From assembly GCF_001316245.1 (NCBI RefSeq), contig NZ_BBDM01000005.1, forward strand, positions 83,219 to 147,218: a stretch of 64,000 bases of DNA, in the 5' to 3' direction. The stretch is from Vulcanisaeta sp. JCM 14467 (lineage in GTDB: Archaea; Thermoproteota; Thermoprotei; Thermoproteales; Thermocladiaceae). Under the pieces are notes generated by a model. The model was not told the DNA's origin. It searched no databases and saw only the letters and a program-made list of their open reading frames with translations. Each line of letters starts with the position of its first letter. The first letter of the stretch is position 1. A program made the translations under genes and the position numbers. Shown here piece after piece: positions 1-64,000 of the stretch.

Positions 1-338
1 GGGCTTACCGATGTATTTACTGGCACGAATTCTGCAATGCTTATTGTGCCATTAGCATAAATAATACCATTAACCAGGAGGTAATCACCACCTATTAAGC
101 CAATACCTGTAAAGGCTTCATATTGTTGGCTCGGTATTTCTCTCGGTGATATCACTATGATCACACCACTGCTTGTCTGTGTACCATTAACTATTGACAC
201 ACTTATTACCGGCCAGTTAATGGTGCTGTAAAATCCAACATACCCACCACTGGCGGTGTTGGCCGATGAGAGGAAAATAGATAATAAGATGAGCGTAATT
301 ATCAAAGCCCTGAGTGCCAATGATTTATTAATTGGCAT
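1..338 (-). CDS. Secreted or membrane-anchored protein, C-terminal part outside window
   Basis: Reading the minus strand from an ATG at 338 gives an open frame to the window edge. The first 25 or so residues are a signal peptide or membrane anchor (MPINKSLALR, then a leucine/isoleucine-rich stretch, then SSANTASGG). The visible mature part is rich in Ser, Thr, Val, Ile and Asn, with several N-x-S/T sequons, as is usual for crenarchaeal surface proteins. It is divergent from the transglutaminase-like gene that starts at 357, so the 18-base gap must hold overlapping promoters. I do not recognise the family and no enzymatic motif is visible in the 112 residues available. Confidence 0.7.
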   Translation of the reverse strand, partial: MPINKSLALRALIITLILLSIFLSSANTASGGYVGFYSTINWPVISVSIVNGTQTSSGVIIVISPREIPSQQYEAFTGIGLIGGDYLLVNGIIYANGTISIAEFVPVNTSVS

Positions 339-356
339 TACTAATAACTTAGCAAT

Positions 357-1600
357 ATGAATTTGTTAATAATGCTTTTGTTACTTGAGCTATTGCAGGG
401 AAGCTCATCATACATACCCATCAATGCGTCAATAACCTACGTTGGCACTGCGTTCTCAATAAACGTTTATCAACTATCGTTTAAGAACATCACGGGATAC
501 CTAATGATTCCTCAGGGTGTTTATGAGGGTATCTTCGCAGGCCTGCTCAAGGTGGATAATTTAACACTTGTTGGTACTTACCACGGCTGATAAGCCACTT
601 AACATTCGTGGGCTACTTCACCCCCGTCATTGCCTACAAATCCGTGTCAATACCCACGGTATTATCCCTGGGTAATTACACGGGGTTTGAGGCCATCGTG
701 CAGTCCAAGGTGCCCATCTACCTGAGGTACCTTGTTTTTAATGAGTATAGTAATGGAACTTTAGTGAATACGCTATCCTTAGTAACTGTTAATGCGACGA
801 AACCACCATTAACCATATGGTTCGGTAATGGATATGACTGCGTCAGCTACTCTATAAATGCGACGTTTAGTGAACCTGTGAGGATCGTACCAATACCCGT
901 CATTGTTAACACCCAGCCGCCAATATCGTACTACGTGAGTAATGTATCAATAGTGAGTGTGCAACCGCAGACGGAGCTCATGCTCCTTGAGCCCGGGGAT
1001 ATTATCATTGCTGAATCGCCAATTGGTGAGGTGAACTACACGATGTATGTCTGTAGGAAGTTAATGAGCGTTGGTAGTCCAAATTTCTTATATGTAATTG
1101 AGTACTTGGGACCCACTGGTATCGTGATACCCGGCTCAATTATTACGAAGATATTTAGCATCGAGAAGCCTAGTAACCCAGTCGTGATAGTCAATAGGGT
1201 ATTCTATGTATTAGCCAGTGGTAAGTATGTCCTCTCTACATACTCCGTGGGCCCAGGCAATGTACTTAGTGCTGGTAAGGGCTCTATTATCGACTTTACT
1301 GCATTGGTTATGACAGTATTGAGGTACTACGGTATACCGACTAGGGCGGCCCTGGGATTTTATGGTGTTAGTGATGGTAATGGTGTTTACATATTTAATT
1401 CAGGAATGAGCATTTTATGGGATGAGGCATTTGTTAATGGCTGGGTTATGTTCACTCCATTCCCAATCTATGGTAAGCCATCAATGGGTATTAATATCTC
1501 GAGTGTTACATCCTCAGTAATAATTGGCTTGGTACTTGTTTTGCCCTGGGTAATGGGTTACCTGATATACGTGTTAATAAGCCATGTAAGGGCGCGCTGA
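357..1600 (+). CDS. Transglutaminase-like membrane-anchored surface protein, one frameshift
   Basis: An N-terminal hydrophobic signal sequence (from ATG 357) is followed by a beta-rich extracellular region with many N-x-S/T sites. Near residue 300 there is a transglutaminase-like core: YYGIPTRAALGFYG, then LWDEAFVNGWVMFTP, which resembles the RYxGIPARxVxGY and HAWxEVxxxGWxxxDP signatures. The last 25 residues form a membrane helix followed by HVRAR. The frame breaks at about 587, where one base appears missing (HG, then LISHLTFVGYF continues in the next frame), giving about 414 residues in total. The catalytic Cys/His/Asp triad is not fully recognisable, so the domain may be degenerate. Genes of this type sit with MoxR and DUF58 genes, exactly the neighbours found downstream. 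Confidence 0.72.
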
Positions 1601-1638
1601 ATTTAAAATAACGCCTGCTCATTATTGTTAGGTAATCA

Positions 1639-2585
1639 ATGATGAATACGTCAGATGCGAGACAAATCGTGGATAGGCTCCTGAGGGAGGTTTCCAAGTC
1701 CGTGATTGGTTATGAGCAGGAAGTTAAGCTACTCTTTGCATGCTTAATAGCAGGTGGGCATGCGCTGATCGAGGGTTACCCAGGGCTTGCCAAGACCACG
1801 CTGGTCAAGGCCTTCGCGAAGGCCCTTGGCCTATCCTTCAGCCGAGTCCAATTCACGCCAGACCTCCTGCCCAGCGACATAACTGGTTCGTTAATTTTCA
1901 ACCCAAAGATCGGCGACTTTGAGGTTAGATTTGGGCCCATATTCGCCAATATAGTCCTTGCTGATGAGGTTAATAGGGCTCCTCCTAAGGTTCAGTCTGC
2001 TCTTCTTGAGGCTATGCAGGAGGGCCAGGTAACAATTGGCGGTAAGTCCTACGAATTGCCCCGGCCGTTCATGATAATAGCAACCCAGAATCCTATTGAG
2101 CTTGAAGGCACATACCCACTACCCGAAGCACAACTCGACAGATTCATGATAAGAATAAAACTAGGATACCCAAGTGAGGATATTGAGCTTAAGATAGCCG
2201 AGGACATAGACCTTGGTAACGTGAATTCAATAAATACCGTCGTGAGTAAGGAGGAGATTGATACGCTCCAATCCCTGATGCGCTCGGTGTATGTTGATCG
2301 ATCAATAACTAGGTACATAGTGAACCTAATAAGGGCCACTAGGAACACCCGTGACGTTAAGCTCGGCGCAAGCCCAAGGGCTGCCAGGTACTTAGTAAGT
2401 TGGTTAGGGCTTGGGCGTTGCTTGATGGTAGGGATTACGTAATACCTGATGACGTGAAGTTACTGGCGCCGTACGTCTTGAATCATAGGGTTATAACTCT
2501 CGGCACTGATAGTACCGTATTAATTAGGCAGTTGCTCCAGCAGGTGCCGACACCCCTCATGGAGAGGGTGCTTCGTAGATCATGA
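1639..2585 (+). CDS. moxR: MoxR-family AAA+ ATPase, one frameshift
   Basis: This is a MoxR-type AAA+ ATPase, thought to act as a chaperone that matures or activates partner proteins, often with VWA or DUF58 proteins. Walker A is GYPGLAKTT near residue 46, Walker B is VLADEVNRAPPK near residue 110, sensor 1 is IATQNPIELEGTYPLPEAQ, and the C-terminal lid follows with SPRAARYLV. The frame breaks at about 2396 where an AAA run is one base short. The rest (VRAWALLDGRDYVIPDDVK) continues in the next frame to 2585, giving about 315 residues, the normal family length. The stop overlaps the ATG of the DUF58 gene (ATGA), so the two are translationally coupled. Confidence 0.93.
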
Positions 2586-3674
2586 TACGCACAATACCAA
2601 GCAATAGGTTATTGGTCATATACCTCATACTCTCTGGTATCACTTACATTGGGTTATTAACTAATAACTTGTTTGGCATGTACTTTGGATTAGTACTCTT
2701 CATCGTATTTACATCATATGTACTATCGTGGTATTTACTGGCGATAATAACGGCGTTGTATTCACAGCTAACCTTTGAGCAGGTCGGTGTGGAGCTCACG
2801 GTAGGCTCATCAGTAATAATTAATGCAAGGATTTCGTCAAAAATACCAATGCGGTGGGAGATAACCCTTAACCTTGTTCATTCACCCCACATACAATCTG
2901 ATACGTTGAGGGTTAGAATTAATGATGAGTTTACAATTAAATTAACGGGTAGGTGGATTGGGTATGCCAGGATCATTGGCGGAATAATGGAGTTAAGGGA
3001 TTCACTAGGGCTTTTGACAATTCAGAGATTACTTACCTGCAATGGTGTTAGCGTCACCATAATGCCAAGACAGTCCATTGGCGCTATTGGTAAGGTGGGC
3101 ATTGGAGGTTACACAGAGCGTGGGTTATCAATGGAGGGTAGGCTGGGCGATTTTAAGTCGTTATCTATATATGATTACGAGAGATCCGCATCATCAATAC
3201 ACTGGTTAACGAGCGCGAGAGTTGGTGAATTAATGATGATTAATAGGGGCGACTACGGTTCATGCCCAGTATTCGTATTAAACGTATCGTCAAGAATGTT
3301 AATGCCGCGGGATGGTGAAAGACCAATTGATGAGCCCTACAGGCAATAAGCGATTCATCCCAGTACTGTGGTGAGGTTAGGGTCATACTTATACGTAGGG
3401 ACTACGTTAGGGAGAAGGTAGTGGGTAAAGGCGATATTCCTTACCTGGAGCGTGAAGTAAGGATTAGCGTACTTAGGAGCTTGGCGAGGATAATACGTTG
3501 ATTAATTTACCAGCGTATTTTCGTAAGTACTTTAACGAGGACGAATTACTTGACGTAGCCTATATTAAGGTGCCCATAAATGATGAACCATCAATTGACG
3601 ACGTAAATAGGTTAATCAACACCATAGGCAATAATAGGGCTGTTTTGTTAGGTCTTGAGGTGAGTAATGGTTGA
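2582..3674 (+). CDS. DUF58 (VWA-like) membrane protein, two frameshifts
   Basis: The N-terminus has two membrane helices (residues 10-60), followed by a beta-sandwich-like region and then GRLGDFKSLSIYDYERSAS, which corresponds to the conserved DUF58 motif around the reduced VWA core. The frame breaks at about 3342 (GGG reduced to GG) and again at about 3498 (TTT reduced to TT). The continuation reads SDSSQYCGEVRVILIRRDY and then LPAYFRKYFNEDELLDVAYI, ending at TGA 3672-3674. Total length is about 365 residues. DUF58 proteins are the usual partners of MoxR ATPases, and the gene overlaps moxR upstream and the membrane protein gene downstream. Confidence 0.85.
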
Positions 3675-4222
3675 TACGTATGGTAAGACTTAATGACTAT
3701 GTTTCATACATGTTAATCAGTATTATATGGTTGGTACTGGAGCTTATGCTGACGCAGTACGGCCAATACTCGGGTATGGCATTCCTTGGGATAATGATTA
3801 ATGTCCTTTCAATGGTGGTGGTCTCATACAAGCCAGCGTATGGTAAGTACTTATACATGCTTAACGCAGCATTATTAACGGTAATAGGTTTCCTAATATC
3901 GGCAATAACATTCACAATACCTTATGTAATTACACTGGTGATAAGTATCATCCTATATTTACTAATGATTAAGGCACTTGAGCCCTACTCCCTAATTCTA
4001 TCCCTACTCATAATATACCTATCATACATATTAAAGAGAATACTCACAAAACTCTCGGTACTTAATACTCTCATGCCACTGATTAAGGAGGTTGGTATCA
4101 ACGCAGACTTATTTATGGTTTTATTCACTTGGTACCTCTCATTATTTATAATCTCAATAGTCATAGTATTACTAATAATATGTTTAAGTAAGAAAGTGCT
4201 AACTCCTAGTAATACTTATTAA
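3671..4222 (+). CDS. Polytopic membrane protein of the MoxR/DUF58 cluster
   Basis: About 183 residues with five or six predicted membrane helices and almost no soluble domain. It starts with TTG 3671, which overlaps the stop of the DUF58 gene; ATG 3680 is an alternative. Its position as last gene of the transglutaminase-MoxR-DUF58 cluster suggests it works with them at the membrane. I do not recognise the family by sequence. Confidence 0.7.
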   Translation: MIRMVRLNDYVSYMLISIIWLVLELMLTQYGQYSGMAFLGIMINVLSMVVVSYKPAYGKYLYMLNAALLTVIGFLISAITFTIPYVITLVISIILYLLMIKALEPYSLILSLLIIYLSYILKRILTKLSVLNTLMPLIKEVGINADLFMVLFTWYLSLFIISIVIVLLIICLSKKVLTPSNTY

Positions 4223-4245
4223 TATGGCATTGTTATGAATTTTAT

Positions 4246-5409
4246 ATGCCGGATCCCTTCCTAACGGAGGAGCACCAGCTCATTAGGAGCAGCGTGAAGG
4301 AGTTCGCCGAGAGGTACATAGCGCCCATAGCCAGGAAAATGGATCTAGAGGATTACTACCCAAGGGACCTAATTAAGGAGCTCGCAAAGCAGGGCTTCCT
4401 AACACCATCAGCCCCACCCGAGTACGGTGGTCCAGGCATTGACCTCAGAGGCAGCGTGGTTGTTGTTGAGGAGTTAAGCCGATACAGCCCAACCCTCGGT
4501 TTTATTACCGAGATCGTGAATGACAACATAGTCTATGCCCTGCTTAAGTACGGCAATAATAGGCAGAAGGAGGAGATACTACCGAAGATCGCCAGTGGTG
4601 AGTGGGTTGCATCGTATGCCTTGACCGAGCCCTGCTGCGGCACCGACGCAGCTGCCATTGAGACGCGTGCTGAGAGGAGGGGCGGTGAGTGGGTTATCAA
4701 CGGCAGGAAGATCTGGATTACCCAGGGAGCCTACGCTGACATCTACCTGCTCTTCGCCAGGACTGGTCCTAAGGATGCTAGGCATAAGGCAATAACGGCA
4801 TTCCTCGTGAAAAGGAGTGCCTGTATTGAGGTTAGTAAGTTGGAGATGATGGGTATGAGAGGTGCAGGTGAGGCTGAGGTCAAGTTCAATGATTGTGTTG
4901 TAAGTGATGACGACGTAGTAGGTAAGGTTAATGAGGGCTTCAAAATAGCCATGGTTACGCTCGACTTAGCTAGGATTGGCATATCAGGCGTTGCCGTGGG
5001 CCTATCCCAGGGAGTCCTTGACGAGGCGTTGGAGTGGGCTAAGACGAGGACCGCATTTGGCAAGCCACTAATTGATTGGGAGTGGATTCAATTCCAGTTA
5101 GCAGACATGAAGACTAAGCTCGAGATTGGCAGAACAATAACATACAAGGCCGCCTGGCTCTACGACAATAAGGACCCATCATTCGTACTATACTCCTCAA
5201 TAGCCAAGTTATACACGGCCCAGATGGCGGTTGAGATAGCGAGGGATGGTGTACAAATACTTGGTGGATTTGGATACTCAAAGGAGAGTTTCTCAGAGAG
5301 GGCTTACCGTGATGCCAAGGTCCTTGAGATTGCAGAGGGTACGAACGAGGCCCAGAGGATAGTGATCCATAGAATATTAACAAGGGGACTACCGGAGGTA
5401 GAACTATGA
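4246..5409 (+). CDS. Acyl-CoA dehydrogenase
   Basis: FAD enzyme that introduces a double bond at C2-C3 of acyl-CoA. The 387 residues match the normal family length. The N-terminal helical domain begins EEHQLIRSSVKEFAERYIAP. The middle beta domain carries YALTEPCCGTDAAAIETRAE (flavin-binding segment) and WITQGAYADIYLLFARTG. The C-terminal helical domain contains RTAFGKPLIDW, LGGFGYSKE and IAEGTNEAQRIVI with the conserved EGTNE. The double Cys in EPCCGTD (normally EPxAGSD) is shared with the downstream copy and is unusual. The gene overlaps the next one by ATGA. It probably acts with the acyl-CoA synthetase (40.5 kb) and thiolase (37.6 kb) in fatty or branched acid turnover; the substrate cannot be read from sequence. 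Confidence 0.95.
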   Translation: MPDPFLTEEHQLIRSSVKEFAERYIAPIARKMDLEDYYPRDLIKELAKQGFLTPSAPPEYGGPGIDLRGSVVVVEELSRYSPTLGFITEIVNDNIVYALLKYGNNRQKEEILPKIASGEWVASYALTEPCCGTDAAAIETRAERRGGEWVINGRKIWITQGAYADIYLLFARTGPKDARHKAITAFLVKRSACIEVSKLEMMGMRGAGEAEVKFNDCVVSDDDVVGKVNEGFKIAMVTLDLARIGISGVAVGLSQGVLDEALEWAKTRTAFGKPLIDWEWIQFQLADMKTKLEIGRTITYKAAWLYDNKDPSFVLYSSIAKLYTAQMAVEIARDGVQILGGFGYSKESFSERAYRDAKVLEIAEGTNEAQRIVIHRILTRGLPEVEL

Positions 5410-6565
5410 TACCGATAAGGCATCCATCACTAACGAAGGAGCATGAGAAGTTTGTGGAGTTAGTGGATGATTTAAGTAGAAGGTTTATTGAACCCATTGC
5501 CGACAAGATTGATAGGGAGAATTACTACCCACGTGAAGCTATCAGGGAATTAGGAAAAAAATGGTGCATTATCGCCAATATTGCCAAGGGAATATGGCGG
5601 TTATGGAATGGATGTGCTCGGTACGGCATTATCTATCGAGGTGATATCTAGGTATAGTGGCTCAATGGGGATATTGACAGAGGTGCAGGGATTCCTGGTA
5701 ACGGATGCATTCTACACCTATGGCAATAAGCAGATGAGGGAGGAACTCGTACCTAAGTTAGCCAGGGGTGAGTTAATAGGTTCATTCGCCCTTAGTGAAC
5801 CTTGTTGTGGCAGTGATGCGGCGGCGATTGAGACGCGTGCTGAGAGGAGGGGTGGTGAGTGGGTTATAAATGGTAAGAAGATGTGGATAACCCAGGGACT
5901 CTATGCCGATGTGTATATAGTATTCACGAGGACAGGCCCTAAGGAGGCTAGGCATAGGGCAATAACAGCATTCCTAGTAAGGAGGAATAAGTGCATCGAG
6001 GCGAGCCCAATAAACGTCATGGGTATAAGGGGTACGGGAACCTCCGAATTAACATTTAATGATTGTGTTGTAAGTGATGACGACGTAGTAGGTAAGGTTA
6101 ATGAGGGCTTCAAAATAGCCATGGAAGCACTGAACCTGGGCAGGATAGCCGTAGCTCGGTAACCCTCGGCCTCGCGGAGGCGGCGTTAATGGAGGCCCTG
6201 GAGTGGGTCAAGGTAGGAGGGTCTTTGACCAGCCATTAACCAATCATGAATGGATTCAATTCCAACTCGCCGACATGATGGCGTACATAGAGACCATGAG
6301 ATCCATAGTGTATGACGCAGCCCTGCACATTGATCGTAAGTACGATGACTACTACGCCCTCGCATCAATAGCTAAGTTAACGTCGGTGCTCCTGGGAATG
6401 GATGTAATTAGGAGGGCTGTGCAATTAACGGGTGCCTATGGCGTATGGAGCAATAGTAAGTTGAATAGGATCTATAGAGATGCCAAGCTAATGGAGATTG
6501 GCGAGGGCACAAACGAGGTCCAGAGAATGGTTATTTATAAATGGTTAAGCAGATACTTGGGTTGA
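5406..6565 (+). CDS. Second acyl-CoA dehydrogenase, three frameshifts
   Basis: Tandem paralogue of the preceding gene, coupled by an ATGA overlap. Reading continues across breaks at about 5555-5562 (a run of seven A, one too many), at about 6153 (a lost C before TCGGTAACC) and at about 6216. The joined protein has REYGGYGMDVLGTALSIEV, FALSEPCCGSDAAAIETRAE, RRVFDQPLTNHEWIQFQ and IGEGTNEVQRMVIYKW, so all acyl-CoA dehydrogenase blocks are present over about 385 residues. A 67-base stretch (6058-6124) is identical to 4888-4954 in the first copy, a sign of gene conversion. It could be a true pseudogene, but break density matches intact housekeeping genes in this window. Confidence 0.88.
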
Positions 6566-7225
6566 TCCGCAGCCAGCGTACTCCATTGCCATCCTCAAAA
6601 TACGAACCAAGTCCTCCAGCTTCAACCTACCAGTGTTGGTATTCCTCGGGCTTGGGTGGTAACTCATGAATATCCTGACACCGTTAAAGTCTACGTAACC
6701 ACCATGCCAAAACTCGGCCCTGAAGCCAAGGGCCAGCTTAACACCCTCGAAGGCGATATGGCCGAGTGCCACAATAGCCCTAGGCCTAATGCGCTCAATC
6801 TCATACCTAAACCAATTACCCACGCATGTATGGATTTCCTCACCAGTAGGCCTATTATTCGGCGGCGCACACTTTACCACGGACGTTATGTATATGCACC
6901 TAACGATCACTCCATCATCCCTCGAGACACTATACGGCTTACTGGACAGCCCAGTCTCATACAATGCCCTGAATAAAAATTGGGCCGAGCTATCGCCCGT
7001 GAACATCCTGCCAGTCCTATTCCCACCATGCGCGGCTGGTGCCAGGCCAACTATCATTATTCTAGCGTTGGGTAAGTCACCCCACGGTGGTACGGGCCTC
7101 CTCCAATACGTCTCACCTATGAACTTCGGCAGTGGCTTAACACTCTCCCTATAGCTCACGAGCCTTGGGCATGCCCTACAGGTTATTAACCTGCTAATGA
7201 AGTCGCTGTACCAATCCACGGCCAC
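6545..7225 (-). CDS. Uracil-DNA glycosylase, family 5 (UDGb type)
   Basis: DNA repair glycosylase that removes uracil and related deaminated bases. The first motif GLAPAAHGGNRTGRMF is the family 5 form, which lacks the polar catalytic residue of other UDG families; the second is SYHPSPRNTNTG. Four cysteines (CRAC near the N-terminus, VVKC, HTC) fit the 4Fe-4S cluster of this family. I place the start at GTG 7225 (VAVDWYSDFISRL) because a TATA-like element lies about 20 bases upstream; a longer reading from 7279 is possible but would span that promoter. The 3' end overlaps the convergent acyl-CoA dehydrogenase gene by about 20 bases. Confidence 0.92.
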   Translation of the reverse strand: MAVDWYSDFISRLITCRACPRLVSYRESVKPLPKFIGETYWRRPVPPWGDLPNARIMIVGLAPAAHGGNRTGRMFTGDSSAQFLFRALYETGLSSKPYSVSRDDGVIVRCIYITSVVKCAPPNNRPTGEEIHTCVGNWFRYEIERIRPRAIVALGHIAFEGVKLALGFRAEFWHGGYVDFNGVRIFMSYHPSPRNTNTGRLKLEDLVRILRMAMEYAGCGSTQVSA

Positions 7226-7235
7226 AATAGCCAAA

Positions 7236-7250
7236 CCCTTAAATAAAGCG
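7236..7250. promoter_or_regulatory. Shared TATA region of divergent udg and PUA genes
   Basis: The AT-rich core CCTTAAATAAAG is readable as a TATA box in both directions. It lies about 20-25 bases from the proposed GTG 7225 on the minus strand and about 25 bases from ATG 7271 on the plus strand. Both genes would then be leaderless, the common mode in Thermoproteales. This is positional inference. Confidence 0.5.
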
Positions 7251-7270
7251 TTTCCATTATGTGCCTGTTC

Positions 7271-7732
7271 ATGGATCAATTAACGAGGGATGTGGTCAGG
7301 GGATTAATATCATACATCTACGGACCCGAAACACTAAGGAGGTTAGGCAACAACCTCAGGATTGAGACGAGCAGGACCGGCGGCTTGAGGAGGATTTACC
7401 TGGGTGATGAGCTGGTCTTCGTGGTTAGGGCTAATGATGGTAGGCCATTGCCAACCCTAAGTGGTGCCAGGTTCATTGATAAGGTGGTTATCGTGCGTAG
7501 GGAGGCGGCGGCCTTTATTAGGCAGGGTAGGAGTGTCATGGCCAGGTTCATAGTCGATATTAGGAATGCCATACCGGGCGATGAGGTCGCCATTTACTCA
7601 GAGGATGGTGAATTACTTGGCGTTGGTAGGCTATTACTCTCTAGGGATGAGGCTTTGAGCGTTGATAGGGGTGCCGTAGTCAAACTCCGCCATCACGTAA
7701 GTGAACCTAATGAACAAGTAGCTAACCAATAA
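7271..7732 (+). CDS. PUA-domain RNA-binding protein, archaeosine-Tgt C-terminal type
   Basis: About 153 residues. The C-terminal 75 residues form a PUA domain: DKVVIVRREAAAFIRQGRSV, MARFIVDIRNAIPGDEVAIY, GELLGVGRLLLSRDEA. The N-terminal half (LISYIYGPETLRRLGNN) resembles the small domain that precedes PUA in archaeal tRNA-guanine transglycosylase and its stand-alone paralogues. The role is probably in tRNA or rRNA binding or modification. ATG 7271 (MDQLTRDVV) fits the TATA spacing; ATG 7259 also opens the frame. Confidence 0.8.
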   Translation: MDQLTRDVVRGLISYIYGPETLRRLGNNLRIETSRTGGLRRIYLGDELVFVVRANDGRPLPTLSGARFIDKVVIVRREAAAFIRQGRSVMARFIVDIRNAIPGDEVAIYSEDGELLGVGRLLLSRDEALSVDRGAVVKLRHHVSEPNEQVANQ

Positions 7733-7830
7733 TGCTTATATTTTGCCAACTTCCTCAATTGGCAGGGTGATTCCTATCTGGCGAATGAGTTCACAGTAAC
7801 GCTTGGGAGGTAAAGGGCAAAGTAGATTAT

Positions 7831-8901
7831 ATGAGGCTTGCCCGTGAGTTCGGTGTTCAATTAATAACGGATAACGAAATCAACACATTGCAGAGATTAA
7901 CGGGTGAGGTTCATTACCTGATAAGGAGGGGTTTCTTCTATGCACATAGGGACCTGCAATCAATCCTGAATAGGCAGAAAAACGGCCTAAGGTGGGCCTT
8001 ATACAATGGTAGGGGTCCAAGCGCGGATCTACACATTGGTCACCTGGTTCCCTGGATGCTCAGTAAGTGGTTTGTGGATAAGTTCCATGTTGATTACTTC
8101 TTCGAGTTGACAGATGACGAGAAGTTCCTGGTCAAGGAGGGGTACACCCTGGAACAAACGAATAGGTACGCCTATGAGAACGCCCTGGACCTAATAGCCC
8201 TGGGCTTCACACCTGATAAGCTACACATAATCATTGACAGTGAGGACATTAAGTACCTATACAAAATAGCCGTCAGGGTTGGGAAGAAATTGACACTGTC
8301 AACCGTCAAGCACACCTTCGGCTTCACAGACTCAACAAACGTCGGTGCAGCCTTCTTCCCAACGCTCGAGATATCCGTGGCCTTCCTACCAACCGAGCTC
8401 TACGGTGAGCAGGTACCCGTGCTAATACCAACGGCAATAGACCAAGACCCATACTTCAGGCTGGCTAGGGATATCGCGGATGAGTTGGGGTATCCCAAGC
8501 CATCCACGATATATAGCAAGTTCATACCAGGACTAACGGGTGAGGACAAAATGAGCGCCTCGAATCCGGACTCGGCAATCTACGTAACGGATAGCGAGAA
8601 GGATGTTAGGAGGAAGATAATGAACGCACTAACCGGCGGCCAACCCACGGCAGAGCTCCAGCGCAAATACGGTGGAGACCCAGACAACTGCGTGGTCTAT
8701 AAATACCACCTACTCTTCCAGGACAGCGACGAGAAGGTCAGGAAGATATACGAGGATTGCAAGGCAGGGAAACTACTCTGTGGTGAGTGCAAGATGATGC
8801 TCTTTGAGAGGATTAGGGAGTTCATGAAGGAGCACAATGAAAGGAGGGAAAAGGCTAAGGACGTGATTGAGCAATACAGATTATCGGTGAAGTTCAGGTA
8901 A
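7831..8901 (+). CDS. trpS: Tryptophanyl-tRNA synthetase, N-terminus frameshifted
   Basis: Class I aminoacyl-tRNA synthetase that charges tRNA-Trp. The HIGH-type motif is SADLHIGHLVPW, the KMSKS-type motif is EDKMSASNPD, and the Trp-site region ELTDDEKFL and archaeal C-terminus CKMMLFERI are present. ATG 7831 is the first start in the intact frame, but coding sequence continues upstream: with one base restored at about 7803 the reading is EFTVTPWEVKGKVDY, the conserved archaeal TrpS N-terminus. The true start is probably near 7767-7785, about 25 bases after a TATA-like element at 7736-7746. An essential gene with a frame break is strong evidence that breaks in this sequence are errors. Confidence 0.95.
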   Translation: MRLAREFGVQLITDNEINTLQRLTGEVHYLIRRGFFYAHRDLQSILNRQKNGLRWALYNGRGPSADLHIGHLVPWMLSKWFVDKFHVDYFFELTDDEKFLVKEGYTLEQTNRYAYENALDLIALGFTPDKLHIIIDSEDIKYLYKIAVRVGKKLTLSTVKHTFGFTDSTNVGAAFFPTLEISVAFLPTELYGEQVPVLIPTAIDQDPYFRLARDIADELGYPKPSTIYSKFIPGLTGEDKMSASNPDSAIYVTDSEKDVRRKIMNALTGGQPTAELQRKYGGDPDNCVVYKYHLLFQDSDEKVRKIYEDCKAGKLLCGECKMMLFERIREFMKEHNERREKAKDVIEQYRLSVKFR

Positions 8902-8936
8902 TAACCTTATAACACCATTGTTAGTTTAATTTCATA

Positions 8937-9965
8937 ATGAACATTAGTTACCCGATCATAGACCTGCACGAGGATATTGCGTATTACCTAATGAACTCAG
9001 GTAGCCTTGAGGAGGGGTTCCAAGACTTCGACGTTGATTCACCCAACAGACAGTCCGACCTGCCTAAACTCATTAGGGGCAACGTTAAGGTCGTGTTTGG
9101 AGCTGTCTTCCCAATTCATGACACGTATAACCCGATTATCGGTGAGAGGATATCATCGGGCTACGGCGCACAATCAGCGAAGTCCTATACACCAACCGCG
9201 TCTAAATTAATCGGCCTTGAAATGATTAAAATCTACCTAATATTAGCGAGGAGGTTCAGTAATAGGCTTAGGATAATCGAGGGGTACCCTGACGTTGAGC
9301 AGGTAATGAATAGTGACTTGATAGGACTATTAATGTCCGTTGAGGGTGCAGACATGCTTGACGATGTTTACGACCTATTACTACTTCATAGGCTTGGTGT
9401 CAGAGCCCTGGGTATTACTTGGAACTTTGATAATAGGTACGGCGCATCATGCTTCACGAGGAAGGATTATGGCTTGACATCGGATGGCGAGGAGCTTGTT
9501 AGGTTAGCTAATGAACTGGGTGTCATAATTGACCTGGCCCACGCGAGTAGGAATACCATGATTGACGTGTTAAGTATTTCTAAGAAGCCCGTCATTATTA
9601 GCCATGCGAATGTCCAGGGTGTTCATAAACACTTAAGGAACGTTGGTGATGATGTGCTTGAGCTCCTCGTTAGGAACCATGGCGTAATCGGCATAACCAT
9701 GATACCATCAACAATAGGGCCGAAGCCGAACATAAATTCGCTGGTTAGGCATGTACTATACATACGTGAGAGGTTTGGGCCTGACATAATTGCGATTGGC
9801 ACGGACTTCCTGGGCATTGAGAGAACGCCTGAGGATTTAACGAATATTGGCGAGATCACAAAATTACTGAATAGGTTGGCGGAGTATGGGTTGGGCGATA
9901 ATGACATTAGGAAGATTGCCTTTGAAAACGCCCTAAGGGTTATAAGGGATAATCTCACGTCATGA
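8937..9965 (+). CDS. Membrane dipeptidase (peptidase M19 family)
   Basis: Zinc-dependent dipeptidase of the renal dipeptidase family, 342 residues. Visible motifs are YPIIDLHEDIAYYL (first metal site), SVEGADML (bridging Glu), GVRALGITWNFDNRYGASC, VIIDLAHAS and VIISHAN (metal His), and IAIGTDFLG (Asp). No signal peptide is visible, so it is probably cytoplasmic and acts on dipeptides or related compounds. The ATG at 8937 lies 35 bases after the trpS stop. Confidence 0.92.
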   Translation: MNISYPIIDLHEDIAYYLMNSGSLEEGFQDFDVDSPNRQSDLPKLIRGNVKVVFGAVFPIHDTYNPIIGERISSGYGAQSAKSYTPTASKLIGLEMIKIYLILARRFSNRLRIIEGYPDVEQVMNSDLIGLLMSVEGADMLDDVYDLLLLHRLGVRALGITWNFDNRYGASCFTRKDYGLTSDGEELVRLANELGVIIDLAHASRNTMIDVLSISKKPVIISHANVQGVHKHLRNVGDDVLELLVRNHGVIGITMIPSTIGPKPNINSLVRHVLYIRERFGPDIIAIGTDFLGIERTPEDLTNIGEITKLLNRLAEYGLGDNDIRKIAFENALRVIRDNLTS

Positions 9966-9994
9966 TTTTAAATTATCATAAGGAATGTACTGAC

Positions 9995-11211
9995 TTAATC
10001 ATGGCCTGAGCCAGTTGTCTGCCCTGTCGTTTGTTGGCTGGCCTGTGATGTTAGGAATTGTATGTACTGGAGCCTATTCTTCTCATACTCATCGACGGGT
10101 ATGGGCTTAAGCTTCGAAAGTATCTGCGGTAGGGTCGTGTACTCCATCTCCTCAGGTGGCAGCCTATGCGGCATTACTGGCCCATCCTCCTTATGTAATC
10201 AGTTATTTGGGCAGCCAACTGCCTACTATAGTCGAAGGCTGGGTCATCAAATAGGTCGACAGGTCCCTCCAGGTAACCATCATGTAATTGGAAGCCCAGG
10301 GCAATGACCTTCGGCGGTCCGTCAAACCTAGTCATCTTCGGGCCAAGGGCTATCCTCTTCTCCATGTCAATGCTTATCATCTTTGCCGGCATTAATGGAC
10401 CCACATGACTACCCCTCATCCAACCCTCAACCAAGTGCGGGTATGCGAATGCCTCGAGTATCTCACCAACGGCTGGTAAGCCGTGCTGCGCCCTAACCAT
10501 GGCCACTGGGTCGTCCTTACCAACATAGCGGCCGGCAATTAGGTTCAGCCTCTCGACACTCGTGACGGAGGCCTGTGTTAGGTCGGACCTCCTGTAGATC
10601 CTCCTTATTATGTACCTGCCCGGCGTACCTATTAGGCCTAATATGTCGTAGCTATTCTCCGGCGCATCGAGTAGGTAAACCTTGCCCTCATAAACATCGA
10701 GGATCTCAAACCTAAAGCCCTGGTGCATTGATGGATCAATAACCAAGCCAGCCGTGTTAAATGGATCAGCAAATATCCTATAGAATGGCAAATTGAAGGC
10801 ACCCGGCTCAGTCTTATCAGCAGCAAAAACAACCAAGGGCTCACTAGGCCTCTCCTCAAACTCCATCTCAGCGACCTGGGGACCAAGACCCCTAATATTA
10901 CCGCTGAACGTATCCTTGAGTAGGTCCTGACCAGCGCCGTAGAGCTTAACCTTCTTCGCTATGTTCTCCGTAGCCTCCTTAAATATTGACCAGGCAAGAC
11001 CATGAATGTCAGGATTGTTCTCACCCTTCGTGTGCGTCATGAGCAATGACATGTCATCGCCAGCATTATACACGAAGTAATCAATTATCAAGCCCCTCTT
11101 CTGCTCCTCCCTAAGTCTCTCAGCCGCAAACTCAAGTATCTTAGGATGTACCCAGGCATGCCCAGGTAAGCCTCCTATGTCTGCCTTTATTATCGAGACC
11201 GTGACCTTCAT
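9995..11211 (-). CDS. fbp: Fructose-1,6-bisphosphate aldolase/phosphatase, one frameshift
   Basis: Bifunctional archaeal enzyme that condenses dihydroxyacetone phosphate with glyceraldehyde 3-phosphate and dephosphorylates the product to fructose 6-phosphate; the key gluconeogenic enzyme. Visible are VTVSIIKADIGGLPGHAW, VYNAGDDMSLLMTH (metal-binding Asp residues) and MTRFDGPPKVIALGFQL. The main frame stops at 10174 after YIRRMGQ, but with one base restored the family C-terminus follows (HGPVMPHRLPPEEMEYTTLP) and runs to TAA at 9995, giving about 405 residues. ATG 11211 is preferred over TTG 11214; a TATA-like stretch lies at about 11232-11248. Confidence 0.95.
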
Positions 11212-11324
11212 CAACAGTATTTTTAAATCGATGTATTAATATTTTACCCTTATAACATTTTCAATACTAATAATCATTTATCAGGGTAAAATGAGTATAA
11301 AGAATATTAACTTATTGACAAAGA

Positions 11325-12296
11325 TCATACACCACCAAGATCAGCCCCCTCCAGGTATTTAAACACAACCCCAGCAATTGCACGGGCAAGCGGCGGCGGC
11401 ACAGCCTCACCTATCTGGTTAAATTGGGAATCCTTCGGCCCGAAAAACACGTGATCATCTGGAAAACCCATGAGCCTAGCCTGCTCCCTAACAGTGAGTA
11501 TCCTATCCTCAAATGGGTGTACAAAACGTACACTACCCATTACAGTTGGCGCCGGCTTCCATGGGTTGAGCCTAACGAAATTTCTAAATGAGCCGGTGGC
11601 GCCCCTGAACCTGTAAAGGGCCTCATCCCAACCAAGCTTAGCTATACCCCTAACCTTCCTATCACTGATCGTGACATACTCATGATTAAGCACCCTCGGA
11701 TCACCAGGCTCGGGCAGGTCGCCTATCGCATCCCAAACAGTCAAAACCCTGCCAAGCTTCTCAGGCCTTATCGGTACATTACTAATGAAGACCCTACGCC
11801 TAACGCTAGGCGTTCCATAATCCTCAGCGTGAAGCACGTTGAAGTAAATCCTCTCATAACCAACCCTGGCAAACTCATTAATCAGGGCATCCCTCAACGG
11901 ACCATCCATTATGTGAACCACGTTCTCAAGAACAAAGACCCTAGGCCTCAACTCACCAACCAGCCTAATGAACTCAAGCGTCAACCTACCCAACTCATCG
12001 ACATAAAGCCTATCAAGCGGGTCCCTAGCCCTCCTCGGGTTGGCCTCGGTAAATGCCTCACAGGGACTACCACCGATTACTACGTCAGGACTGGCGCCAA
12101 TGTACTTAATAATGTCCTCACCCCGAATATTCCTAACATCATCAACAATCATGACAGCACCTGGGAAGTTATAACTATATGTTCGCGCGGCATTCACATC
12201 AATCTCAACGCCAAGAGCCACGTCAAAGCCCACGTCCCTAAACCCCCTACTAAATCCCCCTGCGCCGGCGAATAAATCAACTACGGTATAACCCAT
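11325..12296 (-). CDS. C5-cytosine DNA methyltransferase, orphan
   Basis: SAM-dependent cytosine-C5 methyltransferase, 323 residues. Motif I is TVVDLFAGAGGFSRGF, motif IV is GGSPCEAFTEANPRR with the catalytic Cys, motif VI is VFVLENV, motif VIII is PSVRRRVFI, and motifs IX/X are LTVREQARLMGFPDD and NQIGEAVPPPLARAI. The target recognition region between VIII and IX is short. PCEAF replaces the common PCQxFS. No restriction endonuclease gene is adjacent, so it is an orphan regulator or epigenetic enzyme, or its partner lies elsewhere. The frame is intact. Confidence 0.93.
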   Translation of the reverse strand: MGYTVVDLFAGAGGFSRGFRDVGFDVALGVEIDVNAARTYSYNFPGAVMIVDDVRNIRGEDIIKYIGASPDVVIGGSPCEAFTEANPRRARDPLDRLYVDELGRLTLEFIRLVGELRPRVFVLENVVHIMDGPLRDALINEFARVGYERIYFNVLHAEDYGTPSVRRRVFISNVPIRPEKLGRVLTVWDAIGDLPEPGDPRVLNHEYVTISDRKVRGIAKLGWDEALYRFRGATGSFRNFVRLNPWKPAPTVMGSVRFVHPFEDRILTVREQARLMGFPDDHVFFGPKDSQFNQIGEAVPPPLARAIAGVVFKYLEGADLGGV

Positions 12297-12330
12297 TACC
12301 GTAATATGAATTAATGCGTCATTTTAATTC

Positions 12331-12609
12331 CTAATCCTCCTCCTGCTCACTCTCAGACTCGTATAAATTATCGAGGAGCTGCTTAACATAGTCCTCCTTC
12401 ATCTCCTTCTCCTCCTCACTTGGCTCCTTCTCCTCATAACTCTCCACAATCACCGCACCCTTCTTCTCAATGCTCTTCTTATCGACGTAGGACTTAGCAT
12501 CACTACTCTTCATCTCCTCCTCATAACCACACCTCTGGCACCTAAGGTAGACCTTCCCCTCCCTCTTTACCGGAACCATCAAACCTCCACATCTAGGGCA
12601 AAATTTCAT
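12331..12609 (-). CDS. Zinc-ribbon protein, RpoM/TFS N-terminal type
   Basis: A 92-residue protein with one zinc ribbon (CPRCGGLM at residues 4-11, CQRCGYEEE at 24-32), like the N-terminal ribbon of transcription factor S and RNA polymerase subunit M. It lacks the second, catalytic C-terminal ribbon. The rest is a very charged Lys/Glu tail (SEEEKEMKEDY, SESEQEED), probably disordered or helical. A role in transcription or as a protein adaptor is inference. Confidence 0.75.
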   Translation of the reverse strand: MKFCPRCGGLMVPVKREGKVYLRCQRCGYEEEMKSSDAKSYVDKKSIEKKGAVIVESYEEKEPSEEEKEMKEDYVKQLLDNLYESESEQEED

Positions 12610-12745
12610 TGCGAATTAACGCAAGTAAAGGACTTACTTAAAAACCTTATGACCACCTTAACCAGGGATTACACAATCATGAGGGATAGGCGTAATCACC
12701 GAGACCTGAGAAAGTAAAATAAAAACCTTGGTTAACTGCCTAGCC

Positions 12746-13325
12746 GTGGACGAGAACTGGATATACGTTAATGGTAGGTCCGTGAGGTACTTGGTTCATG
12801 GTGATGGTAAACCCATGGTCATGGTTCATGGGTTCAGCTTTAGTGCTGACGATTGGTTTAATTGCTGTGGTAATGACTTTCCTGGCTTCAGGATATATGC
12901 CGTGGATATGCCATACGGACCAAAGTCGAGGAGTGAGCACTTCACGCCGAGGAATGATGATGACTATGCAAACCACCTATACGCCGTGATAAGGGCATTA
13001 AATATTGAGAATCCCATACTAATCGGTGCAAGCCTAGGTGGCGAGACAGTGCTTAGGTACCTGGCCCTTAACTACCCAGCAATTGCCGGCATCGTGGTTG
13101 GCCCCGTCAGTACCTTATATTAACCTGTCCAGGATAAGGGTGCCCGTAATGGGTATTTGGGGCAGTAATGACAGGGTCTCGGGTAGGGAGAACATGGAGG
13201 CCATGAGAAGGGCTGGCTTCAGGGTTGAGATTATCGAGGGTGCTGATCACCCTGCCTACCTCAGTAAGCCCGGGGAATTCGTGAGGTTGGTGCTTGATTT
13301 CCTTAGGTCAATTAACGTTATTTAG
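12746..13325 (+). CDS. Alpha/beta hydrolase, one frameshift
   Basis: Alpha/beta-hydrolase fold protein, about 193 residues after joining. Order of motifs: VMVHGFSFSADDW (oxyanion region), LIGASLGGETVLRYLA (nucleophile Ser in GxSxG), IWGSNDRVSG (Asp) and EGADHPAYL (His). The first frame ends at 13123; with one base added near 13112 the reading continues PYINLSRIRVPVMGI to 13325. The start is uncertain: GTG 12746 (VDENWIYVNG) seems best, TTG 12728 is possible. An esterase or carboxylesterase role is likely; the substrate is unknown. Confidence 0.83.
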
Positions 13326-13414
13326 CATTTTAGTGTTAATACCCACGTATTATCTGCGTAATAATCTTTATTATAAGGCATAGCGTAATTTATTTCCGGA
13401 TTATAACCCATACC

Positions 13415-13932
13415 GTGGATAGGGTTGACCTGGCGTATGTAGTTGGTGTTGTGCTTGGTAAGGAGGATATTGATGGCATTAGGGTTGCATACACCACATA
13501 CACGAGTACCCTGGGTAAGTGGGTTAGGGATCCTGAGGATGTTGTTCAGTACCTGGTAAGCATTGGTAAGGCGAAGGTCGTAAAGAGCGGTCAGGGTAGG
13601 AGCGTGATATTGACGGATAGGGAGATGATGAATAGGGTAAACAACCTATTAATGCCCAGGGAAGATGTTGACCCACTAACGCTGGTTGTTGAGGGCATTA
13701 GGAAGTTGGCAAACCCATTGTCCGGCTATGCCGACATTGGTGATGTGATTAAGTACATAGAGGGTAGGCTCAACATACCCACTAGGGAGGCTGAGGACTT
13801 CCTGGTCAAGGTGATTAAGTTCCACAGGGTAGGTTCGTGTTTGCCCACGGTGGTTCTAGGAGGTTGAAAATTGGTTCCTCATACTACGGCTTGATAAAGG
13901 TGGTGGGTGATGCAGAGACTCCTAGTTCCTAA
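13415..13932 (+). CDS. Winged-helix-like protein upstream of P-loop ATPase, one frameshift
   Basis: The product (VDRVDLAYVVGVVLGKEDID, start GTG 13415) is mostly helical and basic and looks like tandem winged-helix units. The first frame ends at 13867; a lost T in GGTTCG at about 13834 explains it, since the next frame reads FVFAHGGSRRLKIGSSYYG to TAA at 13932, about 173 residues. It overlaps the following ATPase gene by about 23 bases, so the two are probably co-expressed and may form a DNA-binding and ATPase pair. Family not recognised. Confidence 0.6.
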
Positions 13933-14733
13933 CAGGGGTTCAAGGGTAAAGCTACTTGGGCCGTCATGGAGAACGGCCAGGGAGAAATTACTAGGCATGA
14001 TTCGTGGGGATTACCAATTAATTGCCGTAATCGGTAGGGCAGGCACTGGAAAGACAACGCTCCTCCTAAGCCTTGAGGACATGGACGATGGCATTCTCAT
14101 GTATGCAGACATGACGGAGGTCAGGGACAGGGACTTACCGGCAATCATGTCAACCGTCGTGGCGGACAACATGCACATCGTGAGGGAGATACAGGAAAGA
14201 CTGAGGAGGGCTGGCGTTAAAGGCATACTCAAGGCCTTCGCAAGGCAGGCCCTGACGAGGTCATCGAAAGCGCCAGGCTAAGGCCCATGGAGACACTCAA
14301 GTTACTCAACGATGCCGTGGAACTACTGGGCATGGCACCACTGGTGATAGGTATTGACGAGGGGCTACTAAGCCAGGACGACACTAGGGCCATGGACTTC
14401 ATAAACGCCCTACACGCATTCAGAAACAACATGCGGGCAATACCATCAACAAGGATAATAACCACCCTACTCCCAGACGTGGTAAACCTAATATCGAAAA
14501 TCGACACACCACTCTTCGACATACTAAGACTAGGCGCAATAACACTCCCAGACTACGTGACGAAGGAGGACTTGGAGGAGGTCATCCAGGAATACGGACT
14601 AGGCGAAGCAGAACTAAGCAAGATAGACGCCCTAGGCCCACTAACCATGAGGCAACTCATATGCCTAATAAATACGAAACTCGACACCACAAAATGCGGA
14701 ATAGACACAGCAGGAGAAATAACAATAGAATAA
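13910..14733 (+). CDS. P-loop ATPase (AAA/STAND-like), one frameshift
   Basis: About 275 residues. Walker A is AVIGRAGTGKTTLLL near residue 45, Walker B is APLVIGIDEGLLS near residue 145, and a sensor-like ITTLLPDVV follows. A frame break near 14255 separates the first part (to 14281) from the second; with one base restored the reading is DEVIESARLRPMETLKLL. The C-terminus (LGPLTMRQLICLINTKLD) is helical. No nuclease or transmembrane domain is seen. Start ATG 13910, or GTG 13907. Confidence 0.72.
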
Positions 14734-14755
14734 CTCATGATAATTTAATTTAATA

Positions 14756-14995
14756 TCATCGTAGTATCATTAGGGTTGTGCCTATCATTATGAAAACAAT
14801 ACCAGTGATTATGCTCGCCAAACCAGCTGCAGACACAAACAAACTATAAAATAAAGCACCATAAATTGAATTGCTGTAAGCCGCTATATATTGAACGAAC
14901 AACTGCGGAGTATAAAAGCCAAGAAAACCAAATACCAATAAAAGTACTCCAGAAACAATGAGGCCTAAATTGATTATCCTGACATGAATCATCAT
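14756..14995 (-). CDS. Small two-helix membrane protein
   Basis: A 79-residue protein with two long hydrophobic helices (residues 8-30 and 45-78) separated by a short polar loop. The start ATG 14995 lies downstream of a TATA-like stretch near 15010-15020. Function unknown; no family recognised. Confidence 0.55.
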   Translation of the reverse strand: MMIHVRIINLGLIVSGVLLLVFGFLGFYTPQLFVQYIAAYSNSIYGALFYSLFVSAAGLASIITGIVFIMIGTTLMILR

Positions 14996-15125
14996 TTATA
15001 TTTAATATGCATCTTTTTAAATCTTAATGTTTAATTAAAATTAAAATAATCAATGTAATGATACGAACATGTCATCAACGCAACGAAGAAACACCATAAA
15101 TTTAAAAAAGTATTATAATCTTCTT

Positions 15126-16096
15126 GTGGTTATTTTTTTATTATTTTAGTCTTATCAACAATAATAATTAGCATTTTTCTCATAATATTATTTATTAAGT
15201 ATTACAAGCAGGATATCTATGTTCTCTCAGGATTCTTTGTTAACAAGACGGCCTTAATTAACTACACATCGATAATGTCAAATAACGCATTAATGAATAG
15301 TATACTTATAAACTTCAGTAAATCATTAGCGTTTTACGTATATTTAGCATTTCTATTCACAATAACCTTTGTACTTTATATCATATATTTATATTTAATA
15401 AAGGAATTAATAAAGTATCAATTATTTAATTCAAATAATTCACTAAGAAAATGGATTTATGAATTCCATGTAAAATTATGGGGTTTAAATATCGTAGATA
15501 TTGTCTTCCTTTTTGAGTTCATCATTATTCCAATATCAAATATTATGATGATATTTATAGGTATTTTACCATTAATTGAAGAAATTGAAATTTTACCTAA
15601 GATATCTCCTGCAATATTTCCATCTATTGTTGAAATTATTCTTTTTGGTATAGATATTGCCTTATTAATTGTGATGACATTAGTTGAAACGAACAATAGA
15701 TCTACGGGTAATTGTAAATTGAAAGTTAAAGAATTCTTTGAAGAACATAGTTTATACGTATATGAGGATCATATAGCAAGGGTGTTAAGGATCGTCGTAA
15801 TAATTATGATATTAATTTCCATACCATTAAGTACGGGTCTAGTAATTCCTGCCCTCGTAAGTAAGGCAATACTTGATACGTATACATTTGTAGCATTCTT
15901 TATGCTAGCCATAACGTTAATTTTTAGCATAGCCATGTTTATTTTAGAAACACTGGCAGATTTAAAGATACATGTATTATGTAGCAAGATACGTGTAAAA
16001 TCATTGTTTGACCTTTTAATGTTTTTGGTCATCGTAATAGTTGTATTAATTGCAAGTGTAGTATCGCCCTTTATTTTACTTCTTATTCTAAGGTAA
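15126..16096 (+). CDS. AT-rich polytopic membrane protein, one frameshift near start
   Basis: The open frame from 15275 extends upstream in phase to about 15140. With one T added to the T7 run at 15131-15137 it joins a GTG at 15126 (VVIFFIILVLSTIIISIFL), about 25 bases after the TATA-like AAATTTAAAAAAGTATTATAA. The joined protein is about 323 residues with six or more membrane helices. Codon use is much more AT-rich than its neighbours (many AAT, ATT, TTA codons), which suggests recent acquisition. No family recognised. Confidence 0.6.
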
Positions 16097-16138
16097 TTAC
16101 TTACTTTATTGCCTTTATTGCCAAATTAATAGTTCTGG

Positions 16139-16234
16139 AGCCCCGGCCGGGATTCGAACCCGGGACCTCCCGCTTACGAGGCTTGCACGGGGCGATTGCC
16201 CCAGGGCGCTCCGACCGGGCTGAGCTACCGGGGC
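16139..16234 (-). tRNA. tRNA-Thr (CGU) with a 21-nt non-canonical intron
   Basis: On the minus strand the acceptor GCCCCGG (16234-16228) pairs with CCGGGGC (16146-16140), discriminator T at 16139, and CCA is encoded at 16138-16136. The D stem is GCTC/GAGC, the T arm CCGGG-TTCGAAT-CCCGG. The anticodon loop is CTCGTAA, anticodon CGT. The anticodon stem only closes (CCCGC with GCGGG) if 16203-16183 is removed as an intron between positions 29 and 30, not at the usual 37/38. The intron has its own hairpin GGGGC-AATC-GCCCC. A TATA-like TTTAAAA lies at about 16260-16266. Confidence 0.92.
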
Positions 16235-16435
16235 TCGGCACTTACTGTGTTGCATGAGTTTTAAACTTTATGTTTTAGGGAGTCGTTGGTTAGTTAGTAA
16301 GTAATTATAAGTAATTGGCTGTATTTACTCAGGAACTTAACTTTTGTGGTTGAGTTGTTACGTTTATTTCTTCCTTAGTCATTGCGTGCACGATTATGGC
16401 TTAAAAAAACACGCCCTTTAAGGGTGGCCTGGGGG

Positions 16436-16923
16436 CTATTGCCCGTGTAGCGCCTTGCCAGCTAATTCTCTGACCTTGTTTATTAACGTCCTTATGTCCT
16501 TAGCTGCTGACTCATCGTCTGGGTATGGACTTAGTATTCCCTGCCTATCTGGCCCGTTGTATTGATATTCATGTACCCATAGCGCCATGTTCGTATACAC
16601 ATCAATATCACCACCTATTACCTGGGCCACGGGCTTCAGCGCCGTGGCTGGCATTACGGCGATTACCCAATAGACCTTCTCAACCCTAGCCCTCACTCCC
16701 CTCAACCTCTTTGTGCCTGGAATAACCTCCTTAATTCGCTCACCCTATCCACGGCATAGGCAGCCACAAGGGCCTTCCATGCCTGGAATGCCTTGCCTGC
16801 GGCGTTCCTAGTTAATCCCTGGTTTAGGAAGGACTCCACTAGGTCTGTCTCGTAGAGTGCCTCCTTCAGCCTCACTTCCCTGTACTTTCTCACGTCGAAC
16901 CAGAGCTTTGGTAATTGCTCCAC
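16436..16923 (-). CDS. PaREP1 family protein, one frameshift
   Basis: PaREP1 proteins are a multicopy family of unknown function in Thermoproteales and some Sulfolobales. The signature TRNAAGKAFQAWKALVAAYA is visible near residue 40, followed by a basic and helical C-terminal half (VYWVIAVMPATALKPVAQVI). The frame changes at about 16715, where both readings overlap; joined length is about 161 residues. ATG 16923 follows a TATA-like TTTTTAAG at about 16950. Confidence 0.78.
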
Positions 16924-16972
16924 CTACTTCAATGGGTATTCCCCGCTTAAAAATGCTTCACGACTTAATCAC

Positions 16973-18398
16973 TCACTCCCTAACCTTCTGCGTCATTGGC
17001 ACCCTAGTCCTACTCCAGGAGGTTGCTATGGCAATGGCTATCAGGGCTAAGGAGCCCTGAAGGCCATGTGTAGACTGTTTATAAACGGCGCCATTAGACT
17101 CGGCGTTAGCGTCGATGTCCCCACGAATATTTGGAAGGCCACACTCCTCGGTATTGCCATTGAGGAGACAACTATGGCTATTATGAAACTCAGCAAAATA
17201 CCTATGTTACCGATGGTTCTGTTCTATTTGCGCCTGAGGCTATTCCATACATTTCCCTGGGTACCTCGAACATGACCATCTTACCATTAGCCGCGAAGAA
17301 CATTGCAGCTCCAATACCGCTTATTGAAGCTATTATTGTTATGTAGTAGAATGGTGTCGTTAGTGTTAGTAGGGTGTCGTATAGTACGTAGGCCACCGCC
17401 TGTAATGTGAGCCCCACGGACGCTATGACCCTGGCGTCGAATCTATCGGCTAACCTACCGCCTAGGGTTGCCATTATTGAGCCAGTAGGTAGCCTGGGAC
17501 TAGCATAGGGATGCGTAGAATGGGTTCAAACCCCTAACGCCCTGTAGGTACATTATTAGTAGGAAGAGTATTGCGTTGTTCGCCATGTATTGGAAGAAGT
17601 AGGAGAAGCTGGATAGTGTGAACATCTTAATTCTAAACAATTTGAGACTCAACAGTGGTGATTTTGCCCTGGACTCTATGTATAGGAATAGCACGAGTAG
17701 GGCTATGCCTGATATTAGCATTAGGCCCACGGTGCTGTTATAGCCAACGCCTGCGTATGTTATGCCCGCCATCGATAGTAGCCGAGGGATATGCCTAGGG
17801 TCACCGCGCCGTATATGTCGAATTCCTGCCTAACCCTAACGCCCCTATCCCTTAGGTATACGAGGCCCATTATGAAGCCGAATATGGCTATTGGTACGTT
17901 TATGTAGAAGATCCAGCGCCAGCCAATGAATGTCGTTATTACTCCACCAGCCAATATGCCCGCCACGGCGCCAAGGTTCCAGCCCATTGACGTGGTCCCA
18001 AACACGAAGCCCCTCTCCTCAGGCCTGAAGTAGTCACTGGCTATTGCCATGGTGTTGCTAGTCATTAATGAACCGCCGAGCGCCTGCACGGTTCTAAAGC
18101 CGATGAGTTCCAACGCGCTGGTTGACAATCCGCACAGCGCACTACCTAGCCCAAAGAGTATCATGCCGATGTTAAACATCCTAGCTCTACCCCTCAGGTC
18201 ACCAAGTTTACCTAGCTGTGTTGAGAATATTGTAACAGCGAGTATGTAGATCAATATAACCCAAACGAGCGTCGCCAGATCGGCATGTAATGCCGACATC
18301 ATGACAGGTAGCGCTAGGACAACTATTGTGCTATCCAGTGCCGTCATGAAAGATGCCAGGGTGAGTAACAGCAAAACTATGAATTGCGCCCTATCCAT
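16973..18398 (-). CDS. MFS drug-resistance type transporter, four frameshifts
   Basis: Major facilitator of the 14-helix DHA2 (EmrB/QacA) type, about 475 residues after joining. Visible are LDSTIVVLALPVMMSAL at helix 1, LGKLGDLRGRARMFNIG (motif A) and WNLGAVAGILAGGVIT with WRWIFYINVPIAI (motif C region). Breaks lie near 17765, 17485, 17262 and 17030. The last reads LAFRASLALIAIAIATSW in the restored frame, ending TGA at 16973. The start ATG 18398 follows the TATA-like CCCTTTAAACC at about 18425. Substrate unknown. With four breaks it could be a true pseudogene. Confidence 0.82.
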
Positions 18399-18479
18399 TG
18401 ATCATAGCATTAATTAGATCCCCTTTAAACCTTTATTACAGAGATCAAACCTTAAAAATGGGCGCATCATCAAAATTAT

Positions 18480-19676
18480 ATGGTCACGATCAAGGACATA
18501 GAGATATACAGTGAGTGATTTGGCGACGGCTAAGGCATCCCCATGGGCTTCGGTCTCGATAATAGTCAGGGTCATTACAAGTGATGGGCAGGTTGGTTAT
18601 GGGGAGGCCGTACCAACGCTCAGGGTTAACCAGGTCGTTAAGGCTATTGAGGAGGTTAGGAGGTTCATGATTGGTAAGGACGTTTAGGATTGAATACCTA
18701 TTCAGGGAGTGGTATAAGCATGAGTTCTACATAGCCCGTTCATTCGAGGCAGCCACAGCGTATAGCGCCGTTGACATAGCCCTGCACGACCTACTAGGCA
18801 AGTACCTGGGCGCACCCGTTTACCAGTTCATGGGTGGTCTCGTTAATGAGAAGATTAAGGCTTATGCCAATGGTTGGTACAGCGACTGCGTAACGCCTGA
18901 CGACTTCGCAAGAGGGCTAAGGAGGTCGTCTCCATGGGCTTCAAGGCGATGAAGCTCGACCCATTCGGGCCATACTTCGACCAGATGGATGAGGAGGGTC
19001 TTGAGGAGGCCGTGGAGCGTGTTAGGGCTGTTAGGGAGGCCGTGGTAAGTACGTGGACATACTCATAGAGACTCACGGAAGGTTTAATGTTAATACGGCG
19101 GTAAGGATGGTCAAGGCCATGGAGGAGCTCAACCCGTTATTCATTGAGGAGCCGGTACACCCTGACCTAAACTTCGAGGGGCTTGCCAAGATAAAGGCCG
19201 CGGCGCCCACTGTCAGGATTGCGGTTGGTGAGAGGATAATCACCGTTGAGGAGGCGCTTCAACTCCTCGAGAGGGGGCTTGTGGATGTCCTCCAACCCGA
19301 CATAACCAACGCCCTGGGCTTCACGGGCATGAGTAGGATTAGGGCCTTAACGGAGGCCTATGGCGTTGAGTTGGCACCGCATAACGCCTTTGGCCCAGTG
19401 CAGCATGTGGCGACGCTGCAATTTGACGCGAGCACCTATAATCTGCTCATCCAGGAGAGCTTCTACGAATTCTGGCCCCAGTGGAAGAGGGACTTAATAT
19501 ATAATGCCGTTAAGCTTGAGGACGGTTACTATAGGGTGCCTAACAAGCCGGGGCTTGGCATTGACGTTAATGAGAAGGTGCTCAGCGAGATGAGGTTTGA
19601 GGGTATGGAGCCATTCCACGAGGAGGAGCCTGTATGGGTAATTAAAAATACCTGGAAAAGGTTCAGGAATCCATGA
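18480..19676 (+). CDS. Enolase-superfamily sugar-acid dehydratase (gluconate/galactonate type), four frameshifts
   Basis: Mandelate racemase/muconate lactonizing enzyme family member. The barrel carries [11 protein letters not shown] (Lys motif as in gluconate and galactonate dehydratases), [10 protein letters not shown] (first metal ligand region), [11 protein letters not shown] (second), IAVGERI (third), [14 protein letters not shown] and [12 protein letters not shown] (catalytic His). In Thermoproteales such enzymes convert D-gluconate or D-galactonate to 2-keto-3-deoxy sugars in the branched Entner-Doudoroff pathway; that assignment is by motif and relatives. Breaks at about 18518, 18668, 18912 and 19046 are each fixed by one base. 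ATG 18480 lies 25 bases after CTTAAAAATG. Confidence 0.85.
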
Positions 19677-19713
19677 GTTATTAATTTAAATTAGTCACTA
19701 ATTATTACATCAA

Positions 19714-20115
19714 ATGTCATCGCATGACGATGTTTATTCAATAATAAACCAATTGAGTGACCTAGAGAAGAAGGTGCTGGCCCATATTTATCATTATGGA
19801 CCTGACACTCCGTGGCTACTTGCCAGGAGGTTGCTTGGTGCCGCTGGTTGGAGGCCCATAGTCCCTGAGGATGAGGTTGAGAGGGCCGTCCAGCACCTGG
19901 TTCAGTTGGGTTTGTTGCAGGAGTTTAGGGGTTCGCTTAAGGGCAGGGTAACCTCCTCGGTTAAGCCCTGGCTCAAGGTTAAGCAGAGGAACCCTGAGAG
20001 GCGCGGTAGGGGTGTTTACTATGATCTGACGAAGCTTGGTAGGAAGGTTGCTGGGGAGGTTTGGAAGAACTACGTTAGACCGAACCTTAAGAAGATGCGT
20101 AGTGGGCAGTCATGA
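19714..20115 (+). CDS. DUF2250 winged-helix protein
   Basis: A 133-residue basic protein with a winged-helix fold: LEKKVLAHIYHYGPDTPWLL, then ARRLLGAAGWRP and VERAVQHLVQLGLLQEF, which matches the DUF2250 pattern of archaeal HTH proteins. It probably binds DNA as a transcription regulator. ATG 19714 lies about 25 bases after TAATTTAAATTAG. Its stop overlaps the convergent binding-protein gene by 6 bases. Confidence 0.75.
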   Translation: MSSHDDVYSIINQLSDLEKKVLAHIYHYGPDTPWLLARRLLGAAGWRPIVPEDEVERAVQHLVQLGLLQEFRGSLKGRVTSSVKPWLKVKQRNPERRGRGVYYDLTKLGRKVAGEVWKNYVRPNLKKMRSGQS

Positions 20116-20927
20116 GTAGGGCCTGTACCAGGGATCGCCTAGACTTGGTCTCGTTACGCTTGAGGTGTCTCTGACGAATTTCTCGCCGTTCCTAATGGCA
20201 TTGATTAGTAATTGAATATCAAGCGGGAGACTCGGCCCGAAGTGGGCCAGTACGTCGTTTGGAGTGTGTATTAATGGCTTACTTATCCAGCCCGTCTCCT
20301 GCGTTCTGTACTCCTTGGTCTTACTCTCATAAATCACCAACTGTGGGTCTGTCTTATTGATGATGCTTAGGACGCCATCCCTATTCGTAATTAGTTCAAC
20401 GCACTTGAGACCCTTAACGTACCTAATACCAACCCTATCAAGTGCTGATGCTATGTACGAGGCCTCACAGGGTATGACGTAGTCACCCAGGGATAGAACA
20501 ACCAGGGCCCTTTCAAGGTCTATGGAATGCTTCAGTAGGTCCATGTATATTCCCGCGACTCTCCGTGCCTCCTCATCAAGGTCGAGTAGTTCACCAACCA
20601 TTTCGAAGGAGGCCACTATGGCGTTTAGGTTCACTGGCATGGGGATGGCCAGTACGGGTGCTATGTTGCTTAATGGTTCGACTAGCCTTCCCTGGACTGG
20701 GTAGGAGAGTATTATTAGGTCTGGGTTCAATTTCTTAATAGCCTCGATATTTGCTGTGGTGAATGAGCCTATCTTAACCGTCTTCATGGCCTCCCTGGGC
20801 CTATAACTCCAAACATCACTACCAACGATTCTCTCACCGGCGCGATTAGGAATAGGAACTCGGTAATTGATGGGTTTAGACTAACGACCCTGTGCGGAAC
20901 GCCATCCAAGGCCCTGGTCAGAAGCAT
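20110..20927 (-). CDS. Periplasmic-binding-protein-like metal/cobalamin binding protein, one frameshift
   Basis: Helical backbone metal receptor fold (BtuF/FepB type). VVSLNPSITEFLFLIGAGE and IVGSDVWSYRP precede VKIGSFTTANIEAIKKLNPD and LIILSYPVQG. The N-terminal 50 codons are recovered by restoring one base near 20850 and reading from ATG 20927, about 22 bases after CTTATAAGCG. No signal peptide or lipobox is visible, and no ABC permease or ATPase gene is adjacent. This suggests a stand-alone cytosolic receptor or a solute-binding protein of a distant transporter. Confidence 0.78.
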
Positions 20928-21011
20928 CGATATGGGATGCACATCCCGCTTATAAGGATTCCCATCAATGTGCAGTTAAAGAATTTTTACCGGCTCTCTC
21001 CATGTACTCTG

Positions 21012-21061
21012 GTGATGAGCCAGGACTTAAATGATTGGTGATTAAGTCTTCTCGCCACTGA
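21012..21061 (+). ncRNA. Candidate C/D box sRNA (plus strand)
   Basis: Box order and spacing fit an archaeal C/D guide RNA: C box GTGATGA (21012-21018), 12-nt guide, D' ATGA (21031-21034), 3-nt spacer, C' GTGATTA (21038-21044), 13-nt guide, D CTGA (21058-21061). A TATA-like AATTTTTAC at 20982-20990 is about 25 bases upstream. If real it guides 2'-O-methylation of rRNA or tRNA with L7Ae, Nop5 and fibrillarin. The two guides are GCCAGGACTTAA and AGTCTTCTCGCCA; targets were not searched. Confidence 0.55.
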
Positions 21062-21062
21062 A

Positions 21063-21113
21063 TCAGTCGGCTCATAAACAATCACCAATCATCAGCCTAG
21101 CCCTCATCATCAA
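21063..21113 (-). ncRNA. Candidate C/D box sRNA (minus strand), convergent
   Basis: On the minus strand: C box TTGATGA (21113-21107), 11-nt guide, D' CTGA (21095-21092), 6-nt spacer, C' GTGATTG (21085-21079), 12-nt guide TTTATGAGCCGA, D CTGA (21066-21063). It faces the plus-strand candidate tail to tail and shares the D'/C' core ATGATTGGTGATT, which creates a perfect 13-bp inverted repeat. Spacing is less regular than in the plus copy, so confidence is lower. Confidence 0.4.
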
Positions 21114-21168
21114 GGTAATTTCCCAGGAGAAAGATTTATTAGCAGTTTTGCCCCTCCGTGGCTTGATA

Positions 21169-22105
21169 ATGTCATTTGACAAAGTAGGTAAATCGATAAA
21201 GGAATCCAATCAATTAACCACCTCGTATTATGAAAGTGATGATTATTTAAGAGGGATCATTGGTAAATTAATGAGATTAAGTGCAGGCACTAAGGTCGTT
21301 TTTTTGCCGGTGGCTTAAATATGGATTTATGGAGAGCGTGCAGGCAGAGGTCTTACCTACGGGCACGGTAATAATCACCGATTGGACCTCTGAGGTTGAT
21401 TCGTTAATTCACGACCTCATAAATAATGAGGTGGCATTTCTAGATGTTAACGGTCATGTGGAAATACCACTAATGATGTCCCTGGCCAACCAATTAGACC
21501 TGGACCTAGTCTGCGATGTTGCCGGTGATTCCTCACTTATTAATGATGGTGAGGTCATATACCCAAGCCCAATGGTCATGAGAGTTCCCCATTCCAAGGA
21601 AATCATTGAGGAGCCCTATGACGACCTGACACGGTCATTGGCACTAATCATTAAGCGGTTTGATTATTACTTGAATGGTAAGGTCGTTCATGTTGGGGTT
21701 AATGTTAGGTCCCTCGGCATAATGAATGCAATTGTGTTTAGGAACCCGATTGACATCCTCGTAATAACGGATAATAAGTCATCAATAGCTCATAAAATAC
21801 TTGATCCAGGTAGGACTGTGCATAGGGGTTTATCTGCATTGGAGGGTTATTTAATGGATGGTGTGGATTATGCAGTGCTTGTTCATAAGTATACGTATTA
21901 CGAGGTTCACGTGGAGACATTCAATAAGATAATAAGTAGGCCTTATGTTAAGGACTCGGGTTTCGCCATCGTTCCTAACGAGCTTGATTACATAATATTC
22001 CTTAAATGGCCCAGGGCGAACTCACTAATGATGAGGTCGCAAAGCATTACAGATAGGCATTCATTAATTAGTAGTGCCGTTAATTTCATGCTAAATGCCC
22101 GTTAA
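21169..22105 (+). CDS. Hypothetical protein, one frameshift near 21315
   Basis: From ATG 21169 (MSFDKVGKSIKESNQ) the frame runs to a stop after a T7 run; removing one T joins it to the frame ending at 22105, about 311 residues. The protein is acidic and mixed alpha/beta with no membrane segments. Segments such as ILVITDNKSSIAHKI and VHVGVNVRSLGIMNA suggest a Rossmann-like or sugar isomerase (SIS)-like core, but I do not recognise the family. A TATA-like AGATTTATT lies about 33 bases upstream. The next gene is 33 bases downstream on the same strand. Confidence 0.6.
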
Positions 22106-22138
22106 ACATTTATTCCACTAATCAGTACGGCAAGATCA

Positions 22139-22474
22139 ATGTCCCTGGTTTGGGTTTACCATGGCAATGAGTATAGAAGGGCTTCAGACCTAAGCCCTAG
22201 CCAGGTGATGCTCATGATAGATAGCGGGTGCGATGGCGTGAGGCAGTTGATTAATTACGTAATCAATAACGTGCTCTCGGTAGGTAGTTACCGAAGTGTG
22301 AGTGCGAGGATATATCGAGGTAATGATGAGTACTTAGTACACTTTCTAATTAACTTAGCGGGTAGTTCTGAGGAGGTCATTATTTTGGTGTCGAGGAATC
22401 CAGCCGATACATTATTCAATTACTATACGTCAGCATCTTCGGAGAATATTATTGAGTGTAAATATGGTGTATAA
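22139..22474 (+). CDS. Hypothetical 111-residue protein
   Basis: Soluble mixed alpha/beta protein starting ATG 22139 (MSLVWVYHGNEYRRAS). It has IIDSGCDG-like and LVSRNPADTLFNYY segments but no recognised motif. The TATA-like TTAAACATTTATT about 30 bases upstream, inside the short gap after the previous gene, suggests its own promoter. It follows the unknown gene at 21169, and the two could be functionally linked. Confidence 0.55.
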   Translation: MSLVWVYHGNEYRRASDLSPSQVMLMIDSGCDGVRQLINYVINNVLSVGSYRSVSARIYRGNDEYLVHFLINLAGSSEEVIILVSRNPADTLFNYYTSASSENIIECKYGV

Positions 22475-22576
22475 TGAATTAATTATTTTTATTTCGTACC
22501 TATAATTGATAAATGTTATATATAAAGCCAATAAATTATTAAATAATAGGCGTGGAGGGACAATACTTATTAATAG

Positions 22577-24136
22577 GTGCTTAATAAAGCGCTTTTGATG
22601 CCAACGGTATCCTATGGAAAGTTCACCATAGAAATACCTGTCAAGGTTAAGCTTTTTATTGATGGTGAGGAGGTATCCTCAAGCAAGGGTAAAACATTCA
22701 CCAGGGAAAACCCTGCCCAGTTTGACCAGACCATTGCCATTATTGAGGAGGCATCTACGGATGACTTGAACAGGGCTGTTGACCTAGCCAGGGAGGTTTT
22801 TGATAAGGATAAGTATGGTTGGGTCACGAATTATAGGCAGAGGATCAAGGTACTCTATAAGACGGCCGAGATACTTAGGGAGGAGGCTGATAGGATTGCC
22901 GTAACCGTGGCCCTGGAGAATGGAATGCCAATCAGGCAGGCGAGGGCTCATGTACTCGCGGCTGCAGAGATATTCGAGTTCTACGCAGGGTTGGCGGATA
23001 AGATCTACGGAGACTCCATAGTCCTGAGCAATGGTAATGTATCACTGATATTTAAGGAACCGGTTGGTGTCGTTGCGGCTGTTTCGCCGTGGAACTTCCC
23101 AATGACGCAGGCAGCCAGGAAGATAGCACCAGCACTGGCTGCTGGATGCACCGTGATTTGGAAGCCAGCAAGTTACACGCCAATGAGCGCCATGGAGATT
23201 TACAGGGCGTTGACCAAGGCCGGGTTACCCAAGGGCGTTGTGAATGTGATTTATGGACCTGGCGCCACGGTTGGTAATGAGCTGGTTAGGCATCCGAGGA
23301 TCGACTACGTGAGCTTCACGGGTGAGACAACAACGGGTAAACTAATCATGCAGCAGGCCGCGGCTGGTATTAAGAGGATTGGGCTTGAGCTTGGTGGTAA
23401 GAACCCTGGCCTGGTCTTTGAGGACGCCAATATTGAGGAGGCTGTTAGGGCAATAGTCTTTGGTGGTCTCAGGAATACCGGGCAGGCCTGCGGTGCCATT
23501 AGTAGGGTTCTTGTACACGAGGGTGTTCATGAGAAGCTCGTTAATAGACTGGTGGAGGTCGCCAAAGGCTCGTAATCGGTAACCCGCTTGATGACAACAC
23601 GGACATGGGGCCACTAGTGTCCAAGGCACAGGAGGAGAAGGTACTCGGTTACATAGACTTCGGCAAGAAGGCAGGCTTCAAGGTCGCCCTCGACGGCGGC
23701 AAACTAAGCGGTGGCATTTACGATAAGGCTACTTCGTGAGCCCCGTAATCTTCGACGATGTAGACCCGAAGAGTAGGCTAGCCCAGGAGGAGATCTTCGG
23801 CCCAGTCATAGCCGTCATACCATTCAAGACGGAGCAGGAGCAATTGAAATAGCCAACAACGTGATTTACGGACTAACAGCATCAATATTCACCAAAGACC
23901 CAGCAAGGGCATTTAGAGTAGCCAGGAAACTACAGGCAGGCACCGTATGGATAAACGACGCCTACACACAACCAACAGAAGGCATATGGGGAGGGTATAA
24001 AGAGAGCGGTATTGGTCGTGAACTGGGTCTATACGGCCTTGAGGAGTTCCTCGAGATTAAGCAGGTATACATAGACACCACGGGCAGTCTCGACAGACCG
24101 CACTGGAGGACTGTAATGAAGATTGATAAACTATGA
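22577..24136 (+). CDS. NAD(P)-dependent aldehyde dehydrogenase, three frameshifts
   Basis: Aldehyde dehydrogenase superfamily, about 520 residues after joining. The Rossmann region has VGVVAAVSPWNFPMTQAARK, the catalytic Glu region is IGLELGGKNPGLVF, the catalytic Cys lies in NTGQACGAISR, and the C-terminus has EEIFGPVIAVIPF and GGYKESGIGRELG. Breaks near 23573, 23730 and 23848 are each repaired by one base. GTG 22577 or ATG 22598 is the start, after an AT-rich promoter (ATTATTAAATAATAGG). The adjacent DUF779 gene is a common partner of acetaldehyde-type dehydrogenases, but the exact substrate is open. Confidence 0.9.
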
Positions 24137-24266
24137 ACATGATGATTCTCATCAATAAAAATTATAATAATTTTAACTCTATTTGATTATTTATTGAAGA
24201 TATTTCATATTTTTACCCATTAAATGGTCAGTAAGATTTTTAAGTGTGGCCTGTTTATTCGGAATT

Positions 24267-24647
24267 GTGTTGAATGTTAGTGTTGAGTATGGTGATGATG
24301 TTAGGGAGTTAATTAGGAGCATGAGGGAGAAGTATGGTGACATAATAATAATCCTCGGCCACGGGTGCTGCTCACCAACCGAGCCCCAGGTATATAGGGC
24401 TAGTGACTTCATTGTTGGTAGTGATTATGTTGAGGTTGGTAGGGTTGATGGTGTGCCATTCTACATAGAGCGTAACCTGGCGGAGGCCTACAATGGATGG
24501 ATATTGACACTTAAGGTTGAGCCCCTAAACGGCGTTGTTGATGATTCCTTCTCGCTTGATGTTCTTGAGGGTGTTAGGTTGAGGCTTGGTTTTAAGGCGA
24601 TGAAGGTCACGCTGTCGAAGGGATTAAGTATGGAGTTTCCTCAGTGA
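24267..24647 (+). CDS. DUF779 protein, aldehyde dehydrogenase partner
   Basis: DUF779 proteins are small and usually sit next to aldehyde dehydrogenase genes, as here. The signature GHGCCSPTEPQVY (double Cys) and VGRVDGVPFYIERNLAEAY are visible, followed by LTLKVEPLNGVVDDSFSL and LEGVRLRLGF. GTG 24267 fits a TATA-like TTTTTAAGTG about 30 bases upstream; an in-frame GTG at 24246 is possible. The biochemical role is not known; the paired cysteines may bind metal or form a redox site. Confidence 0.8.
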   Translation: MLNVSVEYGDDVRELIRSMREKYGDIIIILGHGCCSPTEPQVYRASDFIVGSDYVEVGRVDGVPFYIERNLAEAYNGWILTLKVEPLNGVVDDSFSLDVLEGVRLRLGFKAMKVTLSKGLSMEFPQ

Positions 24648-24686
24648 TGGGTAGGAAGAATTTTAGACTTAATAATTAATGGTTAG

Positions 24687-25340
<654 letters not shown>

Positions 25341-25471
25341 TGCTGTAATTCGATATTAAAAATAAATTAATAATGACCATAAGCAGAGGATAGGGCTCGA
25401 GAAATAGGCCGAATTTGTTGAGTAAGGTTCAATTACTAAATACTTAAATACCCCCTAAATATTGTTACTTT

Positions 25472-25965
25472 ATGGGTACTGTAAAGGATGAGGATGTGAA
25501 GAGTGAGGTAAAGGGGACGGCCCAAATAATGAACCTGGCAATCAACATAAAGCCGAGTGAGTGCGTGCAGAGGAATTACGGCACTATAACGAAGAACGCA
25601 GTTGATGCATTAATGAGGTTATACCCCGAGTTGAAGGACCAAATAACTGCATGGTTAAATAAATTCACTGAGGTTCAGGAGCCGTTAAGAAGGCCGCGGA
25701 TGCAAAGAACATTGAGCAGTACCTAGATATATGGGCGGTACTCCTTAGAATGCGTTTTAACCTTGGCCTATACGCTGCCCTCTCTGCGTTGCAGGCCATG
25801 GAGACTGTGAAAATGTGTAGTGAGTCTGATGCGAGGTTCTTCATAACAAGGGTGATAATGGCTGGTGCCGTGCCATTTGACCTATACCTAATACTCCTGG
25901 ATTACTTAGGTATGGATCGCACATTCCCACTAAACCTCTACAAGGCGTTACTCGAATCTGAGTAA
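25472..25965 (+). CDS. Hypothetical helical protein, one frameshift
   Basis: ATG 25472 opens a frame that stops at 25726; restoring one base at about 25683 gives VKKAADAKNIEQYLDIWAVL and continuous coding to 25965, about 164 residues. The protein is all-helical, with Cys at NIKPSECVQRN and TVKMCSESDARFF. The TATA-like ACTTAAATACCCC is about 25 bases upstream. Family not recognised; helical repeats of this kind occur in crenarchaeal DUF proteins. Confidence 0.6.
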
Positions 25966-26076
25966 CGCCACAAGTATGCATTTATGCAATCAAACAGTCA
26001 AAAGTAACCTTCAGCTTTATTGGCGTGTATGCCTCATTATTATGTGGGAAATAAATAAAATTGGCTGTGCATTATC

Positions 26077-27246
26077 GTGGGTGTGACGTCTAGGTCATTG
26101 GTGATGGTTGGTGTTCTCATTCCATTCTTAATGAGCGCATACTGCGTGTTTTCAATAACATATTTATTCCCGGAGATTGCAAATGCAATGCACGTTAGTA
26201 TATCAGAATTGTCGTTCGCAGTGACCCTGTCGTTCATTGGTGGTGCAATTGGTGGTGTTGTGGTTGGTATGTTGGCTGATGCCTATGGCCGTAAGGTTGG
26301 CCTGGTCATCTCCATAGTGTTGTTTTCCGTATTCACCATGTTGGCGGGCTTAGCTAGTAATTTATTGGAGTTGTACGCTACCTGGTTCGTTGTTGGGTTC
26401 GGCGTTAACTCCGAGAATGGCATTACGTACCCAGTCATTGCCGAGAATTGGACCAGGGGTAGGGGCTTAATGGGTGGTATTGTTCAGGGTCTCTACTTCA
26501 TTGGGCTAATGATCGACGCCGCGGTTATAAGCCTAATACCCCAGTGGAGACTTGCCCTAATAATCATTGGTGCTTCAAGTCTCGTGCTCTCACTACCCTG
26601 GGTCCTCATCATACCCGAGACGGTTAGGAGGGCAGGCATTACAGGGGTTAAATACGGAGAATTATTCGGCAGAGATTACCTGTTGATCACCATATTTGGG
26701 ACCATACTCGTGGCATCCGCATTCCTACTAACCATACCACTGGTTAGCCTTGCACCAACGTACCTAAGGATCATTGATGCCAAGCCACTGGGCCTATGGC
26801 TCGTGGCCTTACCCATAATTGGTGCGGTGGCTTATGGACTGGCTGGCTATCTATCGGATGTGTTTGGTAGGGATAGGACGTTGATAGCTCTATCCATAAT
26901 CGCCGTGGTTGCCTCGGCACTGCTCAGCACCACCTCGGCCATAACCACACTGAGGTACTCAATACCTTACTCAATGGTCCTGGCCTATTTCTCGAGCTCT
27001 ATCTTCGCCTACCTTGGCATCTGGATGAGTGAATTATACCCAACAAGGGTAAGGGCTACAGCATCAAACTTCGTATTCACCCTGGGCAGAATCCTAGGTG
27101 GTGTAGGCCCCACCCTTGTAGCCATGACCTTCATAGAGAACCTTGGGTTTGGCATTGGTGTTGTGATGATGATATGCTCAGTACTGGCGTTGATATCTAC
27201 GTTGATTTTAAGGAGCGCAGCACGTAGTATTGCCTTAAGGCAGTAG
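26077..27246 (+). CDS. MFS transporter, metabolite:H+ symporter type
   Basis: Twelve-helix major facilitator of 389 residues. The helix 2-3 motif is GMLADAYGRKVGLVIS; the corresponding motif in the second half is GYLSDVFGRDRTLIAL; WMSELYPTRVRATASNFVFTLGR is typical of sugar and aromatic-acid/carboxylate symporters of the AAHS/SHS groups. It imports or exports an organic acid or sugar; the substrate is unknown. Start GTG 26077. It converges with the NCS1 transporter gene. Confidence 0.88.
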   Translation: MGVTSRSLVMVGVLIPFLMSAYCVFSITYLFPEIANAMHVSISELSFAVTLSFIGGAIGGVVVGMLADAYGRKVGLVISIVLFSVFTMLAGLASNLLELYATWFVVGFGVNSENGITYPVIAENWTRGRGLMGGIVQGLYFIGLMIDAAVISLIPQWRLALIIIGASSLVLSLPWVLIIPETVRRAGITGVKYGELFGRDYLLITIFGTILVASAFLLTIPLVSLAPTYLRIIDAKPLGLWLVALPIIGAVAYGLAGYLSDVFGRDRTLIALSIIAVVASALLSTTSAITTLRYSIPYSMVLAYFSSSIFAYLGIWMSELYPTRVRATASNFVFTLGRILGGVGPTLVAMTFIENLGFGIGVVMMICSVLALISTLILRSAARSIALRQ

Positions 27247-28682
27247 CATGATAATTTCCTAACCCTCATGGCCAACAACATGAGTATTAAATATATCAAA
27301 CCGCCGATTAACGCTCCCGTGTACTCAGGCGGTAGGTACCTCGGGAATACCGATGGGGCCATGGTTGGTAGGTAACTCATTAATAGGCTACCCACCACGA
27401 AGGACACGATCGCCGCAATGCCGATATTCCTCAGTGGCTCCCTGGGTATGTCATAGAAGTACCTCCTAACGTCATCCAGCGTATGCACATTCCTCTTCAG
27501 TCTCAGGAACCAGTCAAAGATTAGGATGAAGGTTAGTGGGAATATGGTTAAGCCCACTAGGTTTAGGAAGTTCTCTATCAGCGAGAGTATCCATATTGAG
27601 GCTATTATTGATGCAATACCCAGTATTAAGATTGCCACAGGCTGAGTTAACCTGGCCCTAAACTCGCTCCTGAATCTCCTTATTGCTGGGTCAATTGCCA
27701 CTAGCAAGTCAATGGCAGATGGGTACAGGTTCATGGCATTTGTATGTATTATAGCCAGTGAGGCGCCTAGGGCAGCTATCAAGACCCAAATTGGTGTTGA
27801 TGGTGGGAAGGATAAGGCTGCAATGTTCCAGTTATGGGCGTAGTACTGCCCGGCGAAGCCGAGGATGCCCATTAGGTATATCGGTATTATAATGCCTATT
27901 GGCGTGGCCAAGCCATAGATTATATTCACCCTATCAGCGGGTTTCGCAAACCTCGACGTTGTCGATGTCTTGTAGGCCCATGACAATGCACCGAAGGCCA
28001 GCATTAGGTCTATTGCGGCTCCCCACTGGGCGTTGGGGCTTGGCGTCGTTGACCATAGGGTTGACCAGGATACGTGGTACTGCGTGACTAGGTAGTAAGT
28101 CAGTACTGCGTAGCTGATCAGCAGTATTACTGATGTGTACCTGTAGAAGTACTCAAGCCATTTAAACCCAAGTATTACCAGGAATATTTGTATTGCGCCC
28201 ATTATCACGTACCAATAAATAATCGGCGTATGAGTCACCGCGGCGAGTATTTCCGAACCAACGGCATTGTTCAGCGCGAACCAACCAATATTAATCACCG
28301 TGTATAGTAACGACAGGGCCTGGGCAGTGCCATAACCAAAGGTCTTCCTGGCGATTACCAGGGCCGTCAGTGGTATCTCCCTACCCATCTCAGAGAACAG
28401 TAGCGTGGGTATTACACCAAGTATGAAGGCAAAGGTTATTGCGATCAACATGCCCTTAAGCCCTAAGTTAAAGAGCAGGTAACCAGCCAATGGAGTTGCG
28501 GCAGAGGCCGACGCCATCGCCCAAAATATGAACAAGTTATACGACCTGTACCTCCTCAGCCTTGTTGGTATTGGTAAAACACCTATCGTCTCCAACTCCT
28601 TACCAAACCTGCCAAACTCGGGCAAACCCTTGGCCAATTCCTCCAGCTTCTTCTCATCAAATTCCTCCAGGACCATGGCCAT
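27235..28682 (-). CDS. NCS1-family nucleobase permease, probable frameshift at C-terminus
   Basis: Twelve-helix cytosine/purine/uracil/allantoin-type permease. Visible are PLAGYLLFNLGLKGMLIAI, EMGREIPLTALVIARKTFGY, INIGWFALNNAVGSEILA and LIFDWFLRLKRN. ATG 28682 overlaps the uridine phosphorylase stop (ATGA). The open frame runs on antisense into the convergent MFS gene; one base restored near 27250 gives MRVRKIIMLLP and a stop at 27235, which I prefer. Operon with uridine phosphorylase suggests uptake of uracil or a nucleoside for salvage. Confidence 0.87.
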
Positions 28683-29514
28683 CACCTCTTCAACCACTCT
28701 TTAATCACGTTCATTGTTAGGTGCTTTAGGCCCATGCTTGACTTAATACTGTCCCACTCATACAGTATCCTAACTGCCTCATTTGCCACCCTGATCGCAT
28801 CCTCAACACCTGCATCGGGTACGAACTCATTGGTCTTCCTATTGGCTATGGCCGCCATGACACCACCAGCCCTCGCGCCGTGGACATTGGCTATCGTGTA
28901 TATCGTGGCCGCCTCCATCTCGAAGTTGAGCACATTCATTGAGGATAGCGTGCTCACGATGTCCCTGGACCACGGCGGTTGGTAATCCCCAAAGCCAGGC
29001 CTACCCTGCCCAACGTAGAAGTCCGCGGTCGACGCCGTTAAACCCACGTGATACCTAACGCCGAGCATTTCAGCTGCCGTCACCAGGCTAGCACGACGTC
29101 GTAACTGGCCACGGCTGGGTACTCCGGCATTGCATAGGCGTTGCTTGCTCCGTCTAACCTCACGGCACCCGTGTTTATAATTACATCACCAACCCTAATC
29201 CACTCCTGCAACGCCCCAGTCGTGCCAACCCTAATGAACGTGTTTGCGCCAAGGGTCAACAACTCCTCAATGGCTATGGCAGCCGCGGGCCCGCCAATCC
29301 CGGTGGACACGGCAGATATTGGGGCTCCCTTATACGTGCCCGTGTAAGTCACGTACTCCCTATGCGTGGTTATCGCCCGCGCACTGTCCCAGTACTTAGC
29401 GATCCTAGGCACCCTGTCTGGGTCGCCCGGCGTTAGGACGTATGGGGCTACGTCACCGGGGCCGGCCATTAGGTGGTATACCTTTGTACCAACCGTGGGC
29501 CTCAGCGCGGACAT
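28682..29514 (-). CDS. udp: Uridine phosphorylase / nucleoside phosphorylase, one frameshift
   Basis: PNP/UDP phosphorylase family; cleaves nucleosides with phosphate. VLTPGDPDRVPRIAKYWD, ISAVSTGIGGPAAAIAIEEL, FIRVGTTGALQ, VGLTASTADFYVGQGRP and VLNFEMEAATIYTIANVHG are diagnostic. The break near 29090 (SYDVVLAW, then VTAAEMLGVRYHVG) is one base. Joined length is about 277 residues, the usual length. It is the first gene of an operon with the NCS1 permease. Adenosine or MTA-type substrates cannot be excluded. Confidence 0.92.
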
Positions 29515-29885
29515 TAACCAATAAGGCGATTATAATCTTTAAAGAGTTAACCGATATCTCCGAGTACGGTGGCCTGGCTGGACTATTTGATGAGGTGGTT
29601 AGGGAGTATGGTAGGTCATTCTATAGGAGGGTTGACATGCCCTTCAACAACGGTAAGGAATTCATCAACAGGAATAGGGACACCATAATCAGGAAGCTCC
29701 AGGAACTCGGTGACACCAGGCAGTTAATAACGATAGACGGCGTGAAGGTAATCTTCAACGACAACTCCTAAGTCCCAATCAGGGGCAGCGGGACAGAACC
29801 AATCATTAGAATCTACGCCGAAGCCCCAACCCAAGAAAGACTAAACCAAATAATCAACCACACAACCACCCTAATCAAACCCTAA
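29515..29885 (+). pseudogene. C-terminal fragment of phosphomannomutase/phosphoglucomutase
   Basis: Only the last about 120 codons of an alpha-D-phosphohexomutase are present. LSEYGG-like DISEYGGLAGLFDEVV, VDMPFNNGKE, then after a one-base break at about 29770 the phosphate-loop motif VPIRGSGTEPIIRIYAEAP, ending KP at 29885. The N-terminal three domains are missing: the reading enters directly at the divergent udp start codon. It lies immediately left of the CRISPR leader, so a rearrangement probably left this remnant. Confidence 0.8.
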
Positions 29886-30214
29886 CAAAGACACGAAGCC
29901 ATGCACTGAAGAATATTTAGCGTGCACGAAATCGTGCATGCAATTTTAAGCATTTCCTTTGCGGAGTTGAACGCATCAATGTTCGTATAGAGTGCATGGT
30001 ACCGTGCACACATTCCGTTTTACATTGTATAAATTACCATTAGAACAAACACGATATTTAGAAGTTGAATTGATCGTGGGAACAACAATTCAATTCCAAA
30101 TACAAATCGTGAGAACAAACACGGTTCGTGAAGATTAGGAGTAGAAAGATGTTCTAATGGAAGCAAAACACGAAGAAGAAAAACTTATAAAGGGACAAAT
30201 AAACCAGCGAACCA
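29886..30214 (+). promoter_or_regulatory. CRISPR leader
   Basis: AT-rich, non-coding 330-base region directly before the first CRISPR repeat. It contains an inverted repeat TGCACGA-AA-TCGTGCA (29923-29938), a near-palindrome TGCATGGTACCGTGCA near 29992, and a repeated motif GAACAAACACG (near 30043 and 30114, with a related form GGGAACAACAATTC near 30077). A TATA-like CTTATAAAG at about 30184-30192 lies about 26 bases before the first repeat, so transcription should begin at the array. Confidence 0.75.
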
Positions 30215-30647
30215 GAGGATTTCAATAGAATATTGAAACTCAAAATAATCATTGCCCTACGCAAAATCTGGGTAAGGCTATAGAGGATTTCAATAGAATA
30301 TTGAAACATATTCAACGCAACGACGGGCATGACGCCAAAAGCCCACGCGAGGATTTCAATAGAATATTGAAACATTGAGTACAACAATGAGCGTAGGAGG
30401 AAGAGGGTGCAAGACCCAACGAGGATTTCAATAGAATATTGAAACACCATAAAGCCTAGCCAGGTCTAAACGCTTATGACGCCTATGAGGATTTCAATAG
30501 AATATTGAAACGATGATTCTTGTTCCAGATAGGTCGTTTTTCATTAATGATACTATTCGTGAGGATTTCAATAGAATATTGAAACTTGCCCATCAACCCT
30601 CACCACAATGATGTACTTCCTAGAGGGTTTCAATAGAATGTTAGGGT
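30215..30647 (+). CRISPR. CRISPR array, 7 repeats and 6 spacers
   Basis: A 25-base repeat (GAGGATTTCAATAGAA followed by TATTGAAAC) starts at 30215, 30283, 30349, 30421, 30487 and 30561 without mismatch; a degenerate seventh copy at 30623 marks the distal end. Spacers are 43, 41, 47, 41, 49 and 37 bases. The repeat ends in ATTGAAAC, the usual 8-base 5' handle of crenarchaeal crRNA, so transcription is left to right. It contains a perfect palindrome TTTCAATA-GAA-TATTGAAA, unusual for this group. No cas genes are in the window. Confidence 0.97.
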
Positions 30648-30744
30648 TTTCTTCGGGTATGTTTTCTTCTTTTAGAGTATTTGTGGCTTGGTTTTGTTGG
30701 TGGAAAGTTGTAAATTGGGTTTGTTTCTTCTGGTGGTTGGGGAT

Positions 30745-31621
30745 ATGAGGTTGTTTGTTGGGTGGTGTGGGTTTCCCTGGTGTATGTTTGTTGGTTCCTG
30801 GTTATTTGAGGGTCTTGAGGTTGTTAGGTACGTTAGGGATGCCACGCCGGTGGTTCCGCCGGAACCAATTGTGGAGTTGAATAATGTCAGTGGTGATACC
30901 CTTCGTCAGTTGTTGGTTAGGCTTAGGCAGTTGGTTTCCCTTGTCACCGTGGTTGCTTGGGCTAGGAGGGTTGGGCTTAGGGTCTTTGTTCACGCATCAG
31001 CCATGCCTGACCCAGTTAATGACTTTGTTAGGGCTGCCCTGGCTGGTGGTGCGGATGGTGTCTTGGTTGATGATTTCGTAAGCATTAGTAGTGACCTCAT
31101 CGAAGTTGTGCATGTTGGCGAGAAGGTCAGTGATGGTTCTGTGAATTACGTGGTCGTGGGTCCTGACGTGCAGGTTCAGCAGCCTGTTAGGGCTTATGGT
31201 GTTATTCTCAGGGATGTGGTCATTAATAAGGAGTGGTTATTACGTATTAGGGATAAGCTCAGGTTAACTTATGGAAGTAAGGAATTCCTCGCAGCATTAG
31301 ATAATTCATTACTCAGGAGGGAGATTATTGAGGAGTTGCAGGGTGTCGTTGATGGTATAGTGGTTATGGAGATACCTAGTGTGGTTTCCCTGGACTTTGA
31401 CGGGCATAAAGCGCTCAACGTTTTTTAGGTGCGTGAATTGCTACATTGATTATGAGACTGAGGGTGAGATGAGGAAGTGCCCAAGGTGTGGTAATAGGTT
31501 GAGACCCGTGATTAGGCGTTGGGATAAATTAACCGTGATTGAGCCGAAGGTGCTAAGGCTCAAGGCAAATGATGAGATTAAGTACATGCGCCTGGGTGCG
31601 CCCAAAGTTATTAATTACTAG
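30745..31621 (+). CDS. Zinc-ribbon protein with N-terminal deacetylase-like domain, one frameshift
   Basis: ATG 30745 (MRLFVGWCGFPWCMFVGS) begins a protein whose first frame ends at 31428; removing one G near 31401 joins it to the second part, FFRCVNCYIDYETEGEM and KCPRCGNRLRP, a four-Cys zinc ribbon. Total about 291 residues. The N-terminal part is mixed alpha/beta (VVPPEPIVELNNVSGDTL, DGVLVDDFVSI, YGVILRDVV) and may be Rossmann-like; with its C-terminal ribbon it recalls archaeal Sir2/NAD-binding proteins, but I cannot confirm this. It lies between the CRISPR array and the helicase gene. Confidence 0.6.
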
Positions 31622-31646
31622 GTGTGTGGCTTATTTTCGTTGGTTG

Positions 31647-33929
31647 ATGATTAGGGGCGATAGGCTTGTTGTGGCTAAGTACATGCTTGAGGATGATTTC
31701 ATTGGAGAATTGGGTAGTGATAGGGCTAGGTTGATCCTCTACGTTCATGAGGATAAACCCATAGAGCCCAGTTATGGCCCGTCAGTTGATAGCCTGGACT
31801 TACCTAAAGGGCTAATAGATAAGTTGAGGGGTCTTGGTGTTGATAGGCTTTATGACTTTCAGTGGGAGGCTTATCAATCAATAGTTAGTGGTGATGATAC
31901 GGTCATAATGGCTGGGACTGGTGTCGGTAAGACAGAGGCGTTTTTACTACCATTGATCTCAATGATCAGTAAGGAGGGTATTAAGGCGCTGATCATGTAC
32001 CCAACCAAGGCCTTGGCTAGGGATCAATTGCTTAGGATGCAGAGGTACTTCGCGGCAATTAATATATCGGTAATGCCCTATGACGGTGACACACCAAGCG
32101 AGGTCAGGTCTAGGATATACTCATCACCGCCGGACATACTCATTACGAACCCAGACATGGTTAGTGAGGCGTTGACCCACGTTGGTAGGTTTAGGGATTT
32201 ACTACGTGAGTATAGCGTTGTTGTTCTTGATGACTTTCACGTGTATAATGGGGTCTTTGGTGCTCAGGTTCATTACGTGCTTAAGAGGATGGGTAGGTTC
32301 ATGCGTGATCGCCAGTTCGTTGTTTCCACGGCCACTGTCGGGAATCCCGTTGACTTTGCTAGGGAGTTGCTTGGTGTTGATGAGGTTAGGCTTGTTAGGG
32401 GTCCTGAGGGTAGGAGGGGCTTGGTTAGGCATGTCCTGGTTAGTCCAATAACTAGGGGTAGGCTCGCTGAGACTGCTGAGTTGGCTAAGGTATGTATTAG
32501 GAGGGGTATGAAGTGCCTTGTGTTTGCTGATAGTCATAGGTTTGTGGAGTTGATTAAGAGGCTCCTTGACAGGGCTGGCGTTGGTGATAGGGTTAGGGTT
32601 CATAGGGCTGGGCTCACGATTGAGGAGAGGCATGAGGTTGAGGATGGGTTTAGGGAGGGTAGGTACTTAATTCTTTTATCAACGCCGACCCTAGAGATGG
32701 GTATTGACGTTGGTGATGCTGATGTTGCGGTAATGGCAACAATACCACCGAGCTACTCCAAGTACCTGCAAAGGGCTGGTAGGGTTGGTAGGAGGGGTCA
32801 GAGGGCCTATGTGATCCAGGTCCTTGGTGATGACCCGATGAGTACGTACTATAGTTCGAACCCGCGGGAGTTCTACATGAGGAGACCTGAGGACTTATAC
32901 GTTGAGTGGAGGAATGATGAGATTGCCAGGAAGCACTGCCTATTAATGGCTTATGAAAGGCCTGTGAGGAGCGGTTCCGTGGATCTTTATTGTGAGGAGA
33001 TTCTTAAGTCACTGGTGAGTGAGGGTTTGGTTGAGGTTAGGGGTAATTACTACGTCGTGACTGACAGAGGTCGTGAGGCTGCCAAGGCTATACACGGTAT
33101 TAGGGGTATTGGTGACGTTGTTAAGATTGTCGAGGGTAAAAGGGTCATTGGGTATAGGGAGTTGCCCATGGCGCTTAGGGAGCTTCATGACGGTGCGATT
33201 TACCTGCATGGTGGCAGGATCTATGAGGTCTATAAGTTGGACCTGGGAAGCAGGACTGCCCACGTGAGGAAGCTACCGAGTGATTATGACTTCTATACAA
33301 CGGCGCTTTACAGTTCCGAGCCTAGGATTGATGAGGTCCTTGAGGAGGGCTTCATAAAGTCCGTGCCGTATCAGTACGTTAAGTTAACGATTAGGGAGGT
33401 GGTTCATGGTTACGTGGTTAAGAGATTTGGTAGTGGTGAGGTTGTGGAGAGGAGGGAGTTTAATGAACCGTTCACGTATGAATTCAGGACTAAGGGCATT
33501 GTTATTTACGCTCCGTTCATAACCTTTAGTCCGTTCGAGAATGTTGACGTTGTTGAGAGGGGTAAGGCTTACCATGCTGCTGAGCACATAATGATAATGG
33601 TTGGAGAGAACGTGATTGGTGCTGGACCCACGGACCTGGGCGGCATTTCATACCCAACAGGTCACATAATAATCTATGACTCATACCCAGGCGGTTCGGG
33701 CACTGCCAAGATGCTCCTTAGGAATATCGATGAGGTTCTCAGGATATCGCTTAACGTGCTTACTCATTGCACGTGCATTGATGGTTGCCCCAAGTGCGTT
33801 TACTCGCCGTACTGTGGCAATGATAATCATTACCTGTCAAGGAAGAATGCCATTAAGGTTATTGACTCAATAATGAAGGGTGTCTCATCTAAAATTACCG
33901 AGTTACCTACTGAGGGCTCCTATGATTAG
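31647..33929 (+). CDS. DEAD/DEAH superfamily 2 helicase with DUF1998 (MrfA/Hrq1-like)
   Basis: About 760 residues. Motif Q region LYDFQWEAYQSIVSG, Walker A MAGTGVGKTEAFLLP, Ia MYPTKALARDQLLRMQ, Ib TNPDMVSEAL, II VVLDDFHVYN (DDFH instead of DEAH), III VSTATVGNP, IV-VI LVFADSHRFVE, LSTPTLEMGIDVGDAD, QRAGRVGRRGQ. The C-terminal DUF1998 zinc site has four Cys: CTCIDGCPKCVYSPYCG. Homologues are DNA repair helicases (bacterial MrfA, eukaryotic Hrq1). ATG 31647 is preferred because the longer reading starts inside the previous gene. The stop overlaps the convergent neighbour by 23 bases. Confidence 0.93.
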   Translation: MIRGDRLVVAKYMLEDDFIGELGSDRARLILYVHEDKPIEPSYGPSVDSLDLPKGLIDKLRGLGVDRLYDFQWEAYQSIVSGDDTVIMAGTGVGKTEAFLLPLISMISKEGIKALIMYPTKALARDQLLRMQRYFAAINISVMPYDGDTPSEVRSRIYSSPPDILITNPDMVSEALTHVGRFRDLLREYSVVVLDDFHVYNGVFGAQVHYVLKRMGRFMRDRQFVVSTATVGNPVDFARELLGVDEVRLVRGPEGRRGLVRHVLVSPITRGRLAETAELAKVCIRRGMKCLVFADSHRFVELIKRLLDRAGVGDRVRVHRAGLTIEERHEVEDGFREGRYLILLSTPTLEMGIDVGDADVAVMATIPPSYSKYLQRAGRVGRRGQRAYVIQVLGDDPMSTYYSSNPREFYMRRPEDLYVEWRNDEIARKHCLLMAYERPVRSGSVDLYCEEILKSLVSEGLVEVRGNYYVVTDRGREAAKAIHGIRGIGDVVKIVEGKRVIGYRELPMALRELHDGAIYLHGGRIYEVYKLDLGSRTAHVRKLPSDYDFYTTALYSSEPRIDEVLEEGFIKSVPYQYVKLTIREVVHGYVVKRFGSGEVVERREFNEPFTYEFRTKGIVIYAPFITFSPFENVDVVERGKAYHAAEHIMIMVGENVIGAGPTDLGGISYPTGHIIIYDSYPGGSGTAKMLLRNIDEVLRISLNVLTHCTCIDGCPKCVYSPYCGNDNHYLSRKNAIKVIDSIMKGVSSKITELPTEGSYD

Positions 33930-34920
33930 TGCCTATCATCGCTAATTTCCTAGAAATACTGAGGAATGCGGGCATGAGTATAATTAACGGCACCACGTAC
34001 GTTATCACCCTAAACCAAACATCATAGGCCAGGTAATAACTACCCAGGCCAAGGCTATTCAGTATGTATAGGTTAGCGAGTTCACCAATGCCTGCTGATC
34101 CAGGTAGTACTGATATGTACGTGAGGATTATGTAGGAGGATGAGATTAGGATCCCACTCACCAAACTTATGTGGATGCCGAGGGCATAGAATATCATTAC
34201 TACGTTAAGTCCTGACAACACCCATTGGATTATTGATGCGAGAAAGAGCGCGAGGTAATCAATTACCGTGAGCTTGATACCGTATACCTCACCCTCATTG
34301 ATCAATATGAAGTTACTTGCAATGCTTATCTTCGAGCTGATAAACCTAAATACCTTCTCAATGTACCTACCCAACCTCGCACTCACTATTGCTATGAACA
34401 ACACTACGTAGGCCAGGAGCAGTATTAATGCCATTATGAGCGCTATGTAGGGGACCGCGACAAGGCTTAGTAGGTAAAGCACGAGTACTATGGATGTTAA
34501 TGTTATTGTGTCAACCGTGTAGCGAAGGACTATTCCCTCGGTAGCCCTGGTCGTCGGCAATCCCTTAAATGTTAGGTAGGCTATTGATACGGCCTCACCA
34601 CCAATGTAGAAGCCCGGTACAAGCAGTGAGGTGAATGTTTGTGCCGCGGCTATTTTAATGAGTTCCCCGGTCCCTACCCTATAGCCCATGCCCCTATCAA
34701 AGATTATGCTGAGTCTAAGGCCAACCAGCGATAATTGGGCTAGGTATATGAGCTCGGAAATTACCAGGTAGAATGGGTATTTGGGGGGCTCGTACCTGGC
34801 CTTTGCTAGGCCTGATTTTATTAGTATAATTATCGTCGCCATTATTACGGCTATGGAAATTACTATGAATACGGCATCCCTACGCCAGTCTCCACCGCTA
34901 ATGCCGTTATGCCTACTCAA
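33907..34920 (-). CDS. UPF0104 flippase-like integral membrane protein
   Basis: Lysylphosphatidylglycerol synthase transmembrane region / UPF0104 family, 337 residues with about eight helices. Diagnostic segments are LIKIAAAQTFTSLLVPGF, IGGEAVSIAYL and ISVLPGSAGIGELANLYIL. In archaea this family is linked to lipid or polyprenyl-linked sugar translocation, by homology only. The ORF is intact. Confidence 0.88.
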   Translation of the reverse strand: MSRHNGISGGDWRRDAVFIVISIAVIMATIIILIKSGLAKARYEPPKYPFYLVISELIYLAQLSLVGLRLSIIFDRGMGYRVGTGELIKIAAAQTFTSLLVPGFYIGGEAVSIAYLTFKGLPTTRATEGIVLRYTVDTITLTSIVLVLYLLSLVAVPYIALIMALILLLAYVVLFIAIVSARLGRYIEKVFRFISSKISIASNFILINEGEVYGIKLTVIDYLALFLASIIQWVLSGLNVVMIFYALGIHISLVSGILISSSYIILTYISVLPGSAGIGELANLYILNSLGLGSYYLAYDVWFRVITYVVPLIILMPAFLSISRKLAMIGTNHRSPQ

Positions 34921-35087
34921 TCTAATTAACCGAATTATCGCAGTTTTAAGGGTTTTCGCACAGGGGTTTAGTATCCCGTAATTTCTTGGCTATGACTTGC
35001 GTATCTCTTTTTAAATTGAAAGTGATTCCTCAATATTAATGCTAGATAAATTATAGGAATAGTTTATTACCGAGGCACGTGATGAGA

Positions 35088-35699
35088 CTATACGAATTTG
35101 ATTCCATCAACCCTGGTAAGTACGCCCGTGTATAGGAACGACACTTGCCTAAGGGCTACGTAATAATCAAACTCATTAAGTGCGGAGATCCCATCAATTG
35201 GTACGACCACGTTGTACCAGTTAAGTGCGGCGCTACCGGCTGTGTGTAGTACGCATATGTTGGCCACGGTACCTACTATCACTAGGTTCGTTGCGTGAAC
35301 AACATGCCTAAGCACGTAGTCCAGGTCAGTGCCGAAGAATGCGTCATACCTGCGCTTCCTAATCACTATGTCATCGGGCATGGGCTTAAGCTCATCGACA
35401 ATCTCCGCACCCCATGTACCCATTACGCAGTGCTCGCCCCAAATCCTGAACTCAGGATCATTCTTGAAGTGCCAGTCCTGGGTGTATATTATGGGTACGT
35501 TTGCGTCCCTAGCCTTCGTCAATAACTTCTTTATCGCTGGTATTGTGGCCTGCGCAGTTGATACGTAGAGTTTTCCGCTTGGTTTTACGAAGTCATTCTG
35601 CATGTCGACGACTATTACCGCGGTGCTTGATGCGGGGAGTTGAACCTCCTCTTTAATTTCAATCTCGGGTATTTTCACAGTACCTGTTACTTTCGACAT
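35088..35699 (-). CDS. pncA: Nicotinamidase (isochorismatase family)
   Basis: Cysteine hydrolase converting nicotinamide to nicotinate in NAD salvage. The triad is visible: Asp in VIVVDMQNDFV, Lys in VIRKRRYDAFFGTDLD, Cys in VGTVANICVLHTAG with the preceding cis-peptide motif. The metal-binding region is YTQDWHFKNDPEF and GEHCVMGTWGAEI. The length (203 residues) is normal. Start ATG 35699. Confidence 0.9.
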   Translation of the reverse strand: MSKVTGTVKIPEIEIKEEVQLPASSTAVIVVDMQNDFVKPSGKLYVSTAQATIPAIKKLLTKARDANVPIIYTQDWHFKNDPEFRIWGEHCVMGTWGAEIVDELKPMPDDIVIRKRRYDAFFGTDLDYVLRHVVHATNLVIVGTVANICVLHTAGSAALNWYNVVVPIDGISALNEFDYYVALRQVSFLYTGVLTRVDGIKFV

Positions 35700-35766
35700 T
35701 ACCTCCAGGACTGATAGACACCCTAATATTTTTGAGGCGGCAAAAAATTACCTATTCATATTAATT

Positions 35767-36186
35767 TTAAATCATCCTTTGAACCCTAAGCATGAACTGC
35801 TTTATCTTCGACATCACATTCTCAACGTGCCAGACAGGATTCACGAAAACCATCAACCAGCCCTTGGAACCCATTTCGAAGAAGGCGATTTTGAAGTTTG
35901 AGAAGCGAATTATGAGGTATTGATATGAACCGAGGAGGTCATCATTGATTTTAGCGGTGTGATCAACGAACTCTATGAGGGAGAGGAGGTTTTTGAGGGA
36001 TTTAACGGTGAGGGTGTTTGGGATATGATAAATAAGTGGGATGCCGTTTGAATCAATGATGGCGGCGCCGATAATTACTTCACCGTCTATTAACTCACTA
36101 AGCATTATCCGCTTAAGCTCGGTTTGAAGCGTCTTCTCAACGACCTTTTTATCGGGAGAAACATAAATTACCAAACTAATCCCCAC
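35767..36186 (-). CDS. Roadblock/LC7-like domain protein
   Basis: The core MLSELIDGEVIIGAAIIDSNG with ANTL-type IPNTLTVKSLKNLLSLIEF and the closing strands IIRFSNFKIAFFEMG fit the Roadblock/LC7 (MglB-like) fold, which partners small Ras-like GTPases. I set the start at GTG 36186 (VGISLVIYVSPDKK), about 25 bases after GGCTTATAAAG; ATG 36222 also opens the frame but would precede the promoter. No GTPase gene is adjacent. Confidence 0.6.
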   Translation of the reverse strand: MGISLVIYVSPDKKVVEKTLQTELKRIMLSELIDGEVIIGAAIIDSNGIPLIYHIPNTLTVKSLKNLLSLIEFVDHTAKINDDLLGSYQYLIIRFSNFKIAFFEMGSKGWLMVFVNPVWHVENVMSKIKQFMLRVQRMI

Positions 36187-36299
36187 AGAATTGCCAGCGC
36201 AACTCTTTATAAGCCTTATCACTTCAATTTATGTACTATAGAGAGTACGTAGAAGTATGTAGATGAAAATATATTTATAATACGTAGAAAATGATGAAA

Positions 36300-37550
36300 C
36301 TACGCACCACCCCTCTTACCAGCCCTACCAAGCATTTCATGAGCCCTAGCCAACTCATCCCTGGCCAATGCAAGGACGAGATTCACCTCACCGGCAAGCA
36401 CCGCCGCCGCCACGATCTCCGCAAACTTAAGGGCGTTTGTCCCAGGTGGATTTCCCGAGCCGTAAACACCAAGCATTTGAAGCATCTCCCTCTGCGTTGG
36501 TAAACCAGTTCCACCACCCACAGTACCCACCTCAAGGCTTGGCAACGTGACAGATACGTAGAGGTCCCCATTATTGAGTGGCTCCATCCAGGTAATGCCC
36601 ATGCTTGACTCAACGACCTGCGCCACGTCCTGCCCTGTGGCTATGAATATGGCCGCTATTATGTTGGCGAAGTGGGCATTGAAGCCGTAGGAGTGAGCCA
36701 GTGCTGAGCCGAGTAGGTTCTTCCTATTATTAACCTCGGCCACATCCTCCGCCGTTACGCCCCACTTCTCTAGCGTATTCCTTGGTATCACGATTTCGCT
36801 AATCACGGTCTTACCCCTACCGAGTAGGAAGTTTACGGCATTGGCCTTCTTATCAACGCACATATTACCGCTAAGCGCCACTAGCCGCGCCTTTGGGAAG
36901 TGATTCAGTATGTACTTGACGGCTTTGTCCGTGGCTATTGTTACCATGTTCATACCCATCGCATCGCCGGTCGTGAACTTAAACCTAAGCCACACATTAT
37001 TACCAACAATAAACGGTTGAATACTGACTAGCTTAGCATGCCTACTTGTTGACTCAGCCACACTCTTTACCTCATTGAAGTGTTCATTAACCCAATTAAC
37101 GAGTTCCACGGCATCAATAACGCTTGGCACCGCAATTACAGGGGCCCTCGTCATCCCATCATTAATAACCTTACTTCTGGCACCACCCGCCTCAGTGACT
37201 ATCTTGGCACCCCTATTTACGGAAGCTACCAGCGCACCCTCCGTGGTTGCTAACGGTATGTAGTATAGTCCATTGGCATAATCGCCAATTACTCGTAGAG
37301 GCCCTGCAATTCCTATTGGCACCTGCGCAGCCCCTATTGTGTTTTCAATATTCCTACCAACCACTGTGTTGAAGTCGATGACGGTCCTACCAACATTATC
37401 AAGCTTCATATTAACCCTACTCTCAATATACCTCCTCCTAACCTCGGTCGCCTTATTTGAATCATTAAAGAGTTTGTCCAGCTCGTGAAGCTTTAGCTCG
37501 CCCTTATCAATTTTCGTGAATATGTCCTCGAGACTTATTTCCTCAACCAT
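36300..37550 (-). CDS. hmgA: HMG-CoA reductase, class I
   Basis: NADPH-dependent 3-hydroxy-3-methylglutaryl-CoA reductase, the key step of the mevalonate route to archaeal lipids. Catalytic blocks: ENTIGAAQVPIGIAGPL, PLATTEGALVASVNRGAK (Glu), FTTGDAMGMNMVTIATDKA, SGNMCVDKKANAVNFL (Lys), ALAHSYGFNAHFANI (His) and VGTVGGGTGLPTQREML. 416 residues, intact. It is divergent from the thiolase/DUF35 pair of the same pathway and shares a TATA region with it. Confidence 0.97.
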   Translation of the reverse strand: MVEEISLEDIFTKIDKGELKLHELDKLFNDSNKATEVRRRYIESRVNMKLDNVGRTVIDFNTVVGRNIENTIGAAQVPIGIAGPLRVIGDYANGLYYIPLATTEGALVASVNRGAKIVTEAGGARSKVINDGMTRAPVIAVPSVIDAVELVNWVNEHFNEVKSVAESTSRHAKLVSIQPFIVGNNVWLRFKFTTGDAMGMNMVTIATDKAVKYILNHFPKARLVALSGNMCVDKKANAVNFLLGRGKTVISEIVIPRNTLEKWGVTAEDVAEVNNRKNLLGSALAHSYGFNAHFANIIAAIFIATGQDVAQVVESSMGITWMEPLNNGDLYVSVTLPSLEVGTVGGGTGLPTQREMLQMLGVYGSGNPPGTNALKFAEIVAAAVLAGEVNLVLALARDELARAHEMLGRAGKRGGA

Positions 37551-37569
37551 TACATGGGCTATATTCAGG

Positions 37570-37580
37570 GAATATTTAAA
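37570..37580. promoter_or_regulatory. Shared TATA of hmgA and thiolase genes
   Basis: AATATTTAAAAAC in a 55-base gap can be read in both directions. Its centre is about 25 bases from the hmgA ATG at 37550 and about 30 bases from the thiolase GTG at 37606. One element may therefore serve two mevalonate-pathway units. Positional inference only. Confidence 0.5.
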
Positions 37581-37605
37581 AACTTCACATTTATGGCAGC
37601 TGCTG

Positions 37606-38760
37606 GTGTTTAATACGACAGAAGTATACGTCGTAGCCCACTCCCTCGTACCTGGCGGTAGGCATTATGAGAAGGGGCTGAAGGAGTTATTCGCCGACGC
37701 TTCCTAAAGGTTCTTGACCAGGTCGGTAATGCTGACCTGGGCGCCATATACGTGGCTAACGCCTTCTCCGAGGTGCTTCAAGACCAAAGCGTCCTTGGGG
37801 CCTACCTAGCCGATTACGTTGGCCTTAGGAGAATACCGGCCATCAGGATCGAGAGTGGTGATGGTTCAAGCGGTATTGCCGTCCTAGAGGCTTACAACAT
37901 GGTTAAGGCGGGGATTTATGACTGTGTGGCTGTTGTTGGAGTTGAGAAGATGCATGATGTTGTTAATGTTAAGTTGAATAAGGCGTTATCCACAATAACT
38001 GATTATGAGTATGAGGGATTCTTCGGAGTAACGCCGGCGGCCCAGGCCGCGATGGCGATGAAGGAGTACATGGTTAAGTATGGTTATGATTATGAGGACC
38101 TGGCGATATGGCCAATAAAAATGCATGAGAGAGGGAGTAAGAACACTGGCCTATATGAAGAAGCAGGCAACGCTTAAGGACGTGCTTGAGTCTGAGGTCG
38201 TTGCCGACCCACTTAGGCTTTATGATGTTGCGCCCGCCGTGGATGGCTCAGCCGCGGTAATACTATGCAATAAGCCCATTAAGAGTGACGCTGTGATTAG
38301 GATTGATGGTATTGGCGTTGGTGCCTATGGGACATACCTGGGCCAGAGGGATTCATTAACGGAACTACACTCTGTTAGGGATGCCACAAACATGGCCCTT
38401 AGGATGGCGCATGTGTCGATAAGCGAAATAAACCTTGCGGAGGTTCATGACACATACAGCATACTTGGCATGCTCGCACTGGAGTCCATGGGTCTCGTTA
38501 GGCCTGGTGAGACGCCTAGACTCCTATCCACCGGTGCGTTGGATGCGGGTAATAAATTGGTCGTTAATGCGGGTGGTGGACTTAAGGCCATGGGATTCCC
38601 TGGTGGGGCGTCAGGTATGTATGAATTGGCCTTAATGGTTATGGAACTTATGAACATAAAGCCCTTTGAGTCACTGGGTAGGGCTGAATTGGGTATTGTC
38701 CAGGACATGGCTGGTTTCGACTTAGTATCAACAGCAGTAATACTCAGGAGGGTGAGCTGA
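37606..38760 (+). CDS. Thiolase (acetyl-CoA C-acetyltransferase, archaeal type), two frameshifts
   Basis: Thiolase superfamily enzyme that condenses two acetyl-CoA to acetoacetyl-CoA. Joined across breaks at about 37706 and 38162, both one base. Visible: VYVVAHSLVPGGRHYEKG, LADYVGLRRIPAIRIESGDG (the usual nucleophile Cys position lies in this segment; no Cys is present there, so check), AEVHDTYSILGMLALESMG (His) and VVNAGGGLKAMGFPGGASG. Downstream DUF35 gene, two bases away, is the constant partner in archaeal thiolase/HMG-CoA synthase complexes. Start GTG 37606 is uncertain; ATG 37593 in another frame may be the real one if a further break exists. Confidence 0.9.
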
Positions 38761-38761
38761 C

Positions 38762-39170
38762 ATGGTGGACCAAAGACTATCCATACCAAGGTACTGGAGG
38801 AGGATGCCCCAGTACTACAGGCTTGAGGGCGTTCAATGCGTTAAGTGTGGCAGGATTTACTACCCACCAAGGGCGGTGTGCGAGTGTGGTTCTAGGGAGT
38901 TTAGGCCATACCCGTTGCCAAGCACTGGTAAGCTCATAAACTTCACCGTACTTTACTCAGTGCCCGTTGAGTTTGAGAAGATGAAGCCCCTCATCATCGG
39001 CGTAGTTGACCTAGGTGGCGTTAGGGTTGTTGGCCAGATAGTGGATTGCATGGACGGAGAAGTTGAGCCCTGGCATTGACGTTGAGGTTGTGTTTAGGAT
39101 GGTTAAGATGGACGGTACATACGGCTTAATAAACTACGGCTATAAGTTCAGACCAATCAATAATTGCTAA
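38762..39170 (+). CDS. DUF35 OB-fold/zinc ribbon protein, acyl-CoA-binding thiolase partner
   Basis: DUF35 proteins bridge thiolase and HMG-CoA synthase in archaea and channel acetoacetyl-CoA. The N-terminal rubredoxin-like ribbon is CVKCGRIYYPPRAVCECG; the OB-fold part is GKLINFTVLYSVPVEF and PLIIGVVDLGGVRVVGQIVD. After a one-base break at about 39057 the C-terminus reads EKLSPGIDVEVVFRMV and GLINYGYKFRPI, ending at 39170. 136 residues. No HMG-CoA synthase gene is in the window. Confidence 0.9.
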
Positions 39171-39191
39171 ACCTCTTAAGAATTAAGACCC

Positions 39192-39664
39192 TCACCTTAA
39201 ACGCCTCTTAATCCAATCACATAAACCTTCATTACCATTACCCACACAGAGTACGTATGACCTTACAATAAATGCGAGGTCTGCCAGGAAGCCCGCTGTT
39301 ACGTAGTCCTGGGCCTTCAATGCATGGGTCAGGGCCTCGACTATGAGTGAGTAGCCATGATTGGCTCTGTTAGGTCCTCATCAATGCCCGTCAGATAATC
39401 CCTACTTATACGTAATTCACCCCTAGCTAACCTAACGTATTGATAATACGACACCGCAGCCGATATCGTATTACCTGGGTCATTACCATTTACAACGTCC
39501 AAGTAGGGCTTGGCATACTCACCGCATGCCATTAACCTACTAACTACCTTATCCCTGTCACCACTACCCAATAGAGTCCATAGGAACTCCTCCATTGCAC
39601 TTATTACCTCCTGACTGCAGTCACTCCTCCTCGCTTGATTCCCTCCCTCCTGCATACTCATCAA
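39192..39664 (-). CDS. Hypothetical helical protein, one frameshift
   Basis: Starts inside the end of the KaiC-like ATPase gene (44-base overlap, ATG 39661 or 39664). The first frame ends at 39341 after MATHS; restoring one base at about 39355 gives HGYSLIVEALTHALKAQDY and FLADLAFIVRSYVLCVGNG to 39192, about 157 residues. It is all-helical, of the TPR-like or DUF type, and is probably translationally coupled to the ATPase. Family not recognised. Confidence 0.65.
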
Positions 39665-40499
39665 ACCACTTCTTCAACTCATCAATGCTCGGTTCCAGTA
39701 GTACTAAGCCCTTGCCTGGCTCGATTTCATACTTCATGGCCTTCCTGTAATGATTTGTTAATCGTGCCTTCTTTATTATTAACCACCTCTCAATCTCCTT
39801 CTTCTTCTCAGGTTGTTCAATCCACATGTGGATTATGGCATCGGCGATATGTTCTGCGCCAAACCCAAAGGTCATGCCCGTGGTTGGTGCGAATTGGTTA
39901 GTCATTATGACCGTAACATTAGACCTATAGAGACGCTGCCTTAATCTATACGTTATCAACCTAGCCATGGCGGGGGCGTGGGCCCACATTGGGGCTAGAC
40001 TATCTATTATCACGAGGACGTCCTTAGTCACCTTACCCTCCTCACTCACGCCGAGGACCTCGTAAGCCCTCTCGATACTCGCCATGACAACCTCCATGCT
40101 AAGTGGTGACTTAGCCTTTGACTTACCCTCCTCTTCCTCACTAGCCTTGAGGAGTTCCCTGTACTGTCTAGCCAAGCCAAAGAGGTCAATCACGACTAGG
40201 TTTGTCTTCACGTCCTTCACCTTACCAGCAAGTACGTCTGCGAGACTAACCGCATCACTAAGGTCAATGTTGAACTGCCTAGCCTGCCTAACAACGTCGA
40301 AGAACCTTGTCTCGGTGCTCACGTAAACAACAGGCATAGCATCGACATTAGCACCAGCAGCCTGAATAGTCAATATAGACTTACCAACGCCAGGCTCGCC
40401 AGTCACCAGAAGCCAATTCCCGCGAGGAACACCGCCGAGTAATGCATAATTAAGCCAATCAATCCCAAGGCTAATCCTCTTCACAGAACTAGACATCAA
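39621..40499 (-). CDS. KaiC/RAD55-like RecA-superfamily ATPase
   Basis: Single KaiC-type domain of 292 residues. LGIDWLNYALLGGVPRGNW is the typical KaiC start, Walker A is TGEPGVGKSILTIQ, Walker B region is DVLVIIDSLAPMWA, and ERWLIIKKARLTNHYRKA is the typical C-terminal strand. An insertion rich in Glu/Lys (KASEEEEGKSKAK) interrupts the middle. Archaeal members act in signalling or recombination-related regulation, by homology. Intact frame; overlaps the hypothetical gene downstream. Confidence 0.9.
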   Translation of the reverse strand: MMSSSVKRISLGIDWLNYALLGGVPRGNWLLVTGEPGVGKSILTIQAAGANVDAMPVVYVSTETRFFDVVRQARQFNIDLSDAVSLADVLAGKVKDVKTNLVVIDLFGLARQYRELLKASEEEEGKSKAKSPLSMEVVMASIERAYEVLGVSEEGKVTKDVLVIIDSLAPMWAHAPAMARLITYRLRQRLYRSNVTVIMTNQFAPTTGMTFGFGAEHIADAIIHMWIEQPEKKKEIERWLIIKKARLTNHYRKAMKYEIEPGKGLVLLEPSIDELKKWFDEYAGGRESSEEE

Positions 40500-40553
40500 A
40501 TGCGGGTTGCGGTTCTGGATTTAAAAAAACATTTTTAAATTAGTAATGCGATA

Positions 40554-42303
40554 TTAAACTCTTAGTTGCTTAATGTCTGGGAAGTCATCCTCGAAGTACT
40601 CATGCTCACCCCTAACACCCTTATTCCTCTTCTCACGCTCAAGGCCCCTAAGCTCAACACGCCTAATCTTACCGCTAATCGTCTTGGGAAGCTCATTCAC
40701 AAATTCAATAACCCTGGGCCTCTTATACGGCGCTATGTTAAGCCTAATGAACTTGAATATGTCGTAAGCCAAATCCTTACTTGGCGTGTAGCCTGGCTTG
40801 AGGACTATGTATGCCTTAGGTATGAAGCCCCTTATTGGGTCTGGGCTTGGGACCACGGCCGCCTCAGCCACGGCTGGGTGCTTAAGCAGGTCACTTTCAA
40901 GTTCGAATGGGCTAATCCTATAGTCGCTTGACTTGAAGACGTCGTCTGCACGGCCGACGAAGGTTAGGTACCCATCCTCATCCATGAATGCCACATCGCC
41001 GGTGAAGTATAGGCCGAGCCTAAACACCTCCCTATTCTTATTCTCATCATCATAACCAACCATTAGGCCACTGGCCTTGGGCTTGCCCTAACGGCTATGT
41101 GCCCATCCTTACCAACGCCCACTGGGTTCCCATCCTCATCAACCAGTACAATGTCGTAACCAGGGGCTGGCTTACCCATTGAGCCTGGCTTGATCTTCAT
41201 ACCTGGGAAGTTACCAACCATGAGCGTGGTCTCGGTTTGCCCATAACCATCGCGTATGTACTTACCAGTGGCCTTATAAACACGTTCAATGACCTCCGGG
41301 TTCAATGGTTCGCCCGCGCTCACGAAGCTCTTGATCTTCTCTAGGTTATACTTCGTTAAGTCCTCAAGTATTATCATACGCCAAACAGTTGGTGGCGCAC
41401 ATAGCGTGTCAATGCCGTAATTCTCAAGAATCTTGAGGTGATTGGCCGCACTGAACCTGCCGCTATAGTCGTAAACCACCGTGGTAGCGCCCGCGTTGAA
41501 TGCTGCGAAGAATGTTGACCAAGCCCACTTAGCCCAGCCAGGGCTTGATATGTTCATGTGCCTATACCCCGCTTGGCGCCAACCCAGTACATCGTTGTTA
41601 GGTGACCAATTGGGTAGCTTGCGTGGGTGTGCATAACCATCTTTGGCTTTGCCGTTGTGCCAGATGTGAAATAAATCAGGAGCAGCTCATCTGTCCTTGT
41701 CTTAACTCCCTGGAAGTTCTCGGACTTGCCGCTGGTTAATTCGTAATAATCAAGCCAGCCAGGGCCTGGCTTGCCAATGGTTATGAAGTATTTAACACCG
41801 AGCTTCTCAAGCCTATCCCTGATCTGATCAATCCTACTAACTACCTCTGGATCGGCTATTACGGCCTTAAAGTGCGCCCTCGCGGCTCTATCCTCAATAT
41901 CCGTAGGTAGCAACAGGGTTGTTGCTGGCGATATTACAGCACCCATCTTCATTAACGCAAGGAATGAGTCGAATAACTCAGGCCTATTGTTGAGCATTAC
42001 CATGACAACGTCTCCACGGCCAATACCCAACTCGGTGAGTGCATTAGCCAACTTGTTAGACCTTGCCCTGAGCTCTGGATAACTGAAGACTCGGGAGTCG
42101 CCGGTCTTAAACAGCTCATCGTTTATGTAAATGAGGGCGGGATTGGTGGCGGTCTCGGCAAGGTACTTATCGAAGTAGTCCACGGCCCAATTAAACTCAC
42201 CAGGCGATGGCCACTGAAAGTTCGCCTTAGCCTCCTCATAACTGCTAGCATTCAGTAGTAATTCTCTCTGTCTCAGGAACCCATTAAATGTGGAGCTGCT
42301 CAT
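40554..42303 (-). CDS. AMP-forming acyl-CoA synthetase, two frameshifts
   Basis: ANL-superfamily ligase activating a carboxylic acid to its CoA thioester, about 583 residues after joining at about 41557 and 41063. Visible: LLIYFTSGTTAKPKMVMHTH (P-loop motif), GWAKWAWSTFFAAFNAGAT, RDGYGQTETTLMVGNFPG, FTGDVAFMDEDGYLTFVGR and the catalytic Lys in PKTISGKIRRVELR. This is the acetyl/medium-chain group. Together with the acyl-CoA dehydrogenases and thiolase it suggests use of short- or medium-chain acids. A TATA-like TTTATAAATTC lies near 42335. Confidence 0.93.
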
Positions 42304-42435
42304 GTTCTCTGCATTCTATGCTAATTAATGAATTTATAAATTTTACCCACTAATGTATTTTAGTCTTTTACACTATATGTAAGTAAATATAAGGTAATAC
42401 TTATAAACTTTAATTAGCAAGGGGAATAGATCGAT

Positions 42436-42950
42436 ATGGTCTCTGTGGCACAGACAGCTCTAAATACCTGTTTTGGGAGGCTGCGGTTATGCTCCTTGTA
42501 ATAGGCTTCGTTAATGTCGGTGTGGGTAAAAATGAGCCGCGGGATTTCGGTATCGTACTACTCTCAGGCGCCCTAATGGAGACCATAGCCATGGCCTTCA
42601 TAATAATGGAGGGCGATGTATTTGGTGCAACAGTCGCTGCTGCGTTCGTATTACTGCTGTGGATGCTAGGTATTGGCTTGATCATAGGTAAGAACTTAAT
42701 GGCAATGAATCATGCCCTTTGGTTCACTGGCATATTCTTCGCATTAATAACGGCAGAACTCATTGCAATGCACGCCATAATGTTGTCAATTGCTATCGGC
42801 TTACTGCCCATAATAACGATACTACTTTCGATTGCTCATTACATGAATAAACCAATGATAGGCAGGATAGCTGGCATGGTATCCATTATAGATGGCTTTC
42901 TCTTCTTCGTATTAGCTTACGCAGGCGCGGTTGGTATCGTCTTACCATAA
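42436..42950 (+). CDS. Small polytopic membrane protein, possible acid or amide channel, one frameshift
   Basis: ATG 42436 (MVSVAQTALKYLFWEA) joined over a one-base break near 42452 gives about 171 residues with six membrane helices. The pattern GFVNVGVGKNEPRDFGIVLL and the closing GMVSIIDGFLFFVLAYAG is reminiscent of AmiS/UreI amide channels and of the SatP/YaaH acetate transporters, but neither signature is clear. It is divergent from the acyl-CoA synthetase, so import of that enzyme's acid substrate is an attractive guess. A TATA-like ACTTATAAAC lies about 35 bases upstream. Confidence 0.6.
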
Positions 42951-43053
42951 TTTATGCATTTCTTCCTTTCCTTTAAAAATCATATTCTTTGTATTCTTTT
43001 TCTTTATTTTTACTCACGATCAATTTTATTTTCATATCAAGTATAATCTTTAA

Positions 43054-43106
43054 TCAGCTCGTCTCTTCCTAAATCACCGGTCATCCATATCATCGACCAT
43101 CATCAC
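43054..43106 (-). ncRNA. Candidate C/D box sRNA
   Basis: On the minus strand: C GTGATGA (43106-43100), 15-nt guide, D' ATGA (43084-43081), 3-nt spacer, C' GTGATTT (43077-43071), 13-nt guide AGGAAGAGACGAG, D CTGA (43057-43054). The box spellings and spacing mirror the plus-strand candidate at 21012. A TATA-like GTTTAAATCC at about 43125-43132 is about 23 bases upstream, inside the end of the EamA gene. The intergenic region is otherwise AT-rich and empty. Confidence 0.5.
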
Positions 43107-43132
43107 CGGGTAATTTACCTCCCTTAGGGGAT

Positions 43133-43965
43133 TTAAACCTGAATGCCAATCAGTGATGCCACTATTATGCCGGCTACGACGGTTGTAAAGCCCAATGCCG
43201 ACCTTAGATTTAGTCTCTCCCTAAGCTTTACTACTGCCAGGACCTCAGTTATCACGGGTGACAATGCCGTTATTAACGTTGGCACTGCAATCCCCGCGTA
43301 GTCCACGGACAATATGTACAGTGGGCCTCCAACACCATAACTAACGAGCCCGGCAAGAAAGACCTTATTGCTAATTTTGATTTTAAAGCCCTCAACCGCC
43401 ATTTTCAGTATTAATGCCCCAATCATCAGTGTGACCCCCCTAATGAATATGATACCCCAGGGATTTGTGTAATCATAAGCCTGTAAAGAGCTAGGAAGGA
43501 GAAGGCGTAGAGTATGGCTGACAGGAGCGCCATGAAGTACCCATAAAACGTGCCTTTACCCGAACCCATTATTAAGTAGAGACCGACCATTATCAGTATG
43601 GCAGGCCACGTATAAGTCAGGTATGACGGGCTAATCACAAGCAACAATATGGGGAGCATGACGACATAGGCATAGGATATGACATTGGCAATGCCCACAT
43701 CTGCATACCTAAGCGAGATTAGGAATACGTATGTCCCAAACATTGGCCCAAGTATGGCGAAGAGGGTACCGTAAAGCCAGGCACCACCATTTAATGGTGG
43801 CTTGAGTAGTATGAATGGTATGGCTAATACGAAGGCGCCAAGCGAGTTCGATATTAGGTCATCGAATACGCTGTCACTGGCGCCGACCCTATAGAGTATT
43901 GGCGATACTGCCCAGGTGAGTGACGCCACCACCGCCAGTGCAATGCCTATTAGGTAAGTCAGCAT
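43133..43965 (-). CDS. EamA/DMT-superfamily transporter, one frameshift
   Basis: Ten-helix drug/metabolite transporter built from two EamA repeats (about 280 residues). MLTYLIGIALAVVASLTWAV is the typical start, so I use ATG 43965 rather than the upstream ATG 44004. The first repeat ends with LYLIMGSGKG; the second ends with PVITEVLAVVKLRERLN and TVVAGIIVASLIG. The break near 43430 is one base. Substrate unknown. Confidence 0.85.
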
Positions 43966-44074
43966 ATGTTCTCCCTGGAATGTAACTTTAGGTATTAAAG
44001 GCATTCTTCTAATTCACTGATTGAACGCCAATTCCAGGTAAAAATATTAAATGTCCTCATGAACTTATCAATTA

Positions 44075-45966
44075 ATGAATCGAAGAGCGGCATCCCTGAT
44101 CGTTGGGATTGCATTACTAATAATTGGCGCTTTAGTAATAGCCTATCACTGACTCAGCGACAAGCCATGGTGCAAATACCGACAAACGCATCATCACCAT
44201 CATACCTACTACTAAGCAATTGGAGGAACCTAAGCATATACGTATCCACGGGTTACCCAATACCAAAACCGGTGCTGAACGGTGAATCCTCAGGACCACC
44301 ATCAATCCTCCAGGTATTTTACGGACAATATGGGCTCCTTGGCATTAACGTAACGATAATAAACCTGGGAAATACGAGTGAGGCATACTTAACGCTGAAT
44401 AATACAGTAGTTATTAAGGGCAGTAATGGTGAGGTATCAATATTCATACCGCCGAATTATACGACCATAACCATCATTGCCAGGTCGGGTAGTCAACTCA
44501 CAATCGACGTGTCCATGCCGGCATCCTACACGTACCAGGTAATTAATGATACCTTCATAGTCATCAAGTCGCCACTCCTGTTCAGTATATACTCAGGTAG
44601 TGGGATTGCGGTAAGGAGTGTGGATGGTTGGACTGTACTTAGTGTCAGCGGTAATTACACGTACTTAGTCCTAAACCTTGGTGGTGAGTCAGTAATTCCG
44701 ATTAATGAGCTAATGAGCATTAACAATAAGGAGATCAGTGAGTGGTTGGAACTAGCGAGAAAGCCTAAGCTAAGTGGTGCCTTGCTCACTGAGTATTACC
44801 TGAGCCTCCTCCTTCTAATGGATGACCAAAACCCAGTTACTGGCGAGTTCGTGGCATCCCCCGAGCCAGTCTACCTCTATAGCTGGGTTAGGGACTCCTC
44901 ATTCGCAGCAATGGCGCTGCAGGCGGCTGGTTATTACGAACCAGCCATGAAGTACTGGCTCTGGATGTGTAGTGCCCAGAACTTGAGTGGTACCTGGTAC
45001 ACACGCTATAACTTCTGGTATGGAACGCCCGACAGGACCTTCGGTATTCCCGAGTACGATAGCATTGGGTTGTTCCAGATCGGTGTTTGGCAATTCTATG
45101 AGGACACGCACAACAAGACCTTCCTGCTGGCGGTGCTACCCTGCCTCAACAAGTCACTGAATTGGGAATTAATGAGCATTAGGGAGAATAATGGCTTAAT
45201 ACCGAAGGACCTAAGCATTTGGGAGAGCAACTACGCCTATAACTTCTGGACCCAGGCAATCGACGACCTAGGCCTATATGTCTCGGCACAGATCTATAGA
45301 GTGCTTGGTCTCAATAACACGGGGATACTCAGGGCCGCCGATGAATTAAACGCCACAATACAGAGGTACTTCTACACGGGCAAGTTCTACTCACAAGCAA
45401 TTACAAGTACGGTGGTGTATACGGCTAGTGGCTCACAAGCGACCTACGCACCTAATGGAATACCTGACTCGTCAGTGATATTACCGATAACCATGGGGTT
45501 AATAAACCCATGCAGTGCCAGGGCAGTGAGTACCGTCAATACTGTAGCGCGTGCATTAATGGTTAATGGAGGATTAGCGAGGTTCCCAGGCGATGATTAT
45601 CACTATGACTCAAGTCTCTACGATAGTACAGCGCCAGACCCGCCTTGGTTAATAACCACGTTATTCCTCGCCATGTACTATGAGGACGTCGGAAATTACA
45701 CAGGCGCCTATAACCTGCTTACATGGTGTGTTGAGCATTCGCAGCATGGCTTATTGCCTGAAGCCGTTGACCCGAGACTTGGCTACCCATTACCGACAAC
45801 ATCTCCACTCACCTGGTCAGCCGCTATGTATGTACTCGCAGCCCTTAATTATAAGCCGCCGCAGAAACCCGTGGTCACAACCATTGTCCTTATCGCTATA
45901 GTGGTTATCATGCTCGCCATAGTAATGATCGTAGTTTATGGGAGGAGCCCTAGACAAGCCTTATAG
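44075..45966 (+). CDS. Membrane-anchored GH15 glucoamylase-like enzyme, one frameshift
   Basis: ATG 44075 (MNRRAASLIVGIALLIIGAL) encodes a signal anchor; one base restored near 44150 joins it to the long frame. The protein, about 630 residues, has many N-x-S/T sites in a beta-rich N-terminal domain (to about 210), then an alpha/alpha-barrel: VYLYSWVRDSSFAAMALQAA, FGIPEYDSIGLFQIGVWQF and LIPKDLSIWES, as in GH15 glucoamylase/glucodextranase. A C-terminal membrane helix (TTIVLIAIVVIMLAIVMIVV) anchors it outside the cell. It would release glucose from starch-like polymers. The 3' end overlaps the convergent aCPSF1 gene by 17 bases. Confidence 0.88.
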
Positions 45967-47880
45967 TCTCGCCATTATTCATGAAGACGGTTGGTATCTT
46001 AAGCTGGAGCTCCAGGGTCAGGGCTAGGTTCATGATCTTACTTGGTTCACCATGAACAAGCATTATCTTATGAGGCTTAGGCTCCATGTTCCTCACGTAA
46101 TTAATCAACTGCCTCCTATCACTATGCCCCGAGAAGCCCGGTATGGACTCAACCTTCATCTTAATGTCAAGCGTAACCCTATCAGAGTAGTACCTAACCG
46201 TCAACTTCCTCTCACCCTGCTGAATCCTCCTACCAATCGTGTTCTCCGCCTGATATGAAACGAAGATGAGCATGTTCCTCTCATCCTCAGCCGCATGCAC
46301 GAAGTAATCCATTATAGGCCCACCATTAAGCATACCATGAGGTGCAAGTATCACGGCTGGCGGCCCCTGCAGTATCTCCATGACCTGCTCTTTACGCTTC
46401 TCAGGGTCCCTAGCCCTCTCGATTGGCTTAACGTACTCACTCAGGAATGGGTTTATACCATCATAGATCATCTCCCTCAACGTCCTATTCAAGTAGTCGG
46501 GGAACATTAAGTGAACGTTCAGTGTCTCGAGAACCATACCATCGACGTAGATCGGTATCTTGGGCATCTGCTTATTATTAATCGCCTCATTAAGCACCAG
46601 GAGTATTTCCTGAGCCCTACCCGTACTAAAGACCGGTATCAAAACCTTACCATCATGCTCAACAGCGTGCTTAACCAACTCAATAAGTCTCTGCTCACTC
46701 TCCTGCCTAGGTGGTTGAACATCCTCCTTACCACCGTACGTGCTCTCCATAATGAGTAACTCAGCCCTCTTGAACTTATTATGCGCCGGGTTCAGTAGCC
46801 TCGTTGGGCCGTACTTCATGTCGCCCGTGTAGATTATGTTGTATAACCCATTACCAATGTGCAGGTGGACCACTGCCGAACCAACCTCATGGCCCGCGTC
46901 GTATAGCATGAGTTTCGTGTCTGGCGATATGTCCGTTGGGTGGTCAGCGTAGTTAAGGGTTATTGTGTGGTAAAGGGCCTGGGCTAGGTCCTGCCTACTG
47001 TAAGGTGGAACCCTGCCCTCAGACTCGGCCTGCTCTATGTAATCGGTTAGGAGCACCTCCATTAGGTACTTGGTCGGCTCCGTCATGTAGACCGGGCCTT
47101 ATAACCGTACTTAAACAGGTAAGGCACAAAACCAATGTGGTCCATATGGGCGTGGGTTATGACCACGGCATCCAAGGTGTCCAAGTCAAGCTCGTCGAGT
47201 AATGGCGCTTCATCGCCTGTACTTGACGGCTTAACACCGCAGTCAAGTAGTATTGAACTTTCCTTAGTCCTCACCAGTATGGCGCTCCTACCCACCTCCA
47301 TCTGGGCGCCCAGTCCAGTAACGGTTATCCTCGCATCCCTATACACGGGCTCCCTATGAATCCTCATTCCAAGCCTCCTGAGGAACTCAAGCCTATCCTT
47401 GGCAGTGGCTATTTGAATCTGCTTAACAGCGTCAATGTCAGACCTGGGCAGGCCTGCTCCCATTTCGAGGGCCGTGGGTATTATCCAGGGCTTCCAACCA
47501 GTCTCGGCCAGGATATCCTTCTCCAACTTACTCCTCTCCCTAATGGGCTTCCTAAGGTATACGTACACCTCGCCCGTGGGTTCATCAACCACTATGTCAT
47601 CGATTATGTTTGAGCCCACGCTCTTAGTCACCATGTCCGTAATAACCTTCTTCAACTTATCAACCTCCCTAATCCTAACCTTCGGATCACCCCTAATGAT
47701 TATGTACTTCTTCAACTCCTTAGCAAGGGTCTTAATGTACTCACTATGCTCCATAACGTACTTTGGATTCATCACGTAGATAATCACGTTCGGGCCCTCA
47801 AAGTCAACCCTAGAGAACTTGGCTTCGGGGGGCAGGATCTCCATAATCTTCTTCTCCATCTCCTCCCTTAAGGATGCCAT
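45950..47880 (-). CDS. aCPSF1/FttA KH-metallo-beta-lactamase-beta-CASP RNase, one frameshift
   Basis: Archaeal cleavage and polyadenylation specificity factor homologue, a 5'-3' exo/endoribonuclease that terminates transcription (FttA). The N-terminal KH region (EEMEKKIMEILPPEAKFSRV to about residue 150) precedes the MBL core with DAVVITHAHMDHIGFVPYL, MLYDAGHEVGSAVVHLHIG and YTGDMKYGP, then beta-CASP motifs LIPVFSTGRAQEIL and VILAPHGMLNGG, ending LVHGEPSKIMNLA. One base is missing at about 47092 (KYGYK, then GPVYMTEPTKY). Joined length about 643 residues. ATG 47880 (MASLREEMEKK) is the likely start. Probably essential. Confidence 0.95.
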
Positions 47881-48019
47881 ACCTAAAACCTCGAGAACCA
47901 AGGAACGAACACGCAGAAACTTAAAAAAATTATCTCTAAAGGGCATGAGAAATAACAGCTCCTCCCCATCCTAATTCCGATAACGAAAACTAGATAAAGC
48001 AGTAAGTAATGACTATAGC

Positions 48020-48808
48020 ATGCCAAGGGAGGAATACATAAGGTATAGGGCGAGTGACGGAAGTGGGTTAACGGCCTTCCAAGTAACCCCGGACACGCCG
48101 TATAAGTCGGCCGTTATAGTGATACATGAAATATTCGGGATAACCGAGTTCATTAGGAACGTGGCAAGGCGGTTAGCCGGGTTAGGCTACCTCGCCGTGG
48201 CGCCAAACCTATACTCAAGGAGGGCTGATGTACTCAATGAGCAGAACATTGCCAATGTAATGAGGAGGTTTTGGTCACTACCGCCGGAGAAGAGGGCGGA
48301 TCCGAATGCAATCAATGAGTTAATGAGTACATTATCACCAACCGAGAGGGAGATAGTCCAGGAACTAGTCATTAATAGGGAGACGACCGAGGAGAGGATG
48401 GTGAGGGACATAGTTGATACGTACAATTACGTGAAGTCAACGTACAACGTCGAGAGGATGGGAATAATAGGCTTCTGCATGGGCGGTGGGTTGGCCTTTG
48501 AGGCATCGACTAGGGTCCCCTTCGATGCATCAGTCATTTACTACGGTAGGAACCCCAGGAATATAAGTGACGTAGCCAAAATAAGGGGCGCAATACTCAC
48601 CATATACGCAGGCGAGGACCCAATGATAAACCAGGGAATACCGGACCTAATGAGGGCGGTAATCACGTACAAGCCCAGGTTCGAGATGGCCTTCTACCCA
48701 GGCACGTACCACGCCTTCGCCACAGAGGGCGGGCCCGTGTATAATGAGGCTGCGGCTAGGGATGCGTGGGAGAGGACTGTGAACTTCTTCAGGAAGTACC
48801 TAGGGTGA
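48020..48808 (+). CDS. Dienelactone hydrolase family protein
   Basis: Alpha/beta hydrolase of the carboxymethylenebutenolidase type, 262 residues. VIVIHEIFGITEFIRNVA is the oxyanion segment (conserved Glu), GIIGFCMGGGLAFEA carries the nucleophile Cys, IYAGEDPMI the Asp and YPGTYHAFATEG the His. A central helical insert (residues 75-130) is longer than in the bacterial enzyme. Likely a cytosolic esterase/lactonase with an unknown substrate. Coupled by ATGA to a 45-codon gene. Confidence 0.92.
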   Translation: MPREEYIRYRASDGSGLTAFQVTPDTPYKSAVIVIHEIFGITEFIRNVARRLAGLGYLAVAPNLYSRRADVLNEQNIANVMRRFWSLPPEKRADPNAINELMSTLSPTEREIVQELVINRETTEERMVRDIVDTYNYVKSTYNVERMGIIGFCMGGGLAFEASTRVPFDASVIYYGRNPRNISDVAKIRGAILTIYAGEDPMINQGIPDLMRAVITYKPRFEMAFYPGTYHAFATEGGPVYNEAAARDAWERTVNFFRKYLG

Positions 48809-48945
48809 TGGACATGGGTGATGAAAATAAGTATGAATCAACGGGTAGTGTTGTTACGGACTGCTTCCTAACGTGGGTGGAATTGCTGGAGCTGAAGGAG
48901 AAGAAGGGTAGGGCTGGAAATGATGAGGTTAAGAATAGGCATTAA
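48808..48945 (+). CDS. Small 45-residue protein coupled to dienelactone hydrolase
   Basis: ATG 48808 overlaps the hydrolase stop (TGATG), with a second ATG in phase at 48814. The product MDMGDENKYESTGSVVTDCF then TWVELLELKEKKGR is charged and helical. Overlap and codon composition favour a real small gene, but there is no independent proof and no recognised family. Confidence 0.4.
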   Translation: MDMGDENKYESTGSVVTDCFLTWVELLELKEKKGRAGNDEVKNRH

Positions 48946-49002
48946 TTATTACGTGGCTATTCGAGACTAAAAGCTTAAAACTGCCCGTAAGTTAGGTGTA
49001 TC

Positions 49003-49122
49003 GGGGCCGTAGTCTAGCCTGGCTAGGATGCTCGGCTTGGGCAGCCACCGCAGGCTACAGCTTAAGGGCCTGCGGGCTCGCGAACCCGAGTGATCCCGGG
49101 TTCAAATCCCGCGGCCCCACCA
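49003..49122 (+). tRNA. tRNA-Pro (UGG) with 43-nt intron and a missing T-stem base
   Basis: The acceptor GGGGCCG (49003-49009) pairs with CGGCCCC (49112-49118), then A and encoded CCA. The anticodon stem CTCGG (49031-49035) pairs with CCGAG (49086-49090); loop CTTGGG-C gives anticodon TGG with an intron at the canonical 37/38 site, 49042-49084. The T arm reads CCGGG-TTCAAAT-CCCG, one base short of CCCGG, so one G appears to be missing at about 49110. A TATA-like AAGCTTAAAACT lies about 28 bases upstream. Confidence 0.93.
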
Positions 49123-49124
49123 CA

Positions 49125-50246
49125 TCAAGTCACCACCTTACCTAGGCAATCATTCTCAATGCATTCCCTGACCTCCATCGCAATTCTCCTACCAAGGCTT
49201 ATGGGCCTACCGAAGTAGAGCTTACTGTACTGGCTACCAACGCCCATATACACGTTGGTGCCGCCGCCAATCCTGAAGGCCACGTCAAAGACCACGATGT
49301 CCAGGTCGGGTGTCACCATTAACTGTAGCGTGAAGGGCCCAATGACGCCAGGCGGCTCAACCTCCTCGGCAGCCTTTACGAACCTGTCGCCAACCTCGAA
49401 GAGCTTATTTAATTCGCTCTCCCTAATCGTGGCTGGTTCATGCCCTATCTCGATCATCTCAACATCGAAGTAATCCCTAATCTCGAGTTGTATGTCCGCA
49501 GTGAGCCTAAGCAAGCCGTCCAGGTTTGTCTGGATCCTCCTGTCAATACTCAGTATCTCCACCTCATCCCTAGCCACACTCCTGAAGTAATTAACATTGA
49601 AGTGGGCCCCGACCACTAACTCCTCGATGGATGCGTTACTCATGTCGGTCTCGTTAATGACACCATCACTCACGAGCCTCCTAAGCTTCCTCCAGAAGTC
49701 CTCCCTATCCACGGCAACGAAGAATCCCCTCTCAACCCTCTTCTTCGCATGTGGCATCTTGACCATGACCGGCCTATCAATGTCGTCAGGCGATGCATAG
49801 GTCCTCGGCCTCCTAATGCCAGCCCTGTCGAGTATTTTATAGTACGTCTTATCCCCAATCCTCTCCTCATACCTAAGCAGGTACCTATTACCGAATATGG
49901 GCACTGGGAACCTGCCCTCTATCGTGTCGTAACCCACGTAGACAGCGAAACTCCTATTAGGCACGAATACGGTATTCAATGACCTGAGCCTACCCACTAT
50001 GTCCTCCCTGGCAACGTCGGCATACCTATCGAGTATTAGCGGTATGTCCACAATCCTCCTGAACCTCAGGTACGTAGTCTCCCTACCCCTTTGGCAAACG
50101 GCTATTGTCCTGAATCCCTCATCCTTAGCTCCATCAAACACGTCGAGCGCCGAGTGGCTGGCGACGGCGGCTATGTGCATTGAGCCAACACTCAATTTAT
50201 AACCGCTCAGTAACTCCTCAACACTGTACTTGCCGCTAACCATCAT
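49125..50246 (-). CDS. purP: PurP, formate-dependent FAICAR synthetase (IMP biosynthesis)
   Basis: ATP-grasp ligase that formylates AICAR with formate and ATP in archaeal purine synthesis. Visible: [73 protein letters not shown] and [15 protein letters not shown] with [19 protein letters not shown] at the C-terminus. The 373 residues are intact. It follows a broken paralogue with an ATGA overlap. Confidence 0.95.
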
Positions 50247-51305
50247 GTGACCACCCTGTCCAGCTCATCCCTCTCAATTGCCATTTTTATCTCCCTGGCA
50301 ATCCTCCTACCATGCTCATGGGTTCATTCCAGTATAGGTATGAGTATGGGCTACCGCCTATGTATAGGTTCGTGCCTGCCACTATCCTGCCTGAGAACTC
50401 GAAAATCCTTATGTTGGTCTCGTCATCAATGACACCCTCCAGTGAGAAGGGCCCTATGACACCTGGCGGTAGGCTCCTCCTTGTCTCCTCCACGAACTTA
50501 ATGCCGTAATCCAACACCTTGGGCAGTAGGCTCTCCCTCAGGACCAGGGGTAGGTTACCAACGACGACGAAGGTTGGTTTCAAGCCCACCTCAATGATTA
50601 CGTCTGGCGGTAACCTCCTTAGGCCGTCTATGTTGGTTTCATACCTAATGTCCGCACCCAGTATCTCAACCCTGCCCAGGATTGGGCTGTAGAAGTAATG
50701 GAAGTAGGTGGTGACGCCAATTAGGTACTCCTGTACAATAGCGTCCCTAGGCGATTTAATAAGCCCCTCCCTAACCCTCTCCTCAACGCCCTTAATAACC
50801 TCCTCACCACTCCTGGCTATGAAGTAGCCCCTACCACCCTTGGCACCAGGTAGCTTAACAATGACGGGTCCATGAACCTCATCACCGACGCGTACAGCCT
50901 CGGTATTGGTATACCAGCCCTCCTCAGCAATTCCATCTTAGCCCACTGATCACTCTCGACTCTGAAGAGGCCCCTGAGCCCGAAGATGGGTATTTCAATC
51001 CTCTCAGCACAATCAAGGCCCACGTACTCCACATAACTACCGTGCGGCACCAAAATGGTGTTTAGGGACTGGAGCTTACCAACCACGTCAGGGCTACACA
51101 ACTCCCTCCAGTTGTTTAGGATCACGAAGTCATCGATTAGGTGCCTAAACTGCTCATAGAACCAAAGCCTATCCCTAAGCACGATGGCTATCGTCCTGAA
51201 CCCCTCGAATTTCGCTCCATGGAATATCTGGAGCGATGAGTGGCTGGCCAGCGTTGCAATGCTCACCCTATCCAGGTCATACCTGGAAATAACCTCACTC
51301 ACCAA
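50243..51305 (-). CDS. Second PurP paralogue, two frameshifts
   Basis: Same family as its neighbour: [68 protein letters not shown] and [16 protein letters not shown]. Breaks near 50865 and 50310 are each one base; the C-terminus ends RVVT like the first copy. About 354 residues. Many crenarchaea carry two PurP paralogues and one is thought to have a different role (PurP-like). It overlaps the phosphoribosyltransferase gene upstream by about 10 bases. Confidence 0.9.
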
Positions 51306-51933
51306 TCACCACCCCACCGCCCAATAACTTACCGTACAACTCCCTGGACACGTAAATGGGTAGTGCATCAAAGAATATCAAGTCATTCGATGAGTACCAG
51401 GGACCCTCACGCCAGATGGAGGCCTTACACACTACAACGCCGCCAACCCTCCTGACCAAACCCTCCAGAGCCCTCATTGTGCTACCCGTGGAGACCACAT
51501 CATCGAATAGGCAAACCCTCCTACCCCTAATCAACTCTGCATCATCCATGTCTAGGACGAGGATCTGGGACTCCCTGGTGGTTATGGACCTGACACTCTC
51601 GGTAGTGTAACCCCTCATATAGCCCTTAACACTCTTCCTAACAACCACAAACCTAACATGGCCGAGGGCCCTGGCGGCCTCGTAGGCAATGGCAATGGCC
51701 TCGGCAGTAACGACAACCTCAGGGCCATAGCGACTAACGGCCCTGGCAATCTCGGCGCCAGCCCTATTAATGAACTCCACATCACCAAGGACAAGCCTGG
51801 CGTCTGAGGCAATCCACAAGCCATCGCCAACAGGCACGATAGGCAAACTACGCCTAAGCCCAAAGACCTCCACCTCGTGGAGTGGCTGACCCTCATAAAC
51901 CCTAACAAACCCGGCACCTAACGAACCCATCAA
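51295..51933 (-). CDS. Purine phosphoribosyltransferase-like protein
   Basis: Type I phosphoribosyltransferase fold, about 212 residues. The PRPP motif is VCLFDDVVSTGSTMRALE; upstream EVVVTAEAIAIAYEAAR and FVVVRKSVKGYMRGYTTE resemble adenine phosphoribosyltransferase. A C-terminal hood (WREGPWYSSNDLIFFDALP) closes the site. It leads an operon with two PurP genes, so a purine salvage or regulatory role fits. Confidence 0.85.
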   Translation of the reverse strand: MMGSLGAGFVRVYEGQPLHEVEVFGLRRSLPIVPVGDGLWIASDARLVLGDVEFINRAGAEIARAVSRYGPEVVVTAEAIAIAYEAARALGHVRFVVVRKSVKGYMRGYTTESVRSITTRESQILVLDMDDAELIRGRRVCLFDDVVSTGSTMRALEGLVRRVGGVVVCKASIWREGPWYSSNDLIFFDALPIYVSRELYGKLLGGGVVIGE

Positions 51934-52134
51934 AAACCCATTTACAACACTTATTTAAAAATTACTCGCCAAAAATTACGGAATTATCATGATAAATATT
52001 TAAACAATTAATGAAATATAGAAAGCCCCACCATGATCATGCTAAGACGCGATGGCAAGCAGGAGAATAAGCGTAACCTAATTACCGTTTAAGAATATCT
52101 TAACGCGCCCTAATCATTTAATGATCTCAAATAG

Positions 52135-52499
52135 TCATAGAGCAAGTAACGCCTTGACTTTCTTTAATTGCCTAGTTACGGGATCGACCTCGAGCCTTAG
52201 CCCCTCGAGTGAGTACGCCCCTAAAACCTCCGCATCACCCTCCTGGGCGAAGACAACTATTGTCGTGGCCCTCTCACCCATGCTCTCAATGATAACCTCG
52301 CCAATATCCCTCTCAATGACCCTACCCTCGATAGTCCTAAACCTAACCCTTGCCATGGCTCTATGCCGAGCTCCCTAAGCCTTGACGCCCTAACCCACGT
52401 GTACGTGCTGCCACTATCCACTAATAGGTCCAGGTCAATGCACTTGGTTGGCTCCTTAGGGTTGCAAATCCTCACCCTGGCGGTGGTATTACCCATCAC
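52135..52499 (-). CDS. Retropepsin-like aspartic protease 1, one frameshift
   Basis: Single-domain clan AA aspartic protease-like protein. DLDLLVDSGSTYTWVRAS holds the DSG form of the catalytic motif. One base restored near 52363 joins ARVRFRTIEGRVIERDIG and TIVVFAQEGDAEVLGAYSL, giving about 121 residues. The fold should dimerise to make an active site, as in retroviral proteases. Tandem with a closely similar gene. Confidence 0.82.
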
Positions 52500-52528
52500 T
52501 GATTGCTATGGCTTGGAGGTTAATAAGG

Positions 52529-52912
52529 TTAGTAGTACGGCAATACCCGTAGCACCATCAGCAGTACTTCAGTGGGCTTGAGCCTCCTCTCAACGGGGTC
52601 AGGCGCCAGGCCGAGTTGCTCAAGCGTGACCGAGCCCAGTAGGTAGATGCCCTCATCACCAAAGACCACGGGCGTTGCCGATGCCCTGAAGCCCTCAACC
52701 TCGATACCAACCTCACCCAGGGCCCTTTCGACAACCCTACCATCAGCGAGCCTAAGCCTAACAGCCCTAATGGGCTTGACACCTAACTCCTCAAGTACCC
52801 TGCCCGGTATTACCGTGTACGTGGAGCCGGTATCCACGAGTAGGTCCACGGTAATTGATTTTGCGGGCTCGGCAACATTCCAAATCACAGCCCTAACACT
52901 GAACGTGCCCAT
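52529..52912 (-). CDS. Retropepsin-like aspartic protease 2
   Basis: Paralogue of the neighbouring gene, intact, 127 residues. The catalytic motif is TVDLLVDTGSTYTVIPG (DTG), followed by VRLRLADGRVVERALGEVGI and the strand-loop VFGDEGIYLLGSVTLEQLG, the typical psi-loop and second strand pair of clan AA proteins. Both genes share SxxVDLLVDxGSTYT and the C-terminal LEQLGLAPDPVERRLK pattern. Substrate unknown. Confidence 0.85.
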   Translation of the reverse strand: MGTFSVRAVIWNVAEPAKSITVDLLVDTGSTYTVIPGRVLEELGVKPIRAVRLRLADGRVVERALGEVGIEVEGFRASATPVVFGDEGIYLLGSVTLEQLGLAPDPVERRLKPTEVLLMVLRVLPYY

Positions 52913-52950
52913 GACCCCTCACGGAATAACCACCCCACTCATTAAATACC

Positions 52951-54045
52951 TTAGGGCCTAAATGTCATGCCTATTAACGGCTCCGCCGGGCAGTACTTAC
53001 TGTTGACTTTAATTATCCAGGATGAATCAAGCAACTGCCTAAGGTAATCACTGATCCTAGAATCGCTAATCTCAACGCCGAACTCAGTCTCGAGACCGCG
53101 TTTAACCTCGCTCCAGCCCGCGCATTCCCTGGCTATGATCCTCATTATGGTTAGGTACTTATCCCTAGCTGCAGGCTTATCGGCGAGGAAGTTCTCGAAC
53201 TCCTGCCTAATTAATGCCGTTGCGTAACTCACGGTCTCGCCAATGACCCTTTCCAAGTCCCTATACTCATAATACTTAATGCTGAAGTAAGTGAACCAGC
53301 CAGGGATTCCGCCAAGCACTTCATAAACCTTATCAAAGTCATTAAACCCAATGCCCAACTCCTCAAAGCCGCGCCTTAGGAATTCAACGGACTGCTCCCT
53401 AGTGAAGAGTGACAACTCGACAATACCCATGGCCCTACCAAATAGCGGCGACTCAGGATCCTTAACCCTAAGGAACCTGTACAGTAAGCCCATCTTAGAA
53501 CCACTGATTATGAACCTGACCCTCCTAAGGTTGTCATAGGCGTAGGCAATCACGGGCAGTACGTTGAAGCCCCTAGCCTTAACAAGCTCCTGAGCCTCAT
53601 CAAGTACGATGATCACCCCATTGTCAGACCAATCATTTAGGGCATCAAGAAGGGATGTGAGGGAGACCCTATCAACACCCTTCCAAGAGAAGAGGACTTA
53701 ATTACCCATGATACTAACACCACCTATGCCCCTGAGAAAGCCAATTAGTGCGGGAAACCTCCTGGTAAGGTTATTGACCTCACGCTGAAGCTCAAGGATG
53801 AAATCCCTATATGATAAGTATTGCCTTTCCTCAAACTTCCTAAGATCAACGTAGATATGGGGCAGGCTAAGCTCCCTAAGGGCAACAAGAATTAGAGAGG
53901 ACTTACCAACACGACGCAAACCAAGGACAAGCGTTATGGGCATGCCCAACCTACCGACATAGTCAATGAGCCTGCTAAGCTCGGAATCCCTGTCAAAGAG
54001 CTCAAGCCTACTATCCTTCGGTCCCAAATCAAAGAGCACCTCCAC
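52951..54045 (-). CDS. Archaeal AAA ATPase (ATPase_2 / DUF234-type), one frameshift
   Basis: STAND-like archaeal ATPase family PF01637. FDRDSELSRLIDYVGRLG leads into Walker A VLGLRRVGKSSLILVALREL; Walker B NGVIIVLDEAQELVKARGF follows. LSLFTREQSVEFLRRGFEEL and GGIPGWFTYF are typical family motifs; the C-terminus (CAGWSEVKRGLETEF) is a winged helix. One base is missing near 53698; joined length about 365 residues. The function is unknown; these ATPases often occur in variable regions. Confidence 0.85.
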
Positions 54046-54391
54046 CCCCAGAAGTTACTTCCAGGGGCAGAAGTTAATAAGAATACCGCAACATGACGCT
54101 AAATTAATGATTAATACCACTTATACTATACTTAATATTATTTATACCCACATTGTAATTAACCGAATAGCCTATTCATAGGCCAGGATCGATCACTATA
54201 ACCCTTCAGAAAAGCCAGGAATAAGTACCTAAGGGTTATGGTCTTTAACACGGCTAAACTCATCGAACAATACTTTGCTTCCCATACATACAAACTTAAT
54301 TTATATTTCACAAATTGATATAAGTCCATAGGAGTATTATTCCATCCCTTAGATTAAGGCTTAAAAGGGTCGTGATAATAATATCGGTAAT
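54046..54391. other. Intergenic region with no gene seen
   Basis: About 345 AT-rich bases between two divergent genes. I see no open frame with coding character and no tRNA or sRNA signature. A short interrupted palindrome AATAGCCTATTCATAGGC lies near 54166-54182. The TATA-like GCTTAAAAGGG at 54359-54369 probably serves the SDR gene. Confidence 0.5.
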
Positions 54392-55189
54392 ATGAGCCGA
54401 CCGATTAGTGAGTTAATATCACTCAGGGGAAGGAGGGCCCTCATCACTGGCGCCGCCTCTGGGATGGGTAGGGCCATGGCACTTAGGTTTGCTGAGGCTG
54501 GGGCTTCCCTATACCTCGTTGATATTAATGAGGCTGGACTTAGTGAAGTGGCTAGTGAGGTCAGGAGCAGGTTCGGCGTCGACGTTAATACCTTCCGCGT
54601 TGACCTATCCAAGAAGAAGGAGATAGACGACCTATGGAACTCCATAAAAGGTAGGGAGCCCGACATACTCGTTAATAATGCAGGTGTTTATGAATTCGTG
54701 GACTTCCTGGAGGTTGATGAGGAGGTGCTGGAGAGGTCATTGTCGGTGAATCTAAAGTCGGTCTTCTACATGTGCCAAAGCATGATTAGGAGTAGGGGCG
54801 ATAAGGGCGGTGTAATAATAAACATAGGTTCCATAGAGTCAATACTACCCTTTGCAAGGAACCTGGTGCATTACGACATAAGTAAGATGGGTATAATAGC
54901 ACTCACGAGAGCGCTTGCAAAGGAGTACGGGCCAAGGGGCTTCAGGATCAACGTAATAATCGCCGGTGGAATAAACACGCCAGGCGTCCAGAGGTTGAAA
55001 CAAGAGGCCATACTTAAGTTGAAGATCGACATAATAAGGACTGGTGTTGAGTACTTCATGAGGGTGCCACTTAAGAGACTTGGCGACCCAGACGAGGTTG
55101 CCAGGGTGGCGCTATTCCTGGCCTCGGACATGGCGAGCTATGTACATGGAGCAGCCATACCAGTCGATGGAGGCTTCCTCTCTGCGTAA
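54392..55189 (+). CDS. Short-chain dehydrogenase/reductase
   Basis: Classical SDR of 265 residues. Coenzyme motif ALITGAASGMGRAMALRF, NNAG in DILVNNAGVYEFVDF, catalytic Ser/Tyr/Lys in INIGSIES and VHYDISKMGIIALTRALAKE, and the C-terminal IPVDGGFLSA. The Asp after strand 2 (YLVDINEAGL) favours NAD. Substrate unknown. Start ATG 54392, about 28 bases after its TATA-like element. Confidence 0.93.
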   Translation: MSRPISELISLRGRRALITGAASGMGRAMALRFAEAGASLYLVDINEAGLSEVASEVRSRFGVDVNTFRVDLSKKKEIDDLWNSIKGREPDILVNNAGVYEFVDFLEVDEEVLERSLSVNLKSVFYMCQSMIRSRGDKGGVIINIGSIESILPFARNLVHYDISKMGIIALTRALAKEYGPRGFRINVIIAGGINTPGVQRLKQEAILKLKIDIIRTGVEYFMRVPLKRLGDPDEVARVALFLASDMASYVHGAAIPVDGGFLSA

Positions 55190-56683
55190 CTAAACATAAC
55201 CAACCTCCGACAACCTATTCACGAGCCAGGACCAAACACCACGGCCCTTCTCGGAAAGCACAACTAGGTAGAAGAGGGCTACGGAGACTATCATCAGCAA
55301 TGCGGTGAAGGTGGCGCTTACGTAATTCAGTACCGTGCTTAATAAGCCGTAGTGAGTAACCTCCGCAGTAAGAGCTAGGAAATAGGGTGCCATGAATATG
55401 CCCAGGGATGCGAAGAGGAGTGCGAATATCAGTGTCCTCCTTAATGTAAAGACAACAGGTCTCTGGGCAATATTAAGCTCCCTACCTGCGGAATACCCAC
55501 GTAGGCCGCCAGTAACCAACTAAGTATAGGTGTAATGAGTATTGCGGCAATCAATGCCGGTGCAAGGTATATGGCTGGTCTAAAGTAAATGCCCTGTATG
55601 ATATAGGCAATTACCCAGGCAATAGGGTGATTGCTACAATTAATGTCCTAGCAAGCATCCTAAGCCTGAAGTACCGGGCTGGGTCTATGGACATGCTCAA
55701 CCAAAGTCTCTCACCGCTTATTGTGAACATTAATGGCATGAATAAGTATAGGTAAATGATAATGAAGGTCATTACCGCGAAATCCCCTTGCCAATTACCA
55801 AATTGATAAGGTGCGGCAAGAAATTCCATAAATACCTTGCTGAGGAACACGGTAATCACTAAATAGACAATGGCAGTCACGGTCGATAGGGGTACCAGGA
55901 CCTTAAGTATGTTAGTCCTCTCGCCGCGTATTATCAAGACCTTCGTAGACGTGAACCAAATGATCCCCCAGGGACTCCTTGGTAGGTGGGTTACGAGCGT
56001 ATCAACGTCACTTCTACGGAGTAATGGCGTTGAGACGTCCAACACCTCATATGCATTTGAGGCTAAATCTCTGATGCGTCTCCTCGGTATTGTGGCTACG
56101 ACAACGGCTGTTAGGGCTAGGGCATAGGCCACGTAGGTGGGGCTTGGATTGACAAAGCCGTAAATTGGAGATAGCCTGGGGCTTATAAAGCCTAGGATTA
56201 TTATCAAGAGCAGTGGTGAAATGTAGAGCAACCTAAGTGTTTGTGGAAGTACCAGGCATTGGCCGTAAATAGCGTGAAGAAGCTCGTGAGGAGTAATAGA
56301 ATCAGCACGTAATAGGCAGCATCAATACCGGGCCTTACAAGAGGTGCTGTGAATGTGACGAACGTGATTAGGTATATTAATCCATTAGCAATGGCCCTGG
56401 CAATGTAGTACTCCACTGGATCCATCTGGGTTGTGAAGACAAAGTCGATGGCAGACTTAACAAAGAAGCTCCTAGTGGAGACCATGGAAAGGGCCATTAG
56501 GAGGAGGACTAGTATGAATGAGCTTAATTCATAAAATACGCCATTAAGCACGGTCTCAGCATCATGCTTTATTAGGAGCGCCGCAATGGCTATATTGTAA
56601 GTCGCCATTGCAAGCCAAATTATGATGAACCACCTACTATATAATTGCTTAATCTCGAAGTAAATTATCTTTAGGAGTCTCAT
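55190..56683 (-). CDS. ABC-2 type permease, three frameshifts
   Basis: Large membrane protein of about 495 residues encoded directly after the ABC ATPase (ATGA overlap at 56680). The first part (MRLLKIIYFEIKQLYSRWFI) ends at 56204 in one frame; breaks near 56240, 55615 and 55510 are each one base. About ten to twelve helices are visible, with a soluble stretch between helices 5 and 6 (RRIRDLASNAYEVLDVST). It probably exports a lipid, peptide or drug with the partner ATPase. Confidence 0.75.
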
Positions 56684-57390
56684 CCCATCAACCTCGCCAC
56701 AACCTCCTCAATACGCTCACCAGAGCTCGCCGCAGTATCCCTAAGCTCGCTCATTGACCCCTGCCAAACAATACTGCCCCTATTAATCACGATGACCCTG
56801 CTCGCCAACCTCTCGGCCACAGACATTATGTGCGTGGAGACCAGGATCGTGGTACCACCGGCATTCAAATCCCTAAGCATCTTAATCACGGCCTCTTGGG
56901 TCGGAATATCCAGGTAATTAAGCGGCTCATCAAGGAGTAGGACCCTTGGCTTGTGCATTATGGCGAGGGCAATGGCGAGCCTCTGCCTATTGCCTCTCGA
57001 CAACGTGGCGGCTCTCCTATCAGCAAGGTCCTCGAGACCGAGTAGCTTGATCGCTTCATCAACCACTGAGTCGTTTAAACCCCTGAGCACGGCAACGTAC
57101 TCCAGGTTCTCCCTAACGGACAGGTTTAGGAATGGCACGGCATCCTCAGGAAGATAACCAATACAGGCCTTAACCTCCCTAACCTGCCTCTGAACATCAA
57201 AACCACAGACGAAGGCATTACCCGCATCGGGCCTTAATAAGCCCGCCAGTATCCTGAGAGTTGTTGACTTACCGGCACCATTTGGGCCGAGCAGTGCGAC
57301 AGACTCGCCACACCTCACGTCAAAACTAATGCCGCTCAGGGCAACCACACCGCCAAAGCGCTTAACAAGGCCCTTAACCACTATACACAT
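56680..57390 (-). CDS. ABC transporter ATPase, ABC-2 export type
   Basis: 236 residues with Walker A LLGPNGAGKSTTLRIL, Q-loop GYLPEDAVPF, signature LSRGNRQRLAIALAIM, Walker B VLLLDEPLNYLDIP and H-loop ILVSTHIMSV. This CcmA/DrrA-type ATPase is followed by its permease. Intact. The promoter region (57391-57469) is shared with the divergent membrane protein. Confidence 0.95.
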   Translation of the reverse strand: MCIVVKGLVKRFGGVVALSGISFDVRCGESVALLGPNGAGKSTTLRILAGLLRPDAGNAFVCGFDVQRQVREVKACIGYLPEDAVPFLNLSVRENLEYVAVLRGLNDSVVDEAIKLLGLEDLADRRAATLSRGNRQRLAIALAIMHKPRVLLLDEPLNYLDIPTQEAVIKMLRDLNAGGTTILVSTHIMSVAERLASRVIVINRGSIVWQGSMSELRDTAASSGERIEEVVARLMG

Positions 57391-57469
57391 TAAACTCGCA
57401 ATTACGGTAACGCTAATAAGTCTTATGCTGATAATACTTTTAACTTAAGTCGCTAAACAATAACAACCT

Positions 57470-58060
57470 ATGCCAGAGCCCAGGAACTTGAGAATAATGG
57501 CGAATTTAGGCAAGGCGTTGGTCATTGTTGGTGCATTATTCATCTTCCTAAGTTTTATCGGTTTGCTCTCGGCAATGACGTACGTAATGCCACCTCTGTC
57601 ATTTATCATTACCGACCTAGGGCTCCTGGTGATTGGACTAATCTACCTGGCCCAGGGATCCCTGGTAATAAGGGCAGCGGCTAGCAGGTATTATGCTGTC
57701 CTCGCGGTACCTGTCACGGCAATTGCCATTGGCGCAGTGCCGGGAATACTCATAGGGACCATGGACTTAATAAGTCTCGAAGTGGTTATAATACTAATCG
57801 TGTTTATACTCACGGTAATGTCAATATACGCGTTAATACGCATGATCATGAATTACGGGCTAAACACAATGGCCATGCTCAGCATCGGTTTGGTTGCGGT
57901 ATCCCTGGGCATGCCGTTGATGCTGGCTTGGTCGAGGACGGCTGGTGGCGTGATAATGGCCGTAGGCCTTGCGTTAATAGCCATGGGGCTACAGGAACAC
58001 CTAAACAGGTGGGTAAAGGGATTACTTAATGCATTGGCTGAGCATGCCACTTCATCGTTA
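57470..58060 (+). CDS. Polytopic membrane protein, 3' end uncertain
   Basis: From ATG 57470 (MPEPRNLRIMANLGKALVIV) six membrane helices run to about residue 185. The frame then continues to 58270 antisense to a coding gene, with a composition unlike the first part (LTENILKVSIITDPKDHWR), so I place the true end near 58060 and suspect a frame break there. Family not recognised. Confidence 0.6.
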
Positions 58061-58537
58061 TGGTCTCCAATCCTCAATGTATATCCTGTCGCCCTCAACA
58101 ACGGCCTTAAAGTAATCATTACCAACCCTCAACCTACCACCTTCCCTATAGACGTAAAATGCACCAACATGAACGTCACCGGCAAAGCTAATGAAGGCCC
58201 TCCTAATGACCTCACGGAGAATATCCTCAAAGTAAGCATCATCACCGACCCTAAAGACCATTGGCGGTAGGTCAAGCCCGACATCATAAATAACGAGGCA
58301 GGGCCTAAGGGCACTACCTTCCTCACACCTTATACCAAACTCCCTAACAATCCTAATGGTTAACCTACGCAGGAACTTACCAACATTAACAATGACGCCA
58401 CGATAATCACGATAAGCACCCAAGTAATCAATGTACAAAACCCTCAACAAACTCAACAAAGCCCTAGCCTCGCCACCACTAAACGGAGCTACGACAATGA
58501 AGTCACCAAGAGCAACAACAAACCTAGACCCACCCAT
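58058..58537 (-). CDS. Hypothetical protein, 159 residues
   Basis: Soluble alpha/beta protein starting ATG 58537 (MGGSRFVVALGDFIVVAPFS) about 25 bases after TTTTTATACTTAG. YIDYLGAYRDYRGVIVNVG, CLVIYDVGLDLPPMVFRVG and VHVGAFYVYREGGRLRVGN alternate strands and helices. No motif or family recognised. Its end overlaps the convergent membrane protein frame. Confidence 0.6.
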   Translation of the reverse strand: MGGSRFVVALGDFIVVAPFSGGEARALLSLLRVLYIDYLGAYRDYRGVIVNVGKFLRRLTIRIVREFGIRCEEGSALRPCLVIYDVGLDLPPMVFRVGDDAYFEDILREVIRRAFISFAGDVHVGAFYVYREGGRLRVGNDYFKAVVEGDRIYIEDWRP

Positions 58538-58692
58538 CATAAGAAGGAACACCAACTAAGTATAAAAACCAATTTCACCCAACCCAGCAATAAACATTCA
58601 CATCAACAAATAAATTTAACCAAATTAACAATCACAAAGATACCCCGCCAACAAACACGGGGCCTAAACCCACATTACCCCTAATCATTGAA

Positions 58693-59479
58693 CCTAGAAC
58701 TAAGCACTTTCAATAGTCTCTCCTTAACAATACTCCACACCCCCACCATCATACTCACCAGGGTCCACCCTAACCATGTAAAGTCTCTTACCACTACTTA
58801 ATGAAATCTCCACAAAGCCGTTACTCCCTACCAAGTCCCAAAGCGATGCCGTTGCCCCATCCTCCTCAACATAGATAAACCTAGTATTCAAGCCAGGAAA
58901 CTATGCTAAGGTCAGCATTATACCCATACATATAGTCCATGACCTTATACCTACCCGCGGTTGTCTCTCGGAGAACTTACACTCAATAACGACAGTCCTA
59001 GTTTTATCACCAACGGAATCACCGCTAATAACCGACACGTTAGGCCTACCCCTTATCTTATCGACAACACCTCTCCTCCTAAATAGTGCATCAACGTACT
59101 TATCAACGAGACCCCTAAATGGCAAACCGACATAATCACTGATAACCTCTAATGTTTACCGGACTGATGCCCTATCACCCCAAAGCACATAACCAACCTC
59201 ACCCTCACTCTAAACGGAATACTCAAGGACCAAAACCAATGCTCGGCATTACCAGGAAAACACGGATATACGGTACATCCTTCCTTGCCCGAATCCACTC
59301 AATGACTCTACCTAAATTATCAAAATCATTGAATGGCGATCTATAAACAAACCAACTCCTCAAATCCTAATTATGATTAATTTGTATTAAGACTTAACTT
59401 TCAACTCCAAATCAATGCGATAACCCCAAAATTCAACTCTTAACATATGTATAATCTCAACACACGATCTTCCCATCAT
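58693..59479 (-). pseudogene. Decayed PD-(D/E)XK nuclease-like gene, many frame breaks
   Basis: Minus-strand coding pieces can be followed across at least six breaks: MMGRSCVEIIHMLRVEFWGY (ATG 59479), SWFVYRSPFNDFDNLGRVIE, SEGEVGYVLWGDRASV, VISDYVGLPFRGLVDKYVDA, then [32 protein letters not shown] and [26 protein letters not shown] with a preceding Asp (SGDSVGD) resembles the ExK half of a PD-(D/E)XK nuclease. About 260 codons. Break density, about one per 110 bases, is far above the window average, so this is probably a real pseudogene. A TATA-like TTTAAATAAG lies near 59509. Confidence 0.6.
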
Positions 59480-59626
59480 TACACTAAAGCCAATCAACTC
59501 TACCCCTTATTTAAACGCCCTAGCCACTTATTATAAATCAACCCAGTATAGTTTCATCTCGACCTTAATTACCCGCATAATTCAAATCCCACACAAGTAA
59601 TCAACGTTATTCTAAATGGCGCATCC
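59480..59626. other. Intergenic region with two TATA-like elements
   Basis: AT-rich sequence between the decayed nuclease-like gene and the C/D sRNA pair. It holds the TATA-like element of the former (near 59509, minus strand). I see no other gene or repeat in it. Confidence 0.45.
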
Positions 59627-59633
59627 TTAAATA
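59627..59633 (+). promoter_or_regulatory. TATA-like box of tandem C/D sRNAs
   Basis: TTAAATA within CCTTAAATAGG lies about 26-30 bases before the proposed 5' end (about 59657) of the first C/D sRNA, the usual archaeal spacing. No protein gene starts downstream on this strand, so the promoter must serve an RNA. Confidence 0.5.
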
Positions 59634-59662
59634 GGCTCAGCAATCAGTGATTCTGGACTTCA

Positions 59663-59711
59663 ATGACGCTGGCGGGGTTTGCTGATTATTGATGAGTTAC
59701 ACCTTTACGGA
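59663..59711 (+). ncRNA. Candidate C/D box sRNA 1 of tandem pair
   Basis: Box layout: C ATGACGC (59663-59669, degenerate), 12-nt guide TGGCGGGGTTTG, D' CTGA (59682-59685), 3-nt spacer, C' TTGATGA (59689-59695), 12-nt guide GTTACACCTTTA, D CGGA (59708-59711, degenerate CTGA). Both guides are exactly 12 nt and the D'-C' spacer is 3 nt, the archaeal norm. It should guide 2'-O-methylation of rRNA or tRNA. Confidence 0.6.
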
Positions 59712-59723
59712 TGTTTCCGTTGG

Positions 59724-59775
59724 ATGATGTTTCCTTTCCGGGGAGCTGAGCCTTGATGATCAATCCCGTCGCTGA
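59724..59775 (+). ncRNA. Candidate C/D box sRNA 2 of tandem pair
   Basis: C ATGATGT (59724-59730), 15-nt guide TTCCTTTCCGGGGAG, D' CTGA (59746-59749), 3-nt spacer GCC, C' TTGATGA (59753-59759), 12-nt guide TCAATCCCGTCG, D CTGA (59772-59775). Flanks GTT and AAC can close a short terminal stem. It is 12 bases downstream of sRNA 1, so both are likely processed from one transcript. Its 3' end abuts the stop of the convergent small membrane protein gene. Confidence 0.7.
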
Positions 59776-60021
59776 TTAACTATTACACAGCCTGACCACA
59801 TGCCTATTCTTAGCTATCTCGCTTCTCTCAATCATGATGGTGGTATAATTAACGTTGTCATGGTTGTCATGATAGTTTCCCGCAATGTTTGTATTTACGT
59901 TATTACTGATACCGCCTATTTCATATTTCTTGCCGTGACTCGAGGTACTGAGCCAATGAATAATCACGACAGCCACTATTAGTAATCCAATAACCAAAGC
60001 GGCAACTATTCTCAAATCCAT
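59776..60021 (-). CDS. Small membrane-anchored protein
   Basis: ATG 60021 (MDLRIVAALVIGLLIVAVVI) starts an 81-residue protein with one N-terminal membrane helix followed by a polar, Asn/His-rich extracellular part (ISNNVNTNIAGNYHDNHDN). A TATA-like GGTTATTTAAGTG is about 30 bases upstream; the longer reading from 60069 would include that element. Function unknown. Confidence 0.55.
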   Translation of the reverse strand: MDLRIVAALVIGLLIVAVVIIHWLSTSSHGKKYEIGGISNNVNTNIAGNYHDNHDNVNYTTIMIERSEIAKNRHVVRLCNS

Positions 60022-60128
60022 ACCCCTACCTAACCCTAGATTATGCGCCCACTTAAATAACCAATGCACTTACAATCATTGAGTAAGGCTTATTTGCTGC
60101 ATTGTATTTCATAGTAATGGTTCCCCGC

Positions 60129-60188
60129 GCCGACAAGACCCGCGAAACCGTGGGCCGGTGAGTCGGCATCCGTCGGGCTCGGGAGCCC
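60129..60188. ncRNA. GC-rich structured element, possible small RNA
   Basis: A compact GC-rich block in an AT-rich setting. The stem GCCGAC/GTCGGC (60129-60134 with 60162-60167) encloses an inner stem CCCGCG/CGTGGG (60139-60144 with 60149-60154, loop AAAC), with an asymmetric internal loop between; a separate hairpin GGGCTC-GG-GAGCCC follows (60175-60188). It could be a guide RNA of the H/ACA-like type, a terminator or an element end next to the truncated aminotransferase. Identity unresolved. Confidence 0.4.
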
Positions 60189-60194
60189 ATCCCA

Positions 60195-60850
60195 TTATCC
60201 TCGGCACTCCTCACTAATCATATTAACCACAATCCTCATGGCTGTCTCAAAAACATCCTTATCAACAGACCCCAACCCAACCCTGACTCCATCATCCCTA
60301 CCGAAGTATTGCCCAGGTACTGTGAGGACATCCCTACTCAGTAACTTATTTGCAAATGAGCTTCCCGTGAGACCTTCACATTTAACCCTCATGTAGAGTA
60401 TGGGCATATACTCAACGTAACTAATACTCACGTAATCACCAACCTCACTAGTTAACCTCCTCATCGTATCAACATTAGGCATTATTACGCCCAAGTTCCT
60501 CTCCCTAACCCAACCCCTATTCCTCAGCAATATCGATGCATACCTAAGGTTAAGGTCAATAACCAGCGGGCTCACCAGGTCAATTATCCCATTAACCTCC
60601 CTAACCACCCTATCATCACCCACAACCCAACCAACCTTAACCTCACTCATAGTGTAGAATTTTGACGTGCTGAAGGTAAAGACCACATTCTCCAACGGTA
60701 AATCCCTCAGGTTATTCTCCACGAACTCCAGGAATATCGAATCAACCACGGCATAGGCACCCCTCCTCCTCAACTCATCACTCAACTCCCAAAGCAACTT
60801 CCTGCCAAGGAATATGCCAAATGGGTTGTTTGGATCCATAGGCTCATGGC
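60195..60850 (-). pseudogene. Aminotransferase class I/II, N-terminal half missing
   Basis: PLP-dependent fold type I aminotransferase remnant of about 215 codons. It begins exactly at EPMDPNNPFG, the conserved NPxNPTG block that normally lies near residue 160-170, then AYAVVDSIFLEF (Asp), TFSTSKFYTMSEVKVGWV (PLP Lys) and VLTVPGQYFGRDDGVRVGLG (Arg). The N-terminal domain is absent: the reading runs directly into the end of the PaREP2 element at 60851, and no matching coding sequence is present beyond the far end of the element at 63446. The gene was truncated by element insertion plus rearrangement. Confidence 0.85.
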
Positions 60851-62613
60851 GGGGTGATCCAGGGTGTGGGCTTACAGCATCCCTCTATGGGTATGAAACT
60901 CCTTAAAGGCCTCCTTTTTAACGCATTAATTATCGACTGCCTTGTTTTCTCGTATATTCCCCGTTCTCGGTACTCCTGGTATTTCATACAAAGCAATCTA
61001 ATAATCTTCTTCATTACCTCCTCATCACTGAGCTCTGATAGTCTTATCACCACGTAGTACCCCTTTTTCCTGCGCCTTAACCTTACCTTATAATCATTTT
61101 TAAGTTGCTTATAAATTTGCACCGCACGATCCTTCTCCACCTCCCTATGTTCTAGGCTAATTCCTGTCTTACTTATCCTGATAGAAAAGGCGATTCCATT
61201 AATATCTATTTGATATCTACCGCGAAAATGCATTTCAGCAATTGACATCAACCTTGCCCACTTTTCAATGGCTAAGGCACTAAGTAGGTCTTTTACCCTC
61301 TCCGGCAATGCATTAAGAACATCTCTTGCGAACCTCACTGCTTTAGCACCATTTATAGAAATTACGTACTTACCTCTATTCGAATATGGGCGAAGCCCCA
61401 ATCGCTCAGCAACCACGCTCCAAACCTTACCCTCCCCAAATACTAACGTTATAACTGGGTAAACATATTGACCACGATATCGCTGAAGCTTCACAGAGCC
61501 ATCCCCCAGGATACCGCCCAGCAATAGTATCTTTAGCTGTGTTAAGTCCATACTCAGTATTATGGATTTCAACACCGATGCAGGTAAATGCTTTATACTA
61601 CGTGCTTCCGGAACAACATTCCACTTTACCTTTGGTTCCTCTTTATTCAAGTCTACACCAATGATTCTTACGCTGCATGAACCATAATTTAATACCATCC
61701 ATAATAGTACTTGCCAATCATTTGCGGTTACCATACGTGCCCCTGCGGTACTCACACGTTTCGGCGCGCCATCAGCCAACTCCAATCCCATTTTCAATAG
61801 CGCCACAGCATCACCAACAAGTAATTTAGGCACATCTATAACGAGTCCCCCTAACCTTTCAAAAGTCATCATAACTATTACGCCACCATCAATCTCCTCA
61901 ATCATTAAATCTATATCGACCCCATTAATCACCACACTCAAACTCCTCTTACCCCTCATTATTACTGTCTTTCCACTCTTTAACGCCTCAATAATCATCC
62001 TTACCTCACCATTATGATTCATGAACCAATCCCTCACATACGCAATATACCTTTCAATCTCCTCCACAACCTTAACAAGCTCTGAAAAACCACTAGTCCT
62101 CAATCTCTCCCTAATGATAGACCACTCCTCCATCTCTTTCCTCCAGAGCTCATCAGCATTAAACCTCTCTAGTCTCCTAATAGCTTCATCAACTAACACT
62201 TTAATCCTCTCCTCCTCACCCAGGATTTGCGGTAAGACCCCAGGCCCTATCACCTCTCTACTATTACCGAGTACTTCAAGCGACTTAGTAACAGGGTCAT
62301 TATTGGCGCTAGGCAATGGTCCAGTAGGTGCGGCGTCCGCTTTTGGGCCCCCGGCCGGGTTCCCGACCGAGGTATTCTCGGTCGGTGGTACGGGAGCCCG
62401 AGCCCCAGACTCTGGGGCAGGATTAGGGGATTTTAGCTCGCCGTGGGACCCCACCGGTTCTTCCGAACCGGTGGAGATACCCGGCAACCCACGGCTCATC
62501 GCTAGGTCCATTTCCTCCCTTCTCCCGCCCATGGGGACCACCGAGAGGAGACGCCCCACCGGGGTCCTCCTCCCGGCAGGATCGCCAGGAGTCGCCCGGT
62601 GGGGCCTTACCAC
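60844..62613 (-). CDS. PaREP2-family protein with LAGLIDADG-like domain
   Basis: A 589-codon open frame. The N-terminal 90 residues are Pro/Gly/Arg-rich, encoded in GC-rich repeat sequence (start uncertain; ATG 62532 is possible). The middle is helical (EEERIKVLVDEAIRRLERF). From about residue 330 PaREP2b-like blocks appear (WQVLLWMVLNYGSCSVRI), then LKILLLGGILGDGSVKLQ near residue 366, a LAGLIDADG-type motif with catalytic-like acidic residue, and YVISINGAKAVRFARDVL, RISKTGISLEHREV. The last residues GCCKPTPWITPP come from the shared end repeat. PaREP2 genes are dispersed multicopy genes of Thermoproteales; a homing or mobility role is inference. Confidence 0.7.
   Translation of the reverse strand: MVRPHRATPGDPAGRRTPVGRLLSVVPMGGRREEMDLAMSRGLPGISTGSEEPVGSHGELKSPNPAPESGARAPVPPTENTSVGNPAGGPKADAAPTGPLPSANNDPVTKSLEVLGNSREVIGPGVLPQILGEEERIKVLVDEAIRRLERFNADELWRKEMEEWSIIRERLRTSGFSELVKVVEEIERYIAYVRDWFMNHNGEVRMIIEALKSGKTVIMRGKRSLSVVINGVDIDLMIEEIDGGVIVMMTFERLGGLVIDVPKLLVGDAVALLKMGLELADGAPKRVSTAGARMVTANDWQVLLWMVLNYGSCSVRIIGVDLNKEEPKVKWNVVPEARSIKHLPASVLKSIILSMDLTQLKILLLGGILGDGSVKLQRYRGQYVYPVITLVFGEGKVWSVVAERLGLRPYSNRGKYVISINGAKAVRFARDVLNALPERVKDLLSALAIEKWARLMSIAEMHFRGRYQIDINGIAFSIRISKTGISLEHREVEKDRAVQIYKQLKNDYKVRLRRRKKGYYVVIRLSELSDEEVMKKIIRLLCMKYQEYRERGIYEKTRQSIINALKRRPLRSFIPIEGCCKPTPWITPP
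60851..60883 (+). repeat. End repeat of PaREP2 element, left copy
   Basis: GGGGTGATCCAGGGTGTGGG and the following 13 bases to CATCCC (33 bases) are repeated in inverted orientation at 63413-63446. On the minus strand it encodes the C-terminus of the PaREP2 protein. Confidence 0.85.
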
Positions 62614-62755
62614 CCACCGCCCGAGGATGAATTAGGAATCAAGGATGGAATAATCGGGTTAGGGTGGGTTGGCGCCCCACCGGGCAACCCGGCGAGGCGC
62701 CTCCCCTCAGCTGTCCCCATGGGCGGGAGAAGTCCTGCCCCAGGTAGGGGCTATT

Positions 62756-62935
62756 GCCTTTCTCGTATCACTTGTTTAAATACCCTTTGCTCCACGCTCA
62801 TCGTTGGCTCAACTAGGCGCTTGTCCAGCAAAGCCCTAGGAACTACTTGCTCTTTTCCTCGTTTTATGGCTCTCTCATTGGTGACTTATTCCACGTTTTC
62901 GTGAAACATTATATCACTTCCTCCATGTAATGGAT
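62756..62935 (-). pseudogene. Coding remnant of unknown gene inside the PaREP2 region
   Basis: Minus-strand pieces RLERIKCIHYMEEVI, CFTKTWNKSPM and RAIKRGKEQVVPRALLDKR with VEPTMSVEQRVFKQVIRERQ read as one basic, helical protein C-terminus ending at TAG near 62756, if two breaks are allowed. The basic character could fit a DNA-binding protein or a transposase tail, but I cannot assign a family. Confidence 0.35.
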
Positions 62936-62994
62936 GCACTTTATCCTCTCCAACCTAGGGTTTGCTGTTCATTGTTTCACCTAGGCGTTGATTC

Positions 62995-63240
62995 GATTCC
63001 CCATGCCCATCCCTCGGCCCCGACTCCCCGCCGTTTCCGCGGGATTCCGCTTGGGACGCGTCCTCCGCACCGCGGTCCCGCGGACGGCGCCCTCGGCTTT
63101 TCGGCCCTTCGGGCTAGGGACGCGTCTTCCTCACAGCCCATGCCTCATTCGCCGAGAGCCCCCCTAACCAGGGGAGCCTCGGCTTCCTGACCTTCTCGGC
63201 TCGCAAGGTGCGGGGGAGGAGGGGCGGGGAGGACGAACAA
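62995..63240. other. Very GC-rich block with direct repeats, no gene assigned
   Basis: About 245 bases of well over 60 percent GC in a moderate-GC genome. It contains a 22-base direct repeat with three mismatches (GCTTGGGACGCGTCCTCCGC from 63049; GCTAGGGACGCGTCTTCCTC from 63113) and several short GC palindromes (CCGCGGTCCCGCGG near 63069). No convincing protein frame is seen on either strand, and I found no match to the core motifs of rRNA, SRP RNA or RNase P RNA that I could check by eye. It may be a structured RNA or PaREP2-linked repeat DNA. Confidence 0.45.
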
Positions 63241-63412
63241 GGGGTTTGAGGGAGGGAGTGGGGCCGAGGAAGGGCAGGGAAAGAGGTGGCTTGGTATCTT
63301 AATGGTTAGGTGGCTTGAGCGTTGTTATTATCGGTATCGTCATTACCATTAAGGTATTGACTGCATGCGCAGTCAATGAGCTTTTCGTCGCCTGAGTCAG
63401 CGCACTACCCAC

Positions 63413-63446
63413 GGGATGCTGTAAGCCCACACCCTGGATCATCCCC
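63413..63446 (-). repeat. End repeat of PaREP2 element, right copy
   Basis: Inverted copy of 60851-60883 with one extra base (GGGGATGATCC against GGGGTGATCC on the element-outward strand). All other 33 positions are identical. Confidence 0.85.
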
Positions 63447-63675
63447 AACCTTCCGCCCGGGCTGTTCCCGGGTGGTTTGGTTGGGGACTCATCGCCTAGA
63501 TCTGGTCAACCTCCCAAAATAACTAAGTAGTTTATATAGGCTTCCCGAAATCGGAATTGAGGATTCACGGAGGGTTGATTTGAATGGTGATGGGGGATTG
63601 ATATGAGGAGGATGTGGGTGAAAAGAAAATGAAAAGATGGGAATTTTGATTTTGAATCATGGGCTAACTACTGCG

Positions 63676-64000
63676 TTATGTTTGGAAGTCTTGGTACATG
63701 CTACATGTTGTTCCTTGGTCATACATTGGTGTGTAAATCACGTTTGAATTCTCAGCAGTATTATCAACCAGCGAGCTTGGTATAGGTTCACGTTGGAGCA
63801 GAACTGGAATTCGCCAGTGCCAAAGGGGTTAAAGTACACGGTGGTGTAATTGGCTCCAGCCCAGACCACGTTGGACCTGTACCAACGATTCGTGTATTGG
63901 GATGGGATACTTATGCATTTGGAGTAAGTTTGACCATTAGTTGGTAGATACACATACTCACAAACCTGACTAATTAAGCCATTACTGCCAACGTCGTATT
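63676..64000 (-). CDS. C-terminal part of secreted Asn/Tyr-rich protein, one frameshift
   Basis: The minus-strand frame enters at the window edge (YDVGSNGLISQVCEYVYLP) and continues NGQTYSKCISIPSQYTNRW, VVWAGANYTTVYFNPFG. A break near 63777 joins SSLVDNTAENSNVIYTPM and QGTTCSMYQDFQT, ending at TAA 63676-63678. Tyr, Asn, Thr and paired Cys point to an extracellular protein; the family is not recognised. The N-terminus is outside the window. Confidence 0.6.

Follow-up and report, generated by a model that had tools for sequence, protein, structure and literature searches.

In the part of Bragg et al. 2013 (PMC3623719) drawn on here, high-frequency indels (HFIs) of the Ion Torrent PGM occur about once per 1000–2000 bp, the commonest being A/T insertions or C/G deletions. 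In the same source, 82% of the strand-asymmetric HFIs lie in runs of two to three bases, 29% of all single-base HFIs fall in homopolymers, and most HFIs are run-specific and mostly unreplicated in separate runs. Within Vulcanisaeta, the BBBK draft, from V. souniana JCM 11219, is a PGM assembly, reported alongside a draft from Illumina reads and a complete genome of hybrid origin, AP026830 (PMC9872577), and a 2014 JCM draft was produced with PGM and Newbler, according to the available part of its report (PMC4064037). The excerpted account of Corynebacterium pseudotuberculosis Cp162 gives 67 frameshifted pseudogenes with Ion Torrent and 41 with Illumina plus an optical map (PMC10836205). An archaeal gene split by one base is fucA1 of Saccharolobus solfataricus, whose programmed −1 frameshifting uses an A/T slippery heptamer and has experimental support in the part of the report cited (PMC8211752).

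The 64-kb stretch of Vulcanisaeta sp. JCM 14467 analysed here (the window) carries frame breaks that resemble the PGM HFIs, as far as PMC3623719 describes them, in density (about 1 per kb), in being single-base C/G deletions and A/T insertions, and in affecting short runs. They differ in that nearly all lie in homopolymers, as against 29% there, in that some sites recur across strains, and in being known from the consensus alone. The BBBK draft shares genus and culture collection with this assembly, but it belongs to a different species and its platform is documented. Cp162, in the portion of its report used, is a bacterial genome with far fewer frameshifts, and unlike fucA1, as described in its source, the breaks here are dominated by G/C runs, affect rRNA and are unbroken in complete relatives. 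The frame breaks are almost certainly errors in the consensus of the draft assembly, for which Ion Torrent PGM reads are the predicted source, and no part of the organism's DNA.

Genome and gene set

The assembly is a Vulcanisaeta draft genome of 25 contigs, 81.6% complete. From 52 selected genes, three were dropped as paralogue or spurious matches, and frame changes were counted by frame-aware alignment in the remaining 49 (43.3 coding kb); about 17 kb of the window lies outside the selected genes. A clean set of 41 genes was chosen for being intact in four reference genomes. The eight others include the aldehyde dehydrogenase gene and aCPSF1, the latter because start choice varies between relatives. 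Literature searches for Vulcanisaeta with frameshift and for Vulcanisaeta with JCM 14467 found no published account of frameshifts in this assembly. The features concerned are as follows.

335..1597, + strand, transglutaminase-like gene; break (−1) at ~587
1639..2582, + strand, AAA/MoxR-type ATPase gene; break (−1) at ~2384
2582..3668, + strand, gene without Pfam match; breaks (−1) at ~3333 and ~3481
7831..8901, + strand, trpS; unbroken, 356 aa in one frame
9998..11214, − strand, fructose-1,6-bisphosphate (FBP) aldolase/phosphatase; break (−1) at ~10181
12728..13324, + strand, alpha/beta hydrolase gene; break (−2) at ~13109
13415..13930, + strand, gene without Pfam match; break (−1) at ~13826
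13907..14730, + strand, gene without Pfam match; break (−1) at ~14241
16136..16234, − strand, tRNA with inserted stretch; unbroken relative to three relatives
16965..18398, − strand, MFS-type transporter gene; five breaks at ~17782, 17505, 17484, 17220 and 17054
18474..19673, + strand, sugar-acid dehydratase-like (enolase superfamily) gene; breaks at ~18508 and 18680 (−2 each), 18909 and 19043 (−1 each)
20110..20928, − strand, periplasmic-binding-protein-like gene; break (−1) at ~20845
21149..22102, + strand, gene; +1 insertion in a T7 run at 21299
22547..24136, + strand, aldehyde dehydrogenase gene, outside the clean set; breaks (−1) near 23568, 23726 and 23842
30745..31618, + strand, gene; +1 insertion in a T6 run at 31421
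37552..38757, + strand, thiolase-family gene; breaks at ~37700 (−1) and ~38143 (−2)
38762..39169, + strand, OB-fold/zinc-ribbon gene adjoining the thiolase; break (−2) at ~39054
39155..39661, − strand, gene without Pfam match; breaks (−1) at ~39354 and ~39206
40555..42312, − strand, acyl-CoA synthetase (AMP-binding) gene; breaks (−1) at ~41572 and ~41075
43135..44004, − strand, EamA transporter gene; break (−1) at ~43482
44074..45954, + strand, GH15-type gene; break (−1) at ~44142, close to the start
45953..48091, − strand, aCPSF1 (beta-CASP ribonuclease), outside the clean set; internal break (−1) near 47099
55193..56683, − strand, gene with 52% identity to the reference, outside the clean set; breaks (−1) near 56253, 55618 and 55484

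Results and discussion

Frame changes number 42 in the 49 genes, 24 of which carry at least one. Single missing bases prevail, as originally predicted: 32 events are of type −1, five −2, four +1 and one +2. Besides these there are five in-frame stops, confined to three short or doubtful ORFs. Six events (12607, 48013, 52354, 52304, 52237 and 53815) are common to complete relatives and lie at over-extended reference starts or within one doubtful ORF; no other break in the window is common to a complete relative. Removal of these six leaves 36 events, about 0.83 per coding kb. A figure of about 50 one-base breaks had been proposed for the whole window, with which 36 in 43.3 coding kb agrees when scaled to 64 kb, although 50 were not counted directly. 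Further breaks are suggested outside the selected genes by a purP paralogue fragment (50820–51305) and the C-terminal half of an aminotransferase (60198–60839). By eye, all five −2 events are runs of C after A on one strand.

In the clean set, intact in the four references by choice, 18 of 41 genes are broken by 29 breaks in 35.6 kb (0.82 per kb). The original prediction held that over half of the multi-domain genes are split. In the clean set the broken share is 18/41 overall, 10/18 for genes of at least 300 aa and 7/10 for those of at least 400 aa. Two of the 29 breaks are single-base insertions, both in T runs, and one, in the MFS-type transporter gene near 17220, is a 5-nt tandem duplication. 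In frame-aware alignments the broken genes retain 52–96% protein identity to the references.

Seven breaks named beforehand, at 587, 2396, 3342, 3498, 10185, 13834 and 47092, were all recovered within 17 nt (at 587, 2384, 3333, 3481, 10181, 13826 and 47099, respectively), and the FBP aldolase/phosphatase, thiolase and aCPSF1 genes proved broken as expected. Two other expectations failed. The trpS gene is whole and 97% identical to that of V. distributa. The tRNA said to have a damaged stem, the only one found in the window, has the same 99 nt as in three relatives, with single substitutions and zero indels; its odd anticodon call is common to the relatives and due to the inserted stretch. In three other drafts trpS is broken. 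We also sought a near-identical intact copy of window sequence from another source. Unbroken homologues of the transglutaminase-like gene have about 400–420 aa, and the best non-self match (414 aa) is only 91% identical and is therefore not the same sequence.

Complete relatives show few raw events: six in 38.5 kb for G007, three in 42.4 kb for G004 and three in 27.7 kb for G010, figures biased low because these genomes are partly their own reference. Some of their events are their own and lie elsewhere, e.g. in a 134-aa gene of G004 near 52.7 kb. Sister drafts have 31–41 breaks in 33–34 kb of the 41 clean genes. Two metagenome-assembled relatives have eight events in 15.6 kb and five in 18.9 kb, nine of the 13 in one doubtful gene.

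Dependence on run length was examined in runs on which two or more of the four references agree, allowing changes of at most two bases. Length was changed in 13 of 7,550 conserved runs, in none of the 5,464 single bases and 13 of the 2,086 longer runs. All 13 changes are deletions, 12 of them in G/C runs; nine affect runs of two or three bases and four runs of four or five. In the same test three complete genomes each gave 0 of 4,963–4,990, and the more divergent V. thermophila 3/4,023, the coding share of these reference figures being near zero by selection and the rRNA share not. The sequence surrounding the deletions appeared at one stage to matter: with four drafts pooled, an A-G(n)-C context is enriched in deleted runs (17/33 versus 562/3,861 intact), although the pooled sites are not independent. 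This context was dropped, as the window's genome alone shows no enrichment (3/12 versus 172/1,222).

Distortion extends across the genome. A/T runs of seven or more are in large excess: runs of 6, 7 and 8 number 19, 52 and 12 in 400 kb of the same genome and 8, 15 and 11 in 200 kb of draft G002, whereas three complete genomes have 110, 3 and 0 in a total of 600 kb. The share of sequence in stop-free frames of 300 codons or more is 34% for the window, 35% for the genome's 400 kb, 39% for G002 and 56–66% for the three complete genomes; the agreement of the first two values indicates that the window is typical of its genome. The 16S rRNA has five one-base deletions, and the 23S rRNA four one-base deletions and one insertion, that none of four reference genomes has; in V. 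distributa the 16S and 23S rRNA contain 1 and 0 indels of this kind. Eight of the nine rRNA deletions lie in runs identical among the references. In coding sequence and rRNA alike, most of the missing bases belong to G/C runs two to five bases long. The rpoB and EF-2 genes are each in three pieces and are whole in the complete references, which were not chosen for that; rpoA2 is intact.

These data bear on whether the breaks exist in the cell. Programmed ribosomal frameshifting, or widespread tolerated recoding in which ribosomes slip across real breaks, can point to −1 frameshifting in Archaea as the cited part of PMC8211752 describes it, to an X-XXY-YYZ-like heptamer within 30 nt of four of the 29 breaks (6% of random coding positions, ~1.7 expected), and to a site in rpoB that is broken in every one of the four drafts but unbroken in the seven other genomes aligned. 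However, in two of the four cases the heptamer is itself an inserted T run, run-length counts are distorted genome-wide, and the shift sites are not conserved, the references having no event in the 41 genes (by choice) and unbroken rpoB and EF-2 (not by choice). Lesions of the same kind are not restricted to translated sequence: recoding cannot account for one-base indels in untranslated 16S and 23S rRNA, and we give it next to no probability. No true programmed frameshift was found among the window breaks, the six shared events being those at over-extended starts or in the doubtful ORF. Gene decay, with true frameshift mutations throughout a degenerate genome, would agree with breaks that the deposited sequence does contain and that extend across the genome. 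Decay is nevertheless contradicted: the organism grew, yet essential genes and rRNA carry lesions; rpoB, EF-2, FBP aldolase/phosphatase and rRNA are not dispensable, relaxed sequence, and both the retained protein identity and the confinement of changes to runs longer than one base speak against it. It is extremely improbable, and the earlier preference for sequence errors over gene decay is borne out by the rRNA lesions, the fragmented rpoB and EF-2, the dependence on run and base, the run counts in 400 kb, and a PGM-like rate and spectrum.

Run-length errors are made by 454 and early nanopore sequencing as well. An origin in one of these homopolymer-prone platforms instead of Ion Torrent gains some credit from the finished V. 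distributa reference, made from 454 reads according to the part of its report available (PMC3035369), so that such data exist for the genus. We consider it very unlikely: a C/G deletion about once per kb, in runs of two to three, resembles what PMC3623719 describes for the PGM, and a draft of a sister project is documented as PGM (PMC9872577). Sequencing error of the PGM type accords with the density in clean coding sequence (0.82 per kb, in the published range of about 1 per 1000–2000 bases, rRNA being denser), with the bases concerned (G/C deletions in 12 of the 13 changed runs, and two insertions in T runs) and with the nine of 13 changed runs that have two to three bases, as in the strand-asymmetric class. 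Since only 29% of published single-base HFIs are in homopolymers, the fit is limited to that strand-asymmetric subset. On a flow-based machine, an indel that recurs at a given site in the majority of reads would pass into the assembler's consensus and break the frame, and the assembly probably comes out of the collection project that also yielded the sister drafts JCM 16159, 11216 and 11217.

Several observations count against this explanation. The tandem duplication and the five in-frame stops are not run-length errors, and the 10 rRNA indels in ~4.6 kb are denser than the published PGM rate. The two metagenome-assembled relatives also have frame events, and coding sites recur in G002, G003 and G008 despite the run-specificity of published HFIs.

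As biology, the breaks are most likely ordinary, an artefact and no real feature of the organism. Their consequences concern users of the data. Annotation of this genome would give false fragments, and the breaks likely lower its completeness estimate (sister drafts stand at 63–67%). Drafts G002, G003 and G008 have 6–9 coding break sites in common per pair, against 0.3–0.5 expected; window coding breaks coincide with theirs in 1, 0 and 1 cases, not above chance. The lesion at ~39054 in the OB-fold/zinc-ribbon gene is also present in G008. Sites in rRNA and rpoB recur between drafts, and such recurrent error sites can be mistaken for conservation. It is quite probable that in at least four public Vulcanisaeta drafts recurrent sequence-specific machine errors strike the same conserved codons across species and that two of these also rewrite G/C fours as sevens in frame, together mimicking conserved frameshift sites, gene fissions and lineage-specific insertions. 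Many G/C four-base runs are written as seven in two related public drafts, an artefact that keeps the frame; the +3 changes of G003 and G008 lay outside the run-length test with its two-base limit, and an in-frame change from G4 to G7 would slip past frameshift filters.

Frame breaks in the window and in related genomes

The frame breaks that interrupt genes in the window (G000:C5:83219-147218) are most likely not a biological feature. The window is the terminal part of a 147,218-base contig, in an assembly of 2,443,876 bases in 25 contigs with an estimated completeness of 81.58%, and the relatives found for it belong to Vulcanisaeta. Frame-aware protein-to-DNA alignment of reference genes, drawn from the complete genomes of V. 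distributa IC-017T, V. souniana and G004 (which we take to be V. moutnovskia), revealed 42 frame events in 49 genes examined in the window. The sister drafts JCM 11216, JCM 16159 and JCM 11217 contained 50 events in 45 genes, 50 in 46 and 42 in 45, respectively. The corresponding numbers for the complete genomes were 6 in 45 (V. distributa), 3 in 30 (V. souniana) and 3 in 47 (G004), all biased low because each of these genomes is partly its own reference; V. thermophila gave 3 in 20. Metagenome bins of the genus gave 14 in 21 (G001), 8 in 23 (G005), 3 in 14 (G009) and 1 in 10 (G006).

We also used a set of 41 genes selected as intact in these three complete genomes and V. thermophila wherever present there. 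Across 35.6 kb of these genes, the window carries 29 breaks in 18 genes; the same set is broken 40 times in JCM 16159, 41 in JCM 11216, 31 in JCM 11217, 8 in G001, 5 in G005 and once each in G009 and G006. Local nucleotide alignments showed that bases are missing at 26 of the 29 window breaks (one base at 21, two at five); two others are an extra base within a T6 or T7 run and the last is a 5-nt tandem duplication.

The original prediction attributed about 50 one-base frame breaks to sequence errors, and both this interpretation and the plausibility of the total stand. All seven break positions that it named are real (each within 17 nt), and the genes for FBP aldolase/phosphatase, thiolase and aCPSF1 are indeed broken. 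Two of its examples have to be withdrawn: trpS is intact in the window and broken instead in the three sister drafts, and the only tRNA found has the same length as in V. distributa, G004 and JCM 16159, with no indels.

Ribosomal RNA and essential genes

Five one-base deletions in the 16S rRNA of our genome, and four such deletions plus one insertion in its 23S rRNA, are absent from every reference. As rRNA is untranslated, the presence of one-base indels there argues against a biological origin of the breaks. Counted in the same way, indels number (16S/23S) 1/0 in V. distributa, 0/2 in G004, 2/1 in V. souniana, 3/8 in JCM 16159 and 9/7 in V. thermophila, the most divergent genome. Two of the five 16S deletions recur in JCM 16159, and two likewise in the 16S piece of JCM 11216; V. 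distributa (16S identity 98.8%) lacks the deletions common to our genome and these drafts.

In eight of the 12 genomes of the genus, rpoB matches as a single piece above the family cut-off; the four in which it is split are precisely the drafts, ours and the three sister drafts. At alignment column 1804 a base is missing in 4/4 drafts and 0/7 other genomes, a gap that could pass for a conserved frameshift site. EF-2 exceeds the cut-off in seven of 12 genomes: it is split in our genome, JCM 16159 and JCM 11217, is above the cut-off in JCM 11216 yet with two internal stops, and is a partial match free of stops in the fragmented bins G006 and G009. The rpoA2 gene is intact in our genome and JCM 11217 and split in JCM 16159 and JCM 11216.

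Run-length fingerprints and the source of errors

Among runs identical in the references, examined in our 41 genes and rRNA, length was changed in 13 of 7,550 and in none of the 5,464 single bases; all 13 changes are deletions, 12 of them in G/C. A/T runs of 6, 7 and 8 number 19, 52 and 12 in 400 kb of our genome, 8, 15 and 11 in 200 kb of JCM 16159, and 110, 3 and 0 in 600 kb pooled from the three complete genomes; our genome and JCM 16159, being similarly skewed, therefore have a common fingerprint. That of JCM 11216 and JCM 11217 differs: within the syntenic region, JCM 11216 has 72 four-base and 143 seven-base G/C runs and JCM 11217 has 55 and 113, whereas the three complete genomes have 181-310 four-base runs and no seven-base run. 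The fingerprint follows the draft pair rather than kinship, JCM 16159 and JCM 11216 being 95.3% identical in the clean genes. Many four-base G/C runs appear as seven in JCM 11216 and JCM 11217, and some five-base runs as eight; long G/C insertions interrupt their rRNA as well. Frameshift filters would miss the G4-to-G7 change because +3 preserves the reading frame. Two useful by-products of the analysis are this in-frame artefact in two public records and the finding that errors recur at conserved sites.

Judging from other records of the collection, our assembly was probably made from Ion Torrent PGM reads: BBBK is a PGM record of the same collection (PMC9872577), and PMC4064037 describes JCM drafts as PGM data assembled with Newbler. 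PMC3623719 puts high-frequency PGM indels at about 1 per 1000-2000 bases, deletion of C/G or insertion of A/T being commonest, with 82% of strand-asymmetric indels in short runs and 29% of all in homopolymers; the errors in our genome closely resemble this strand-asymmetric class as described there. The same study reports that indel sites are mostly unique to one run, with which the sharing among the sister drafts (6-9 coding break sites common to each pair versus 0.3-0.5 expected) fits less well. It also reports an overlap between runs above random, consistent with context dependence of errors. Coding breaks in the window are shared with these drafts no more often than by chance.

Other features of the window

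The 5-nt tandem duplication (17216-17225), within a transporter gene and unlike the other breaks, is either a real mutation or an assembly error. At about 14731-16466, a 1.7-kb stretch contains a 273-aa ORF (no Pfam match) next to the tRNA; in V. distributa its alignable flanks are separated by only about 220 nt. Two adjacent purP-like genes (DUF1246/DUF1297) occupy 49125-51305, and a further break is likely in the second, as only its N-terminal part is in frame. A 33-nt inverted repeat (60851-60883 and 63413-63445, 97% complementary) flanks about 2.6 kb, which may be a mobile element, and adjoins the C-terminal half of an aminotransferase; among the 12 genus genomes a 29-base part of the repeat occurs at this locus only.
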